64,000 bases of DNA. Origin: Isoetes taiwanensis (taxonomy: Eukaryota; Streptophyta; Lycopodiopsida; Isoetales; Isoetaceae). The translations under genes were made by a program, and so were the position numbers. How positions within the stretch are numbered: position 1 is the stretch's first letter; each line of letters begins with the position of its first letter. Under the pieces are notes generated by a model. That model did no database searches. It had not been told where the DNA came from and saw nothing but the letters and a program-made list of their open reading frames with translations. The DNA lies in contig JAJEKV010000023.1 of assembly GCA_021234155.1 (NCBI GenBank), positions 5,787,945 through 5,851,944 on the forward strand. The letters are read 5' to 3'. This document shows, one piece after another, positions 1 to 64,000 of this stretch.

Positions 1-159
1 TGCACCTTGGCTTTGATTAGCAGAACCATGGTTGAATCACGGATGCAACAAGGCTGCCACAAATGCTCAAGAATGACAAAACAAAGGGGAGGAAACTCCA
101 AGAACACAATCAGGGCATAAAATGCCAAGAAATGAACAAAGTGGATCATATTGCCAAAA

Positions 160-235
160 TGTCTTAGAAATACAAAAGTTTTAGTTTCAATTGCCTGATT
201 GTGAAACCTAAACAATGAGGGGAAAAAAATGCTCT
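160..235 (-). repeat. Decayed copy of malectin exon 1/intron 1 region
   Basis: This stretch matches 3617-3690 over about 70 bases with scattered differences. The matched part covers the 5' splice junction and the end of the signal-peptide exon of the malectin-like gene. The rest of that gene is not visible here, so this looks like a fragment left by a local duplication. The remainder of 1-540 is AT-rich and I see no gene in it; it contains a short near-repeat of a TGGCC-rich motif around 275-330. Confidence 0.5.
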
Positions 236-540
236 CTATATAGTGAGCAAACCCCAACCATGTATGATGACAACATGTGGCCATGTGCCACTAACATCTA
301 TGATGACATGTGGCCTATGCCACTAACGTCTATGACTTAGCCCAAGGGGCTAACAATGAGGTGTTTAAGAAACTATGAGAATGGTTACAATGGTCATCTC
401 CAGGATCCTACAGCTAGCCAGGCACTACATAGTGCATTGTTGGATGGAACCCCTAATAGTATTGAAAAGTTTAGCAAGGCCAGGTTTAGGAGGCATGGAC
501 CTAATGAACATGCTGGAGCTTCAATATCTCGTGCTAAACC

Positions 541-1727
541 TCGAGATCTGCCCAGAAAGCTCCTCTTGCAACTAGATAATTACAGGTGGATGTTTTCTTT
601 CCTATCCTTACTTAACAGCTGTGGGTATTTTTGAAAGAGTCAATTTGGGGTTCCTAATGCCCGGGCATACTCATGAGGATGTGGATGCATTGTTTGGAAA
701 ATATAGTCATGTATTGAGACAGCAAACAGTTACCAACTTTCCCATGCTATTGAAAATATTTCATGGATGTACAAATCCATCTCCTATAGGATCTCTCATA
801 GAAGAAGTGCCTGATTGGAAGAGTTTTATAGATGGTTATGCTCTCGACATGGAAGGTCATTCTAGACCTCTTCAATTCACTTTTTGGGTGAGAGAAGGGA
901 TTCCAATCATGCAATGGAAAATGAGACCTTTAGAGGAGAAGTGGAGAGGTGGGGCAGAAATTTGGCACAGGGATGCAAATGGCAAGCCTATGATACCTCC
1001 TGGTCAACCAAAAGCTCTAAAACCAACTGAAGAAGTGAAGCAATTGGGATTGACTAAGGATGGCATCAATGACTACATCAAGCATTGGCAAACTAATTCG
1101 GATGAGACTAATCGTGCATTGATAGATTATTGGAAGAAGGTGATCAACTTGTTGGATGAGGTAGACATATCCTCAGAAGAGTTGAAGGAAGGGTGGTTTC
1201 CTAAAGGTAGGTGGAAAACATTAGCTGGTGCTGACGAAGATGATGGTACTATTAGTAGCATTGTTAAGGCATATGCTCCTCCTCAATCTGATAAACACTA
1301 TGTTGGTCTTAAGAAGGATAGGCCAAAATATCTAGGCATGGATTGTTATGAACCTTCTACTGACGTGGAGTGCCACCAATTTGTAGTAGTAAAACCAGCA
1401 GATCTAGAGACCTATCCAGTGTGGTTGGGATACACTATCTCGGATATTTGCAAAGAAGAAGGTGATGTTAACTTCAATAAGGTGCGCGTGGAATGGTCGT
1501 GTCCAGTACATCAGTTGAGTAATGTCACTGATAAAGAAAGATATTCAGATTGTTGGACAAAGAGGTGGAGGAGAAATCCTAGTGATCCTGATCTTTGGCT
1601 AGACATTGAAACCGTATTGTATTCGTGGACTCCAAAAACTATTCCAAGTAAAACATCGAGAGTTACAATACCTCAGGATGTAAGGAATAAGGCTATCATA
1701 TCCTTGGGGATGCTGGTGGAAAAATGA
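541..1727 (+). pseudogene. DUF7869-type transposase relic, C-terminal half
   Basis: The reading frame resembles the DUF7869 family of plant transposon proteins. After a segment reading LPRKLLLQLDN it runs through a phase change near 610 into GIFERVNLGF and then PGHTHEDVDALFGKY, which is the family hallmark (GHTHED-D). About 340 further residues with many Trp and Glu continue to a stop at 1727. The N-terminal half, including the first catalytic region, is absent upstream. A Cys/Asn-containing segment usually found after LQLDN is also missing, either deleted or lost with an intron boundary. No terminal repeats were found around it. The GHTHED motif is seen directly; the transposase role comes from the family. 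I judge it a dead fragment, although the 368-codon open frame from 621 is well preserved. Confidence 0.75.
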
Positions 1728-2479
1728 AAAACTATGTAAATATGTTTTCTACATTACTATGTATCAATCACAGTTAATAAAAGTTGTGTACTACTTGAGC
1801 AGTGTGATATATGATTTTGTAATTTGAAGTTAACGTGTGAATTTATATTAAGGTGTGTGATTATATGTTAACGTGTAGTGACTTTTATCAAGTTACTAAA
1901 AAATTGCGATATGAAATTTGTCCCAAAATCAAGACATAATCCCAACTTAATTGAATGATGGTTATTCCTAAATTGCAAGCAACATTTTTGAACAAAATAG
2001 GGTTTGCTGGATTCCAGGATATTAGATGATAGCAACCAAAGCTGAAAACATACAAATCAATGTGCTCTATCATAAATAGACAAATACTTCCAATTTTAGC
2101 AAGGTTTAGGCCTGTTATTCTGCTAGTGAAACCCAAGAATGCAATTCTGGACTGTTGCAGAAACTGTCAAATTCTCTGACATTTGAATAGTCACTACAAT
2201 ACATAGGTGAGTTCATTGGTCTTGAAATTCTCGAAGCTTATTAAAAATCAAGTGAAGATTGATATGATATCGCGAAATTGAAACATTTTATTCTCAGATA
2301 TATTGGTTTAAGTGGCAGTGGGTCGACTGGACCAATTCTGGTCCATGGACCAAGAATAGTCCCCGGGACCACTCTAGGTGGAATAATGTTTCAAACATTG
2401 AATCCAGAAACACAAGATGATACAAATAGTAATAGACAATATATGAGTCTTATTCTGGTTCAACCTAAGCATACATAAC
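1728..2479. other. Intergenic, AT-rich
   Basis: I recognise no gene here. 1800-1880 contains reiterated AAGTTAACGTGTG-like words. The part next to 2480 is presumably the 3' untranslated region of the minus-strand malectin-like gene. Confidence 0.5.
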
Positions 2480-3721
2480 TTAAGCTGGTACAAATTTATC
2501 ATAGATATACACCTCCATTGCATTTAATATGGGTGGCAAGGTGGAACCAACTGTAGGAACCATAGAAACGGTTAAGATACATGGAGAATAGAATGCACGC
2601 GGTGCTTTATACTTCCCAGCAACCCAATTTTCTTGTGGAATTGTATATAGGTCCGAAGTGTCCACAACCACGTCATTGGCATAAATAGTAAGTGTGAACT
2701 GACGTAAATCAGTGGGCACCCTGTCATGTTTAAGCTCCCATATGTAAAGATACACGAGCAAACCTGCATTAATCTCTCCTAAGTTGACAGTGTAATTCAC
2801 AGGAGCAAGAGTGGCTCCCTCAATGGCACTTTTCAGCACCTCTGGTGGAGGATGATTCCATTGTCCATAGTTGTTTATATTAGCGATGGAGCTTAGTCTA
2901 ACAGTATTTGGTGGAAGGAATGGTTCGGGTTCCCATATTCTATCATATACGTCTTCAGGATATCTATAATAAGTAACCATAAGCTTTGTTATAGCAACTT
3001 AGCATTGTTATATTTAATCATCTAACACATACCTCACAATTATGCTTGAATCATTGAAATATTTCCGCATTATAAGTTGCAGATAAGTATCTCCCGCATA
3101 ATCATAAAAGGAGTTGTAGTAATATGCATGAAGGCCCCTTAGTTCTAGCGCTGAAATGAAAGGAATATCCATATATTTGCTGCTCAGACAAAGAGTAGCG
3201 TTATTTCTTTCAAGTGAAGGAAAGACGAGATCCACCGTCACTGGTCCATAAGCTGAACGGCTAGTACCAACTATTTCAGTTGTCCATTTATCTCCATTAA
3301 AGGATAGAGTGAAGTTGGGCCATAGACCATATCCATCATAATTTGCATACAAGAACGTGGCTCTCATAAGATAACGATTTCCTGGCACAATTGAAAACTC
3401 ATAGCAGTTTGTAGTACTGTTTGGGAAGTACCTGAGAGTCATTAGATATTCAGGTAAGCCTAGGCTTTGATTAGCCTCTCTGTAGTTGAATCCTGGAATA
3501 TTATAAGCGTCTGGAACCCATTGAATTCCAAAAACATCCACATAAGGTTTTGCGGAGCCACAATCAATGCTTATAAAATCTGATAAAAAACATTACATTG
3601 TTAGAACAATTAATAACATGTCTTAGAAATACAAAATGTTTTAGTTTCAATTGCCTGATTGTGAAACAACCATAAGGAAGGTGGAAAAAATGATTGGAAG
3701 ATAAAGTATATGACCATCCAT
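2480..3721 (-). CDS. Secreted malectin-like domain protein (no kinase)
   Basis: I infer three exons on the minus strand: 3721-3655, 3579-3033 and 2963-2480, total 1098 nt or 365 codons plus stop. Exon 1 encodes a typical signal peptide (MDGHILYLPIIFSTFLMVV). Exon 2 begins DFISIDCGSAKPYVD and has the malectin-like landmarks TLRYFPN, CYEF, RYLMRATFLYANYDGYG and PFISALELRGL. Exon 3 begins YPEDVYDRIWEP and has PPPEVLKSA and PPILNAMEVY. Both junctions keep frame and domain continuity; intron 1 uses a GC donor (CAG|GCAATT) with a normal AG acceptor, and intron 2 is GT-AG. In the usual LRR receptor kinases this domain is followed by LRRs, a membrane span and a kinase. Here a stop follows the second malectin half directly (DKFVPA), so the product should be a soluble cell-wall or apoplast protein that may bind carbohydrate or peptide ligands. 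It could instead be a truncated receptor paralogue. Confidence 0.85.
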
Positions 3722-4591
3722 GTCTAGGGCCTTGGTTCACTTTCTTGTGCTTTTATGGGCCTATTACAAGCCATATATATTTATAGAGATGAAGCTCTCA
3801 AGCAACAACGCGAGAATCTTTCCCAAACCGACTAATCTCTAAATACTAGAGTACAAATAGGGGAGGCCAACACGACATGAAGGTCATCATACCCACGTCT
3901 CACACATAATTCGAATTTGATCTTTCGTGTAAATTATCTCTTGATGATAGAGATGAGGTTTGGGGCCTAGTTATTATGTCAAGTGGGGAATATTGACACA
4001 AAATAAACCTTCTTGTACTAACTATCAAGAGTATATGCGTGTACAAATCAATAATAATATATATAATTATTATTTAAATATATTATTAGATATAATATAG
4101 TTAATAATATATTATTAAATTGTTAGTTAATAATAGAGATGAGGTTTGAGGCCTAGTTATTATGTCAAGTGGGGAACGTTGACTTAAAAATAACCTCCTT
4201 AGAGTATATGAACGTACAAATTAATAAGAATATTAATAAGACTATTAATAAGAACATATATTTAATAATATTATGAGACATCAAAAACGTCACTTGACAA
4301 CAACAAGCATGCATTTGTATTGTCCACGTTTTATTATTTAATTGTCCAAAGATCTTTCAAATTTAAGCTCAAAAGATGTCCAAAGGTCAAATTTAAGTAA
4401 ACCAAAACATGTACTACTCATTTATGTTAAATTCATAAGAGCCATTGAATCATTACGCAAATTGATTTCTAAATATTACCATTATAACTAGATGCATGTT
4501 AGCTTTGGACATGGACATTGTGAGGACTTCACTCATGAGATCTGCTTTTACATCCTCTAGCCTCCACATAGACATTCATAATATTCCTTAG
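3722..4591. other. AT-rich intergenic with a 65-bp direct repeat
   Basis: No gene is seen. A block at 3946-4010 (starting AGAGATGAGGTTTG and including GTCAAGTGGGGAA) recurs at 4132-4197 with about 85-90% identity. TA-rich low-complexity sequence lies between the copies. This interval is upstream of the minus-strand malectin-like gene and would hold its promoter. Confidence 0.6.
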
Positions 4592-5047
4592 ACACAAACC
4601 ATTAACACACAACTACTATTAACATTATTAACATAAACCATTGCATTGACACATTTAAATTAAAATCCCCCTTAAACCCCCTTTGGTTTGGGTGCATATT
4701 CACAGGGGGGGTTACTCCGGGCAACGAGAGCTGTCGGATGGGCATATTTGCCCTTTATTCCAAGATCTGGACCGTACATAGCGATCCTCGTTTGTGGGGT
4801 ATGCGTGTACAAGTTTTTGTATACTGTATATTAAGGTTTGCAAAATACTATAAGATTTGAGAGAATGTACTTAATGGTGTCAATTTTATACATATATTGT
4901 AATTTTTTTGGGGCTCTCGCTACGTAACCCCCCGTGTGAATATGCACCCAAACCAAAGGGGGTTTAAGGGGGATTTTAATTTAAATGTGTCAATGCAATG
5001 GTTTATGTTAATAATGTTAATAGTAGTTGTGTGTTAATGGTTTGTGT
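4592..5047. mobile_element. Foldback / MITE-like element with long inverted arms
   Basis: The arms 4592 to about 4728 and about 4920 to 5047 are near-perfect inverted repeats. They include ACACAAACCATTAACACAC at the outer end and TTTGGTTTGGGTGCATATTC next to a G-run and GTTAC at the inner end. The roughly 190-bp centre is unique and carries no ORF. The structure fits a non-autonomous foldback element of about 456 bp. The outermost flanks share only a short TTA, so the target duplication is not resolved. The 2.8-kb tandem duplication begins about 12 bp beyond its right end. Confidence 0.7.
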
Positions 5048-5059
5048 TAACTAAAAAAA

Positions 5060-7834
5060 TTTTTACAAAATACTTGCTAGGGTCTAATCTAGCAAATACT
5101 ATACTTTAAGAACTAAACCTAGTTAGAAATTGAGAATTTGTCTGTCCTGGTTTAAACCAGGCCCACGCTCTTCATCTGGCACACACATATGGTGAGGTAT
5201 TACCCCTAGCATTGTGAGGTTGTCTGCCCTGGTAATATCCAGGCCCATATCTTAAAACTGGCCACTACTCAAGTCAAGCTTAGTTACTGTTCAATAAATG
5301 GTGTGCAAGGTAGGGAGCTGAACTATCAAACCCCAAAACCTTGTTGTCACCATCTAAAGACCAAAGTAAATATTATAAGGATAACAAGGATTCAACTACA
5401 AACCACAATGGTGCCACAAACAAGGAGGCTGAAAAATCAAGCCCCAAAGTATATGTTCCGCATGTGGAGTTAGTACAATCCAGTTTATGAATATTCCGTA
5501 GCAGGAAACCAAATTAAGTAAGCACATACTCAAACAATCTCAAAGTAAGCACTGGACAAACAATCTCAAAGTGTTGTTAGATTAAGTAAGCACATACTCA
5601 GCTTTCATTCATAAGCGGCCTGAGTGGGTCCTCATACATCAGGGATATGTAATATATTTAGTCATGAATGAACCAAGCTAAAACAGTAGCTTAAAGTAGC
5701 AATTGCCTGTTTTTTAAATGACAAAGGTCAATTCAGTGGAATGAGTAGAAAACATGCGATTGTGTAACGTGAACTTACAAGGATATACCAGCCAGAACTT
5801 ATTCAGATCCAGACCTTGTTTTCAGGGAGTGTTTTTCGCTTCTTAAATTTTGATACATATCTAAATGGTCCAGCCAAGATTTAGATAAAAAGCCGTGTAG
5901 ATAAGCCTGTATCAGTGTAGTTTTAAAGTACTCACCATATCAAAAACAAACTACACCACTAGGCAGTGTAAAGAGATTAAAGTTAACAGCATAATAGAGT
6001 ATAAAGTTTCGAGGTGCAGATTATCCGTTCTGCCCCATATTTCAGCAAAATTCCACCATTTTGTAAAGCCCCAAAAAAACATCAAAGGTGGGTTTGTTGT
6101 GTTACCTGCAGCCAAACCAATCATACGTTAGCCTAAAAAGGGTAAGCATGAAGCAGCTAGCAGGTAAGCGAAAATAAACCATGTTTTTATCCTTTTCCTA
6201 AGAGTTAGAGCAGTATAACAGTAAAAAATATTAAGATAAGCCAAATCCCTTTGTCATCGAGATTACAGGCATCAAATGGAAGTGTAAATTGGAAAAATAG
6301 CATGAGGGTTCAGAAACAACCTGGCTACAAAAAGGTTTACAATGTGACTCTTTACGAACTGAAATAAACCTTACTTTTGTAATATGAGCACCATTTAGAA
6401 ATAAAACATCGCAGGCTTAGCCAAAATATCCAACAGCATTTGAAGTTACAAACAAAATCAATATGGAAATTGACAAAACTGGAGGGACCGCATTATCCAG
6501 GTGTTTATCAGCCTAAGGATGATGTATCGGCACAATTAAGGAGGTCTAAGTCATAACCCAGAAGTTCTGGTATCATCATTACCTAATAATATTCTTATGT
6601 GTGAAACATTTCGCCAGATACCAGCAAAGAGACACAGATCGTTATCATAATTTGAGAGTAATAGAGACTGTTTTTTCACACTATAGTCCAAAGACTATTC
6701 GGATTTACTCGTTCAATGCCATGTATTGGCAGCCCAAGTTAAGAAACAAACAAAAAACAGGTGAAAAGTGACCTCATTTGGATCGCCATCAAGGTTTGCC
6801 ACAGGGTCAGAACTTGCATTCATAACAGTTACTGCCGGATTGTTAAAGACCGGCTCAGCATTCTCCAGGTTGGATCCACTTCCTTGTACATTCCTTGAAC
6901 CAGGAGGATGCCCAGATCCTCGTTTTGGACCCATGCTCTTACAGGATGGAAAAGAATGAGCAGGAAGGCCGTCACAGATGTCTCAAGTGTTCAGATTTCT
7001 TAGGTTAGTACGAATTTTTTTTTTTTTTGAGAAAACTTTGTCTTTCGTATGCTTCCCAAATGAACTTCCCGCTCTAGATACTATCATTAAAGTTTCCTCT
7101 ACCCATAATAATGTGAGGTGTACTGCATTCAGAGATATACTGTCCCCTGAATCTATACTGTCATAATTAGGGGCTATATTATTAAAAAATGTTTATGTGA
7201 ATGGGTCAACATTCAAGATGACCCCAAGGTCCAAGGTATAATGGAACTCTGTCCTATGGTTGCCATATCTTGGCCAATGTCAAGCTGGAAATAAATTATA
7301 GAAGATCAAAAAACATAATTAATAATTTATACCAGCTAAGAATACCAATGTTGCATGATTGCCTTGTGGTCGAATCCCTTACATGGCTGCAAGAAGACTC
7401 TCAGTCTGCTGAATGTCAAGTATATTGAGAAGGGATGCAATCAGAAAATGCTCAAGTTGTGTCGAATTCTATGTGTAGGTCTCAGGGCCGAAGTCACCAT
7501 ATTAATATGCCAATTATCAGGCCTGCCTACTTGTAGTACCCAATTTGCCATCAGTAATGGTCAGGCTTAAAACATGCTGAGTGTGCCCATATATGTAAGC
7601 AATAAGGGAACTTAACATGGCCCCTAAGGTCTGATCAAGTGAATGGGTTCCTGTATACTGGTGCAGACTAAAACCAATTATCATTAACATTATATTGGAG
7701 CCAGTTATTCACTAGATACAGAGGTCAGTTACATAATGAAATCTGAAATCCAAGTTGCAGAGCATTATATCACTCTAGAACCAACCTAATCAAATAATCT
7801 AAAAAACCATCTGTATGAGGTGTCGTGTGAAGCC
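5060..7834. repeat. Tandem duplication, copy 1 (2775 bp)
   Basis: This block is repeated at 8981-11772 with only scattered single-base differences. The main length difference is a poly-T run that is short near 7015 and about 31 T at 10936-10966. The copies end abruptly after GTCGTGTGAAGCC. The unit is best read as a 3.92-kb tandem duplication (5060-8980) whose second copy lost its last 1.15 kb. Apart from the AT-hook exon I see no coding signal. The block reads like intron plus promoter sequence of a minus-strand gene. Confidence 0.9.
6773..6934 (-). CDS. First exon of AT-hook protein, copy 1
   Basis: This is a 54-codon exon starting ATG at 6934 and ending at a GAG|GTCAC donor in phase 0. 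The N-terminus MGPKRGSGHPPGSRN is an AT-hook-like basic motif (core R-G-x-H/R-P-P). An acidic, Asn-rich tail follows. This copy has His in place of the Arg found in copy 2 at the critical RPP position, which should weaken minor-groove binding. It is copied with the 2.8-kb block and lies downstream of the gene body, so it is probably not used. Confidence 0.45.
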
Positions 7835-7855
7835 GACACTTCAAAAAATTAAACC

Positions 7856-7948
7856 TACCTCCTGCCGCATGCGAGGAGGGTCCGGATTTTGTGAGCAAAT
7901 GCTAGGCTGAGTAGGGCGCCTAGCATTGCTGCAAGGACCCTACTCAGC
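7856..7948. other. GC-rich cluster of interleaved inverted repeats
   Basis: In an otherwise AT-rich region, 7895-7907 pairs with 7918-7929 (AATGCTAGGC with GCCTAGCATT). 7906-7916 pairs perfectly with 7938-7948 (GCTGAGTAGGG with CCCTACTCAGC). The arms interleave, as in an H-type pseudoknot. A further small palindrome (CCTCC...GAGGAGG) precedes them. The cluster sits just beyond the end of duplication copy 1 and is absent after copy 2. Confidence 0.5.
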
Positions 7949-8047
7949 AAGTAAAAAATAGAAACTACTCAATACAGTCCAAAAGTTCCAGTTAAACAAC
8001 CTGAAGGACAACAAAGGACATTAAATGTGTTATGAAAGTAGAGTACC

Positions 8048-8557
8048 TGTGGTATAAATGTTTGATGACATCTTTGCTATCGTATGCTAGTCCAGGAAAG
8101 TCTTGAATCAAAATCCTGAAAGTATGGTCTGCAGCTCTCAGCCATAATGAATTTCTTCGCTTTAAATGGCAAGGCGTCCCTTTTGTCATATTTAGACGTA
8201 CAATACCAACCCGACTAAATCTTGTTCCATGGCACAAATCTTGTGTACCATTTTTTCGTATACATCTTCAATGATTTTGTCATAGTTTACTGGACGATTT
8301 TTCATCTTGAGTATAAGTACCTCAAGCCAGTCATCAAATCCAAGAAAGGCTACAGCTGAGAGCCTATAATCCGTGATTTTAAGTTCCAGTTCAATGATTT
8401 TTTTGAACATGAACTCATCATTAAGGCAGCATATAATTGTCTGCACTACCCTATTAGGGACTTGGGATTTAAGAGCTTCAAAGCCCAGCATCCTAAATTC
8501 AGGAATCCATGGATTTTCAATCTCCTCATGTCCCTGTTCGTGAGAGTACCTAGATGT
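8048..8557 (-). CDS. Hypothetical protein, two internal exons
   Basis: Exon 8557 to about 8192 follows a TTTTACAG acceptor. It reads YSHEQGHEEIENPWIPEF, then MLGFEALKSQVPNRV and a Leu/Ile/Asp-rich helical stretch ending EKMVHKICAMEQDLV. A second likely exon near 8165-8048 (SLWLRAADHTFRI, DFPGLAYDSKDVIKHL) ends at a CACAG|GTACTC donor. Composition and clean frame suggest a real or recently real gene on the minus strand. I do not recognise the family. The AT-hook exon of duplication copy 2 (10855-10694) is the nearest upstream candidate first exon, with a 2.1-kb intron. Downstream exons were not found, so the gene is probably truncated. Confidence 0.45.
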
Positions 8558-8980
8558 CTGTAAAAGACCGATAGTATCATTAGTCTATGCATAAAGGAAG
8601 ATGTATTTATAGGGTTTGTACCATCAACCCAAAACGAAAACCACTGCATGCAACAGTTTAAACAAGGTGGACATATCAGATCCTTGAGATAATTTTGTCA
8701 AGTAGGAAGTAATTAAAATAGAATATAATCAGGGATATGATCAGAGATAAGATCATGCAGCAGATTACACATATATGGACGGAGGTCAAGTACTTGGCCC
8801 CATATCCATCTATGTTCCTCAGAACTAACATGATTACATAGAAAAGTAAAATTAATAAAGCCATGGACCACATCTAAGTATTTTAATTATGAGTGTCATG
8901 TTCATAATCAAAAGCAATAACAGTAAAGCCAGGAGCATGGGTTATCCGTCCTCGAACGGAAAAACAGAAGCTTCATAAAA

Positions 8981-10933
8981 ATTTTACAAAATACTTGCTA
9001 GGGTCTAATCTAGCAAATACTATACTTCAAGAACTAAACCTAGTTAGAAATTGAGAATTTGTCTGTCCTGGTTTAAACCAGGCCCACGCTCTTCATCTGG
9101 CACACACATATGGTGAGGTATTACCCCTAGCATTGAGAGGTTGCCTGCCCTGGTAATATCCAGGCCCATATCTTAAAACTGGCCACTACTCAAGTCAAGC
9201 TTAGTTACTGTTCAATAAATGGTATGCAAGGTAGGGAGCTGAACTATCAAACCCCAAAACCTTGTTGTCACCATCTAAAGACCAAAGTAAATATTATAAG
9301 GATAACAAGGATTCAACTACAAACCACAATGGTGCCACAAACAAGGAGGCTGAAAAATCAAGCCCCAAAGTATATGTTCCGCATGTGGAGTTAGTACAAT
9401 CCAGTTTATGAATATTCCGTAGCAGGAAACCAAATTAAGTAAGCACATACTCAAACAATCTCAAAATAAGCACTGGACAAACAATCTCAAAGTGTTGTTA
9501 GATTAAGTAAGCACATACTCAGCTTTCATTCATAAGCGGCCTGAGTGGGTCCTCATACATCAGGGATATGTAATATATTTAGTCATGAATGAACCAAGCT
9601 AAAACAGTAGCTTAAAGTAGCAATTGCCTGTTTTTTAAATGACAAAGGTCAATTCAGTGGAATGAGTAGAAAACATGAGATTGTGTAACGTGAACTTACA
9701 AGGATATACCAGCCAGAACTTATTCAGATCCAGACCTTGTTTTCAGGGAGTGTTTTTCGCTTCTTAAATTTTGATACATATCTAAATGGTCCAGCCAAGA
9801 TTTAGATAAAAAGCCGTGTAGATAAGCCTGTATCAGTGTAGTTTTAAAGTACTCACCATATCAAAAACAAACTACACCACTAGGCAGTGTAAAGAGATTA
9901 AAGTTAACAGCATAATAGAGTATAAAGTTTCGAGATGCAGATTATCCGTTCTGCCCCATATTTCAGCAAAATTCCACCATTTTGTAAAGCCCCAAAAAAA
10001 CATCAAAGGTGGGTTTGTTGTGTTACCTGCAGCCAAACCAATCATACGTTAGCCTAAAAAGGGTAAGCATGAAGCAGCTAGCAGGTAAGCGAAAACAAAC
10101 CATGTTTTTATCCTTTTCCTAAGAGTTAGAGCAGTATAACAGTAAAAAATATTAAGATAAGCCAAATCCCTTTATCATCGAGATTACAGGCATCAAATGG
10201 AAGTGTAAATTGGAAAAATAGCATGAGGGTTCAGAAACAACCTGGCTACAAAAAGGTTTACAATGTGACTCTTTACGAACTGAAATAAACCTTACTTTTG
10301 TAATATGAGCACCATTTAGAAATAAAACATCGCAGGTTTAGCCAAAATATCCAACAGCATTTGAAGTTACAAACAAAATCAATATGGAAATTGACAAAAC
10401 TGGAGGGACCGCATTATCCAGGTGTTTATCAGCCTAAGGATGATGTATCGGCACAATTAAGGAGGTCTAAGTCATAACCCAGAAGTTCTGGTATCATCAT
10501 TACCTAATAATATTCTTATGTGTGAAACATTTCGCCAGATACCAGCAAAGAGACACAGATCGTTATCATAATTTGAGAGTAATAGAGACTGTTTTTTCAC
10601 ACTATAGTCCAGCACTATTCTGGATTTACTCTGTTCAATGCCATGTATTGGCAGCCCAAGTTAAGAAACAAACAAAAACAGGTGAAAAGTGACCTCATTT
10701 GGATCGCCATCAAGGTTTGCCACAGGGTCAGAACTTGCATTCATAACAGTTACTGCCGGATTGTTAAAGACCGGCTCAGCATTCTCCAGGTTGGATCCAC
10801 TTCCTTGTACATTCCTTGAACCAGGAGGACGCCCAGATCCTCGTTTTGCACCCATGCTCTTACAGGATGGAAAAGAATGAGCAGGAAGGCCGTCACAGAT
10901 GTCTCAAGTGTTCAGATTTCTTAGGTTAGTACG

Positions 10934-10967
<34 letters not shown>

Positions 10968-11772
10968 AGAAAACTTTGTCTTTCGTATGCTTCCCAAATG
11001 AACTTCCCGCTCAAGATACTATCATTAAAGTTTCCTCTACCCATAATAATGTGAGGTGTACTGCATTCAGAGATATACTGTCCCCTGAATCTATACTGTC
11101 ATAATTAGGGGCTATATTATTAAAAAATGTTTATGTGAATGGGTCAACATTCAAGATGACCCCAAGGTCCAAGGTATAATGGAACTCTGTCCTATGGTTG
11201 CCATATCTTGGCCAATGTTAAAGCTGGAAATAAATTATAGAAGATCAAAAAACATAATTAATAATTTATACCAGCTAAGAATACCAATGTTGCATGATTG
11301 CCTTGTGGTCGAATCCCTTAAATGGCTGCAAGAAGACTCTCAGTCTGCTGAATGTCAAGTATATTGAGAAGGGATGCAATCAGAAAATGCTCAAGTTGTG
11401 CGAATTCTATGTGTAGGTCTCAGGGCCGAAGTCACCATATTAATATGCCAATTATCAGGCCTGCCTACTTGTAGTACCCAATTTGCCATCAGTAATGGTC
11501 AGGCTTAAAACATGCTGAGTGTGCCCATATATGTAAGCAATAAGAGAACTTAACATGGCCCCTAAGGTCTGATCAAGTGAATGGGTTCCTGTATACTGGT
11601 GCAGACTAAAACCAATTATCATTAACATTATATTGGAGCCAGTTATTCACTAGATACAGAGGTCAGTTACATAATGAAATCTGAAATCCAAGTTGCAGAG
11701 CATTATATCACTCTAGAACCAACCTAATCAAATAATCTAAAAAACCATCTGTATGAGGTGTCGTGTGAAGCC
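8981..11772. repeat. Tandem duplication, copy 2 (2792 bp)
   Basis: Second copy of 5060-7834, same orientation, very high identity, with an expanded poly-T tract at 10936-10966. It breaks off at 11772 into unrelated sequence leading to the PPR relic. Its ends lack TG...CA and there is no primer-binding site at the inner edge, so this is not an LTR pair. Confidence 0.9.
10694..10855 (-). CDS. First exon of AT-hook protein, copy 2
   Basis: Same 54-codon exon as copy 1, ATG at 10855, donor after 10694. It has the better AT-hook core (MGAKRGSGRPPGSRN), with GRPPGS as in DNA-binding AT-hooks. It is positioned to splice to the exons at 8557 and 8165. The protein would be nuclear if the motif is functional; everything beyond the motif is inference. 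Confidence 0.5.
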
Positions 11773-11800
11773 ACCTTCGGGGCCCTTAAAGATGGTGTAG

Positions 11801-11890
11801 GGGTGCATGTAATATTGTGCATGGAGTTTCCTTAGTGCATGTAATATTGTGCATATAATATCTGTGCATGGAGATTCCTTAGTGCATATG
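11801..11890. repeat. Short tandem duplication
   Basis: GTGCATGTAATATTGTGCAT followed by GGAG(T/A)TTCCTTAGTGCAT occurs twice in 90 bp, the second time with an internal insertion. No gene signal is seen in 11773-12034. Confidence 0.6.
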
Positions 11891-12034
11891 AATCATAATA
11901 GAAAATGGTAGTAGAGCTAAAAACAAGCCATTACATTCAAAGTCCTAATATTAAGTGTGACATACAGACTCTGAAACCTAAAACGTGATTACTCTCTGCA
12001 ATGGCTTCATGGACCACTGTTAAAGAAAGAAAAA

Positions 12035-12665
12035 TTACCATGAGGCCAGAAAAGGGGCCAGTTCAAGCCATCTGTTAGAGCTGCCAGATTGGCACATGCA
12101 TCCAAAGCAGTCGCATAAAGTGTACTTATCTGGTTTCACCCCTTCAGCATTCATTTGATTGAAAAACTCCAAAGCCTTCTTATTATTTCCATTCTGCACA
12201 TATGCTCCAAGCATACTTGTCCAGGAGATAACATCACAGTAATGCATTTCATCAAACAATTATCTTGCATTATTAACATCTCCACAATAAGCATGTGCTG
12301 CAAGCATGGTAGTTGATGTAACTATATCTTGATGAGGCATTTTATCGAACACTAATTGTGCATCTTCAATGCTTTCACACTTCCCATACATGTTAATCAA
12401 AGCATTTCCAACAACAAGGTCTCCTTCAAAACCCATGGCAACAATGTTCTGATGGATCTTCTTTCCAGTTACCAGATCCATCATAGCAGCACAAGCGTCA
12501 AGAGCACTCACATAAGTGACTTTATCAGGGACTATGCCCTCCAGCTACATTTGCCTAAAAAATTCAAGTGCTTGATTCTCATGTCCATTCTGTGTACATG
12601 CTGCAATTATGGAGTTCCATGACACTAGATCATGCAGAGGCATTTTATGAAAAATCCATGCAATG
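12035..12665 (-). pseudogene. PLS-class pentatricopeptide-repeat protein fragment
   Basis: Read from 12665 downward, three to four PPR units are visible: HDLVSWNSIIAACTQNG, then VTYVSALDACAAMMDLVTGK, NALINMYGKCESIEDAQLVF, and DVISWTSMLGAYVQNGNNKK followed by GVKPDKYTL. The spacing and the SW-S/T and INMYGKC motifs are typical of plant organellar RNA-editing PPR proteins. In-frame stops occur after FRQM (near 12545) and after DVNNAR (near 12260). The frame ends at 12035 without an E, E+ or DYW domain. It is a fragment, since functional members are usually 400-900 residues. It lies just downstream of the metaxin exon in the same orientation. Confidence 0.85.
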
Positions 12666-12735
12666 CAATCTATAGAGGCGTGCTTTCCCAGAATCAAAAG
12701 CTTGAAATGTGATAGTCTTCTAAAGCCTTATTTAC

Positions 12736-13108
12736 GGGCCATGGAAGCGCATCCATATCTCATATAGAATGGCATCTGCAAGCCATGAACAAGCTAACGC
12801 TTTATAAGCCTGCAAATCCGATTTCTCAGTCTCTGTTAGGTCTGCATCGAGATCTGCAATCTCTTCCTTAATAAGAATCCTTCTACTCCGCCAGCTTCAT
12901 TCGCAAAGCCTGCTAGTGATCCATATTCTACCACAGGAAGAAATGAATATTGGTTCGAAAACTCACCGGAATCAGGAAGCCTGGGACAATATGCCAAGTC
13001 AAAATCCACACCAGCGAGCTTCATATAGAAATAATGGGGCAAGCAATCTGGACAGGCCGTTGGAAGCCCCCATCCGGCAGGACAGACTCGAATAACAGGT
13101 CGCGCCAT
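12736..13108 (-). pseudogene. Metaxin-like first exon, frameshifted
   Basis: The frame begins ATG at 13108. WGLPTACPDCLPHYFYMKLA matches the glutathione-S-transferase-like N-terminus of plant metaxin, an outer mitochondrial membrane import and sorting factor. It continues with FLPVVEYGSLAGFANEAGGV. Near 12886 the phase shifts by one base; the other frame resumes as EEIADLDADLTETEKSDLQA and SWLADAILYEIWM, both metaxin-like, up to a plausible donor at 12736. No later exons are visible, and the downstream space is filled by a PPR relic. I call it a broken 5' fragment. A sequencing indel could explain the frameshift but not the missing exons. Confidence 0.7.
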
Positions 13109-13495
13109 CACTGTTAAACCCTACTGGACTTTTAGTCTTTGGAAAGTAGAAGCTGTTCTGCAAGCGCTAAAGAAATTTCGGCCCAAAACGATTGTTTTAC
13201 CCCTCGAAACCTAACCGGCCATTCCAAGTTTCTTTCCTAAGCTTAAAGCTCTTAGGAGATGTCTTAGGGGCCAGTTCGCACTGGATGTGGGGAGGTTCCC
13301 ATATGCAAGCCCTGTTTCATGCTTTAGGCTTGCATGTTCAGCCCTAAAATAAAAAGAGGGCTTTTGTTGTGAGCCCTTGGACGTTGAACCATTGAAAAAA
13401 AAAAAGCTAAATCAACGACTAAGAAATGGTGCACTCTAGATGTACGCATTAGTACATCCATTCGAATACGCCATAAAATCTTAGGAAAACCTTTG

Positions 13496-13885
13496 TTTTT
13501 TTTTTTTTTGAAGGATCAGATATATATTAATTGAAACTCATCATTGACTTACATACGCCCAGTGATATCATACACCTACATAACTTATTATGTAGGGATA
13601 ACCACTCGGCTATGAAGCTGAACTTTTATAAGAGTGATGAAAGAGAGTCATGAGCTTGGGAAGCCCACTCCTCCTCCTCAAATGCAGCAAGATATTGGCG
13701 GACATGGCCATATGTTACTAGGGCATAGATATTCGTGGGAGAACACAAATTTTCTCTGTCTCTTCCATATTAGCCATAAAAGCCATCCTTTGCATAGATT
13801 CAAAGCAACTCTTTTTCCAGCTTGCCAAGATGATGGATACAGGCCTAACAAGATCTCCTTTTCTGAAATAGAAGTCTCAAACTCT
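13496..13885 (-). mobile_element. 5'-truncated LINE, with 15-bp TSD
   Basis: A poly-T start (poly-A of the minus strand) at 13496 is followed by GAAGGATCAG. Minus-strand coding reads ILLGLYPSSWQ and CKGWLLWLIWKRQRKFVFS, the tail of a plant LINE reverse transcriptase ORF, with the same family as the element at 40969. The insert is bracketed by TTAGGAAAACCTTTG at 13481-13495 and 13886-13900, a perfect target-site duplication. Only about 390 bp were integrated, as expected from target-primed reverse transcription that stopped early. Confidence 0.9.
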
Positions 13886-13900
13886 TTAGGAAAACCTTTG

Positions 13901-15250
13901 TGAAAAGCGTACAAAAACACAAAGAAAACCCCCTGTTATTATGCTACATATTAGATAGATAGATTCACATAGGCAAATGCATTATTTTATTTTGAGAACC
14001 TTATCCTTATTAATATTCATTTAAGTGTAACCGTATCGTCTAAGGTTCTCTTTTTTTTTTTCTTTTTTTTTCTCATTAATTGACCATTGGAAAAAAAAAT
14101 ACATATCATTGAAACCATTGAAACATAACAAATACACAAAATCCATAAAATCCAGCGTGTATTTGTGATGCAAGCTGTCCACAGCAAACACTGGAATTCA
14201 CAGGAATTTACAAGTACGGGGGCGAGCATCATCAAAACCTCCTGGCTTAAATCATAATAAAAAATATATACTCCAGTTCTTCATAAAGCATATTGTCAAA
14301 ATATATTCTTTGATTCTTCTCAAAGCACACTGCCAACAACGAATCATGAAGAAAAACAAAACAGAACAAATTTCGATGCCAGACTAGAGCTTAAATAGAA
14401 CAAAACAAAGTCTGGATCCCAGACCAGAGCTTCAAGCCCGGTTCAAGGGTGCAAAGAAAACCCTGTTGAAGCAAGCCCTAGCCACTACTGTTCAAAAAAC
14501 TCTATTCAAGAAAGCCATTGCGCAAAGAAATCCATGTGCAAACCCAACCCTGTGTCAAGAAATCCTTGTGCAAGAGATCCCTGTGCAGTGGTTGTACGGA
14601 TTCATGAATCGCAGGCCCTGAGGGTCGCGACCAAAGAAAGAGAAATCCCACTTTCTAAAATTAACCAAAAAAAAAAAAAACCAAATTCAAACTTTTAAAA
14701 AAAGCTTACAAATACCTACACCTTAAAAAAAAAAGACTCCACGGGATCTTTTGCGGACCTTAAGAGATTCCTGTGCGGTGGTTCTTCTTCTAAAAGCTAT
14801 GGAAGACTATCAAGGCAACCATATCTAAAGTAAAGGCTGCCCTTTCTTGTTTTAAAAGTTTTTTTTTTTTTGTTTAAGACTACCAGGGCAGCCATATCAA
14901 ATAGTAGAGGCTATCATTTCCTATTTCTTAATATATTGGGAGTTCTTTTTTATTCAAAGAAGGTGTGATATTGCATGCTTGTGTAATAATGGAGCTTGTA
15001 TAATGCATGAATACTGAATACTATTTCTTAATCTAGTTCTGTATCTAGTTCCGTAGGCACGATGGTTGGTAAACACAGGGTGTTGATTTTATAAGACAAG
15101 TGCGTAGAGTGACCGATGAATTAAAAGTAGCAAGACATCCCTGAATTTAAAAATGTAGATGATGATCTTTATGAGCAAACATGACCAATGAAAATGCAGT
15201 ACTGATGATTGTCATTATAGAGCAACTAATATTAAATTGTCTTAATGTAT
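13901..15250. other. Non-coding, short diverged repeats
   Basis: No gene is recognised. 14440-14600 contains several diverged copies of a motif like CAAGAAATCCNTGTGCAA. A block near 14806-14850 (AAGACTATCAAGGCAACCATAT) recurs diverged at 14876-14920. Poly-A and poly-T runs are common. The left end of old transposon C should lie in or near here but I could not find its terminal repeat. Confidence 0.45.
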
Positions 15251-15518
15251 AGATGTTGACAACATTTGGACCTAATGTAACCTTCAGAGTTCCTGCTGAC
15301 AACCTGCTGGAAGCCCGCCGTGAGCTGGGCGACGGGTCGTGGAACAATTCAAAGATTCTAATTCCCCGGCTTGATCCGATGGAGACTGCTAATATTATTT
15401 CGGTAGGACTAGATTGCTTATTTGGTCCTGGTGCCCGCCTTAAATTCCCCTCACTTCCTCCAGGGCCAACCTTTTTGACACTGGATTCTGGTTTCCCTTT
15501 CCCACCCGAGCTACAACT

Positions 15519-18302
15519 ATGGAGAATTCCTCCCAATGCACTCTTGATGAGCCTATGCTTCAGTCTATTGAGCGTTTGGCTGCTGAGTTTAGCCAGGAAC
15601 ATCTTCTCGTTTTGGAGGCAGACATGGAATTTCTTTCTAAATTTGGAAATCTCCTAAACCTGGCGCCAGAGGAAGATGTTCATTGTGAGGATGATGCCAA
15701 TGCACCGGCAATTTACAGGAGACTGGATGCAAAAAGGAAGAGGGAGGGAAGGCTGAAGGAGAAAACTAAAGAGTCAGAGCCCATGGTAACTGATATGCCC
15801 AGTAGACGAAGGACAAAGTTAGCCAAGAAGTTTGTTGACTACTTCAACAAGAATTGCAGCAGGGTCTCGTCGAAAATTAAGGCAGATATTATGAAACGGG
15901 TAGTTCACCACAGTAAAATGGAGATAGCCGAGAAAGGCCTCGTGCCAAACCCAAAGGAATGAAGGCAGTGAAGGTAATGGTCGACAATTTGAAGGAGACA
16001 ATGGGTGCTACAAAGGGATATCGGAGCCATGACATTTGGAGAGCAAGATCTGCAACACTAGTCATGGCTACATCAAAGAATTCAAGGGTGAATTAAACAT
16101 GGCAAGGCTTTTAAGTGCAAAAAGATCTACAATAGCTAAATCTGTCTTAGGAAGCGTGAAGCAACATTGGGTAACGCTCCATGATCCAATTTCATGAGAA
16201 AGTAGAGGCATGATTCCCTTTCCAAAAGTTGCAAGCAAGCTGTGGTGGATTTCTGGACCACAAACACTAGAGTTTCACCATGCAAGAAAGACGTACATTC
16301 CATAGGGGATGATGGGTTTCAGGTTTCTCATCCCATTCCACAGGGGCACGATGTATTGCACAGTTATAAATATCAAGCCTGCAATGCATTTATTGCTTGC
16401 TTGAATGGATTTTCTCATCCGCTGGCATGTGCTGGTGGATGGGTGTTGTGCTTCGCTTGTTTCCTCAAATCAATGTGTTCTAATTCTTACACCTCCTTTT
16501 CCGTTGCATCTCTACATGGACTACAAATGGGAACATACTGACCATGATTTATCCATTAGTGCATTTGAGAGGCTTAAACTAAATTTTGTGAAGAAAGTTG
16601 TAGAGAGGGGAACTTGTTGTTGCATTTACCATATGAGGCTAGAGTATGCAAAATTCGCTCTCAACCACCTCAAGTCCAACAAGGCTGGTTTTTATGGTGC
16701 TGACTGCAATTGCCAATGTGAAATATGTGGACTTGATGAGAGATGTATGGCTCGGTCACACTCCTACGATTCAACCAGCATATTTTGGAGGTCTGTGGTC
16801 TGTAATAAAGAAGAGGGAGCAGACTGGTACAAGCATGGTTGCCTCATGCATGATTCTGGAGATTGTGGCATAAAGAAGTTGCCAATATGCCCAAGGGAGA
16901 GAAATGAGGCTGACTTCCTTCTTCAGTGAAGGATTTTCGAAAAGGTGTGCTAATTTTTCCACTCATCTCTATCATTCTGTTTTATGACTATGTTCACACT
17001 AAAATTTATTGTTTGCAGACGAATATGGCTGTCAGACCAGAGAATGGATTGGTGTTACAGGTACAAACTGATAATTTGGACAGTGTGCCTACCAACAAGG
17101 AGATGCCTGGCTCTAGTAGACAAAAAAGAACAGCCAGCAAAAAGGAGAAGAAGTCTGCAAAAAAAAAAAAAAGGGAAGAAGGGCTGATGCTTCGGAAAAG
17201 AAAGCTGAAAATAATACCAAGAATGGCAAGAAGCCAAAGAAGGTCCTCAAGTTGTGTTACAATACGAAACCAGTAAAAGATTTTATACCTTATTTGGAAA
17301 GCATATTAAAGGCTAGATAGGCAGGCCCATCAGTTCAGAAGTTGCATGGAAAGGTTGATGATGACATCGTGGTTTCAGTAATTGATTTTGCTAAAAACTA
17401 CAGCATTAAAGTGCAGTGGGAGATGCAAAGCCAGCACTGGCATAATGACCAGATCATTATTGCATATCACCTACGGGATTGGAAAAGGACGCAGCAGAAA
17501 GATTATCAAGGAAACCCGTTTTTACTAGAGTGATAATAAGAACCATGACATTGTATTTGTGCAGCATTGCCTCAAAAAGCACGTGGCATGGATGAAGTCA
17601 TGTGATATTGCCATATTGCTTGCAAGAAATATATATTCTGGTCTGATGGATACAGCAGCCAATTCAAGTCTGACAGGGCATTCTACTTCCTTCCAAGGTA
17701 TAACAAAGAGCTCAGCATTGACATACAATGGACCTTCTTTGGAACTGCGCATGGGAATGATGAGCATGACGGTTAGAGAGTAGTCTTAAACAAGGATAGA
17801 TTCAATATACAATATGTTTTATACTCAATACATATTATTCGAATGATACGGCACAAATTTGAAGTATAATATATCAAAAATATGGCCAAAAAAAAATCGG
17901 CGTCGGAAACTTTTCGCGTACGCGAAACTGTTTTCGCTTACAGTTTTGCGTAAGCGAAACAGCTATTCCGCTTATGCGAAAAAGAAATTTGAAAAAAAAA
18001 ATAGCGAAACCTCTGTTTCGCTTATGCGAAAACAGTTTCATGTAGCGAATAGCTATTTTGCTTACACGAAAATTCTTTTTTCTTGTTTTCTTAAACTACG
18101 CCAAAACCACAAAAAAAAAAAAAAAAAAAAAAATCTGGCCGACGAGGGAAAAATACGGGGAATACATTTTTACTCTAAAATACGTACTTTTGACTTTGTA
18201 CATCCAAAATTTTTTATTTATATGTACAAAACCTATCCCTAGTCTTAAAACAGGCTCTTACGAGGGAACAAAAGTATGATGGACACAAGATCAGAAATGC
18301 GC
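15519..18302 (+). pseudogene. Element C transposase, 5' and central part
   Basis: This is a broken, intron-containing DDE-like transposase. Recognisable blocks in order: an acidic/basic N-terminus from ATG 15519 ending in a lysine-rich segment; AVVDFWTTNTRVSPCKKDV (about 16240-16295); TCCCIYHMRLEYAKF and a Cys-rich finger CNCQCEICGLDERC with FWRSVVCNKEEGADWYKHGC (16610-16840); a very Lys-rich linker (17100-17220); VIDFAKNYSIKVQWEMQSQH (from about 17378); and WSDGYSSQFKSDRAFYF with GTAHGNDEHDG (17636-17765). The D of DFA, D of SDG and E/D of EHDG are the likely catalytic triad, known for this family and inferred here. Stops and phase changes separate the blocks. The same blocks occur in elements A and B. 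The frame continues across element A at 27203. Confidence 0.75.
17912..18071. repeat. Cluster of TTTCGC-TA-GCGAAA palindromes
   Basis: Within 160 bp there are at least five half or full sites of the form TTTCGCNTANGCGAAA, including perfect TTTCGCGTACGCGAAA at 17912-17927 and TTTCGCTTATGCGAAA near 18016. The cluster lies in what should be an intron of the element C transposase. It is followed by a long poly-A at 18109-18132. Such clusters can be protein-binding arrays or a small satellite; nothing else in the window resembles it. Confidence 0.7.
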
Positions 18303-18637
18303 AGATGGGTAAAAGAAAGCTAGGGTGTCTAAAAAAACTGCCCTTACATTATGTATAATGTAGGGCATGTAGGCACCCGTTTTTGTTATTTTTTTGAATT
18401 TTAGTTAGTTGGGATATGTAATGATTAGGAGTAGCCACGTCAGCAATTCAAAATTATGAGTGGCAGTGGCAACCAGAACGGACCTTCATTGCAATTTTTC
18501 GGAGGGAGATTGCGAAGTGTTTCCTGTTTAGGAAAACAATTTGCCGCCGTTCCAATTTTTTGTGTTTGTGAGTGATCAACGAAGTAATTCGACTGTAACT
18601 ATTCTTCTTCCTCGAAATCCTTGCCCAAATCCAAGCA

Positions 18638-19370
18638 ATGGACGCCTTTGCCTCCCGGAAGTCACCCAGATTAAACAAAAATTTGAAAATAGCCGATTCT
18701 AGCAAGAAAGCCGAAAAAAACAAGAGGAAGGTTCAAACTTCTGAGGAACCAGGGCCAAAAAGAAGACTTATTTGTGAAGAACCCGCTGTTGTGGAAGCAA
18801 AGCATGTAAGATGTGTCAATGCAGATGAAATTTTTCCAGATTTACAACAGATAATGGACGAGCAGTGGGGGCCCAAAGACATACGGGGGTTCAAAGAATC
18901 TAGCGTGAAGCCAGAGTGGGCCGAGAACTTCTACAAACATTATGAAATTGTTTTTGGTAAGCGGGAGGTCACAAATCGCCATGTACCTGAGTACTTTGCT
19001 CGTGCATTTGCCCTTCAATTTGACAGGTAAAAAGTAGATTGGGATACTTTTTAAAGTTTTGGCCAAAGATTTGGCAAAGGGAGGAGCAAAAGAATCTGCT
19101 ATTACAGAAGAAATTGGGACCTCTAAATCCACATCCAAGGTTCCTAAATTTCAGCAAGGATTTTACCCTAAGGAAGAGCTTGAATTTGCAGAAACTCTGT
19201 TGCAGCAGTGTCATGGAGAGTTAATTAGCAGCACATCCAAGGTTGAAGAACTGAAAATTCAGCGCACAGAATTACGTGACAATATAAATAAGATTTCAGG
19301 AAGAAAGGATGCACATGAAGAGGACCTAGCACAGATACAAGAAGACATCAATAGTGTTCTCGGCGACTAA
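18638..19370 (+). pseudogene. Element A protein: basic N-terminus and coiled coil
   Basis: ATG at 18638 opens MDAFASRKSPRLNKNLKIAD, a basic nuclear-type N-terminus. It then continues WAENFYKHYEIVFGKREVTN to a possible donor at 19026 (GACAG|GTAAAA). In copy B the frame runs on without an intron (KKVDWDTFKVLAKDLAKG). The second part (FYPKEELEFAETLLQQCHGE, VEELKIQRTELRDNINKISG) is a clear heptad-type coiled coil. A phase break occurs near 19365, after which the charged coil seems to continue to about 19600 with stops. Function is not known. It is the 5'-most part of the plus-strand gene set, next to the left terminus. Confidence 0.6.
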
Positions 19371-19619
19371 AAGCGAAGAAGAGAGACATCAAGGCGTGCG
19401 GCATGAGCTTGACCTTTTGATGAGGGATAGAACCGGGAAGGAAGAAATTTGAAGAGAATTCGGGGAGCCATTGGAGAAAGCCATTCCGGAGAAGGAGTTA
19501 TGTGAAAAGAGGATTGCGTAACTTGAGGAGGCTCACAAAGTTCGGGTTTGAGTCGCAGACGGCTTGATGATATGCATAAGTACATGATGCATTCTGCGGC
19601 GATTCTCCTTCAGCCCAAA

Positions 19620-19830
19620 ACAAGCTTAGTGATCTCTCCAAACTGAAGAAAAATTCATATCGTGCATGGATGTGTGTTTTGCAAGTAATGGCTTTGCTAA
19701 TAATGAACCTATCCTAGTTGCTCCATGCGAGCATTCATTTCATATCTTTCATTTCTCATATTCTATTTCTATTTGGACTATCATGCCCAAGAGCATGCAA
19801 ATGGGACGATAACATTTCAAAGACCTTGGG
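19620..19830 (+). pseudogene. Element A RING-like zinc finger
   Basis: The segment VCFASNGFANNEPILVAPC followed by EHSFHI corresponds to the better-preserved copy B, where CVFCSNGF...PCEHSFH...LSCPRACKWD gives a Cys-x2-Cys, Cys-x-His-x2-His, Cys-x3-Cys layout. That is RING/U-box-like, the last pair being irregular. In copy A the first pair and the final Cys pair are disturbed by small indels. If functional, such fingers act as E3 ubiquitin or SUMO ligase modules, which would be notable next to a Ulp1-type protease. Confidence 0.5.
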
Positions 19831-20429
19831 GTGTACAATCGAGGTAAGCAAAGGTATTTCATGATTTATGTTCAATTTCTTCGCACCCGTGATTACCGCA
19901 ATGTAGAATCCATTTACATGTAGATTGCTGCACTTAAGGTTTTGCTACAGCATGTAGGAGTGTACTGGTTATTTTATACTTATAGTTCCTTGGCTTGCAT
20001 GTCATACATATATGTGTTTCTTACATACATGTTGTACATTCACAGTGTGTAGGGTCCTAAATGTAGAACTTAAATACATAAAATTAGGAGTTGTGTACTG
20101 AGTTTTGTGGCAGAACATTTAGAGATATTTTATGTAATGTCTGATGTGTACATGTGCATACATTGGAGCACATTCATGTACATTACATGTACAATTCCAT
20201 CTAGATAAATAGCTGCTTACATGTATATGTACTCAAAGTACTTCAATGTAGATCAGTTCTAGTAATATGTACAGCTATTGATATGTACAGAACAGTTAGA
20301 GACTGATTAGTTTGAGACTGATATCTGACTGTTATTTGATTTATTTTCAGAGCTTCAAAGTGCCAAAAAAACTACTGAGCAGAAATTACACCACAGATCA
20401 GGTGCGATTGTTTTCAAATTCAATTTGCA

Positions 20430-21070
20430 TTGTGTCAGAGGAAGCAATTTCTTATTCTTGGTTCGGTTTTCACAGTTTTGGAGGTTCCAAAGAAAATTGA
20501 GGTGCAAGATGTAGCCGAGGGAAAGAAAGCAGTGATTGAAGGAAAAAGCAAAATCACTATTCCCGCGGTGGATGAGGTTGAGGAGGCTGGCACTTCAGGT
20601 CTGCATGGTGACATTCCAGATTATGACGAGGAACTCGAGAGATTGAGGGAGCAGGCTAAGGCCACATCTTCAAAAGTAAAGGCAGCAGCAGAAAATGTGA
20701 CTCCACAGAAGAACTCCACGCCTAAAAAGCCACAGAAGAAGACAATTAAAGCAGTAGAAACAGGTAAGAAAGCATTTTATTTGATTAAAGAATTTGAGAA
20801 ATCCATGACATCCTATGTTTCTGAGGTCCTAATGAAGAGGAATCTTCCGAGCATCAAGATGTAGAGCAGGATACTTTTAAGTTTGTGTCAAATATTGCTT
20901 CTGACATAGCAAAGGACGCTGAAGTTCATGACAATGAGAAATCAGGAGAGGTTGAAGACGAGGATTCTGGACCTAATAAGAATCTGAGTGAGGAAACCAA
21001 AAAAGCAGGGAAGGAAATTGATCTTGACTCAGAAAACAATGTCGCCAGAAAGCGTAAGAATGATCTCTAG
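20430..21070 (+). pseudogene. Element A charged Lys/Glu-rich linker protein
   Basis: After an acceptor near 20480 the frame reads VPKKIEVQDVAEGKKAVIEG, then GDIPDYDEELERLREQAKAT and a Lys/Pro stretch TPKKPQKKTIKAVETGKK. After an intron-like break it continues SDIAKDAEVHDNEKSGEVED to AEENNVARKRKN-like basic residues and a stop at 21069. It is low-complexity and highly charged, probably disordered, with basic clusters that could be nuclear localisation signals. It is preserved in copy B (37412-38083). I assign no function; it probably links the RING-like part to the Ulp1 domain in one long gene. Confidence 0.55.
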
Positions 21071-21189
21071 AGGTAACTTGATCTACATTTCTTACATTTT
21101 GTTTTACATCTAGTATCCAAGTTAAAAACTTTAAAATAATATGGATAGTAGTAGACGAATGTAGATGATTTGTGTAAATGTACTGGTCA

Positions 21190-22275
21190 TTGAACCCAGA
21201 CTGCAGTTCTGAATACAGGCCATACGATGCCTTGCTGAACCGAATGATGAAGCTCAAGAAGGCAAGGATTTTTCCAGGATCTTTGCCTGAAATGGAGTGT
21301 TATTTATTTGAACAAGATGTGCTGGACATGGATGTGGGAAAATTTTCCAACCGGCATGTGGATATGTATGCCAGGTACTGGACTTTGAACTTGTTCATTT
21401 GTATGTGTAAGTCAAGTTAGTAATTTTATCCTTTTCAACTTGTTATAGGTACCTGCTGACTCGTGTTCCGGATGATAAGAAGGTCGACGCCTGGTTCTTC
21501 CCACCGGACGACTTCATGGAATTTGCAAAGATGGGCCAAGGCAAGCGAAAAAGATAAATCTATGGCAGCCTCCGGCGTGGAAGAGATATTGTAAAGGTAG
21601 CTCTTACGGGGATAAATTGGCTGAAGTGCTTGAGATGGATCATGATTCCAATGCTATGTAGAGTTCTTGAACATCACACTTTGGCCATCTTCAACATGGC
21701 ACTTACTAAGAGTAAGAACACCATCAACATTCGGATCTTCAATTGCCGAGGACATTGACGTTGACATGCTTGCACTTAAGAGGTATTTTGTATTTCACAT
21801 CTCCTTTTATTAATATTGAGTAGATTGGATACCATGTTAGCGACTTCTTTCATTCATTTGCTACAAAATAGATCCGGTCTTTTGCGGGCTCCACATCCTC
21901 ACTATGGCACGCTTGGTTGTATCGAAAGTGTCCCACTTTTTGAAGCATGGACAAAATCCTTCACCGGTTGTGAAGATTCATAAGTGTCCACAGCAGAAAA
22001 GATGGGGATTCATGTGGCCTCTATGTTGCAGCTTATATGCGAGAAGTTTGTAGACACAATCGTGTGTGGTAAAACTACCAATGTGAGTGTCTCACTTCTT
22101 TTGTCTTGCAAACAAATGGTTTTAATACTTATTATGTAAGTATTGTTGTCACATTTGCAGATTACCCCAAACCTGGTTCTTGCCAAAGTATGCATCCGAT
22201 CGTCGTGATGTTCTCCCGGGCACTACTTCGGAGTTAGACCACATTCACATCGCTTTTAGAAACTATTAGACCACA
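21190..22275 (+). pseudogene. Element A Ulp1-type (C48) cysteine protease
   Basis: A lead segment (YRPYDALLNRMMKLKKARIF, MECYLFEQDVLDMDVGKFSN) is joined by an intron to YLLTRVPDDKKVDAWFFPPD. The catalytic region follows: LEHHTLAIFNMALTKS (His region, about 21665-21710) and KDGDSCGLYVAAYMREVCRH (about 22000-22055). The latter matches the Ulp1/SENP box with Cys in D-S-C-G and, in copy B, the preceding oxyanion Gln (PQRKDGDSCG). The acidic member of the triad is not evident because of small indels. Ulp1-like proteases process SUMO or other ubiquitin-like proteins and are carried by several plant transposon groups. Copy A is frameshifted and split by introns. Confidence 0.7.
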
Positions 22276-22438
22276 CGGTACTAATAAATGTGGCTGAAAA
22301 AACACCTATCCCTATTGTGAATGCTAAACACTATTTGATTATAAAATACACGTTTTTTCATTGAATTTTAATGAATAAAATCTCTTTTTATTCAACTCCA
22401 CCATACTTTATTGATAAATTGCATGTTCTTTCATATCA

Positions 22439-23128
22439 GGTGTACCGAAAAGGTTGATACTGTTTGATATCAATAATGTTTTGGCAAAACAAATACATAG
22501 GACTTTGGTATCGGATGATCACTAGTTGGAAATTATGACATAATAGGCAAGAAAGTGTTGTTTTTAAGGCCCCACCTAGACAAATTCCTGGAATTTGTAT
22601 TTGAACACTTTGAAGTAGGAATATGGTCATCAATAGCTCCATGGAACCTATCAAGAGTAGTGGATAAAATCTTCACAATGACGCAGATAAGGGACTTAAG
22701 GTTCACCTTTGATGGAAGCCTTTGTTTGAGAGCTGCCTTTCCGGATTAGCAAGTGAAGACAAACCTTTGTATCGGAAGCCAATTGAGTTTATATACGAGA
22801 AATATCCGGGCGGGGAATGACAAAGAACACACTAATAGTAGGCGACTCGAAAGTACAAGATGCTCTTCAATCCCAACGAAAATTGCATATGCCCACCTTC
22901 ATGGCAGGAAAGTGATGTTGAAGACACAGGTCTCTTGACACTTCTGAAACCATGGCTAGAGGGTTTGTTGATAGCACCAGACCTGCAACAGTATGTGAAG
23001 CAGAATCCTTTACGCAATCCATCCGATGTACTAACAACAGCTGTTTGGAGGCAAATGCTTTCAGAGGGCTACAAGGATAGAGATGGCATGTCCAGGCTAT
23101 GGACAAGCTGCAAGAAAGTAACATATTG
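22439..23128 (+). pseudogene. Element A FCP1/TIM50-like HAD phosphatase domain
   Basis: After a TTTCATATCAG acceptor the frame reads VPKRLILFDINNVLAKQ, a HAD motif I of the D-x-N type. It then has FLRPHLDKFLEFVFEHF and EVGIWSSIAPWNLSRVVDKI, the motif II region. A further frame reads KMLFNPNENCICPPSW and LLTLLKPWLEGLLIAPDLQQ ending YVKQNPLRNP, as in plant FCP1-homology proteins. Motif III, LI-DDS in copy B, reads LIVGDS here. A one-base loss near 22528 and a phase change near 22745 break it. Family members dephosphorylate RNA polymerase II CTD or similar; those with D-x-N may be inactive. It follows the Ulp1 region on the same strand and may be the C-terminus of the same gene. Confidence 0.75.
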
Positions 23129-23369
23129 AAACAGCAGAATAGTATGTACTGGCTTCACATCGGCTGTGACCAGATTTTGAATGTAAATTAATGTTAATAT
23201 AAAACATGAACAACAGACTTGTATATATTGGCATCATATCTGATATGACCAGGTTGTATATCTTGTGATATGTAATACAAGAGTTTTTGTCTCCATACAT
23301 GTTCCACTTTCTGCTTTGTTTCATGAATCAAAAGAAAAGCTATTGATATCCATTATAACAGAACAAGTT

Positions 23370-23741
23370 CACAGACTAGTTTAACTTCTTCATGCAACAA
23401 TTGATGAACATTTTGTACTTTCTGATATACATTGTGCTTGGAAACAGAAGATATTGTGTGATACTGAAATTTAAGTATCAAAATGCACTTCAGATTAAAA
23501 AATAAGTAAATAAGAAAAAACTTGCAGCAATCGACTAGTTTTCTCAACATAACACAGACTAGTTTAACTTCTTCATGCAACAATTGATAAACATTGTGTA
23601 CTTTCTGATATACATTTTGCTTGGTCACAGAAGATATTCTGTGATACTGAAATTGAAGTATCAAAATGCACTTCAGATTAAAAAATAAGTAAATAACAAA
23701 AAAACTTACAGCAATCGACTAGTTTTCTCAACATAACAGAA
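23370..23741. repeat. 183-bp tandem repeat at the convergent gene junction of A
   Basis: Two consecutive units (23370-23552 and 23553 to about 23741), each starting CACAGACTAGTTTAACTTC and ending TTTTCTCAACATAA, about 92% identical. They lie between the ends of the plus-strand HAD gene and the minus-strand transposase. Copy B has the same duplication at about 34755-35120, so it predates the separation of A and B. Confidence 0.8.
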
Positions 23742-23790
23742 GATGATGGCAAATATCAAAGTTCCTTTGTACGAACTTAGTCATGTGCAC

Positions 23791-26700
23791 TCAACAATCT
23801 CGGTGGAGGCTTGATATAAGCATGTCATGCACCTCTCGTGTGATCATATATGCTGTACGTGCCCCCTTCAACTTATGCTTGACCTGCTGCATCGTGAACT
23901 TTGCTCCAATTACAGATTCAGCTGGTACCAATACTATTTTGTCATCCAACAGCTTGTACTTGTGCTTTGTGCCTTGTAGCAGTTGATAGTAATGACCAGC
24001 TATAACCACGTCACCAGCAAGCATTCTATTTCCATAGTCGTCAATCACATCTTCACGAAGAATATGCATCTCCTTCCGCATAGGAGGGCGAAGTATGGAA
24101 CATTTTCATGATTCCCTGGAGCAGCAAAAGATGCAAATATGTCTCTAATTTGGAGTACATCGGATAGTTCTTGCTCATCAGCTGCATAAAAACCAAGTAG
24201 CTCTTCTTGTTCGTCGACACGGGCGAACTAGGCTCCGGTTGTGCACTTCCACGCACCACAATGCTTTCGAGATTCTCACATTCTCCCCATCTGAAATTCA
24301 AGCAACCATTGCAAAAACATGACGAGGGATCTATACATGACAAGTGTTGGGTAAATTTGGATTAATAGCAGACACACAATGTATAGCTAGAGTACCAGGC
24401 AATGTCTCACAATCTGAACGAGGGTCCCTGTTAATGTCTTCTGCCATCACCTCCCATATGACTCTGTCCATTTTGCACTTCTTTTGTCTCAAACAAAGTG
24501 CAAGCGAGTTGGCACCCAAAATCGGAACACCATTCTCTTTCCTTTGCTCAAATGCCGCTAGGAACCTTTTCTCTAAAGCAGCACGCCCATCATGTTCTCC
24601 TTTTCCATGGCTGAGCCAAAATAATTCCTTTGCATCCTAATTTTATACCTGTTATAATATTGGGCCACATTCAAATAAAAGGCTCGAGAACACTTAAAGC
24701 GAAAGGCCACGACCATCAGACCACATGACATGGTATTTGATGTGGCCAAAACCTTTTGCATCATCCAAATATGGTGCTTCTTGAGTGCGGCTGAACAAAG
24801 AAAGCATCATGCTTCATAACATCGGAAATATACAAATGAGCAGTTTTTCAGCTCGCCATTGACTTTCATCATGGTTATATGCACGGAATAGTTATACGGT
24901 CATTGTTCCAATGCTTTCGGACTGAACCTCCCGAATGGTGCGCAAAGTGTAGTTCTCGCAAAGTCCATTCCGACAAAAGCAGAATCATCCCTCAAATTTT
25001 GCTTGATTTCTGAATTGTTTGCTCACGCCAACTTGCTGAAAAGTTGTGAATAATGAACTTTGTAAGGTCTTTGAAACATCTTGTCAAGCAATGTACACGG
25101 AGTCCAGCTTTCATTAACAAGCTTCAACCTCCTTGAAGTGCCGGCTTTGGAAGGTTAGTTCACGTGCTTGTAAACTTGCCATTCAATGTTCTCATTCTGC
25201 GACTCTTTCTCCTTAGGACAGATTTGAATATTTTGATTGCCGCGGATTACGGCACTCTCCCTTGACCACTGTCCAAACTATGCCACTCTTCGCCTTCCTT
25301 CCTTGTCACAGACCGTAGCTCTCCACATAGCACCAACATTTTGAAATGTTTTAGAAGGAGCTTGGCAGACGCCATTGTTCTCATCTGCTGCACAAACACC
25401 ACAAGAACATGTACAATTGGCATGAAATTTGCTCCTCGGGGCTAAAAGCTTTTACGTATAGATCGGCTTATTCATGCTTCACGCTTGGCAAACATGTGTT
25501 CCTCTCTTTCAACCTTCTCACACACGCGTAGGCTTAAGCGATCGAACTTTCTCGATGCTAATCTTCACTTCAGGATGTTCATCTTTGAACATCTCATACA
25601 ATTCACTCTGCAAAAGGAAAAAGCGGCATGTATAAGTAAGATATAAATTAGAACTACTTACTAATTCAAAGATGTTGCGAGACATTGCATTAGTTCTATG
25701 GCACTTTCGGATCATGATTTCATATACATTCAACTACTATACCACAACATAGTACATATCATGTACATGATATGTATAAATGTATAAAGAATGTACTCCA
25801 AAGAGTTCCAGATGTACATAAAAAACTCAATATGTAACCAGGTCACAGACAGTGTCACTGTATTACAGATGTATGTATTTCATACTTTTCTTATGGAAGG
25901 GAGTACATTTAAATACTTTTATGTATCACCCTATCTTTAAAAACTATCTTGAGATCAGGAAAGCTTAAAATGTACTATAATGTACTTGGGAACTACAAAA
26001 ATCAAGACTATAATAACACAACTGACTTTCAACACATTTTTTTCGCCTTATGCCACATTGGATGTAATTGGAAGTACATCCAAGTACTTTTCCTGTTAAA
26101 AATAGCTCATTCAGTACCTCCAAGTGTAAAAATATAATTACTGTAGTTGGATGTACTTCAATGTATATCAGATACATCCATTACATGGAATGCAAATAGG
26201 ATTACTAAACTTATCCGGGATGCCTGAAGCTAGCTTCTATCAAGCTTGCAAAAAGAGGATTAAAAGACTTAAAACTGACACGGGGCATGTCCAAAACTGG
26301 ATTGGAAGTGTCCTTTTCTTCCGACATCCCGTACTTTGAGAAGTTTTTGTGTGGGTTAACCAAAACTCATTTACCAACTATTTGGTTGATTAGGAAGCAT
26401 GTCCGCCCCGGGTTGCCTTCTGCCCGATTGCCCACATATTAGCACCGATAATGACATCCGCTTTCTTCTAATTGCAGCTTTTGTGAGGTTTCTTGCTTGC
26501 ACTTGAAGAATTCTCGAGGCTACTCCTTTTTGCACGAGTTTTCCATTCTCACCAACAATCATTGATAACGGGGAATGCTTAGTCGCTAATTTATCATTGC
26601 TATTTGCTTGTTTCACTTCTGCGGACCTTCACGGATATTTTTTAGCATAGTATCCTTGAGAATTGCTTTATTTGGATTTCCAATGGCGGGTTCAAAAAGA

Positions 26701-26870
26701 AGTGCAGCCTTTCATCCCGAACGGTTTTTCTTTGCTAAAGCTCTCCTTTGCACGGGGACGTAAATCTTGAACCCGATCATATATAAATTTACAAATTTCA
26801 TCAATCTTACGCTTCATTTTCTTTGTCACATTCCCGATATTGCAATCTTCTTGCGCCATTTACGTTTCCT
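23791..26870 (-). pseudogene. Element A transposase (DDE-like, Cys-rich)
   Basis: Read downward from about 26870: a basic N-terminus and KRKIDEICKFIYDRVQDL-like start; VASRILQVQARNLTKAAIRR (26460-26520); SELYEMFKDEHPEVKISIEK (25555-25615), after an intron full of GTACAT words; a Cys-rich finger with NCTCSCGVCAADENNGVC (25370-25410); GMDFAR with EVQSE-like remains (24910-24985); WSDG (24720) and FRFKCSRAFYLNVAQYYNR; LSHGKGEHDGRAALEKRFLA (24570-24625); then AGHYYQLLQGTKHKYKLLDD to a stop at 23791. These blocks and their order match element C and a widespread eukaryotic transposase family. Several one-base indels break the frame, so this copy is not expected to make active enzyme. Confidence 0.75.
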
Positions 26871-27202
26871 TCGTTGTTCATCATGGTTCTTGCGTGGTTT
26901 AGGGTTAGTTGGAGGAATTTCGCAAGAAGGAGGGAAAACTCGAGTCGGGGGCGAAGTTTTAGCCAGAAAGTGGGAAATTCTCCTAACCTTCAGGCGTTTC
27001 TTGGAGTGGTTAGAGCGGCGGGAATTGAAATCTGCTTCATGATTGCGTTTTAATTGACGTGGCAAGTAGTTCCGAAAAAAAAGATTCCATAATATAGCTA
27101 TTATGTACATACTGAAAAAACGGTTATGTATTTGAAATGTGATACATCTCTTACTCTACATTTGGCCAAATGTAAGACACCCTAGCTTTCTTTTACCCAG
27201 AT

Positions 27203-28013
27203 GCCTGTGATTTTGCAATGCTTTGGAACGAAGGGTGCAACAATGGAGACATAAAAAGGTTAGTGTAAACCACCGTGCTTTCACCTGTCTTTACATGTTC
27301 TTATCTGTTGTTATGTACTGTTCACATGTTGATGGTTGGCTGCCCATAGGTTATTCTGGCATATTGGAAAGGAAGAAGTGGACAGGAGAGATAGGTTTGA
27401 TTGTGGGAGGGTTGAAGGGACCCAAGACATCCACAACATCAGGACTTACCTTGCAAAGTCCAGCACAAAGTTAGCTCAAAGAGGCTTCAGCTGCTTCTGT
27501 CGTCATTGTTTGAAAGGGCAGTGGGCTTCATGCACAAATAAAGACAGGCTCAAGCACTGAAAATATGTCATTCTGAAGCCAGCAAGTGCCAGTGATGATT
27601 TTGAGGACGAGGAGCTTGATGACGCGTGTTATGAAGGAGAGGGAGAGTGGCTTAGTGGGAACATTGGCGAGGGGGACAATTTTGTTGTTGTTGCAGAGGC
27701 AGGTAATGAGGAAAAGGTCGAGTTTTATTTGGTTTAATGCCTCAAACACAAGAATATTTTGGATCGGATCTGCCAAGCTAATTGGGGCTGCACATTCAAC
27801 ATTGGGGGGCATGTACTTGCAGGGTACTACTACAAGATACAATTGGATGGGAGCTATGAACTGCTGGCGAACCCCAGGAAGATCACCTATTAGTACAGTC
27901 ATTTGGTCATTGCAATCAAGTTTGATCTGGTTGAGATGGAAGGCAGGAATATGTGCAGCCTCCCTCCGGCCACTTATCAAATGATCCTGGACAGTCTGAC
28001 ATACGAGAGTTAA
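27203..28013 (+). pseudogene. Element C transposase, C-terminal part
   Basis: The frame interrupted at 18302 resumes here (CDFAMLWNEGCNNGDIKR up to a possible donor near 27257). After an intron it reads WHIGKEEVDRRDRFDCGRVE, then GTQDIHNIRTYL and GFSCFCRHC, a Gly-Thr...His...Cys-Phe-Cys-x2-Cys tail typical of the family. Next is an acidic exon (SDDFEDEELDDACYEGEGEW). The last exon has GCTFNIGGHVLAGYYYKIQL and KFDLVEMEGRNMCSLPPATY, ending at 28013. The last exon corresponds to AGHYYQLLQGTKHKYKLLDD of copy A. A premature stop near 27895 and others show that it is dead. Confidence 0.75.
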
Positions 28014-28503
28014 AACCTGGGTGTTAGTTTTTTATGTAGACAGTTCACAGGTAAAATAACTTTAAAATAGCTTATAAGTTTAAAGTTACACATTTAAAGT
28101 TGCATGAAGTTTTACAAATAGACTAGCAGGCTTGGCACTGCGTGAGCTTAAGGAGTACTTCCACAAGGAGCCCTTTGAGATAATAATCGGGTGGGAGCTA
28201 TGAACTGCTGGCAAACCCCTGGGATCACCTATCAGTACATTTATTTGGTCACTGCAATCAAGTTCGATCTGGTTGAGATGGAAGGCGCCAATATATTCAC
28301 CCTCCTTCAGGCCACTCATCAAATGATCCTGAACAGTCTGCCCTACAAGAGTTAAAACCTGGGTGTTGGTTTTTTATGTAGATAGTTCAAAACTAAAATA
28401 ACTCTAAAAAGTTACATAGCGTTGCACTTATAAATAGGCTAGCAGGCTTGGCACTGTGCGAGCTTAAGGAGTACTTCCACAGGAAGCCCTTTGAAATAAT
28501 CTT
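27848..28503. repeat. ~315-bp tandem duplication over the last transposase exon
   Basis: GGGAGCTATGAACTGCTGGC at about 27848 recurs at 28193, and CTAGCAGGCTTGGCACTG at 28124 recurs at 28439, so a unit of about 315 bp is repeated with partial copies at each side. The repeated part includes both the terminal transposase exon (plus) and the tail of the converging HAD gene (minus). Confidence 0.75.
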
Positions 28504-29109
28504 CCTCAATTAAGTTGTCTTGAAGGCATATGTTTAATGCAGCAACCGTATCCTTTTCAAGCCAAGCGTCTGAAAATTCTAGCCTGCTGATCACAGTCTC
28601 AACTGAATCCATGCGTGCAAGTAACTCCAATCTAGGTATCATATTTAAAATCACGAAGTTTTCATCCGGCTGGTCCTTGAAAGCCAGAACTGGGTGTGTC
28701 GTGTGAGGCGGATTTAGGAGCCCTTATACAAGCTATCATCAACCAAGAATACTCGCCCGGAATAATGAAATTTTTTTTGCAACATCACTCTCAGCTCCTT
28801 GAAAAATATTGATCTATCACTAATCCTCGGATGTCGGACCTGTCTACAATGTTCCTAGCCAATAATCTTCTTCAACCTCTTCGGGAAACACTGCTTGCAC
28901 ACGTTAAACAATGTCAAGGTACTCCAAATGCAGACGTCAAACTTCTGCAAGGCCCATTCAACGAACTCCATATAACTTGGCCTGCATATCAACTACTTGT
29001 TTGTTGTAACCTTAAGTTCGTGACTGTTGCTGGGTGGAGGCAATACCTGACCATGCACTCTCCTCTGCTGCATCTGCACCAAAACTCCATTGATGTCTAA
29101 AACCGTCAT
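28439..29109 (-). pseudogene. Element C FCP1-like HAD phosphatase
   Basis: From 29109 downward the frame reads KMTVLDINGVLVQM (HAD motif I, D-x-N), then a TAG, then PSYMEFVEWALQKFDVCIWS and TLTLFNVC (motif II region). Next come another TAG and FFKELRVMLQKKF, with RVFLVDDSLYKG (motif III, DD). After a one-base shift it continues LLNPPHTTHPVLAFKDQPD, LELLARMDSVETVISRLEF and a stop at 28439. The LNPPHT motif and the order are those of plant FCP1-homology proteins. Two nonsense codons and one frameshift inactivate it. It converges with the transposase exactly as in A and B. Confidence 0.8.
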
Positions 29110-29841
29110 CTTCCTGGGTGTAGTCCATCCAACTGCATCTGGCAGAGGAGATGTGTCCTCATTCTCAGGCCTGGAGCTATTTCTTCATCAAATTCGGATG
29201 AATTATCCCTATCTGCAGGGTGCTTATCTTCTGTTGTTATCGGCTGCTGACCCGTTGTTACGTGTTGGCTCTCATTTGGTACTTGCGAACTCAATAAGGG
29301 CAGCATCACAACCAATTCTACACCCTAGTTCCTGGGGGTCGTAGTGGCATATTCTTATGTGATGGCTTCAGGTGCTGGCTGTAGTTTGTCAACATCTACA
29401 CCTGTCTCGATTATACCACCCCTTGCACCTGTCTCAATCATATGAAATCTTGCACCTATCTCAATCATATCAAATCCTGCATTTGCCTCAATTGTATCGA
29501 CCTAATTGAGACCTGTATCCACCCGATTGCCGTCTTCTTCCGTGTCAAACTGGATTATATGGCGTGACCTCTTCAAAAACCTGATTACAATACAACTCGT
29601 AAGGTCGGTAGGGATTAGATTTGTAGGTGCCTCAAACCCTACATTGAAAATTGTATTGAATTTAATTGGAACAAAATAGAACTGAAGCGCAAAATAAAAC
29701 TGAAACTCCGTTCATAAATAAAAGAGAGGCACAACATCACACAAAAAGGTTTTTCATCCAGTTTCTATTTTGTCGGTTTTACAAGACCTGTAAAAACAAG
29801 GGAAGCATAAAATCAAGGACACTTTCTGTATTTATTGAAAA

Positions 29842-30500
29842 CTAAGAACAAGCATCTGAGTCCTCGGACTTACCGTCACCTCCAGCTTCCATCAGTTTCT
29901 TCTTTGCCCTAGTCCTTGTGCCTACCCCTACATCAGCTAGTTCATCATCCAGCTCGTCAAGCACATGCCCAACGTCCTTCCTAGTTTTGTTGGTTGGCAT
30001 CCCTACAATGAAAGACATAGGTCCGCATGAGGACGCTTTCATGGAAGCAGAGGGCTGTGGGTTGATGACAATTCTATATTTATCAACATCAGAATCAGAC
30101 TCCGGGGGTGTCCTCTCAAGTGTAAAGGTCGATGTTGTGACATGCTCAAGCGTTATGGTATGTGTTGGGACCTGCTGGATATGTGATGGAAGCTGTTTTT
30201 CTAGTGGTTCACTGATAATCTACACTCGACACTCGGTCACTGAATTCGCACTCTGCTACATTCGAATCAACTTGGTTACACTCTGAAAATTGTAAACTTT
30301 TACCTCTTTTTGAATGTCTTCAGGGTTGTGCTTTGCAACTATAGTCCTCCAGCGTAAAGAAGGTCCAATCTCACCGGGACGTTTCGCTTTACCTGTTACA
30401 CATTCAAATTCAGAAACTAGAACTCATTCAAACTCAAAAATTAGAACCCATTCAAACTTGGAAATTCAAACTCAAGAAAACATTCGAAGAACATACCTTT
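29842..30500 (-). pseudogene. Upstream exons of the element C minus-strand gene
   Basis: A 67-residue frame (29842-30042) with a Lys/Asp-rich composition (NKTRKDVGHVLDELDDELAD, then TRTRAKKKLMEAGGDGKSED) and a likely exon near 30395-30325 (RPGEIGPSLRWRTIVAKHNP followed by EDIQKE and a GTAAAAG donor) resemble the charged linker segments of A and B in character but not clearly in sequence. 29110-29841 shows no confident coding. Function unknown. Confidence 0.35.
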
Positions 30501-30838
30501 GGCGGAGCGGTTTATGAGACACTAGCTGACCTCTGAGGGTGCTCCGGGTTCTTTCTAGTCTTCTTTCAGCGAGATTTTTGGGATGACAAACTAAATCGAG
30601 CGCAAAATGCGAGCAAAGTTTGGATTGATGAGCGAAGCTTGGCACTGGAATAGAACAGAGTACAGAAAATGAAAAACATAGTAGGACAAGAATTCGAAAA
30701 TCCTAGGACCGACGTGGCCGCCCATCATTACTGCCTAGGACTGACGTGGCCTCCAATCATTAATGCTTGTACCAGTCCTTTTTTTCTTGACAGGCGGAAA
30801 TAGGGTGATGTGTGCTGGGGTGCCTTCTTTTGCATCCC

Positions 30839-31288
30839 ACTAGCGGGTTTTTACCCAAAAAGGGATCTATTTCCTAAGAGGACCAAGTGAATAGGAGGAT
30901 CCCTATTCCACAGAAGGATATGACTATCTACTGTATGCAAGAGGCCAAATTTCTAAGTCTAAAAAGAATGTAACTTTCTTGTTAAACGATGTATGTTCGT
31001 CAATATCTTTGTGCTCTAAAGGAACAACATTGGACACTTCTTATTCATAAATTTGGCAAGACTACTCTTGTGATACATTGTCTTGGGTTTTGTTTTTAGG
31101 ATTGTATGTGGGCCATTGAGTTTCAGTATATCCCTGGCATCATACCAAATCAAGAGCTAACATTTTTTTGACAAAAAAATGCTTTGACACTTTCTAAGGT
31201 CACTTTCAAAGATATGAACATTTAACTTCACCATCCATTAAATTCAAAAACTGTGTACAAGACCATGATATTAAAAGGAAGACGTCTG
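30839..31288. other. Spacer between C and B
   Basis: No gene is seen. 31030-31065 (TTCTTATTCATAAATTTGG and AGACTACTCTT) recurs near 40940-40970 beside the LINE tail, so this flank belongs to a dispersed repeat. Confidence 0.4.
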
Positions 31289-31589
31289 TACAGGGTAAAA
31301 GAAAGCTAGGGTGTCTTACATTTGGCCAAATGTAGAGTAAGAGATGTATCACATTTCAAATACATAATCGTTTTTTCAGTATGTACATAATAGCTATATT
31401 ATGGAATCTTTTTTTTCGGAACTACTTGCCACGTCAATTAAAACGCAATCATGAAGCAGATTTCAATTCCCGCCGCTCTAACCACTCCAAGAAACACCTG
31501 AACGTTAGGAGAATTTCCCACTTTCTGGCTAAAACTTCGCCCGACTCGAGATTTCCCTCCTTCTTGCGGAATTCCTCCAACTAACCCTA

Positions 31590-34500
31590 AACCACGCAAG
31601 AACCATGATGAACAACGAAGGAGCGAAATGGCGCAAAGAAGATTGCAATATCGGGGAATGTGACAAAGAAAATGAAGCGTAAGATTGATGAAATTTGTAA
31701 ATTTATATATGATCGGGTTCAAGATTTACGTCTGTGCAAAGAGAGAGCTTTAGCGATGAAAACTGTTCGGGATGAAAGGCTGCACTTCTTTTTGAACCGC
31801 CATTGGAAATCCAAATAAGCAAGCAATTCGAAGGATACTATGCTAAAAAATATCCGTGAAGGTGCGGGGAAGTGAAACAAGCAAATAGCAATGATAAATT
31901 AGCGACTAAACATTCCCCGTTATCAATGATTGTTGGTGAGAATGGAAAACTCGGGCAAAAAGGAGTAGCCTCGAGAATTCTTCAAGTGCAAGCAAGAAAC
32001 CTCACAAAAGCTGCAATTAGAAGAAAGCGGATGTCATTATCGGTGCTAATATGTGGCCTTTGGAAGGAAGGCAACCCAGGCGGGACATGCTTCCGGAATC
32101 AACCAAGCGGTTGGTAAATGAATTTTGGTTAACCCACACAAAAACTTCTCCAAAGTACGAGGGATGTCGGGAAGAAAAGGACACTTCAATCCAGTTTTTG
32201 AACATGCCCCGGTCAGTTTTAAGTCTTTTAATCCTCTTTTTGCAAGCTTGATAGAAGCTAGCTTCTGTGCATCCTGGATAAGTTTAGTAATCCTATTTGC
32301 ATTCCATGCAAGGGATGTTTAGGGTATACATTGAAGTACATCCAACTACTGATAATTATATTTTTACACTTGGAGGTACTTGAATGAGCTATGTTTAACG
32401 GGGAAAAGTACTTGGATGTACTTCCAATTACATCCCATGTGGCAAAGGCGAAAAATGTGTTGAAAGTCAGTTGTGTTATTATAGTCTTGATTTTTGTAGT
32501 TCCCAAGTACATTATAGTACATTTTAAGCTTTCGATCTCAAGATAGTTTTGAAAGATAGGGTGATACATAAAAGTATTTAAATGTACTTCCTTCCATAAG
32601 AAAAGTATTGAATACATACATCATGTCTGAAGGATGACTGCTCTGCGTGACTGGTTATATATTGAGTTTTTATGTACATCGGAACTCTTTGGGTACATTC
32701 TTTATACATTTATACATATCATGTACATGGTATGTACGATGTTGTGGTATAGTAGTTGAATGTATATCAAATCATGATCTGAATGCCATAGAACTAATGC
32801 AATGTGCGCAACATCTTTGAATTGTAAGTAGTTCTAATTTATATCTTACTTATACATGCTTTGCTTTTTCCTTGCAGAGTGAATTGTATGAGATGTTCAA
32901 AGATGAACATCCTGAAGTGAAGATTAGCATCGAAAGTTCGATTTTGCTTAAGCCTACGCGTGTGTGAGAAGGTTGAAAAGAGGAACACATCTTTGCTGCG
33001 TGAAGCATGAACAAGCTGATCTATACAGAAAAGCTTTTAGCGTCCTGAGGAGCAAATTTCATGCCAATTGTACATGTTCTTGTGGTGTTTGTGCAGCAGA
33101 TGAGAACAATGGCGTCTGCCAAGCTCCTTCTAAAACATTTCAAAATATTGGTGCTATGTGGAGAGCTACGATCTGTGACAAGGAAGGCGAAGAGTGGCAT
33201 AGTTTGAATTTGTGTCAAGGGAGAGTGCCGTAAGCTGTGGCATGAAAATATTCAAATATGTCCTAAGGAGAAAGAGTCGAGAATGAGAACATTGAATGGC
33301 AAGTTTACAAGAATGCATTGAGCGAACCTTCCAAAGGCGGCACTTCAAGGAGGTTGAAGCTTATTACCGAAGGCGGAGTCGGGTACATTGCTTGACAAGA
33401 TGTTTCAACACCTTACAAAATTCACTATTCACAACTTTTCAAGCAAGTTGGCGAGCAAACAATTCAGGAAATCGATTGCAAAATTTGAGGGATGATTACA
33501 TTTTTTGTCGATAATGGACTTTGCGAGAGAACTACACTTTGCGACTATTCGGGGAGGTTCAGTCAGAGCATTGGAACAATGACCGGATAACTATTACGGT
33601 GCATATAACCATGATGAAAGTCAATGGCGAGCTGAAAAAAACTGTTCATTTGTATGTTTTAGATGTTATGAAGCATGATGCTTTTTCTTTGTTCAGCTGC
33701 ACTCAAGAAGTACCATATTTGGATGATGCAAAAAGGTTTTGGCCACATCAAGTACCATGTCATGTGGTGCGATGGGTGTCTTTGCTTTCGGTTTAAGTGT
33801 TCTCGAGCCTTTTATTTGAATGTGGCCCAATATTATAACAGGTATAAAATTAGGATGCGATTGGGATTATTTTGGCTCGAGGCCATGGAAAAAAGGAGAA
33901 TATGATGGGCGGCTGCTTTGGAGAAAAGGTTCCTAGCGAGACGAGCAAAGGAAAGAGAATGGTGTTCGATTTTGGGTGCCAACTCTGCTTGCACTTTCTT
34001 TGAGACAAAAGAAGTGCAAAATGGACGAGTCATATGGGAGGTGATGGCGAAGACATTTAACGAGGGACCCTCGTTGATTGTGAGACATTGCACGGTACTC
34101 TAGCTATACATTTGTGTATGCGCTATTAATCCGGTGACCCAACACTTGTCATGTATAGATCCCCTGTCATGTTTTTGCAATGGTTGCTTGAATTTCAGAT
34201 GGGGAGAATGTGAGAATCTCGAGCATTGTGGTGCGTGGAAGCTGCACAAAACCTGGAGCCTAGTTCGCCCAGTCGGCGAACAAGAAGAGCTAGTTGGTTT
34301 TATGCGGTGATGAGCAAGAACTATCCGATGTACTCAAATTGGAGACATATTTGCATCTTTTGCTGCTCCAGGGAATCATGAAAATGTTCCATACTTCGTC
34401 CTCCTATCGTGAAGGAGATGCATATTCTTCGGGAAGATGTGATTGCGACTATGGAAATAGAATGCTTGCTGGTGACAGGGGGGTTAGCTGGTCATTACTA

Positions 34501-34720
34501 TCAAGCTGCGACAAGGCACAAACCACAAGTACAAGTTGTTGGATGACAAAATAGTATTGGTACCGGTGAATCGTAATTGGAGCAAAGTTCACGATCTGGC
34601 CAGGTCAAGCATAAGTTGAAGGGGGCACGCGTCTGACATATATGATCACGAGAGGTGCATGACATGCTTATATCAAGCCTACACGAGATTGTTGAGTGCA
34701 CATGACTAAGTTCTATACAA
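31590..34720 (+). pseudogene. Element B transposase
   Basis: Block order as in copy A: KRKIDEICKFIYDRVQDLRL (31672 onward), VASRILQVQARNLTKAAIRR, STKRLVNEFWLTHTKTSPKY (32100-32160), a long intron with GTACAT words, SELYEMFKDEHPEVKISIE (32878-32935), THLCCVKHEQADLYRKAF, NCTCSCGVCAADENNGVC with MWRATICDKEGEEWHSL, a degraded MDFA region near 33512, EVQSEHWNNDRITITVHITM (33556-33615), HVMWCDGC (33755), FKCSRAFYLNVAQYYNRYKI, and a damaged HGKGEHDG region (about 33880-33905). The C-terminal region is also degraded. The EVQSEHW block is better preserved here than in A, whereas A has the cleaner HGKGEHDG. Neither copy is intact. Confidence 0.75.
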
Positions 34721-34754
34721 AGGAACTTTCATATTTGCCATCATCTTTGTTATG

Positions 34755-35120
34755 TTGAGAAAACTAGTCGATTCTTTGTAAGTTTTTTTTGTTATTTACT
34801 TATTTTTTAATCGAAGTGCATTTTGATACTTCAATTTCATTATCCACGAATATCTTACGTGACCAAGCAAAATGTATATCAGAAAGTACAAAATGTTTAT
34901 CAATTGTTGCATGAAGAAGTTAAACTAGTACGTGTTATGTTGAGAAAACTAGTCGCGATTTTTTGCAAGTTTTTCTTATTTACTTATTTTTTAACTGAAG
35001 TGCATTTTGATACTTAAATTTCAGTATCACACAATATCTTCTGAATTCAAGCACAATGTATATCAGAAAGTACAAAATGTTCATCAATTGTTGCATGAAG
35101 AAGTTAAACTAGTCTGTGAA
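34755..35120. repeat. 183-bp tandem repeat at the convergent junction of B
   Basis: Inverse-orientation counterpart of 23370-23741: two units, each with AACTAGTC and TGTATATCAGAAAGTACAAA words, lying between the transposase end and the HAD end. Confidence 0.7.
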
Positions 35121-35307
35121 CTTGTTCTGTTATAATGGATATCAATAGCTTTTCTTTTGATTCATGAAACAAAGCAGAAAGTGGAACATGTATGGAGACA
35201 AAAACTCTTGTATTACATATCACAAGATATACAACCTGGTCATATTAGATATGATGCCAATATATACAAGTCTGTTGTTCATGTTTTATATTAACATTAA
35301 ATTACAT

Positions 35308-36048
35308 TCAAAATCTGGTCCTGGCCGATGTGAAGCCGGTACATACTATTATTATTTGTTTCAATATGTTACTTTCTTGCGGCTTGTCCATAGCTTTGGA
35401 CATGCCATCTGTCCTTGTAGCCCTCTGAAAGCATTTGCCTCCTCGGGCATTTGTTAGTACATCGGTTGGATTGCTTAAAGGATTACGCTTCACATACCAT
35501 TGCGGTGCGGTGCTATCAACAAACCCTCTAGTCATGGTTTTGAAGTGTCAAGAGACTGTGTCTTCAACATCACTTTCCGCCATGAAGGTGGGCATATGCA
35601 ATTTTCGTTGGGATTGAAGAGCATCTTGTACTTTCTGAGTCGTCTATAATTAGTGTGTTTCTTTGTCATTCACATGCGGATACTTCTCATATATAAACTC
35701 AATTGGCTTCGGATACAAAGGTTTGTCTTCACATCTTTTAATCGGGAAGGCGACTCCAAGCGATTTGGCTTCCATCAAAGGTGAACCTTAAGTCCCTTAT
35801 CTGCGTCATTGTGAAGATTTTATCCACTACTCTTGATAGGTTCCATGGAGCTATTGATGACCATATTCCTACTTCAAAGTGTTCAAATACAAATTCCAGG
35901 AATTCGTCTAGGTGGGGCCTTAAAAACAACACTTTCTTGCCTATTATGTCATAATTTCCAACTAGCTGATCATCTGATACCAAAGTCCTATGTATTTGTT
36001 TTGCCAAAACATTATTGATATCAAACGCTATCAACCTTTTATGTACAC
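35308..36048 (-). pseudogene. Element B FCP1-like HAD phosphatase domain
   Basis: After a CATATCAG acceptor at 36049-36051 the frame is open through motif I (RLIAFDINNVLAKQ), DDQLVGNYDIIGKKVLFLRP, HLDEFLEFVFEHFEVGIWSS and WNLSRVVDKIFTMTQIRDLR. It then reads DGSQIAWSRLPD and stops at 35738. Past a phase change, motif III (IIDDS, about 35640-35650) and NPNENCICPP follow, ending with YVKRNPLSNPTDVL near 35480. The N-terminal half is better preserved than in copy A, lacking the one-base loss. The motif I second Asp is Asn, as in the other two copies. Confidence 0.75.
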
Positions 36049-36190
36049 CTGATATGAAAGAACATGCAATTTATCAATAAAGTATGGTGGAGTTGAATAA
36101 AAAGAGATTTTATTCATTAAAATTCAATGAAAAAATGTGTATTTTATAATCAAATAGTGTTTAGCATTGACAATAGGGATAGGCTGTTTC

Positions 36191-37300
36191 TCAGCCACAT
36201 TTATTAGTACCAGGTGGTCTAATGGTTTCGGGTGCGATGTGAATGTAGTCTAACTCCTGAAGTAGTGCTCGGATGAGAACATCACGACGATCCTCCGCAT
36301 ACTTTGGCAAGAACCGGCCGGGTAATGTCGTAAATGTGACAACAATACTTACATAATAAGTATTAAAAACTATTTGTTTGCAAGACAAAAGAAGTGAGAC
36401 ACTCACATTGGTAGTTTTACCACACACACGATTGTGTCTACAAACCGCATATAATTTTGCAACATAGAGGCCACATGAATCCCCATCTTTTCTTTGTGGA
36501 CACTTATGAATCTTCACAACCTGGTGAAGGATTTTGTCCATGCTTCAAAAAGTGGGACACTCGACACAACCAATGCGTGCCATAGTGAGGATGTGGAGCA
36601 CGCAAAAAGACCGGATCTATTTTGTAGCAAATGAATGAAAAAAGCTGCTAACATGGTATCCAATCTACTCAATATTAATAAAAGGAGATGTGAAATACAA
36701 AATACCTCTTAAGTGCAAGCATGTCAACGTCAATGTCCTCGGCGAGAATTGAAGATCGAATGTTGATGGTGTTCTTACTCTTAGTAAGTGCCATGTTGAA
36801 GATGGCCAAAGTGTGATGTTGTTAACTCTACATAGCATTGGAATCATGATCCATCGCACTTCACCAATTTATCCCCTGTAAGAGCTACCTTTACAATATC
36901 TCTTCCATTTCGGAAGCTGCCATAGATTTATCTTTTTAACTTGCCTTGGTCCATCTTTTGCAAATTCCATGAAGCTATCCGGTGGGAAGAACGGGCGTCG
37001 GCCTTCTTATCATCACGGAACACAGAGGCTGCAGGTACCTATAACAAGTTGAAAAGGATAAAATTACTAACTTGACTTACACATACAAATGAACAAGTTC
37101 AAAGTCCGATTACACGGCATACATATCCACATGCCGGGTTGGAAAATTTCCCCACATCCATGTCCAAAGACATCTTGTTCAAATAAATAACACTCCATTT
37201 CGGGCAAAGATCACGGGAAAATCCTTGCCTTCTTGAGCTTCATCATTCGGTTCGTGAAGGCATCATTATGGCTGTATTTGAATGCGATGCGGGTTTAATG
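36191..37300 (-). pseudogene. Element B Ulp1-type cysteine protease
   Basis: KIHKCPQRKDGDSCGLYVAK (about 36510-36452) contains the catalytic Cys within D-S-C-G and an upstream Gln placed as the oxyanion-hole residue. The His region (HHTLAIFNMALTKSK) is readable near 36815-36770 in a shifted frame. Segments equivalent to the copy A lead (FPPDDFMEFAK region, 36960-37010, and the ARYW region) are present but broken by indels. After the Cys box the frame stays open to a stop at 36191. It is oriented with the HAD domain directly downstream. Confidence 0.65.
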
Positions 37301-37411
37301 ACCAGTACATTTACACAAATCATCTACATTCGTCTACTACTATCCATATTATTTTAAAGTTTTTAACTTGGAAACTAGATGTAAAAAAAAATGTAAGAAA
37401 TGTAGATCAAG

Positions 37412-38083
37412 TTACCTGTAGAGATCATTCTTCTGCTCTGCTGATACTGTTTTCTCGGAGTCAGTATCCATTTCCTTCCCATTTTTTTTGGTTTCCTCAC
37501 TCAGATTCTTATTAGGTCCAGAATCCTCGTCTTCAACCTCTCCTGATTTCTCATTGTCATGAAATTCAGCGTCCTTTACTATGTCAGAAGCAAGATTTGA
37601 CACAAACTTAAGAGTATCCTGCTCTACATCTTGATGCTCGGAAGATTCCTCTTCATTAGGACCTGTAAACATAGGATGTCATGGACTTCTCATTTCTTTG
37701 CCACCTTTGAAATAAAATGCTTTCTTACCTGTTTCTATTGCTTTAATTGTCTTCTTCTGTGGCTTTTTAGGCGTTGACTTCTTCTTTGGAGTCACATTTT
37801 CTGCTGCTGCCTTTACTTTTAAAGATGTGGCCTTAGCCTGCTCCCTCAATCTCTCGAGTTCCTCGTCATAATCTGGAATGTCACCATGCAGACCTGAAGT
37901 GCCAGCCTCCTCAACCTGTATCACCGCAGGAATAGTGATTTTGCTTTTTCCTTCAATCACTGCTTTCTTTCCCTCGGCTACATCTTGCACCTCAATTTTC
38001 TTTGGAACCTCCAAAACTGTGAAAACCGAACCAAGAATAAGAAATTGCTTCCTCTGACACAATGCAAAACAATTTGAAAACAA
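37412..38083 (-). pseudogene. Element B charged linker protein
   Basis: Counterpart of 20430-21070: VPKKIEVQDVAEGKKAVIEG, GDIPDYDEELERLREQAKAT and the TPKKPQKK basic stretch (38010-37720), then EESSEHQDVEQDTLKFVSNL to EKTVSAEQKNDL (37660-37415). The two parts are separated by an intron near 37665-37725 in both copies. Confidence 0.55.
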
Positions 38084-38616
38084 AGCTTTTTTGATCCGTG
38101 GTGTAATTTACGCTTTCGATTTTTTTTGGCACTTTGAAGCTCTCGAAAATAAATCACATAACGATCGGATATCGGTCTCAAACTAATGGGTCTCTAACTG
38201 TTCGTACATATCAATAGTTTGTACATATTACTAGAAGCCCGATCTACATTGAAGTACTTTGAGTACATACACATGTAAACACTATTTATCTAGATGGAAT
38301 ATACATGTAATGTACATGAATGTGCTCCAATGTATGCACATGTACACATCGGACATTACATAAAATACCTCTAAATGTTACGCCACAAAACTTCGATTAC
38401 ACAACTCCTAATTTTATGTATTTAAGTTCTACATCTAGGACCCTACTTTGTGAATGTACAACATGTATGTAAGAAACACATATATGTATGACATGCAAGC
38501 CATGGAACTATAAGTATAAAATAACCAGTACACTCCTACATGTTGTAGCAAAACCTTAAGTGCAGCAATCTACATGTAAATGGATTCTACATTGCGGTAA
38601 TCACGGGTGCGACAAA

Positions 38617-38889
38617 TTAAACATAAATCATGAAATCACGCTTACCTCCGGTGTACACACCCAAGATCTTTGAAATGTTTTCGTCCCATTTGCATGCTCT
38701 TGGGCAGGATAGTCCAGTGAGAAATAGAATATGAGAAATGAAGATATGAAATGAATGCTCGCATGGAGCAACTAGGATAGGTTCATTATTAGCAAAGCCA
38801 TTACTACAAAATACACATCCATATACGGATATGAATTTTTCTTCATTTGGAGAGATCACTAAGCTTGTTTTGGGCTGAAGGAGAATCAT
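38617..38889 (-). pseudogene. Element B RING-like zinc finger
   Basis: Open frame with CVFCSNGFANNEPILVAP, then CEHSFHI and LSCPRACKWDENISKILGV. The potential zinc ligands are two Cys pairs plus Cys-His-His in the middle, a RING-like layout with one irregular Cys spacing. A heavily charged coil precedes it in the gene (39300-39110). Confidence 0.6.
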
Positions 38890-39109
38890 TTGCAGAATGC
38901 ATCATGTACTTATGCATATCATCAAGCCGTGCAGAGCACTCAAACCGAACTTTGTGAGCCTCCTCAAGTTACGCAATCCTCTTTTCACATAACTCCTTCT
39001 CCCGAATGGCTTTCTCCAATGGCTCTGAATTCTCTTGACATTTCTTCCTTCCTGGTTCTATCCCTCATCAAAGGTCAACCTCTGCTTTGCGGTCTTGATG
39101 TCTCTCTTA

Positions 39110-39832
39110 TTCTTGGCGTGCGTCGAGAACACTATTGATGTCTTCTTGTATACGTGCTAGGTCCTCTTCATGTGCATCCTTTCTTCCTGAAATCTTATTT
39201 ATATTGTCACGTAATTACATGCGCTGAATTTTCAGTTCTTCAACCTTGGATGTGCTGCTAATTAACTCTCCATGACAACGCTTTGCCCCTTGAGTTTACG
39301 CAAATTCAAGCTCTTCCTTAGGGGAAATTTAGGAACCTTGGATGTGGATTTAGAGGTCCCAATTTCTTACGTAATAGCAGATTCTTTTTGCTCCTCCCTT
39401 TGCCAAATCTTTGGCCAAAACTTTAAAAGTATCCCAATCTACTTTTTTTGTCAATTGAAGGGCAAATGCACGAGCAAAGTACTCGATTACATGGCGATTT
39501 GTGACCTCCGCTTACCAAAAACAATTTCATAATGTTTGTAGAAGTTCTCGGCCCACTCGGCTTCCGCTAGATTCTTTGAACCCCGTATGTCTTTGGGCCC
39601 CTTTGCTTTCGTCCATTATACATTTGTAAATCTGGAAAAATTTCATCTGCATTGACACATCTTACATGCTTTGCTTCCACAACAATGGGTTCTTCACAAA
39701 TAAGTCTTCTTTTTGGTTACGGTTCCTCGAAGTTTGAACCTTCCTCTTGTTTTTTCGGCTTTCTTGCTAGAATCGACTATTTTCAAATTTTTGTTTAATC
39801 ACGGGTGACTTCGGGGAGGTAAAGGCGTCCAT
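39110..39832 (-). pseudogene. Element B basic N-terminus and coiled coil
   Basis: ATG at 39832 opens MDAFTSPKSPVIKQKFEN, matching the start of the copy A protein with indels. The downstream coil region (KVDWDTFKVLAKDLAK at about 39445-39400; VEELKIQR region near 39245) is in several frames. Confidence 0.5.
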
Positions 39833-40571
39833 TGCTTGGATTTGGGCAAGGATTTCGAGGAAGAAGAATAGTTCTGGTCGAATTACCGTTGATCACTCAC
39901 AAACACAAAAATTGGAATGGCGACAAATTTGTTTCCTAAGCGAGGAAACACCCGCAATCTCCCTCGAAAAATTGCAATGAAGGTCCGTTCTGGTTGCCAC
40001 TGCCACTCATAATTTTGAATTGCTGACGTGGCTACTCCTAATCATTACATATCCCAACTAACTAAAATTCAAAAAAATAACAAAAACGGGTGCCTACATG
40101 CCCTACATTATACATAATGTAAGGGCATTTTTTTTTAGACACCCTAGCTTTCTTTTACCCTACATCAGCATGGCCTCTTCAAATTTTCTCTACGGCATGT
40201 CGAAGGAGGAAAACAGCCCTGGCACCGCCCCTGTGCTGGATTCCAATGTCATTCACCCGTGTTCTATTTAATTCGCAACAGATTTCTAGTTTGATGCAGA
40301 AGTTTGATTCGTGCTAGCATATAGGCTCTCAAAAATTCTCATTGAATCTACGCACATCCATACCTGTACAATCGTTTCAAACCAGCCAGCCACACCACGG
40401 TACAGATTCGTTTCAAACCATCCACACCAGAGTATAGATGGCAGCCACCTCATGAACATCAAAAAAGCAAAGAACAGCCAAACCGAAATCAAATTCATTC
40501 AGGAGCTTCGCAGAAGACTCCACCACATAAACAGAAAAATTCAAGTACAACAAAACATGACATCCCAGTTC

Positions 40572-40754
40572 CTACCTGCATTCGGCATTCCGGCACACAT
40601 CCTTGGCGCAGGCGACCCACTGTCCCTTCCCGTTTTGATCGGCATGCAGGAGCTCGCTGTCTGACAAGGCAGCCCCATCACGTGACGTCCCCGCAATCTC
40701 ATTTCCAGACATTGCAATGCCCCGAGAAATTCGCCTAATTTGCGTTCGCGACAT
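40572..40754 (-). CDS. Hypothetical protein, first exon
   Basis: A 60-codon open frame from ATG 40754 (MSRTQIRRISRGIAMSGNEI, later GKGQWVACAKDVCRNAEC) ends at a plausible donor (AATGCAG|GTAGGA) near 40575. It has a basic start and a Cys cluster. I do not recognise it and downstream exons were not found; a 3' remainder could lie toward the end of element B. 40165-40570 shows no other gene apart from a 33-codon frame from 40174. Confidence 0.3.
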   Translation of the reverse strand: MSRTQIRRISRGIAMSGNEIAGTSRDGAALSDSELLHADQNGKGQWVACAKDVCRNAECR

Positions 40755-40968
40755 CTAAATGGCATTAGCCTCCTCAAACGCCTCAAAATATATGCTTTCC
40801 AATACTATACACATCTGAAATCTTAGCCCAGACCATTGCTAAAAGCACCTCTCAAAATACGAAACTCAAATCGTGGAAGTTTATCACGTCTCTTTCATTT
40901 TGAGTTTGAAATGTGGACCAATTAATAAAATTCTCCATTTCTTATTCATAAATTTGGAAAGACTACTC

Positions 40969-41740
40969 TTTTTTTTTTTTTGAAGGACGACAAGCTTTAT
41001 TCACCAAGTAAGAACTAGAGCAACATAAAATGCAAAGACAGGATTATAACACCAGTGGACAAACCGATCCAACTGAGCACAACCACCTGCCTATGCAAAA
41101 GAATGAATCTGAAGGTAAGTATGCCAGATCAGTACTCTCTTCTCTTGATCAAGAGAAGAACAATTGTAAGCCATAACAATTTTATTTTGCGCCCACTGAA
41201 GAACAATCTCATCTGCAGTGTCTACGCCCCTTAAAGATAAACAACCTCCTCTCTTCCAGATTGACCATAAAAGCCAGCCACATGCGAGATGAAAAGCTCG
41301 TTTCCGTAGTTTGGGCCAAGCATCAGGATAGATCGCAAGCAAAATTTGCTGGCTAGATCGAGACGTGCCAAATAGGGTCAACAACCAAGACCAAACCTGT
41401 CGAAGCTGCTCACACAAGAAAAAACAATGCTCAATACTCTCAACCCTTTGCAGGCATAAAGGACAGAGCTCTGAAATCCGATTATCCATTTTATGGACCA
41501 ACCAGTTGACTCTGAGGCATCTATGGATCACTTGCCACCACAAAACCACTACTTTGGGATAAAGCAGCTTATCCCATACCCATATCCAAACACTTTTCCA
41601 TTGTGGCTGATGGACCTGAAGATGCCACCTATTAGATGGAGGCAGAATTTCAGAATGCACAAGCAGTTTATACACAGAAGACACAAACCGCCCTGGCTGG
41701 ATATCCTGATGGCAACCCCATACGACTACCTCAATCTGTA
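40969..41740 (-). mobile_element. LINE 3' end with zf-RVT region
   Basis: A poly-T at 40969-40981 (poly-A on the minus strand) is followed by GAAGGACGA. The minus-strand frame 41684-41091, open further upstream, reads RWHLQVHQPQWKSVWIWVWD, VVVLWWQVIHRCLRVNWLVH, LCPLCLQRVESIEHCFFLCE (the zf-RVT Cys-x2-Cys...His...Cys) and GWLLWSIWKRGG. This is the C-terminal region of a plant non-LTR reverse transcriptase. Imperfect 48-bp repeats (40889-40937 and 41750-41800, CTCTTTCATTTTGAG) lie outside it, but they are not adjacent enough to be the target duplication. Confidence 0.85.
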
Positions 41741-41800
41741 TCTTTCATATCTCTTTCATTTTGAGTGTAAAATGTGGACCAAGTTCTAAAATTCTCCTTC

Positions 41801-42440
41801 TAGAGGTTTGAAATGCCAAGCCTAGCCACATGACATGCTTCAACTGTCTGGAATTGAAACCAGTTCAAAATATTCTCCATGATTTTCTAGAACACATCCG
41901 ACAATAGGAGCTCTCTTTTCGATTGTCGATGAAGAAAGGTTGCGAGGTTGGAGGCCCCCAAATTTTGTTGCATGTGGCCACACCTACTCTATCGATCTCC
42001 TATCTACTCTATCCTGCCTACTCTATCAATCTTGTATATGGAAAGAATCTCATATCTAAGGAGTGGGAATGCACACAAAGGGAAACTATTAAGTTTGCAC
42101 AATTCGTTTCGTATTCCGGGAGGGTATTCTTGCAGTGGTTGGGAATATGATTCCCGTATTATATTGTATGCAAAATCGTAGGTTTTTCGGGGCTTGAGCT
42201 GCTTGTTGGGTGTGGATGCAGAATTTCGATTTGAGTCTAGGGTAAAGGGTTATTTTTGCATGGTTCGAGAAAGCAAATAATCTTTCGAAAGTAAAAAAGT
42301 TTTGGCACAAGGACACGATGATTCATGTTGAATGGCATGCCGAAACTAACGAGCAACATTTCTACCTGCGCTAGAGCACAGAAGTAGCATGGAACACATA
42401 GGACCGTCCCGGTTGTTTGGAAGGTGTAATTTCGGCGAGC
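41801..42440. other. Non-coding, pyrimidine-rich short repeats
   Basis: No gene is seen. 41985-42030 repeats CTACTCTATC words. Confidence 0.4.
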
Positions 42441-42444
42441 TCAA

Positions 42445-42515
42445 AATTTTGCCTGAAATTTCGAGGTGACGTGGTAGAGTCCACTCGCCTGAAATTTCGA
42501 GGTGACGTGGCAGAT
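42445..42515. repeat. Tandem repeat with GACGTGG motif
   Basis: GCCTGAAATTTCGAGGTGAC followed by GTGG occurs twice 38 bp apart (about 42450 and 42488). The GACGTGG core is a bZIP/G-box-like site; the same GTGACGTGGCAGATC word occurs upstream of PHAX. The following 42516-43339 has no recognised gene. Confidence 0.5.
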
Positions 42516-43339
42516 CCACGGCGGCGTCGGCCTTGAGTGGACTCACCGTCACCGAAATTTCAGCAAAAATTCGAGCTTCGCCGAAATTCGCAAACCGAAA
42601 AAAAAGGGAACCTGAAATTTTGTCTTTTTCTTGCTTTTCCGGCATTTTTTCGACGGGAATATTGGCGGCGCCGGTTAAAAGGGGACGGCAGGAGCCGACG
42701 GAGGCAGGGAACAACAGGGGACGTAGTCGATTTGAATCTACTGTGTTTTTCTTCAAGAAAAAACTTGCTGTTTGGCCCTGTAATTTTAGGGTCCCTTTTT
42801 TTTCGTTTCTCTTGCTTTTCTAGTTGCTTCTGTTTCTATTGTAGTCCATTCCCTTGCTTGGAAGCTGAAAAATAGGGATGGGCTTCAGCACTGAGATGGA
42901 CTTTGTGGAACAGCTTATGAAGGCTAGATTTTAGGGCATTTGAAAACCACAGGTTAAGAACAGGGTTTGGCAGAAGGGAATGCAACAAAAGCCCAAATCT
43001 GGTGATGCAACAAAAGTCCAAATCTGGTGATGATTCCTTGAAGAGCTTCTTGCGAAAAAGAACAATCCTTGCAAATTAGCCATGCTTATGGCTATGGCGA
43101 CAGTACTGGCGCTCTTTTTTATTTTGCAACTTCCTCCAGATATGAGATTCGAAGCTCTAAAGCAAAGATTTTTGCAGATTTCTCCATTTTATAGATTCTT
43201 TAACCACGCTTCTGTTTTTTGTAATTGCCTCATGTTTTTGCAGTTTAGAGTATTCATTCATTCATTCTTCTTTGTGGTCTCTGATGAGGCCGGTATGGCC
43301 TGGAGGTTCGAATCCTCCAAGCCCTTTTCTGTATACAGG

Positions 43340-43436
43340 AATGTCCGTGTGGAGGGAATTCTGGCCTAGAAAATTGGCCGACGTGCGGATGCGCGGAGGC
43401 CAATTTTCTGGCCGGAATACCCGACAGACGGACATT
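43340..43436. repeat. Imperfect ~40-bp-arm hairpin
   Basis: Arms 43340-43380 and 43396-43436: AATGTCCGT pairs with ACGGACATT at the outer end, and CTGGCC plus GAAAATTGGCC pairs with GGCCAATTTTC plus TGGCC at the inner end. Mismatches lie in the middle and there is a 15-nt loop. Size and bulging resemble a plant microRNA-type foldback or a tiny MITE. No expression evidence is available. Confidence 0.55.
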
Positions 43437-43525
43437 GGTGTAACGTGAAAATAGGCGTGTCCCATTTTCTGCTGACCTGTCATTTTTTTTCTCTCTCTCT
43501 GTTTGCGCCGAGCTCTGGCAATGGC

Positions 43526-43910
43526 GTCGTCTGGGCGCCAAGCAGCTTGGTTAAGGCGATGGCGGCATTCTTGAACTCTTTTTGAGCGCCTCGGCTATAG
43601 CATCATTTTGATCTGGTTTTTAGGTGGAGCGCCACTGTTCTTGGAGGTCCTTGGCGGTCCTTAACGGATTCTTGGAGGTTTTCTTGCTTTCTGGAGGTTT
43701 CTTGGAGGTTCTTGGAGGTTTTCTTGCCTTGTGAAGGTTTCTTTGAGGGCTGACCTAAATCCAACAAACAGAGGTCTGGCTATGGCGGATCGGCTCCAGC
43801 TATGACATCGTCTGGGCGCCAAGCGGGTTGGTTAAGGCGATAGCGGCATTCTTGAGCTCCTCTGGAGCGCCTTGGCAGTGGCATCACTTTGATGTAGTTT
43901 TTAATGGAGC
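43526..43910. repeat. 105-bp direct repeat flanking a minisatellite
   Basis: TCGTCTGGGCGCCAAGC begins both copies (43526-43630 and 43807-43910); they end in TTTTTA(G/A)(T)GGAGC. The space between them is rich in CTTGGAGGTTTTCTTGC-like words (43640-43735). Copy 2 ends exactly where the peroxiredoxin fragment begins. Confidence 0.7.
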
Positions 43911-44166
43911 AAGTAGGCGTAAAGGCTCCTGGAACTGCAAAGGTAACTACTTTCTTACCTTTGGTGAGATCAGAAATCTTCATAGTTTGAACATTTCCGT
44001 CCTTGTCGAGGAAAGAGAGGTCTGAATCAGGAAGCTTTATCTTCAACGCTGATGGTGCGGGTTTTGGTCTCGGATGCAGTTCCGATGGCCAGAGCCCTAA
44101 TTTGTGGGCTATATTTGATGCGAAGGGATGGGTTTGGGGAAAAGGTCGAGGTGCAAAGGGCGGCAA
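43909..44166 (-). pseudogene. Type II peroxiredoxin fragment
   Basis: The frame IKLPDSDLSFLDKDGNVQTM, then ISDLTKGKKVVTFAVPGAF and TPTC matches the N-terminal half of plant type II peroxiredoxin (thiol peroxidase that reduces H2O2 and alkyl peroxides). It ends with the peroxidatic Cys codon at 43911-43909. A Pro/Ser/His-rich leader upstream (PPFAPRPFPQTHPFASNIAH) suggests a plastid transit peptide as in PrxIIE. No ATG is in frame near the start of the leader, and a stop precedes it. Directly after the Cys the sequence becomes the 105-bp repeat and the rest of the protein (resolving Cys and C-terminal half) is missing. It is a gene fragment rather than a working enzyme. Confidence 0.75.
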
Positions 44167-44329
44167 AATGTTAAGAATTCCAGAACACAGAAGCAGCTAC
44201 AGAGCAAGGCGGCAGACTACGAACTGTTCGAGCGCCCACTGTCATACCATTACGTATTCCTTTTCAGCTATCATACTACCTTTTTCTTTGCAGCCAAGCA
44301 GCAGCTACATATCACTTGTTTAATGATAT

Positions 44330-45303
44330 GAATAGTTTTATGAATGCAAAATTTTATGACTCTGTGAATTTGTCTGTGTGAAACTCTCTGAATAAGTTCG
44401 ACGAATATTTATGTAATGTTCTTGATTTCTGTCTGATCAACTGCAAAAATACATACGTTTGAGAATGAGTGATTCCTTGAAACTTGAGTTCAGGATTGAG
44501 TGATTCTTGAAAAGAATCCATGCCACGTGGCAGACAGCCATAGGCAGATAGGGCAGAAAATGGGACACCCTATTTTACGTTATTCTCTGTTCCTTATGGT
44601 CTGAGAGATTAGGGTCCTGGCTCGGTGGGTTCGGAGGTGCCATATAAAATCTGATCTGAAGCCGATTCTGTTGCTTGGGTTCCTTCTGTCGGATCTGTAT
44701 TGGCCTTCCGATTTTGTCTGATGCGTTTCAAAGATCTGGGCTGTAAATGTGTTGAAAATGGTATGATATATATGTCAATCCATTGGCTTTGGGAGTGTCG
44801 TTGGGGTAAGGACGAAAAAAATCCTAGACCCTTGATCTAGCACAAGTGAGAAAATATTCTCCCCATCAATAGTTGGCACCATTCTGAAACCATGAACAAA
44901 AAAAAAAAAACTCGCATCCCAGCACCGATTTTGGAACGTTCCTTTAACTGGCCAACAAGCAGCTCAAATCACTCAAAAAATACACTTCAACTACAGTTTG
45001 GCATACAATACACCCCCGAAATCAAGCCAAAACCATGCGTGAAATACGCTCCCCATATACGAAACAAAATAATTAGAAGTTTATGTATATATGAACATTA
45101 TATAAACATTATGAACGTAATATACGAATGGTGCAAATTACGGCTATATTCCCTTCATCTTATTTGGCAGAAAATCGTTCCGCATTTTTCGGAGCGGTGC
45201 CGCTTACAGGGCCCTGTTTCTTGCCTCTTCTTCGAGCCAAGGCTATTCCGACAAGCCTGTTCCTCTTCTTATAGCATCATCGCCATAGCCAACAATCTAT
45301 GTC
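44330..45303. other. Non-coding
   Basis: No gene or structured repeat is recognised. The region contains TATATA-type stretches and an A-run at 44899-44910. Confidence 0.4.
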
Positions 45304-45396
45304 ATTTGCAAGCCAATTTGTGGAAGTCATATATAGCGCAGATTTAAGATGATTTGCAAGCCGATTTGCAGAGATCAGATATAGCGCAGATTTAAG
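45304..45396. repeat. 48-bp tandem repeat
   Basis: ATTTGCAAGCC(A/G)ATTTG followed by ATATAGCGCAGATTTAAG occurs at 45304-45348 and 45352-45396. 45397-46253 has no recognised gene; 46035-46105 is a GC-rich patch with the palindrome GAGGCGCC...GGAGGCGCCTC. Confidence 0.65.
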
Positions 45397-46253
45397 GCGC
45401 AACAGAGGTAGATCTGCAATGCATGCATGTTTTTTTACTCTATCTCTATGCCAAAATTGCTGCCTGCGAGATTTGGCCACTGGAGGTAATGTAGAAGTCT
45501 CTGGTTGATCCTATGCTGAAATGAAGAAGTGGCATCGTTCAAAGAATGGCAAGTCCTAAGTTTTTTGAGCCAAAAAATGGCCTTTTTTCTTTAAGGCATT
45601 TGCATGATGCTTTGTGGCATGTCTGCTCCAAACTATAGACGATGAATCAGCTGTTTCTAGAACCCTTCATGCCCACTGATTGTCTGCTTGATGTTGCATC
45701 AAAAGGAAGTCCGAAAAGATGGATTTTGGAATAAAAATGAAATGCAAGTAGCTAAGAAGGGAAAAATCCCAGCAAAAGAAGAGCAACCCAACCGATTTTG
45801 ACAACCCTACTCCTCAGTGACAACAGAAACCACAGAAAATGCTTCTGATATGCTATGCTAGGCTGTCTTACAGTGGAATCTCCATAGCCCACAAGAAATA
45901 TGCCAGAGCAGAGCAAAAAAGAGGGCAAAGGACGTTGCCAGGTGTCAAAGTTTAAGTGGTAATTTGCACCATTCGTGTGTTACGCTCGTAATGCATGCCT
46001 GAAAAAGATTCCGGGTATAATTTTCTCAGCGGCGCCGTCAAACTCGGCAGTGCACTCGTGACCCTACCGCTCGTGCGCCGCCTCGTCGGGAGGAGGCGCC
46101 TCAAAAATCATACACCGTAATCTTTTCCAGACATGCCTTATGTAGTACATAGGAAAACTATAAAAACATTAACACTATTATTATATTATATGATGGTTCA
46201 TACTACATGATGGTTCATACGCTTGAACTTCCTTCACCATCATGCAACTTCTT

Positions 46254-46781
46254 TCAAACAAAGCACCAATAGGGGTGGCCACATGCAATCTTCGGCGCCC
46301 TCCCCTCCGTATATAAATCTGATATGAGAGGGGATACGAGAGGGGAAGAGCGGCAGGCAGAGGTGCGGAAGAGAGGAAAACAGATTATCAGACTAAAAAT
46401 TTTGAGTGCCTCCTCTCCAGATTGGAACATTGAGAAGTGGCCTCCGACATCAATCAGAGGCCTCCACCTCCATTTTTGGGGGAAACTCCTTCCGTTGAAA
46501 CCAGAACAGTCACATGTGGCCACCCTTAATGCCCACCCCATTGATAATAATGGGCCTCCTCTCAAATATAAAATTTCTCTCATTGTAAAATGGCAAAAGA
46601 AAACCTACAAGTTTGGTTATCTTGCAAACTCTCAAATAACAAAAGAAAAACTTTAGGATAGCAATGATCTAGGATCTCTTAGAAATGGCAAATGGCGAAA
46701 AAAAACTCTAAAAGTTTGGTTATCTTACAAACTCTGAAATAACAAAAGAACTTTATAGTACTCCCTTTCTTATGGCTACGG
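46254..46781. other. Non-coding, downstream of PHAX
   Basis: Contains a diverged duplication near 46590-46760 (AAGTTTGGTTATCTTGCAAA recurs as AAGTTTGGTTATCTTACAAA) that probably includes the PHAX 3' untranslated region. Confidence 0.4.
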
Positions 46782-47528
46782 CTATGGCTGAAGCTCTAGG
46801 ATCTCTTCATCCAAATGACTACAAAAATCTTCGTCAATGTCCATCTTCTGCCGTTTCATTCTACCTTGCTCATCATCATCCTGGCAGCCAAATTCCCTCT
46901 TCCTTGCTTCCGCCTTTTCTTTGCTATATCTATCTCCTTCAGATTTAATCTTCTTATAAATCTGTGGATCAATCCTTGTTTTTATTAAATTCCACAGCAC
47001 TCCACCGCCGGATCTGCGCCGGCTTCCATCGGCAGTCATCTGGCCGCCGGACCTTTCAATATCCCTAACCTCATCTACAAGTTTTGCTAGAGTAGAAATT
47101 CCTAGGATTATTGCAGCCGTTCTGACTAGAAAAAACTTTCTTTCTTTCAATTCTTCACAAACCTGGCGAACAAATTCGTTCAGATTTACTTTAGGTTTTC
47201 TTTCTTTTGTGCCTTTCTTAAGACCTCGCTTCTTCATACGACTCTGCCTGCGCTTCTGCTTCTTCTTGATCTTCTGTTTCCGTTTTTCAGCATCAATCTT
47301 AGCTTTTTTTATCATAGAATCAAGAGCATCAGCTTGGAAGGCAAATACGCCGGAGATTCCACCCGTCTCTTCATCTATTTTTTTAACGGATACAGAGCCA
47401 TTTCCAAGAACGGGATCAATACTTACGGGTTCTATGGGTCCTTCTTTAACCTGATCTAAGGACGCAGCGACTCCAAAGAAATGTCCAGAATCTGCTTCCA
47501 TGGATTCTTGCAGCGCCGGATCTTCCAT
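46782..47528 (-). CDS. PHAX: PHAX-like snRNA export adaptor
   Basis: 248 codons from ATG 47528 (context CAGAAATGGAAG). An earlier in-frame GTG exists but the ATG fits plant context better. An acidic N-terminus is followed by a basic block (about residues 78-110, KKKQKRRQSRMKKRGLKKG) that could be a nuclear localisation signal. The PHAX RNA-binding domain follows (about residues 112-210): NEFVRQVCEELKERKFFLVR, ILGISTLAKLVDEVRDIE, GGQMTADGSRRRSGGGVLWN and LIKTRIDPQIYKKIKSE. The G-S-R-R-R and G-G-V-x-x-N-L elements are the domain signature. PHAX bridges capped U snRNA, the cap-binding complex and the exportin CRM1 in the nucleus. The frame is intact and intronless across the domain; a 5' UTR intron could end at the CATATTCAG just before the ATG. 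Confidence 0.85.
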   Translation of the reverse strand: MEDPALQESMEADSGHFFGVAASLDQVKEGPIEPVSIDPVLGNGSVSVKKIDEETGGISGVFAFQADALDSMIKKAKIDAEKRKQKIKKKQKRRQSRMKKRGLKKGTKERKPKVNLNEFVRQVCEELKERKFFLVRTAAIILGISTLAKLVDEVRDIERSGGQMTADGSRRRSGGGVLWNLIKTRIDPQIYKKIKSEGDRYSKEKAEARKREFGCQDDDEQGRMKRQKMDIDEDFCSHLDEEILELQP

Positions 47529-47600
47529 TTCTGAATATGAGGACACAAGGAATTAGGGTTTATAGCGCTGGCGACTCTTCATCTTTCTGCGCCACGTAGC

Positions 47601-47676
47601 GTGACGTGGCAGATCTTTTAAATTAAGGCCAAATTCGTGACGTGGCAGATCTTTTATTTAAATTAAGGCCAAATTC
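47601..47676. promoter_or_regulatory. Duplicated GTGACGTGGCAG unit upstream of PHAX
   Basis: A 36-40-bp unit beginning GTGACGTGGCAGATCTTTT and ending TTAAGGCCAAATTC is repeated in tandem, 70-150 bp upstream of the PHAX start. TGACGTGGCA is a strong bZIP-type (ACGT-core) site in plants. Regulation of PHAX by it is inference. Confidence 0.45.
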
Positions 47677-47848
47677 CACTTTGGAAATTAGAGGAGCATC
47701 AGTTAAAGCGAGAACCAGTTGTCATAATTGGAAGGGGAAACTTCCGGGAGCAGGCTGGCGGCGCCGCCGAGAGCGGCGGCAGCCGCGAGCGGCGCCGCCG
47801 CCAGGGCAAGTTTCTCCCAGAAACTCCTTGCGACCGGAGTTTCCCGCC

Positions 47849-48508
47849 GTAACCTACTGGACCCTGAAGTTTCCCAAAAGCTTCTGAACTGGTGTGAGGA
47901 TTGCAAAAAGCTTTGAAAGATAGCAATGCAGGGGCGATCTAGTAAGTTCTGGCGAAGATTTTAGCTCAAGAATCTTGAAATCCATTCTAATCTGTTGTTT
48001 CTCATCCCAAATTTATGTCGTTTCTTGATTTTTGGCAGAAAACTAAGCATGGCTAGAGTAGGGAGATGAAGCATACCATGCTGCTGAAGAAATGCTCGAA
48101 TGAGACATCAAGAAAAGCTGGAACAGAGTTTCCAAAACAAAGCTTTCTGAAACAGAGCTTGCGGAATAGAGTTTGCAAACAAACCGAATAGAGTTTGCAC
48201 CAGAACAAAGCTTCTTCTATGCCAAAGCTGCACAAAGATGGAAAGCTTCTTCCATGCCAAAGCTAGAAAGCTGGAAAGCAGAACAAACCTTCCGAAACAG
48301 AGCTTGCGAAGTTTCGTTTGCAGAGCTGAGCTTGCACAGGGCTTGCAAAGTCTGCACAGAGACTCGATTCAGAGATCGACCCGAAATCTTGCTCCCTAAG
48401 AAAAATCCTGGTGGCGCCACCAGATCGCCGCCAGAAACTTACACCCTAAAATTACCTTAAAAAAAAAGCTCCTGAAATCTTAGGAAACTTCAGGGTCCTG
48501 TAGGTTAC
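47849..48508. mobile_element. Small TIR element candidate (660 bp)
   Basis: Inverted arms 47849-47874 and 48483-48508 (GTAACCTAC, then GGACCCTGAAGTTTCC; 25 of 26 match). The interior has no ORF of note but is built from short AGAGCTTGC and GCCAAAGCT repeats (48130-48360). No clear target duplication flanks it. Just left of it, 47745-47815 is an extremely GC-rich self-complementary stretch (GGCGGCGCCGCC). Confidence 0.45.
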
Positions 48509-48731
48509 GACAGCGCACGTACGATTCCACTTTAACTACAAAACACCTAATTAACTGCCAGCCAGGATGATCCCCCGACATTTTGAATTCAATTTAAGTG
48601 ACAGCATGATCTTGCCGCAGATTTTCTTCAGAGCAAGTGCCGAAGGTGGAATCGTAGAGTAGTCGCTCTTGAAAAAAGGAGGTGGAAGTTGAGATTTGAG
48701 AGAGAGCTGCCGCTGTCAGACGTGGAATCTC

Positions 48732-48839
48732 GCCCTCATTAAAACGAGGGATATTGCATCAAAAATTCTCTCCTTCCCAAGTTGGAATTGACGGGAAGGA
48801 GAGAATTTTTGATGCAATATCCCTCGTTTTAATGAGGGC
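48732..48839. repeat. Perfect 47-bp inverted repeat, 14-nt loop
   Basis: Arms 48732-48778 and 48793-48839 are exact complements with loop AAGTTGGAATTGAC. The arm includes GAGGGATATTGCATC and AATTCTCTCCTTCCC. Pairing stops cleanly at both ends. It has no coding content. Confidence 0.9.
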
Positions 48840-49150
48840 TCCTTTTCTGCAACAGAAGCATGGGCCCGACGGTCGGCCACAAGCATACACGCATTTAGGC
48901 CCAGATTCCACTATCCCGGCGGTAGTTGCAGGGACGAATCGAGAGGCCACAAATCAGCAAATGACGCCAGTGTTGTTGTTCCATTGCAGGGTGGAAGATG
49001 ATGAGTTGGATTCACAAATCATGAATTTTAGTGATGGGCGACCTTGCCCGGGAGATGCACGAAAATTCGCCAGCTAGGATAACTAAAGCTTTGATTAGCA
49101 AAGCTGCCGATCTATAATGGAATCTCAACTGGGGCAATTAGCCCTGATTT

Positions 49151-49380
49151 GCCCGCCATTGGTCTAGTGGTAACACACTAGTTCCTTAGCAATGTGGTCT
49201 CGAGTTCGAGACCGCCCAGAATCGCACTCGGTACTGTTGGAAGTCAAATCCCAACAGACGCAATGTAAGGTGGTTGGGGGTAGGGCCCAACCGAGCAATG
49301 TAGTGTGGTGTGTGGTCACATGTCCAGTTGGATGCTGCCTAGTGGCGTGACGTTAAAACTACTATCTATCTATCTATCTT
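49151..49380 (+). mobile_element. tRNA-derived SINE
   Basis: The head has pol III promoter boxes: A box TGGTCTAGTGG at 49160-49170 and B box AGTTCGAGACC at 49203-49213. The tRNA-like part cannot fold into a complete tRNA. A tRNA-unrelated body of about 140 bp follows, and the 3' end is (CTAT)n at 49361-49379. This is the standard plant SINE layout. A target duplication was not resolved. Confidence 0.75.
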
Positions 49381-50600
49381 ATCAAGTCTCGAAATAGATG
49401 CGTTAGTGGAATCTGGGCCTTAGTTTCACATTTTCTTCCTAAGTTGCATACCAACCTAGATAATCGAGGGATATCAACATATTATGTCATCAACATTTAT
49501 TGAATCCTGAGAAGATAAGTAGCACACAGCAATCACCCCATGCACCAGTTCTATCCGCTCACAGGGTTGCATCCACGATCTAGATGCATTGGATTACAAA
49601 TGCGACGTTTAACGTAATATCAATGTATAGATTAAGCTGCAGAAAAAAGAACTATATACCAATTGCGTATGTATCTTTTATTTCTTAATGATAATTATGT
49701 CAACTTGAACATTTGGAGCGAAAATCCTTCTTTAAATATTGGCACAAGTACAAGAAATGAACCGATTTTATGGTTGTATAAGACATTGAACTGACAATCC
49801 ATGTGGGTTGTAAGTAATTCTTATAATGAAAGATTGTAGAGTATTGAATAAGTGAAGTCAGTAATTGCTGATGGTTAGCAATTTTGTCTAGTTGGGGTTG
49901 TAAGTAATTCTTATAATGACATACATTGTTTGATAAATGGAGTGCGCTGGGGTGGGTTAATAGTTTTATATACGACTATTCGGTCATTTAACTATCATTC
50001 TATGATGAAACCAGCTTAGTCAGGACAATTTTTCTGATTTGGTGATGGGCACTTTGGAGCTCCGTTGTCAGCATTGTTTGTATAACCCACGATAGCTTCT
50101 GCATCCAATCTTCCTTTTTCGTGTTCTTTAGCTCGTTGGAAAGCTTATTCAGAGAGCTTTTCAAAGGTGTGTGATTTATTTAGATTGGCATCATACCAGG
50201 GGCCAGAATTGGACTGATTCATTTCGGTCACCATCAATCATGCCGTTGAAGAAGAATGTAGCATCCAGTCAAAGAGGATTCGGTGTGCCTTTGTGATGTT
50301 GGATGCTCCTTCTAATAATGTATCTACTAGTTTGAATGCATTTTTCACTGTGAGCTGTCTTTCTCGACTTCAAAAAAAATTCTCAGACCTGTCTTTTTCA
50401 CTCTGAGTCGACAAACACCCTCAAACCTTCTTTTCAGACCAGTCTTTTTCACTCTGAGTTGTCTTTCTCGACTCTTGTTGAAAAGTGGACCCTCGACTTG
50501 CTTTTTTGCATTTTGAGCTATCTTCCTCGATTAGCTAGTCGAGAAATGGCCGTTGGAACTGGTTCTTATTTTCTTTATCTTGTCTGTAGCATCATATGAC
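49381..50600. other. Non-coding with short duplications
   Basis: GGGTTGTAAGTAATTCTTA recurs at about 49806 and 49896. GTCTTTTTCACTCTGAGT recurs three times in 50340-50470. No gene is recognised. Confidence 0.45.
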
Positions 50601-50607
50601 TAACTTT

Positions 50608-52052
50608 TTTTTGAAGGACGAAAGGTTGTATTCAAGAATAAAGATCAAGAGTCATCATAGATACTCTAATATGGGACTAAAAACCTAGAGAAGGCAATTG
50701 AATCCATAGGAAAAATCACACACACAGTAAGACATCATCTCTCTTGTACTATTTTGAGGCATTTGGCCGTCTTACCATGATCCACATGCTCCACAATATG
50801 TAGCTGCTCATCATCTGATATCAAATTATTATGCCACATAATATGGTGAGGAAGAGAGGTGGTAGAAGCGCCGCTTTCTAATAAGTTCATTGCATTTGAC
50901 TTTTCTCTTGGAGTCTTCTTCAAATTAACCCTCTACCAAGATTTCTTGGTACACTAATAGTGAAGCTATCTGACATGATAACCTCAGGCATCCGAGCTAA
51001 ATGAGGCAATACATCAATAGTATCACCAACATGAAAGTCAAGTGCAACAACAAGTGCAAATATCTGTATACTAGAGAGGAACTCAAGGAAGGAGGAATAG
51101 CAGTAGCAGTGGAAGCTGATGAAATGATAGAGGAAGGTAAGACCAGGGAAGCACCAATTATATACTGGACTGGAGACTGAGGATGAGCTGCACATAAAAA
51201 CCATGTCGAAAAGAAGCAAATGCCTCTTTATCAGAAAATAAGTGAGCAAATTCCAGACCATTCAACAATTTTAGGTCCAACTTGTGCCAAGGGCCACTTT
51301 TTACCACAATGCAATATGGCAATGAAGCATCTACTAGCATACATGCACAAATTCTAGGACCATTCATAATGGAATGAGAAATATACATTCCAAGTCCATT
51401 AGCAATTGATACCAGAAACTGCCATCAAATTTGGAGGAAGGTTAAGTAAAAAGAACCAACATGGCATCCTGAGAGCACTAATCATCATAGGTGTAAAGCT
51501 AGGAGAATAATACTGATATAGAAGATAGCTTCCCTCAAGTGGGTCAATTCCCTTAGAGATTAATGTATCCACTGCATCGCTATTCTCAAACATAATCATA
51601 TAACAAAGTTGTGAGATAATAACTTTAATGAATGAAAAGTAGGACGTTGAAGACATTGTAGCAAATGAGCGAATCAACCACGAAATTGTGCAAAATTCAA
51701 ATAGCCCCCAGTAAAGTATCCAAGAACAGGACATGATGACAAATTTTCGGCACACCTAACATGAGCAGCATGATCCACCTCGACTACTGGAATACCAGAA
51801 GCTTCAACTAAATTTTGACAGTCAATTGATAAAACACATCATCTGAAGGCAATTATTGTTGAAGTTATGTCTGTGCCACCAATTCCTCCTGATTCCCCTT
51901 AGCTTGCATCTGATGCTCGAGCCTTCCTATATTATTGGCCACATCTTTGCAAATCCAATCCCTAAATCTCTAGCATGCAACATTAGAAATAGCATCAGAA
52001 ATCACTTGAATAACTTGATTCTGTCCTTTGCAGTTCTTATCCCGACCAGATA
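50608..52052 (-). mobile_element. LINE-like relic with DUF4283-type ORF1
   Basis: Poly-T at 50608 followed by GAAGGACGA is the same 3' end as the LINE at 40969. Minus-strand frames read GSYLLYQYYSPSFTPMMISA, then PCWFFLLNLPPNLM (51560-51415) and DASLPYCIVVKSGPWHKLDL (51320-51260). The order of an aromatic P-x-F block, a W/F-x-x-L-N-LPP block and a later V/D-x-S-x-P block is reminiscent of the DUF4283 domain of plant LINE ORF1 proteins. Stops break it throughout. The reverse transcriptase is absent, so the element is internally deleted. Its 5' side is cut by the LTR retrotransposon at 52058. Confidence 0.4.
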
Positions 52053-52199
52053 GTACATGTGACGTTCCAGCACAGTATACGCTCCCAGGACGTATAGTGT
52101 ACTGCCACGTCACGCGTACACGCCACCCCGACTGACGTGTACGCCAACGTGTAGCCAAGTGGGTAGCCCCTAGGGGGCAACTTGCTAAGAATGTGCATT

Positions 52200-52420
52200 A
52201 GTATTAATGTGCACATTTTCCAATGTACACATTAATGTGGGCACACATTTCCATGTGGCCACTTGATGCCAAGTGGGCCATACCCATAGGTGCAATTAAT
52301 GTGCACATTTTCCAATGTACACATTCATTAATGTGCACACATTTCCATGTGAGCACATTTGGGTGCACACATTTCCATGTGGGCACATTTGGCCACCTAG
52401 CCCTTAAAGGCAAGTGGGCC
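52200..52420. repeat. GTGCACA/TTTCCATGTG repeats in the LTR U3
   Basis: Diverged units built on AATGTGCACATTTTCCAATG, TACACATTAATG and CACACATTTCCATGTG recur three to four times upstream of the TATA-like box. The same array is in the 3' LTR (62265-62460). Repeated units just upstream of a TATA box are typical of LTR enhancers. Confidence 0.65.
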
Positions 52421-52481
52421 CTTTTCCCAATTATCCCACATGCCTAAAGGGGATAATTGGAAACCCTAGCCACCCCTTGTC

Positions 52482-52488
52482 TATTTAA
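52482..52488 (+). promoter_or_regulatory. TATA-like box of the 5' LTR
   Basis: TATTTAA within CTATTTAAGTAGGAG, conserved in the 3' LTR at 62551-62557. It is the best TATA candidate in the LTR. Confidence 0.5.
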
Positions 52489-53871
52489 GTAGGAGAACCC
52501 TAACTTGCCCATTTTCGTTTCTAGGGTTTTAGAGCTCCGTTTTGGCTGCCTCAAGAGCCAAAACCGCCTCCCCGAACTGGCCCCGAGAGAAAGCGCATCA
52601 TTAGTTTTCCTTGATTCGAGCATTTTTCAGGGATGGTCGAGTTCAGTCAGGAGGAGGAACTCAAGGATGGGGTATTTAGGCAATTTAGTAGTCTAAACCC
52701 CATTTCAGCCATCGAATCAGTGAGGTTTAGCCTCTTAAATTGCCCATAACAGACCCTCTAGAACTCTAGATAGCTTGATTCTAACTAAAGAACCTAACTC
52801 TATGATATAGATTAGATCTTGTTCTTTAGTTCTTACGTGATGTATATGGATGATGTATCTCTGTGAACTCCTTGTATTGGGAAGGGGTAGAGACCCTAAA
52901 GCTTGGTAGTAGATGCTCCTAGATTAGCCTCTCTAGCACACTATAGATGCGACTGCGTGCAATAGCCCTTTGTGTTGTGTTCTTAGGGGGGGACCCAGGT
53001 TGATAAGGGTGGTGTGTCCATAGCGGTTGCTCTCTCGGGATGTAAAGTCTACCCGGAGAGCACTGCGGACTAGCGCTTAATACTCGGGACCTGCGTGCAC
53101 CCCGAGTATGAGTTCGACACCGTTGGGGATAAGAAGCCGTGCGGCGGCGGTGCCACCAGGGGATTTCAGCCGAGGGTCCCGTAATGCGATGGTTGTCTTG
53201 TACCGGGGGTCGGGACCTCGGCCGTGGTGGTAGTTCCCTTCAAGTGGGTTAAAGTCGAAAGTGCGGACGGTTGGTGTCCTCTAGTCCACTGCTATGGCAT
53301 TGATCATCTGGTGGGAGAGAAACCTCCCTACCGCCTCATCGGGTGCAGGGGAGATGTAACTTTGGCTATAGCCCCTTTGGCTATGATCGGCGAGGCTACG
53401 GTCCAACCCGAAGTTCTTCAACCTATCTCGCAAAGTGTATGCGGGGAGGGGCGGATGGAGTGGACAACCCTAAGCCATGTTCATGTGCCGCCCAAATCCA
53501 TTGCCATGAATTGCAATGCGCAATGAACTCGGAGACCCAAGCCGCCGGTCAGTCATCCCTTTGAGTCTGAGCCTTGGGTAGGATTCCCTATGTGATGTGC
53601 TGATCTTTGTCTATGCAGATATGTGGAGGGCCATCCTTCGTGATGGTCATATGATATTGATGTATGTGCTACTGACATGTATGTTTACGCTTCCGCAGCT
53701 AGGTAGGCCCTGAGGGAGACGGGGTGCAATGACCCTTCCACTCTTCCCACTGGAACCCGTCACGGTTGCAGTGTCATGTGGAGGGCCCTGTATTAGCATG
53801 GAGCTGGTATGGGGGATGAACTCCTGTTTGTGTACGGTGAGGGCACCGTATACGAGTAGGGGACGTCACAG

Positions 53872-53883
53872 TGGTATCAGAGC
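53872..53883 (+). other. Primer-binding site (initiator tRNA-Met)
   Basis: TGGTATCAGAGC, one base after the 5' LTR. It is complementary to the 3' end of plant initiator tRNA-Met, the usual primer for Ty1/copia and Ty3/gypsy elements. Confidence 0.92.
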
Positions 53884-54000
53884 AATGTTCTTGGAGACCA
53901 AGAGCAAAGCACTGACCATGCTCCCAGTAGTACTAACTTGATAGGATCCTCAAACCTCGAAGAATGGGAAAAATTTTTCTCATTTTTGTAGTATATGCTA

Positions 54001-54080
54001 AGCTAGTAACAGTTAAAATGAATTAGTAACAGTTAAAGTGAATTAGTAACAGTTAAAGTGAATTAGTAACAGTTAAAGCG
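54001..54080 (+). repeat. Four 20-bp tandem units in the leader
   Basis: Unit AATTAGTAACAGTTAAAGTG, four times with one or two changes each, 130 bp after the primer site. Confidence 0.9.
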
Positions 54081-54105
54081 AAAAATTAGTGAGCCAAGTA
54101 GGATG

Positions 54106-55198
54106 GTCTCACACGTAGCGCCAGGGCCGATTTTTCAGATCTAGAAACCTGTCTGGGCGCAACGTGTGAGACATTGATATGAAAACAGTTTAGACATTGA
54201 TCTGAAAACAGTTTAAAAAGTCAAAAAAAATTTAGAAAAGTAACTTAGTAATTCGAATTTCAGCCTAGGAATTAGCTAGATTAGCTTTCTAATCTATTTA
54301 AACCTCATCTTAAAAGAATTCCCACAATAGCGGGAATTGAACCTCCCACCCACAGGGTTGAACCCCCCCAAACCCCCCCGTGCCAACCACTGAGGGCGGG
54401 CATCGTTTGTGTTTGAATTATAATCCTTAATTAGATTTAAGCTGTAATAATGTTAGATAATATTAATGGCCAAGCCTTAGACTTAGAACCAAGACCCTTA
54501 AGCTAGATAGAGTCATCATCCTGATAGACACCAAGCCTCCGATCGACATGACGCGCACCAAACAGACCACTCGACTCCCTCGACAAGGCGAAACAGCCAG
54601 AGGCCAAGGAGGCTGAAGGAAACAAGAAGAGGAGAGGGCACAACGAGAGCGGGAGGCCAGGGGTCAAGAAGCAGCAGAGCAGAAGCTGGTCCAACATTTT
54701 GAAGACTCAACAGCCGCACAGTACACACCAAGGGAGTAACTCTAATGAAGAAAGATATGCACTTACCAATCATATCAAAGGAGAACCTTATTAATTTCGT
54801 AAATGATAAAATTTGTTTAATACAACGTGTTTTAGAGTAAATTATAACTGTATAAAGTTACTTAATTAAGTTAAGTTATAGAATTCTAGCTTTTGTTTTA
54901 GTCAAATTGGAGCTTTTGAGCAAAATTGAGACGATGTCTCACACGTCGCGCCGGAGATGATTTCTACATTTTAGGAATCGGCCGGAAGCAACATGTGAGA
55001 CCATGCCCAAAAATGCCCAAAACAGCTCCAAATCGACCAAGTAAGGGGTCAATTCTGCCTAACTCGATGAGTTTAGTGGAATTACAGCCTTAGATCACTT
55101 AAATTGAGTAAGCCTAGCCCAATTAGGACCCATGTCTCACACGTCCGCCAGATGATTTCTACATTCTCAAAATCGGGTGCGGGCGCAGCGTGTGAGAC
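54106..55198. repeat. Three copies of a TCTCACACGT hairpin in the leader
   Basis: Copies at 54106-54172, 54936-55001 and 55134-55198. Each opens GTCTCACACGT plus a GC-rich word and closes with a GC-rich word plus A(A/G)C(G/A)TGTGAGAC. The loop half carries a conserved GATTT(C/T)... AGAT or GATGATTTCTACATT segment (copies 2 and 3). The stems are 15-17 bp with minor mismatches. Confidence 0.8.
54548..54740 (+). pseudogene. Possible gag N-terminus relic
   Basis: ATG at 54548 opens MTRTKQTTRLPRQGETARGQ and meets a stop at 54614. Another phase is Glu/Arg/Gln-rich (EEERAQREREARGQEAAEQK, then LVQHFEDSTAAQY), which is gag-like in character. This is the first plausible coding start after the primer site and leader repeats. 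No CCHC knuckle was found downstream. Confidence 0.35.
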
Positions 55199-58100
55199 CT
55201 CCAAATTTTGAACCTCCATAACTTGAGCTACAGAGCTCCAAATCGCCTGAAATTTGTTACGTTAGCACCGTTAGACAGCCTAGAATCCATTTATGACCTC
55301 AAATTAGGATAGAAATGTCGAACCCCATCTCAAAATGACCAAAATTGCTCAAACCCTTGAATTGCTTTCCCAAAGCGTAGTTTGTTTGTAGATAGAAGCA
55401 TACCCCATTAGTAGCTTCAAAACTCTTGCTCTCGGCTCGAAGCTGATGCCTTAGTCCTAGGTAGAAGTGCTCGGGGAACACCCCTTTGTTATAGTCATCT
55501 AGACCTTAGCATAGCAACCCAAGTCCAACTGTTGGTACACCACCCTGCTTTCGAGCCAAAGGCATAAACCTTGACCTAATTCTGTGTCCTTCTAATAGAG
55601 TTTGACTTATATAGCCGCCACATTGACACTCCCTATTGCCAGGATACCTAGAAAGGAGCTAGAGCCTAGAGCTGCCCAAGTCATTCCATGTGTAGAGATT
55701 GGACCCCCCCAAACCAACTTTGCTAGGACCTTAGAGTATACCTCAAACACCATGAGGGCTTTGCAAAACAACCCTCATGTCATGCCATACCACACGTCCT
55801 AATGTCCATAGACTTGTAGATTATACATATGTCTCTAGTAATGCCGCTCGCTCGAGCCATCTTGCTTGCTTATAGAGCCCAGAATATTGTAGGAGAGCCC
55901 TTCAAGTAGACTCTAGGATACACGAGCGTTGCTTTCGAAGGGCGGGGCCGAGCCCTGAGGGCGAGCTAAGGGCGCAACTTCTTGAAGACATCAAGGTCCC
56001 AGCCAACGCACAAACAGATAAGGAGAGGAGACCGAAAAGGCAGACCCAAGAGGGGGAAGCACAACGACAAACACCTCAACCGACAAACGAGTAGAACAGG
56101 ACACCACCGACCTATCATCAATCTCCATCAAATGGGAAGAATATTGGTAACCAACGGCACCAAGAATGTTCTAGATGTCAACCTCCCGGCTACCACGTCC
56201 ACGAGCTCACATCAGAAAGAGGATCTCAACGCCTTCACCAACTCGACGCACATGAGTTTCAAATGGAAGAATGCGAGACAACAAAATACAGGTACAGGAA
56301 GATGTTAGGCATCGATGTCGCGTTAGCATCACGAGCTAGGGCCAGAGGGCATAATCTTCCGTCGAGGAGACAACTCATGGCGACACACGAGGGCGTATAG
56401 AAACCGGAGGGAAGATCACCCACGACCTTGCAGCCCGGCAGCAAAGCATAGCGTCAACAAAAGGAGTAACCAAGCTAGGCAACCACAAAGCACCTAAGGC
56501 TGACCAAGATGAGCCTCCGGCTCCCTTGCACCAGCGGGGAGAACTTTCATCGGTTCCAAAAAGGTAGGAGACCATGAGAGGGAGGAGGCGATATCAAGGA
56601 ACATTTCGACTCGAAGGCACAGATCAAAGACTAGGGGCAAGACCAAGGAGGAGAATATTCGCTCAAGCAGGAATTCGGACCCGGGAACACCTAGAAACCA
56701 AAGGAAGGGCGGCTTTACTACGTCGGCCAAGGAGTCGCGAGACTTCGAATGGTTAGGACCCAAAGGGCGGAGGAGACGACCTAGCCAGCGAGGTACAAAT
56801 CACGCAAAAGGCGACCAAAAGGAGCCATGGTAGGGGCAATGGAGATGACCACACTTCCGGGCACGGGGAGAGCCACCTCGGAATGAAGCAAAGCCCAAAC
56901 AGCGTGAGTCGCTTTTCGAGAAATTCAACTGCGGGGATTGACAATGCACGCCCTCGACCACGATCTCGAGCCGAAGACATTCAAGAATGCCCGACTGCAA
57001 CAGCCGGTGACCCTACTCAAGCTCGATCAATGGCACCGCAATCGGCAATCTTGCAACAACACACCGCATGTAGGGGCGTGGCGGTTACCGCATTCCTCGC
57101 GACGAACATACACAACAAGGAGGAGCATCTTTTTCAAGGGATCACATCGAACGAACACCGTTTCGCAACTTGAGGTGATCAGCTCGGATCAGACATAAAG
57201 CTCAACAATAGTAGCAGCATCTCAAGGAATCCGAGTCAACGAGAACAAAGAAGATGCAAACAAAACCGGAAGGATCAAAACGCGATCGAGGAAGGGAAAC
57301 CTAAAGGAGTATAAATAATTAGGTAGATCTTCGTAGTTGTTTTGCAAAAGTGGATGAATTAAAATCCCAATGTAAATGCGTATATGTCTATTGTATATCT
57401 AGGGTGTCCACATATATAGTGGAGAAACATGAGTTTAGAGTCATGTTTTACTGGATTTAGTGCTTAGATCAAGAAGCTCCTTCACCGACTACCAAAGGAG
57501 GAAGCAAGGAGGCACAACTATAGCCCAAGATCAAAATGGAAGAGCAACTACGAGGGAGAAAGCGACTAGAGGCCAAGCAAACCTTCAACTCCAAACACTT
57601 CGGGAAATGCCCTCAAGCAGAAGACTGCTCGGCCACCCAATGTTAGAATAAGAGACAACACCGATCATGTCAAGATCATCAACGCGGCACCAGGACATCG
57701 TCAGGGCGCAACACTACCTCTTGTAGCGGTGGCGGCGACTTGCGAACTTATGACATGAGTGGCCTCAACAATGGAAGGAGGAACACCCCGACATCAACGA
57801 GCCAACTAAGAAGGCAACATCTCGGCGACCATAATTCCAACTTGTGGTAATATAGGGGATGTGCTATGACACGTGTATTAGATGGAGATGCACTTACGAA
57901 AAGGCACCGCGATGAGGAGATATGCCCCCAACAACTAGGTGATGGCCGTCGGGGTACTCCTACCAAAGAATTAGAAGAGAAGAAGCCGACCATATCTCCG
58001 ACATGTGGCACGTCAAACGCCCAAGGTAGAAGCATTCGGGCCTTAACGACAAGGATAGCAAATGAAGCACCTTCGGCGAAAAGAGAGTTCAAGATAATAG

Positions 58101-59450
58101 CCGGGCTATTCAACGACAAGAGTATATCTAAAGGCGGTACTTCTTCAGCGCAAAGGGTCAGGCTGCTTGCAGCAGAGATAAGGATCCATCATCCCGACAA
58201 CCGGAGCCATCGGGGAGGAGAGTCATGATGCCTTACTTGCCAAAGAGACCGAAATGCATAGAAGGACAAAGGTCGGGGAACTGAAAGATGGAGAAGTGCT
58301 AGCAACCGACTTCTTCCACGAGCTTCCCGGAGAGGCAGGGAGGATCAAAGCTGGCGAAAGCACAATCAAAGTCACGGGAAGGTACCTCAAGACAAGAAGG
58401 CGGCATAGTGGAGCGTGACAACGTCAAGCCATGTGATCGAGGGGATCAAGCGAAGAAGTTTGAAGCTTCGATGGAGAACCAACTAGGTGAGGCGAGCCGA
58501 TGACTTGCCTGTGACCTTGCATGCAACTTGGTGAACCCAAGGATGAGCGATTCAAAGAACAAGCTGCGAGAGAAGAGAACAACTCCGGAGGAGTATAGCC
58601 AAAGGAATCGCGCACAGCCTCAAGAGACGCCTTCAAATAGCTTCAAGTATCATGAAGGGGGGAACAATTATTGCCCGAGAACAGGATCAAGAAGCAGACT
58701 GAAATGTCGAAGCATCAACGACAAGCACACCTTAGTTAGAATGTGATGCAAAGCGGTTGTGCCATAGCCGACAAACATCGGAGGGCCCAAGTATATCAAC
58801 AAGTTACCCCGGAGTATGAGCTGACGTACAAATAGGAAAATATAGATCATCAACACCAATGAACACCAATGACATCGCCAGGGAGTAGGTGTGCAACTCG
58901 AAGGGAGGCACAAGGGGGACCTAATAGCTCTAGTAGTAATTGTGATTATGTAAGCTATATGTTTTGCATGTATAGTTCCCTTGTTATTCTTTCCCTCCCA
59001 TAGCGTAACAGATCAAAGGAAGAGATGTCATGCAAGTTGCAGGGGTGAAGCAATCAACATCGTCAACACTCTTCGGGCAACACAACAACGACAAGAGGAC
59101 TCGACGTATGAGACATCGATGGAGTCGAGGAAACAATATCGGATACAGAGTCGTCCTTTAGCTGCCAAGACAAAGAGTTCAAGATGAAAGATCTCTTTCA
59201 ACGGCGCCACCTTCAGGCTTTTGAAAAGCGGCATGGAAGATTTCAAGTGATCAACTACACCATCAAGCCACCAGCAATGAGAGGCTTCTAGCGAACGAAG
59301 TCAACCTCTACTTCAAAGAGCATCCACCGTCAAGGAGACTGAAGTATCGAGCGACTCGGAAGAACGTTACCTTGCTCCTTCAAGCAGGCAACAAGTGGAT
59401 GAGCTTCTAGCAAGCTCAAGGATCTAAGGCCACGGGGCCTAGTAGGTTAA
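54741..59450 (+). other. Retrotransposon interior without recognisable domains
   Basis: Purine-rich and GC-richer than the flanks from about 55980 to 59400, with many 60-120-codon frames broken in all phases, for example 55982-56308 and 57866-58228. I looked for the Y-x-D-D box of reverse transcriptase, integrase Zn finger and DDE residues, and the CCHC knuckle, and found none. It may be gag-only or a neutral filler as in LARD elements. Confidence 0.5.
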
Positions 59451-62067
59451 ATGTATGGATGGTAACATCCATATTGGGATTAGAAGGCATTTCGGATATT
59501 CTCATTTGAAAGGATTGCCCCAATATTGAGCTAAGCGTCAACATTGGGAAGGAAATGCATAGGAGTAACTATAATTATACACGATTGTTAACAGACATCC
59601 AATGTATTGAAACCACTTGGTGAGATTGATCTCCTCACTAAGAAGGAATCATTACTAGGATAATTGTTGACCATGTATAAATCTAGTATCTCCTAAAGAA
59701 TAATCCAACTGAAAGAAAAGAAGTAATCTAACAAGTCCGGCCAACTTGTTACGATGACATCAATTCGATTGGTAGGAATATTCCAAGAGTTTAAATAACT
59801 AAGAAAGGGGGAATCTCTAGAATAATAAAATAATAGTACATGCAAGGTACATCTAAAATAAGAATTATAGTAATCAAATAGTCCTTTGAGACAAAAGGAA
59901 TTGTCGTCATGACAAAACCTTGTGGTTTAGAATCGTTCTAACTAAGTAGATAACCCATAATTATATTGAAATAAATGATAACATAATATGTGCATCCATC
60001 TTAGATGGTTATATATGTTAGCTAAGGCTAGTAACTTAATGCGCTAAGTAAGAAGCGTATAACCTCTTAAGGGGAGAGAATAGATATGACGTTGTGTGCA
60101 ATGTCATTGAAGGGGTGCAGGACCATTTTCTTTTCGAAGAAAGTGGGAGGGCTCAATCTTATGATTGAACGTACTTGCACCGAATTGACTGACCCGTAGA
60201 ATAGAGTTCACTCCGGCAATGGCCGAAGCGAATAGAGCGTAAGATAGATAGATAGATAGCTCAGGAGGCCTTCAACGTCGGCGAGGCCCGGCGTAGTAGT
60301 GAACTACACCAACGAAGTGGAGCAAAACTATGGGAGCAATGAGCGACCAAGTGTCACCTCCAAACTACTCGGACGGCTCAATGAGTGGATCGTTTTAGCC
60401 TTAGGTAAGGTATCGCATGTATTATAAGCCTTAATGTGTCTTATTGATAAGTTAAATATAGATCCTAATAAGCGCATAAAAATTGTTTATGCGTATATGT
60501 ATCATAGGGAAATAAGTTAAATAACAACGATAATGTGAAGTAGCATGTTAATTAATCCTTCATAAGGATGCAATTCCTTCCAAGGATAGCTATAGGTCCT
60601 TATAAATATAAATAGAAAATAGAATTCGGATATACTTAAGTGCATCTTAGGGATATACTTCCAAGGGTAATGCAGGACCCAAGGAAGAGAATAAGAAGCA
60701 CATCTAATTCTTGTGTATGATAATTAAAACCTTGTCTATGTAACAATAGGTCTAAATCAGGGTTATTGTTTAAATAATCGCGATCTAAAAGTCGTTAAAT
60801 ATTGCAAAGCTTAGAGTAAATATAATTGTACTATCGGAAGTAATGTATCCGATACTATGATAATGTTAATTCATAAATATTACCTTAGGGTAATTATGTT
60901 AATCACATGCATTAAAGGAGCCAGTAAAAATCGGCTCAGGCATGTCAATTTGTGTAGATTAATTCTATGTGTAGTTAAGATTAATCTGCGCATGCAACCT
61001 ATGCTAGGTATGGGTTGCATGCGTTGTTACCGATGATGAGACCACTACGGTGATCTCTAGGGCGTGGTGTAATGTCAATGTAGGCATGACCGCGTTTCCG
61101 CCTGGACGAGTGGAAGGTAGATTAGAAAGTCTACTTCTGTCCCACGGAAGTAGACGACCTCGAGAGAAAGGAGGTCATTAAGGAATGCATTGATAGGAAA
61201 GGCACCTTTAGCCCCATATATGCTTTGATAGGAGGAATCTATCCTTCACGCCCCCCACGCGGGAAGGATATCCTCCACGCTGGGCAACTAGAGGTGTAGG
61301 CATGAGCGGCATATAGGCATATAGGCGCTGTCTCCACGGCCATAATGGAAGATCCACCCTCTTCCTACGCCGGGAGATTAGCCATGCATCCATGTAGATA
61401 GGTGGGGTGGTCACCATATAACCAAAATTTTTGTAATAATTAATAATAGGTAGTGTCGACCTGCAGGCCAATAGAGCGCTCCGGAGGGCAAGGAGGTCGA
61501 ACTACGAAGGCTTGCAACACAAATTTTGTTATAATGTGTTGCAAGGGATGAAGAGTACCTTAGAAGTGTAAATTTTGTATGAAATTGATAAACTTTGATT
61601 AACTTAAATGTTGTATTAAGTAAAGTTAATAATTACCTTGCGTGGATTAAGTTATGATGTGATAAGTTAATTGGATAACGAAATAGTAATGTCTTAAACA
61701 CTACCTTAGAGTAATTCTAATAAGTAAGATAGTAAGTAGGCAATTATAGATATTGTAAAATTAATGCAGGATTTTTATGTTCGAAGACTTGCAACACAAA
61801 CTTTATTGGAATGTGTTGCAAGGAATGAAGAGTATCTTAAATAATAATTGTATATGGAAATGTTAAATTGTGATAAACTAAATGTTGTGATAATGGAGAC
61901 TAATAAGTACCTTGTTTTAATAGAAGTTACGAATTGATAAGTTATTTCATAATATAATAATGGCGTAATAACGATTTAAAAATATTATCTTAAAGTAATC
62001 GTAATAAATGTGTAAGTATTATAGTAGTATATCGTATGCATCAGGTTGATTGCAGGTTAGGAAGATT
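59451..62067. other. AT-rich 3' region of the retrotransposon
   Basis: 2.6 kb of low coding potential, with a (GATA)5 microsatellite at 60243-60260 and a duplicated hairpin (see 61511-61822). Confidence 0.5.
61511..61822. repeat. Duplicated CTTGCAACACA hairpin
   Basis: CTTGCAACACA pairs exactly with TGTGTTGCAAG across a 13-nt loop at 61511-61545, and again at 61788-61822. Both copies are followed by a conserved (G/A)ATGAAGAGTA(C/T)CTTA. Confidence 0.8.
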
Positions 62068-62122
62068 CCAAGGTGGGGAGAACCACGATGCTGCGGACAG
62101 CATCATTTCAAGGTGGGGAGAA
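62068..62122 (+). other. Polypurine tract, present twice
   Basis: AAGGTGGGGAGAA at 62110-62122 abuts the 3' LTR and is the working tract for plus-strand priming. An identical CAAGGTGGGGAGAA stands 40 bp upstream at 62069-62082. Confidence 0.85.
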
Positions 62123-63934
62123 TGTGACGTTCAAAGACAAGATCTCGCCCGGGGCGTATAGTAGTGTCATCGCCCGCCACGCGTACACGCCACCCGACCC
62201 GACGGTAACGCCAACGTAGCCAAGTGGGTAGCCCCTAGGGGGCAACTTGCTAAGAATGTGCATTAGTATTAATGTGCACATTTTCCAATGTACACATTAA
62301 TGTGGGCACACATTTCCATGTGGCCACTTGATGCCAAGTGGGCCATACCCATAGGTGCAATTAATGTGCACATTTTCCAATGTACACATTCATTAATGTG
62401 CACACATTTCCATGTGAGCACATTTGGGTGCACACATTTCCATGTGGGCACATTTGGCCACCTAGCCCTTAAAGGCAAGTGGGCCCTTTTTTCCCAATTA
62501 TCCCACATGCCTAAAGGGGATAATTGGAAACCCTAGCCACCCCCCTTGTCTATTTAAGTAGGAGAACCCTAACTTGCCCATTTTCGTTTCTAGGGTTTTA
62601 GAGCTCCGTTTTGGGTGCCTCAAGAGCCAAAACCGCCTCCCGAACTTCTGTCCGAGGCGCATCATTAGTTTTCCTTGATTCGAGCATTTCAAAGGAGGGA
62701 TGGTCGAGTTTCAGTCGGGGAGGAGGAACTCAAGGATCGGGGTATTTAGGCAATTTAGTAGTCTAAACCCCATTTCAGCCATCGAATCAAAGTGGGTTTA
62801 GCCTCTTAAATTGCCCATAACAGCCCTCTAGAACTCTAGATAGCAGATTCTAACTAAAGAACCTAACTCTATGATATAGATTAGATCTTGTTCTTTAGTT
62901 CTTACGTGATGTATATGGATGATGTATCTCTGTGAACTCCTTGTATTGGGAAGGGGGTAGAGACCTAAAAGCTTGGTAGTAGATGCTCCTAGATTAGCCT
63001 CTCTAGCACACTATAGATGCGACTGCGCACAACAGCCCCTTTGTGTTGTGTTCTTAGGGGTCGACCAGGTTGATAAGGGTGGCTGTGTCCATAGCGGTTG
63101 CTCTCTCGGGATGTAAAGTCTACGGGAGGAGCACTGCGGACTAAGCGCTTAATACTCGGGGACTGCGTGCACCACGAGTATGAGTTCGACACCGTTGGGG
63201 ATAAGAAGCCGTGCTGGCGGCGGTGCCACCGAGGGATTTCAGCCCGAGGTCCCCGTGTGCGATGGTTGTCTTGTACGAGGGGGGGGACCGGTGCGTGGTG
63301 GTAGTTCCCTTCAAGTGGGTTAAAAGTCGAATGCACGGACGGTTGGTGTCCTCTAGTGCACTGCTATGGCATTGATCATCACGGTGGGAGAGAAACCTCC
63401 CTACCGCCTCATCGGGTGCGGGGAGATGTAACGGCTATAGCCCCTTTGGCTATGATCCCGGCAAGGCTACGGTCCAACCCCGAAGTTCTTCAACCTATCG
63501 CAAAAGTGTACGCAGGAGGGGCGGATGGAGTGGACAACCCTAAGCCATGTTCATGTGCCAGCCAAATCCATTGCCATGAATTGCATGCGCAATGAACTCG
63601 GAGACCCAAGCCGTCGATCATCCCTTTGAGTCGAGCCTTGGGTAGGATTCCCTATGTGATGTGCTGATCTTTGTCTATGCAGATATGTGGAGGGCCATCC
63701 TTCGTGATGGTCATATGATATTGATGTATGTGCTACTGACATGTATGTTTACGCTTCCGCAGCTAGGTAGGCCCTGAGGGAGACGGGGTGCAATGACCCT
63801 TCCACTCTTCCCACTGGAACCCGTCACGGTTGCAGTGTCATGTGGAGGGCCCTGTATTAGCATGGAGCTGGTATGGGGGATGAACTCCTGTTTGTGTACG
63901 GTGAGGGCACCGTATACGAGTAGGGGACGTCACA
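62123..63934 (+). repeat. 3' LTR
   Basis: 1812 bp, same terminal octamers as the 5' LTR, followed by the GTACA target duplicate at 63935-63939. The remaining 60 bp to the window end are flanking host DNA with no recognised gene. Confidence 0.92.
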
Positions 63935-64000
63935 GTACATGTTTGGGAGCAATGAAAAGAGACGTTCATCCAAGAAAAGAGGTATAAGAAGAGGGTGGCG

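Follow-up and report, generated by a model that had tools for sequence, protein, structure and literature searches.

Among the closest described systems to the elements reported here are plant DNA transposons that carry Ulp1. KI-MULE/KIU elements (Vandal VANC) bear an Ulp1-containing accessory gene in reverse orientation, according to passages of PMC2528002, and are also presented as plant DNA transposons with Ulp1 in excerpts of PMC13317346. An Ulp1 domain likewise occurs in the CACTA-ULP elements of plants (passages of PMC2528002). Sola elements, as outlined in passages of PMC10741241 and PMC9033089, have 4-bp target site duplications (TSDs), terminal inverted repeats (TIRs) and a DDD-type transposase, span 2-9 kb and are present in moss.

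The window, i.e., the whole 64,000-nucleotide stretch of Isoetes taiwanensis DNA that was analyzed, held two copies of a transposon (family 1) in which an Ulp1 region accompanies a RING-like finger and an FCP1-like HAD domain. Taken as a whole, the best explanation (probability of about 0.7) is that family 1 is a high-copy cut-and-paste DNA transposon, whose cargo gene would be spliced, act in trans and oppose silencing.

Family 1 copies in the window

Copy A (18307..27198, cargo on the + strand) was bounded by perfect 24-bp TIRs and by the TSD AGAT, read directly at 18303..18306 on the left and 27199-27202 on the right. Copy B (31293..40160, cargo on the - strand) lay inverted relative to A, with the same ends and the TSD TACA read directly from its flanks (31289-31292 and 40161-40164). 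The ends of both copies were identical over 24 bp, began with GGG and read GGGTAAAAG. The first 21 bp of this end occurred at four window sites when up to 3 mismatches were allowed, all four exact, and not once in 100 shuffles, so the copies are real and beyond chance. Over 8763 aligned columns A and B shared 92.4% identity, with small gaps (71 and 81). Two copies with identical ends and 4-bp TSDs, and a transposase opposite the cargo, had been proposed in an earlier note on this DNA; both points were confirmed in A and B.

Remains of a third element flanked copy A. A decayed transposase of the related family 6 (16197..17794, + strand, tblastn) lay just to its left, 64% identical over 114 columns to the transposase of L039, a family 5-6 stretch, and a HAD remnant (28592..29115, - strand, tblastn) matched the L039 HAD with 51% identity over 138 columns (E 1.4e-42). 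By these matches, copy A splits a decayed family 6 element, whose HAD remnant is now apart from its transposase.

Transposase and superfamily placement

The transposase gene of copy A (23788..27098, - strand) had roughly two exons by six-frame reading (about 27098-26268 and 25661-23788; limits approximate), and that of copy B was placed at 31393..34690 on the + strand by six-frame reading and tblastn, also with approximate limits. Homologs of the copy A transposase included P0001 (E 1e-28) and P0002 (E 3e-26), together with P0026 (E 8e-7), which stood outside alignment A3 and the tree. A DDE-type transposase with an RNase H-like core is supported through the homolog P0007, modelled with such a core (VIA-align); this fold assignment rests on VIA-align because Foldseek returned only weak matches for the transposase model (best NurA, E 3e-4). 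No relative was found in the viral contigs scanned with P0002 and alignment A3.

Several known groups were rejected. Ginger elements have 40-270-bp TIRs with 5'-TG...CA-3' and 4-6-bp TSDs, of which only the TSD length fits the 24-bp, GGG-initiated TIRs of family 1. TSDs of MULEs (KI-MULEs included) are about 9 bp long; family 1 has 4 bp, and no MULE Pfam model matched the transposase reading, P0001 or P0002 at E<=1. CACTA/EnSpm elements have CACTA/G ends and 3-bp TSDs, unlike family 1 in both respects. DUF7869 (576-1724 of the window) was discarded as a candidate family 1 transposase, since P0001, P0002 and the window reading gave no match to that model at E<=1.

Cargo gene and its splicing

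The family 1 cargo ran in the order coiled coil, RING-like finger, basic linker, Ulp1/C48 and NIF/FCP1-type HAD. In copy A its first part, an N-terminal region and coiled coil from the ATG at 18638, covered 18638..19370 on the + strand (ORFs 18599-19030 and 19038-19370), and a similar stretch occurred in families 2 and 3. The RING-like finger was located by tblastn and sub-cut-off RING models at 19663..19833 (+) in A and 38811-38656 (-) in B. For the RING assignment of the earlier note, several Pfam RING models matched this stretch, none of them above cut-off (best 21.3 vs 27).

Exons of the Ulp1/C48 region spanned 21208..22082 (+) in A and 37279-36407 (-) in B. Against PF02902 (cut-off 20.7 bits) the raw window ORF scored 13.1 and the merged family 1 reading 21.7, and hand-joined readings of families 2, 3 and 4 reached 45.4, 38.5 and 27.6. 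The C48 assignment is thus secure only once frames have been read through, or in the related families, and an Ulp1 cargo is supported as far as these readings go. His and Cys of the catalytic triad were kept; Asn stood for Asp in families 1-3, and Asp was readable in family 4. The Cys box, His region and Gln of SENP7/Ulp2-type SUMO proteases were preserved (SENP7 was the best solved match to the family 2 reading, E 3e-4), although the cargo of families 1-3 differs from these proteases in its Asp-to-Asn change. The Ulp1 exon appeared constrained.

The HAD region followed at 22442..23081 (+) in A and 36046-35393 (-) in B, located by NIF match. A predicted intron of the same phase joined Ulp1 to HAD in families 1-3, the family 3 junction coming from F1034b alone; its pattern was not found by regex in F1053. 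Splicing of the accessory gene into one protein is a prediction from sequence. Two separate genes were considered and rejected because, in families 1 and 2, the HAD frame lacks any Met ahead of the domain; this argument fails for family 3, where the predicted intron of F1034b contains an in-frame ATG upstream of HAD. Cargo and transposase readings were joined by hand across frame breaks, some of which persist in the 8-copy consensus. Searched with the Ulp1+HAD reading, 3981 candidates yielded no homolog at E<=0.01.

Copies and related families across the genome

Family 1 ends occurred 282 and 254 times across the assembly (control 0). Among 100 of the 536 end sites listed, 27 facing pairs lay less than 33 kb apart, wider pairs being left out, and 15 of these 27 spanned 8.5-9.5 kb. 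A 4-bp TSD bounded copies A and B and seven of eight further copies, and a strict script found ends with a TSD in two of six relatives tested, both of family 2.

Ulp1 and HAD were present in nine of the 10 family 1 copies examined, a proportion that is no rate, as L030-L035 were chosen because their ends lie about 9.05 kb apart, and L036 and L037 because theirs are spaced differently. Copies with the same ends but without HAD or Ulp1 had been named beforehand as evidence against the cargo; nine copies have both, and L036 (5.4 kb) is a copy of the named kind, with an internal deletion that removed Ulp1 and HAD and left the ends, TSD, RING region and transposase. From this retention, the cargo would be dispensable in cis, unless it disappeared once L036 had already inserted.

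The same cargo parts recurred in other, diverged families of this genome. Six families carried HAD, five of them with NIF above cut-off; because C48 or NIF matches served to find the relatives, the presence of these domains in families 2-6 is selected for. Ulp1 and HAD were swapped in family 4, and one or more parts were missing from the partial loci E1043, F1066, F963, F1069 and F907. Families 5 and 6 were represented by single 9.9-kb stretches (L039 and L040) that contained HAD and transposase; no Ulp1 was detected within them, though one could lie further out. HAD, rather than Ulp1, therefore looks like the common, wider-spread cargo part among loci chosen via these two domains. The family 4, 5 and 6 stretches yielded no element ends. 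Three NIF loci were fetched, of which two were transposons and one (L038) was a BRCT-bearing NIF gene.

Proposed role of the cargo

The spliced accessory protein would act in trans, its RING and Ulp1 parts editing ubiquitin or SUMO on host proteins of silencing, transcription or repair. Its HAD, which has the nucleophile Asp and no acid/base Asp, would bind targets resembling the phosphorylated C-terminal domain (CTD) of RNA polymerase II without dephosphorylating them. By analogy to the Ulp1-bearing VANC proteins of Vandal MULEs, its overall effect would most probably be to counteract host silencing.

It is possible, if rather unlikely, that the accessory protein instead serves transposition directly as a cofactor (end binding, transpososome remodelling, repair control). 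The cargo has basic and coiled-coil regions, many plant elements depend on an additional protein, and HAD and RING-like parts occur with Ulp1 in families 1-4 and without it in the family 5 stretch, all of which would suit a cofactor; yet no DNA-binding domain exceeded Pfam cut-offs in the parts scanned, and L036 retained its ends despite having neither Ulp1 nor HAD.

Frame breaks

Neither copy A nor copy B held a full-length open frame, as would be expected if the breaks were real and both copies dead pseudogenes. Of the 897 columns that differ between them, 720 fell in multi-base clusters, enriched at CAG/CTG/CCG/CGG and CG. CAG or CTG was held by 105 of 178 such clusters (random mean 42, maximum 49), and survival between copies was 43-50% for CAG/CTG/CCG/CGG vs 91-92% for CAT/ATG/CTA. 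Multi-base swaps and indels are, moreover, unlike deamination. This pattern suggests that bases were miscalled where the DNA is methylated, and speaks less for decay. Most of the frame breakage is then probably sequence error, and death of both copies is unlikely. What looks like decay of transposon genes in an assembly can be methylation-linked sequence error.

HAD domain and its catalytic residues

The NIF match (PF03031, cut-off 21.8 bits) was firm even from the raw window ORF of family 1 (31.8), rising to 36.3 in the A+B reading and 62.0 in a reading of the 8-copy consensus with hand-chosen frames, which bears out an FCP1/NIF-like HAD opposite the transposase. Families 3, 4, 5 and 6 scored 21.9, 42.5, 76.1 and 73.0, and family 2, at 16.9, fell below cut-off. 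Among six stretches compared, HAD showed the lowest conservation (40% amino acid identity; pN 0.41, pS 0.76, saturated).

A working CTD-type phosphatase would agree with the 62-76 bits of families 1, 5 and 6, with motif IV (DD in families 1, 4, 5 and 6), with the motif III Lys kept in some families and with the closest solved chains, a CTD small phosphatase-like protein (E 2.6e-5) and UBLCP1 (E 8.7e-5). Such activity is nonetheless quite improbable. The DxDx motif read DIN, DLQ, DIQ, DFN, DLN and DVN in families 1-6, respectively (in family 3 across a frameshift): the nucleophile Asp was kept, the acid/base Asp was Asn in families 1, 4, 5 and 6 and Gln in 2 and 3, and the catalytic DxDx(T/V) motif appeared in none of the six aligned families. 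Motif IV was FE in family 3 and ID in family 2, and the genome's own L038 has DLDHT. The cargo shares common HAD motifs with SCP/UBLCP1/CPL phosphatases (NIF) but differs in lacking the acid/base Asp, in residing in a transposon and in being joined to Ulp1 by a predicted intron in families 1-3. With this Asp replaced in all six families, there is reason to doubt the earlier note's suggestion that the cargo manipulates phosphorylation; HAD is better explained as a phosphoprotein reader or a substrate trap.

More speculatively, and with low confidence, a conserved RING-HAD accessory protein may define an undescribed lineage of DDE transposons. HAD would then be a constrained pseudo-phosphatase or substrate trap docking on the phosphorylated CTD of Pol II or of plant Pol IV/V and Ulp1 a later addition in some families, one protein coupling CTD reading with SUMO/ubiquitin editing and so escaping RNA-directed silencing.

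Comparison with known transposons

An incidental host fragment captured by Pack-type transduplication is very improbable: plant MULEs and CACTAs are known to have captured Ulp1 (passages of PMC2528002 and PMC13317346), domain order differs in family 4 and L036 is without Ulp1 and HAD, but the same parts in six families, HAD among them, already contradict this reading, as do the predicted Ulp1-HAD intron of one phase in three and the seemingly constrained Ulp1 exon.

Among the open-access PMC papers listed, as far as titles and abstract starts tell, none was presented as describing a RING-Ulp1-HAD transposon architecture, in line with the prior expectation that FCP1-like cargo goes beyond described groups. 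In these related high-copy families Ulp1 occurs together with a CTD-phosphatase-like domain and a RING-like finger, which hints at how one transposon might act on both RNA polymerase and SUMO/ubiquitin. Families with and apparently without Ulp1 form a natural experiment on the function of this cargo.

Family 1 resembles Sola in its 4-bp TSD, TIRs, size and DDD/E transposase with an RNase H-like core; this likeness is one of description, and Sola is a candidate placement. The passages of PMC10741241 and PMC9033089 make no mention of RING/Ulp1/HAD cargo for Sola. CACTA-ULP elements differ from family 1 in ends and TSD, and no HAD is reported for them in the passages of PMC2528002. KI-MULE/KIU elements and family 1 are both plant-type DNA transposons with a reverse-oriented Ulp1 accessory gene; KI-MULEs are non-TIR MULEs, whereas family 1 has 24-bp TIRs, a 4-bp TSD, a transposase without MULE Pfam match, a RING-like finger and a HAD.

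Family 1 copies in the window and in the genome

Two full transposons of family 1 lay in the window: copy A at 18307-27198 and, in inverted orientation, copy B at 31293-40160. Their 24-bp inverted ends, GGGTAAAAGAAAGCTAGGGTGTCT, were identical. The two copies with identical ends and 4-bp target duplications described in the earlier note were thereby borne out, the duplications being AGAT (copy A) and TACA (copy B). Four sites in the window matched the first 21 bp of the end, against no site in any of 100 shuffles. A search of the whole assembly that holds the window (1.66 Gb in 1110 contigs) gave 282 + 254 matches to the 23-bp end pattern with at most two mismatches; a reversed-pattern control gave none. 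Facing ends less than 33 kb apart formed 27 pairs among the 100 matches listed, 15 of them spanning 8.5-9.5 kb, and exact target site duplications (TSDs) flanked seven of eight further copies (exception L032).

Differences between copies A and B included 178 multi-base clusters, 105 of which contained CAG or CTG (random mean 42, maximum 49); survival was 43-50% for CAG, CTG, CCG and CGG, versus 91-92% for CAT, ATG and CTA. The repeat pair at 52-64 kb followed this trend too, with 16 of 37 clusters against a random mean of 7.3, and the pair at 5-12 kb had just three clusters, too few for a trend. The clusters would fit errors of long-read base calling at methylated CG and CHG sites, in which case family 1 elements would be methylated and their host plant-like.

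Cargo gene, predicted fusion and active sites

The cargo strand, opposite the transposase, encoded an N-terminal/coiled-coil region, a RING-like finger (matched by RING models under the Pfam cut-off), a charged linker, Ulp1 (C48, 21.7 bits in family 1) and an NIF/FCP1-like HAD domain. The NIF score (Pfam) was 31.8 bits for a raw window ORF and 62.0 bits for the 8-copy family 1 consensus when its frames were chosen by hand. Nearest solved chains were CTD small phosphatases and UBLCP1 for HAD, and SENP7 for the family 2 Ulp1.

In copy B, in the family 2 consensus and in the family 3 copy F1034b, the Ulp1 frame ran up to a phase 1 donor (G|GTA) lying a few codons short of a stop. In these three sequences and in copy A, the HAD frame started past an AG acceptor leaving two codon bases. 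Families 1 and 2 had no Met ahead of the domain in the HAD frame; F1034b had one, within the predicted intron. Phase 1 donor, matching acceptor and the Met-less frames of families 1 and 2 support a predicted splicing of the cargo into a Ulp1-HAD fusion protein, as judged from junctions and frames.

HAD motif I read DIN, DLQ, DIQ, DFN, DLN and DVN in families 1-6, and DLD in L038, a BRCT-bearing NIF gene of the same genome. At motif IV, families 1, 4, 5 and 6 had DD, family 2 had ID and family 3 had FE. The proposed cargo of Ulp1, RING-like finger and phosphatase opposite the transposase was supported for its parts, but the HAD of all six families kept the nucleophile Asp and had lost the acid/base Asp. 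Ulp1 retained Cys and His, with Asp replaced by Asn in families 1-3. Comparison of families 2 and 3 gave dN/dS values of 0.16 in the Ulp1 exon, where dS was 1.43, and of 0.23-0.26 in two stretches of the transposase. Saturation was seen in three further stretches, HAD (pN 0.41, pS 0.76) being one of them.

Distribution of HAD and Ulp1 among related families

Families 2-6 were reached through C48 and NIF genome searches, and their loci were thus chosen via those two domains; with that selection, all six families had HAD, and four of them had Ulp1. Family 2 (9.65 kb, ends GGGTAAAAGCACGTTAGGGTGAT, 146 + 142 ends in the genome, TSDs ATTA and CGGA) and family 3 had the same four parts as family 1 in unchanged order, all four being present in 5/9 and 2/3 loci, respectively. 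A ~320-bp insertion in one family 2 copy (joined loci L012/L013, local about 10534-10856) ended with the same terminal repeat type and is possibly a MITE of this transposon group. The order in family 4 was RING, HAD, Ulp1. HAD lay in one open frame adjoining the transposase in L040 (family 5, 76.1 bits) and L039 (family 6, 73.0 bits); tblastn and a Cys-box scan over 9.9 kb of each found no Ulp1, and a RING-like stretch was visible in L040.

Same-ended copies without HAD or Ulp1, which the earlier note would take as a sign of incidental or misread cargo, were sought among ten family 1 copies: all kept RING and transposase and nine kept both domains; L036 had lost both (consensus positions 1883-5509 deleted). 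About 100 of 151 NIF matches scored 65-85 bits over many contigs (150 of 3261 candidates scored), many of which may be further HAD-bearing transposon copies; the three NIF loci fetched were two transposons and one BRCT-bearing gene.

Neighboring features

A third, decayed element left a transposase (16197-17794, + strand; 64% identical to the L039 transposase over 114 columns) and a HAD remnant (28592-29115, - strand; 51% identical to the L039 HAD). Copy A was situated between these remnants and so probably inserted into an element of family 6. A tandem duplication of ~340 bp (27841-28500) adjoined the HAD remnant.

A 383-aa open frame with DUF7869 (PF25273, 75.3 bits; 576-1724, + strand) is presumably part of a different transposase-like gene. 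Two neighboring frames (2483-3592, - strand) matched a Malectin-like domain (119.3 and 84.4 bits), which occurs in plant receptor kinases. Two long direct-repeat pairs (5056-7834 and 8977-11772, 98.5% identical; 52057-53872 and 62122-63936, 93% identical) are possible LTR pairs, and no clear 5-bp duplication was found at the edges of either. On the - strand, a zf-RVT region (43 bits; 41094-41744) is probably a non-LTR retrotransposon fragment, and a PHAX RNA-binding domain (80.5 bits; 46785-47552) probably marks a host gene.

Comparison with known transposons

Ends and TSD of family 1 ruled out membership in Ginger, MULE and CACTA. No transposon with CTD-phosphatase-like cargo was presented in the titles and abstract beginnings among the literature matches listed. 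The family 1 group could represent a new, separate superfamily-level lineage. In 4-bp TSD, size and DDE type, family 1 fits the published description of Sola (PMC10741241) and is a candidate member. Ulp1-bearing MULEs likewise carry a reverse-oriented Ulp1 gene (PMC2528002), and the Ulp1-bearing VANC genes of those MULEs have been linked to methylation loss on kin elements (PMC13317346).
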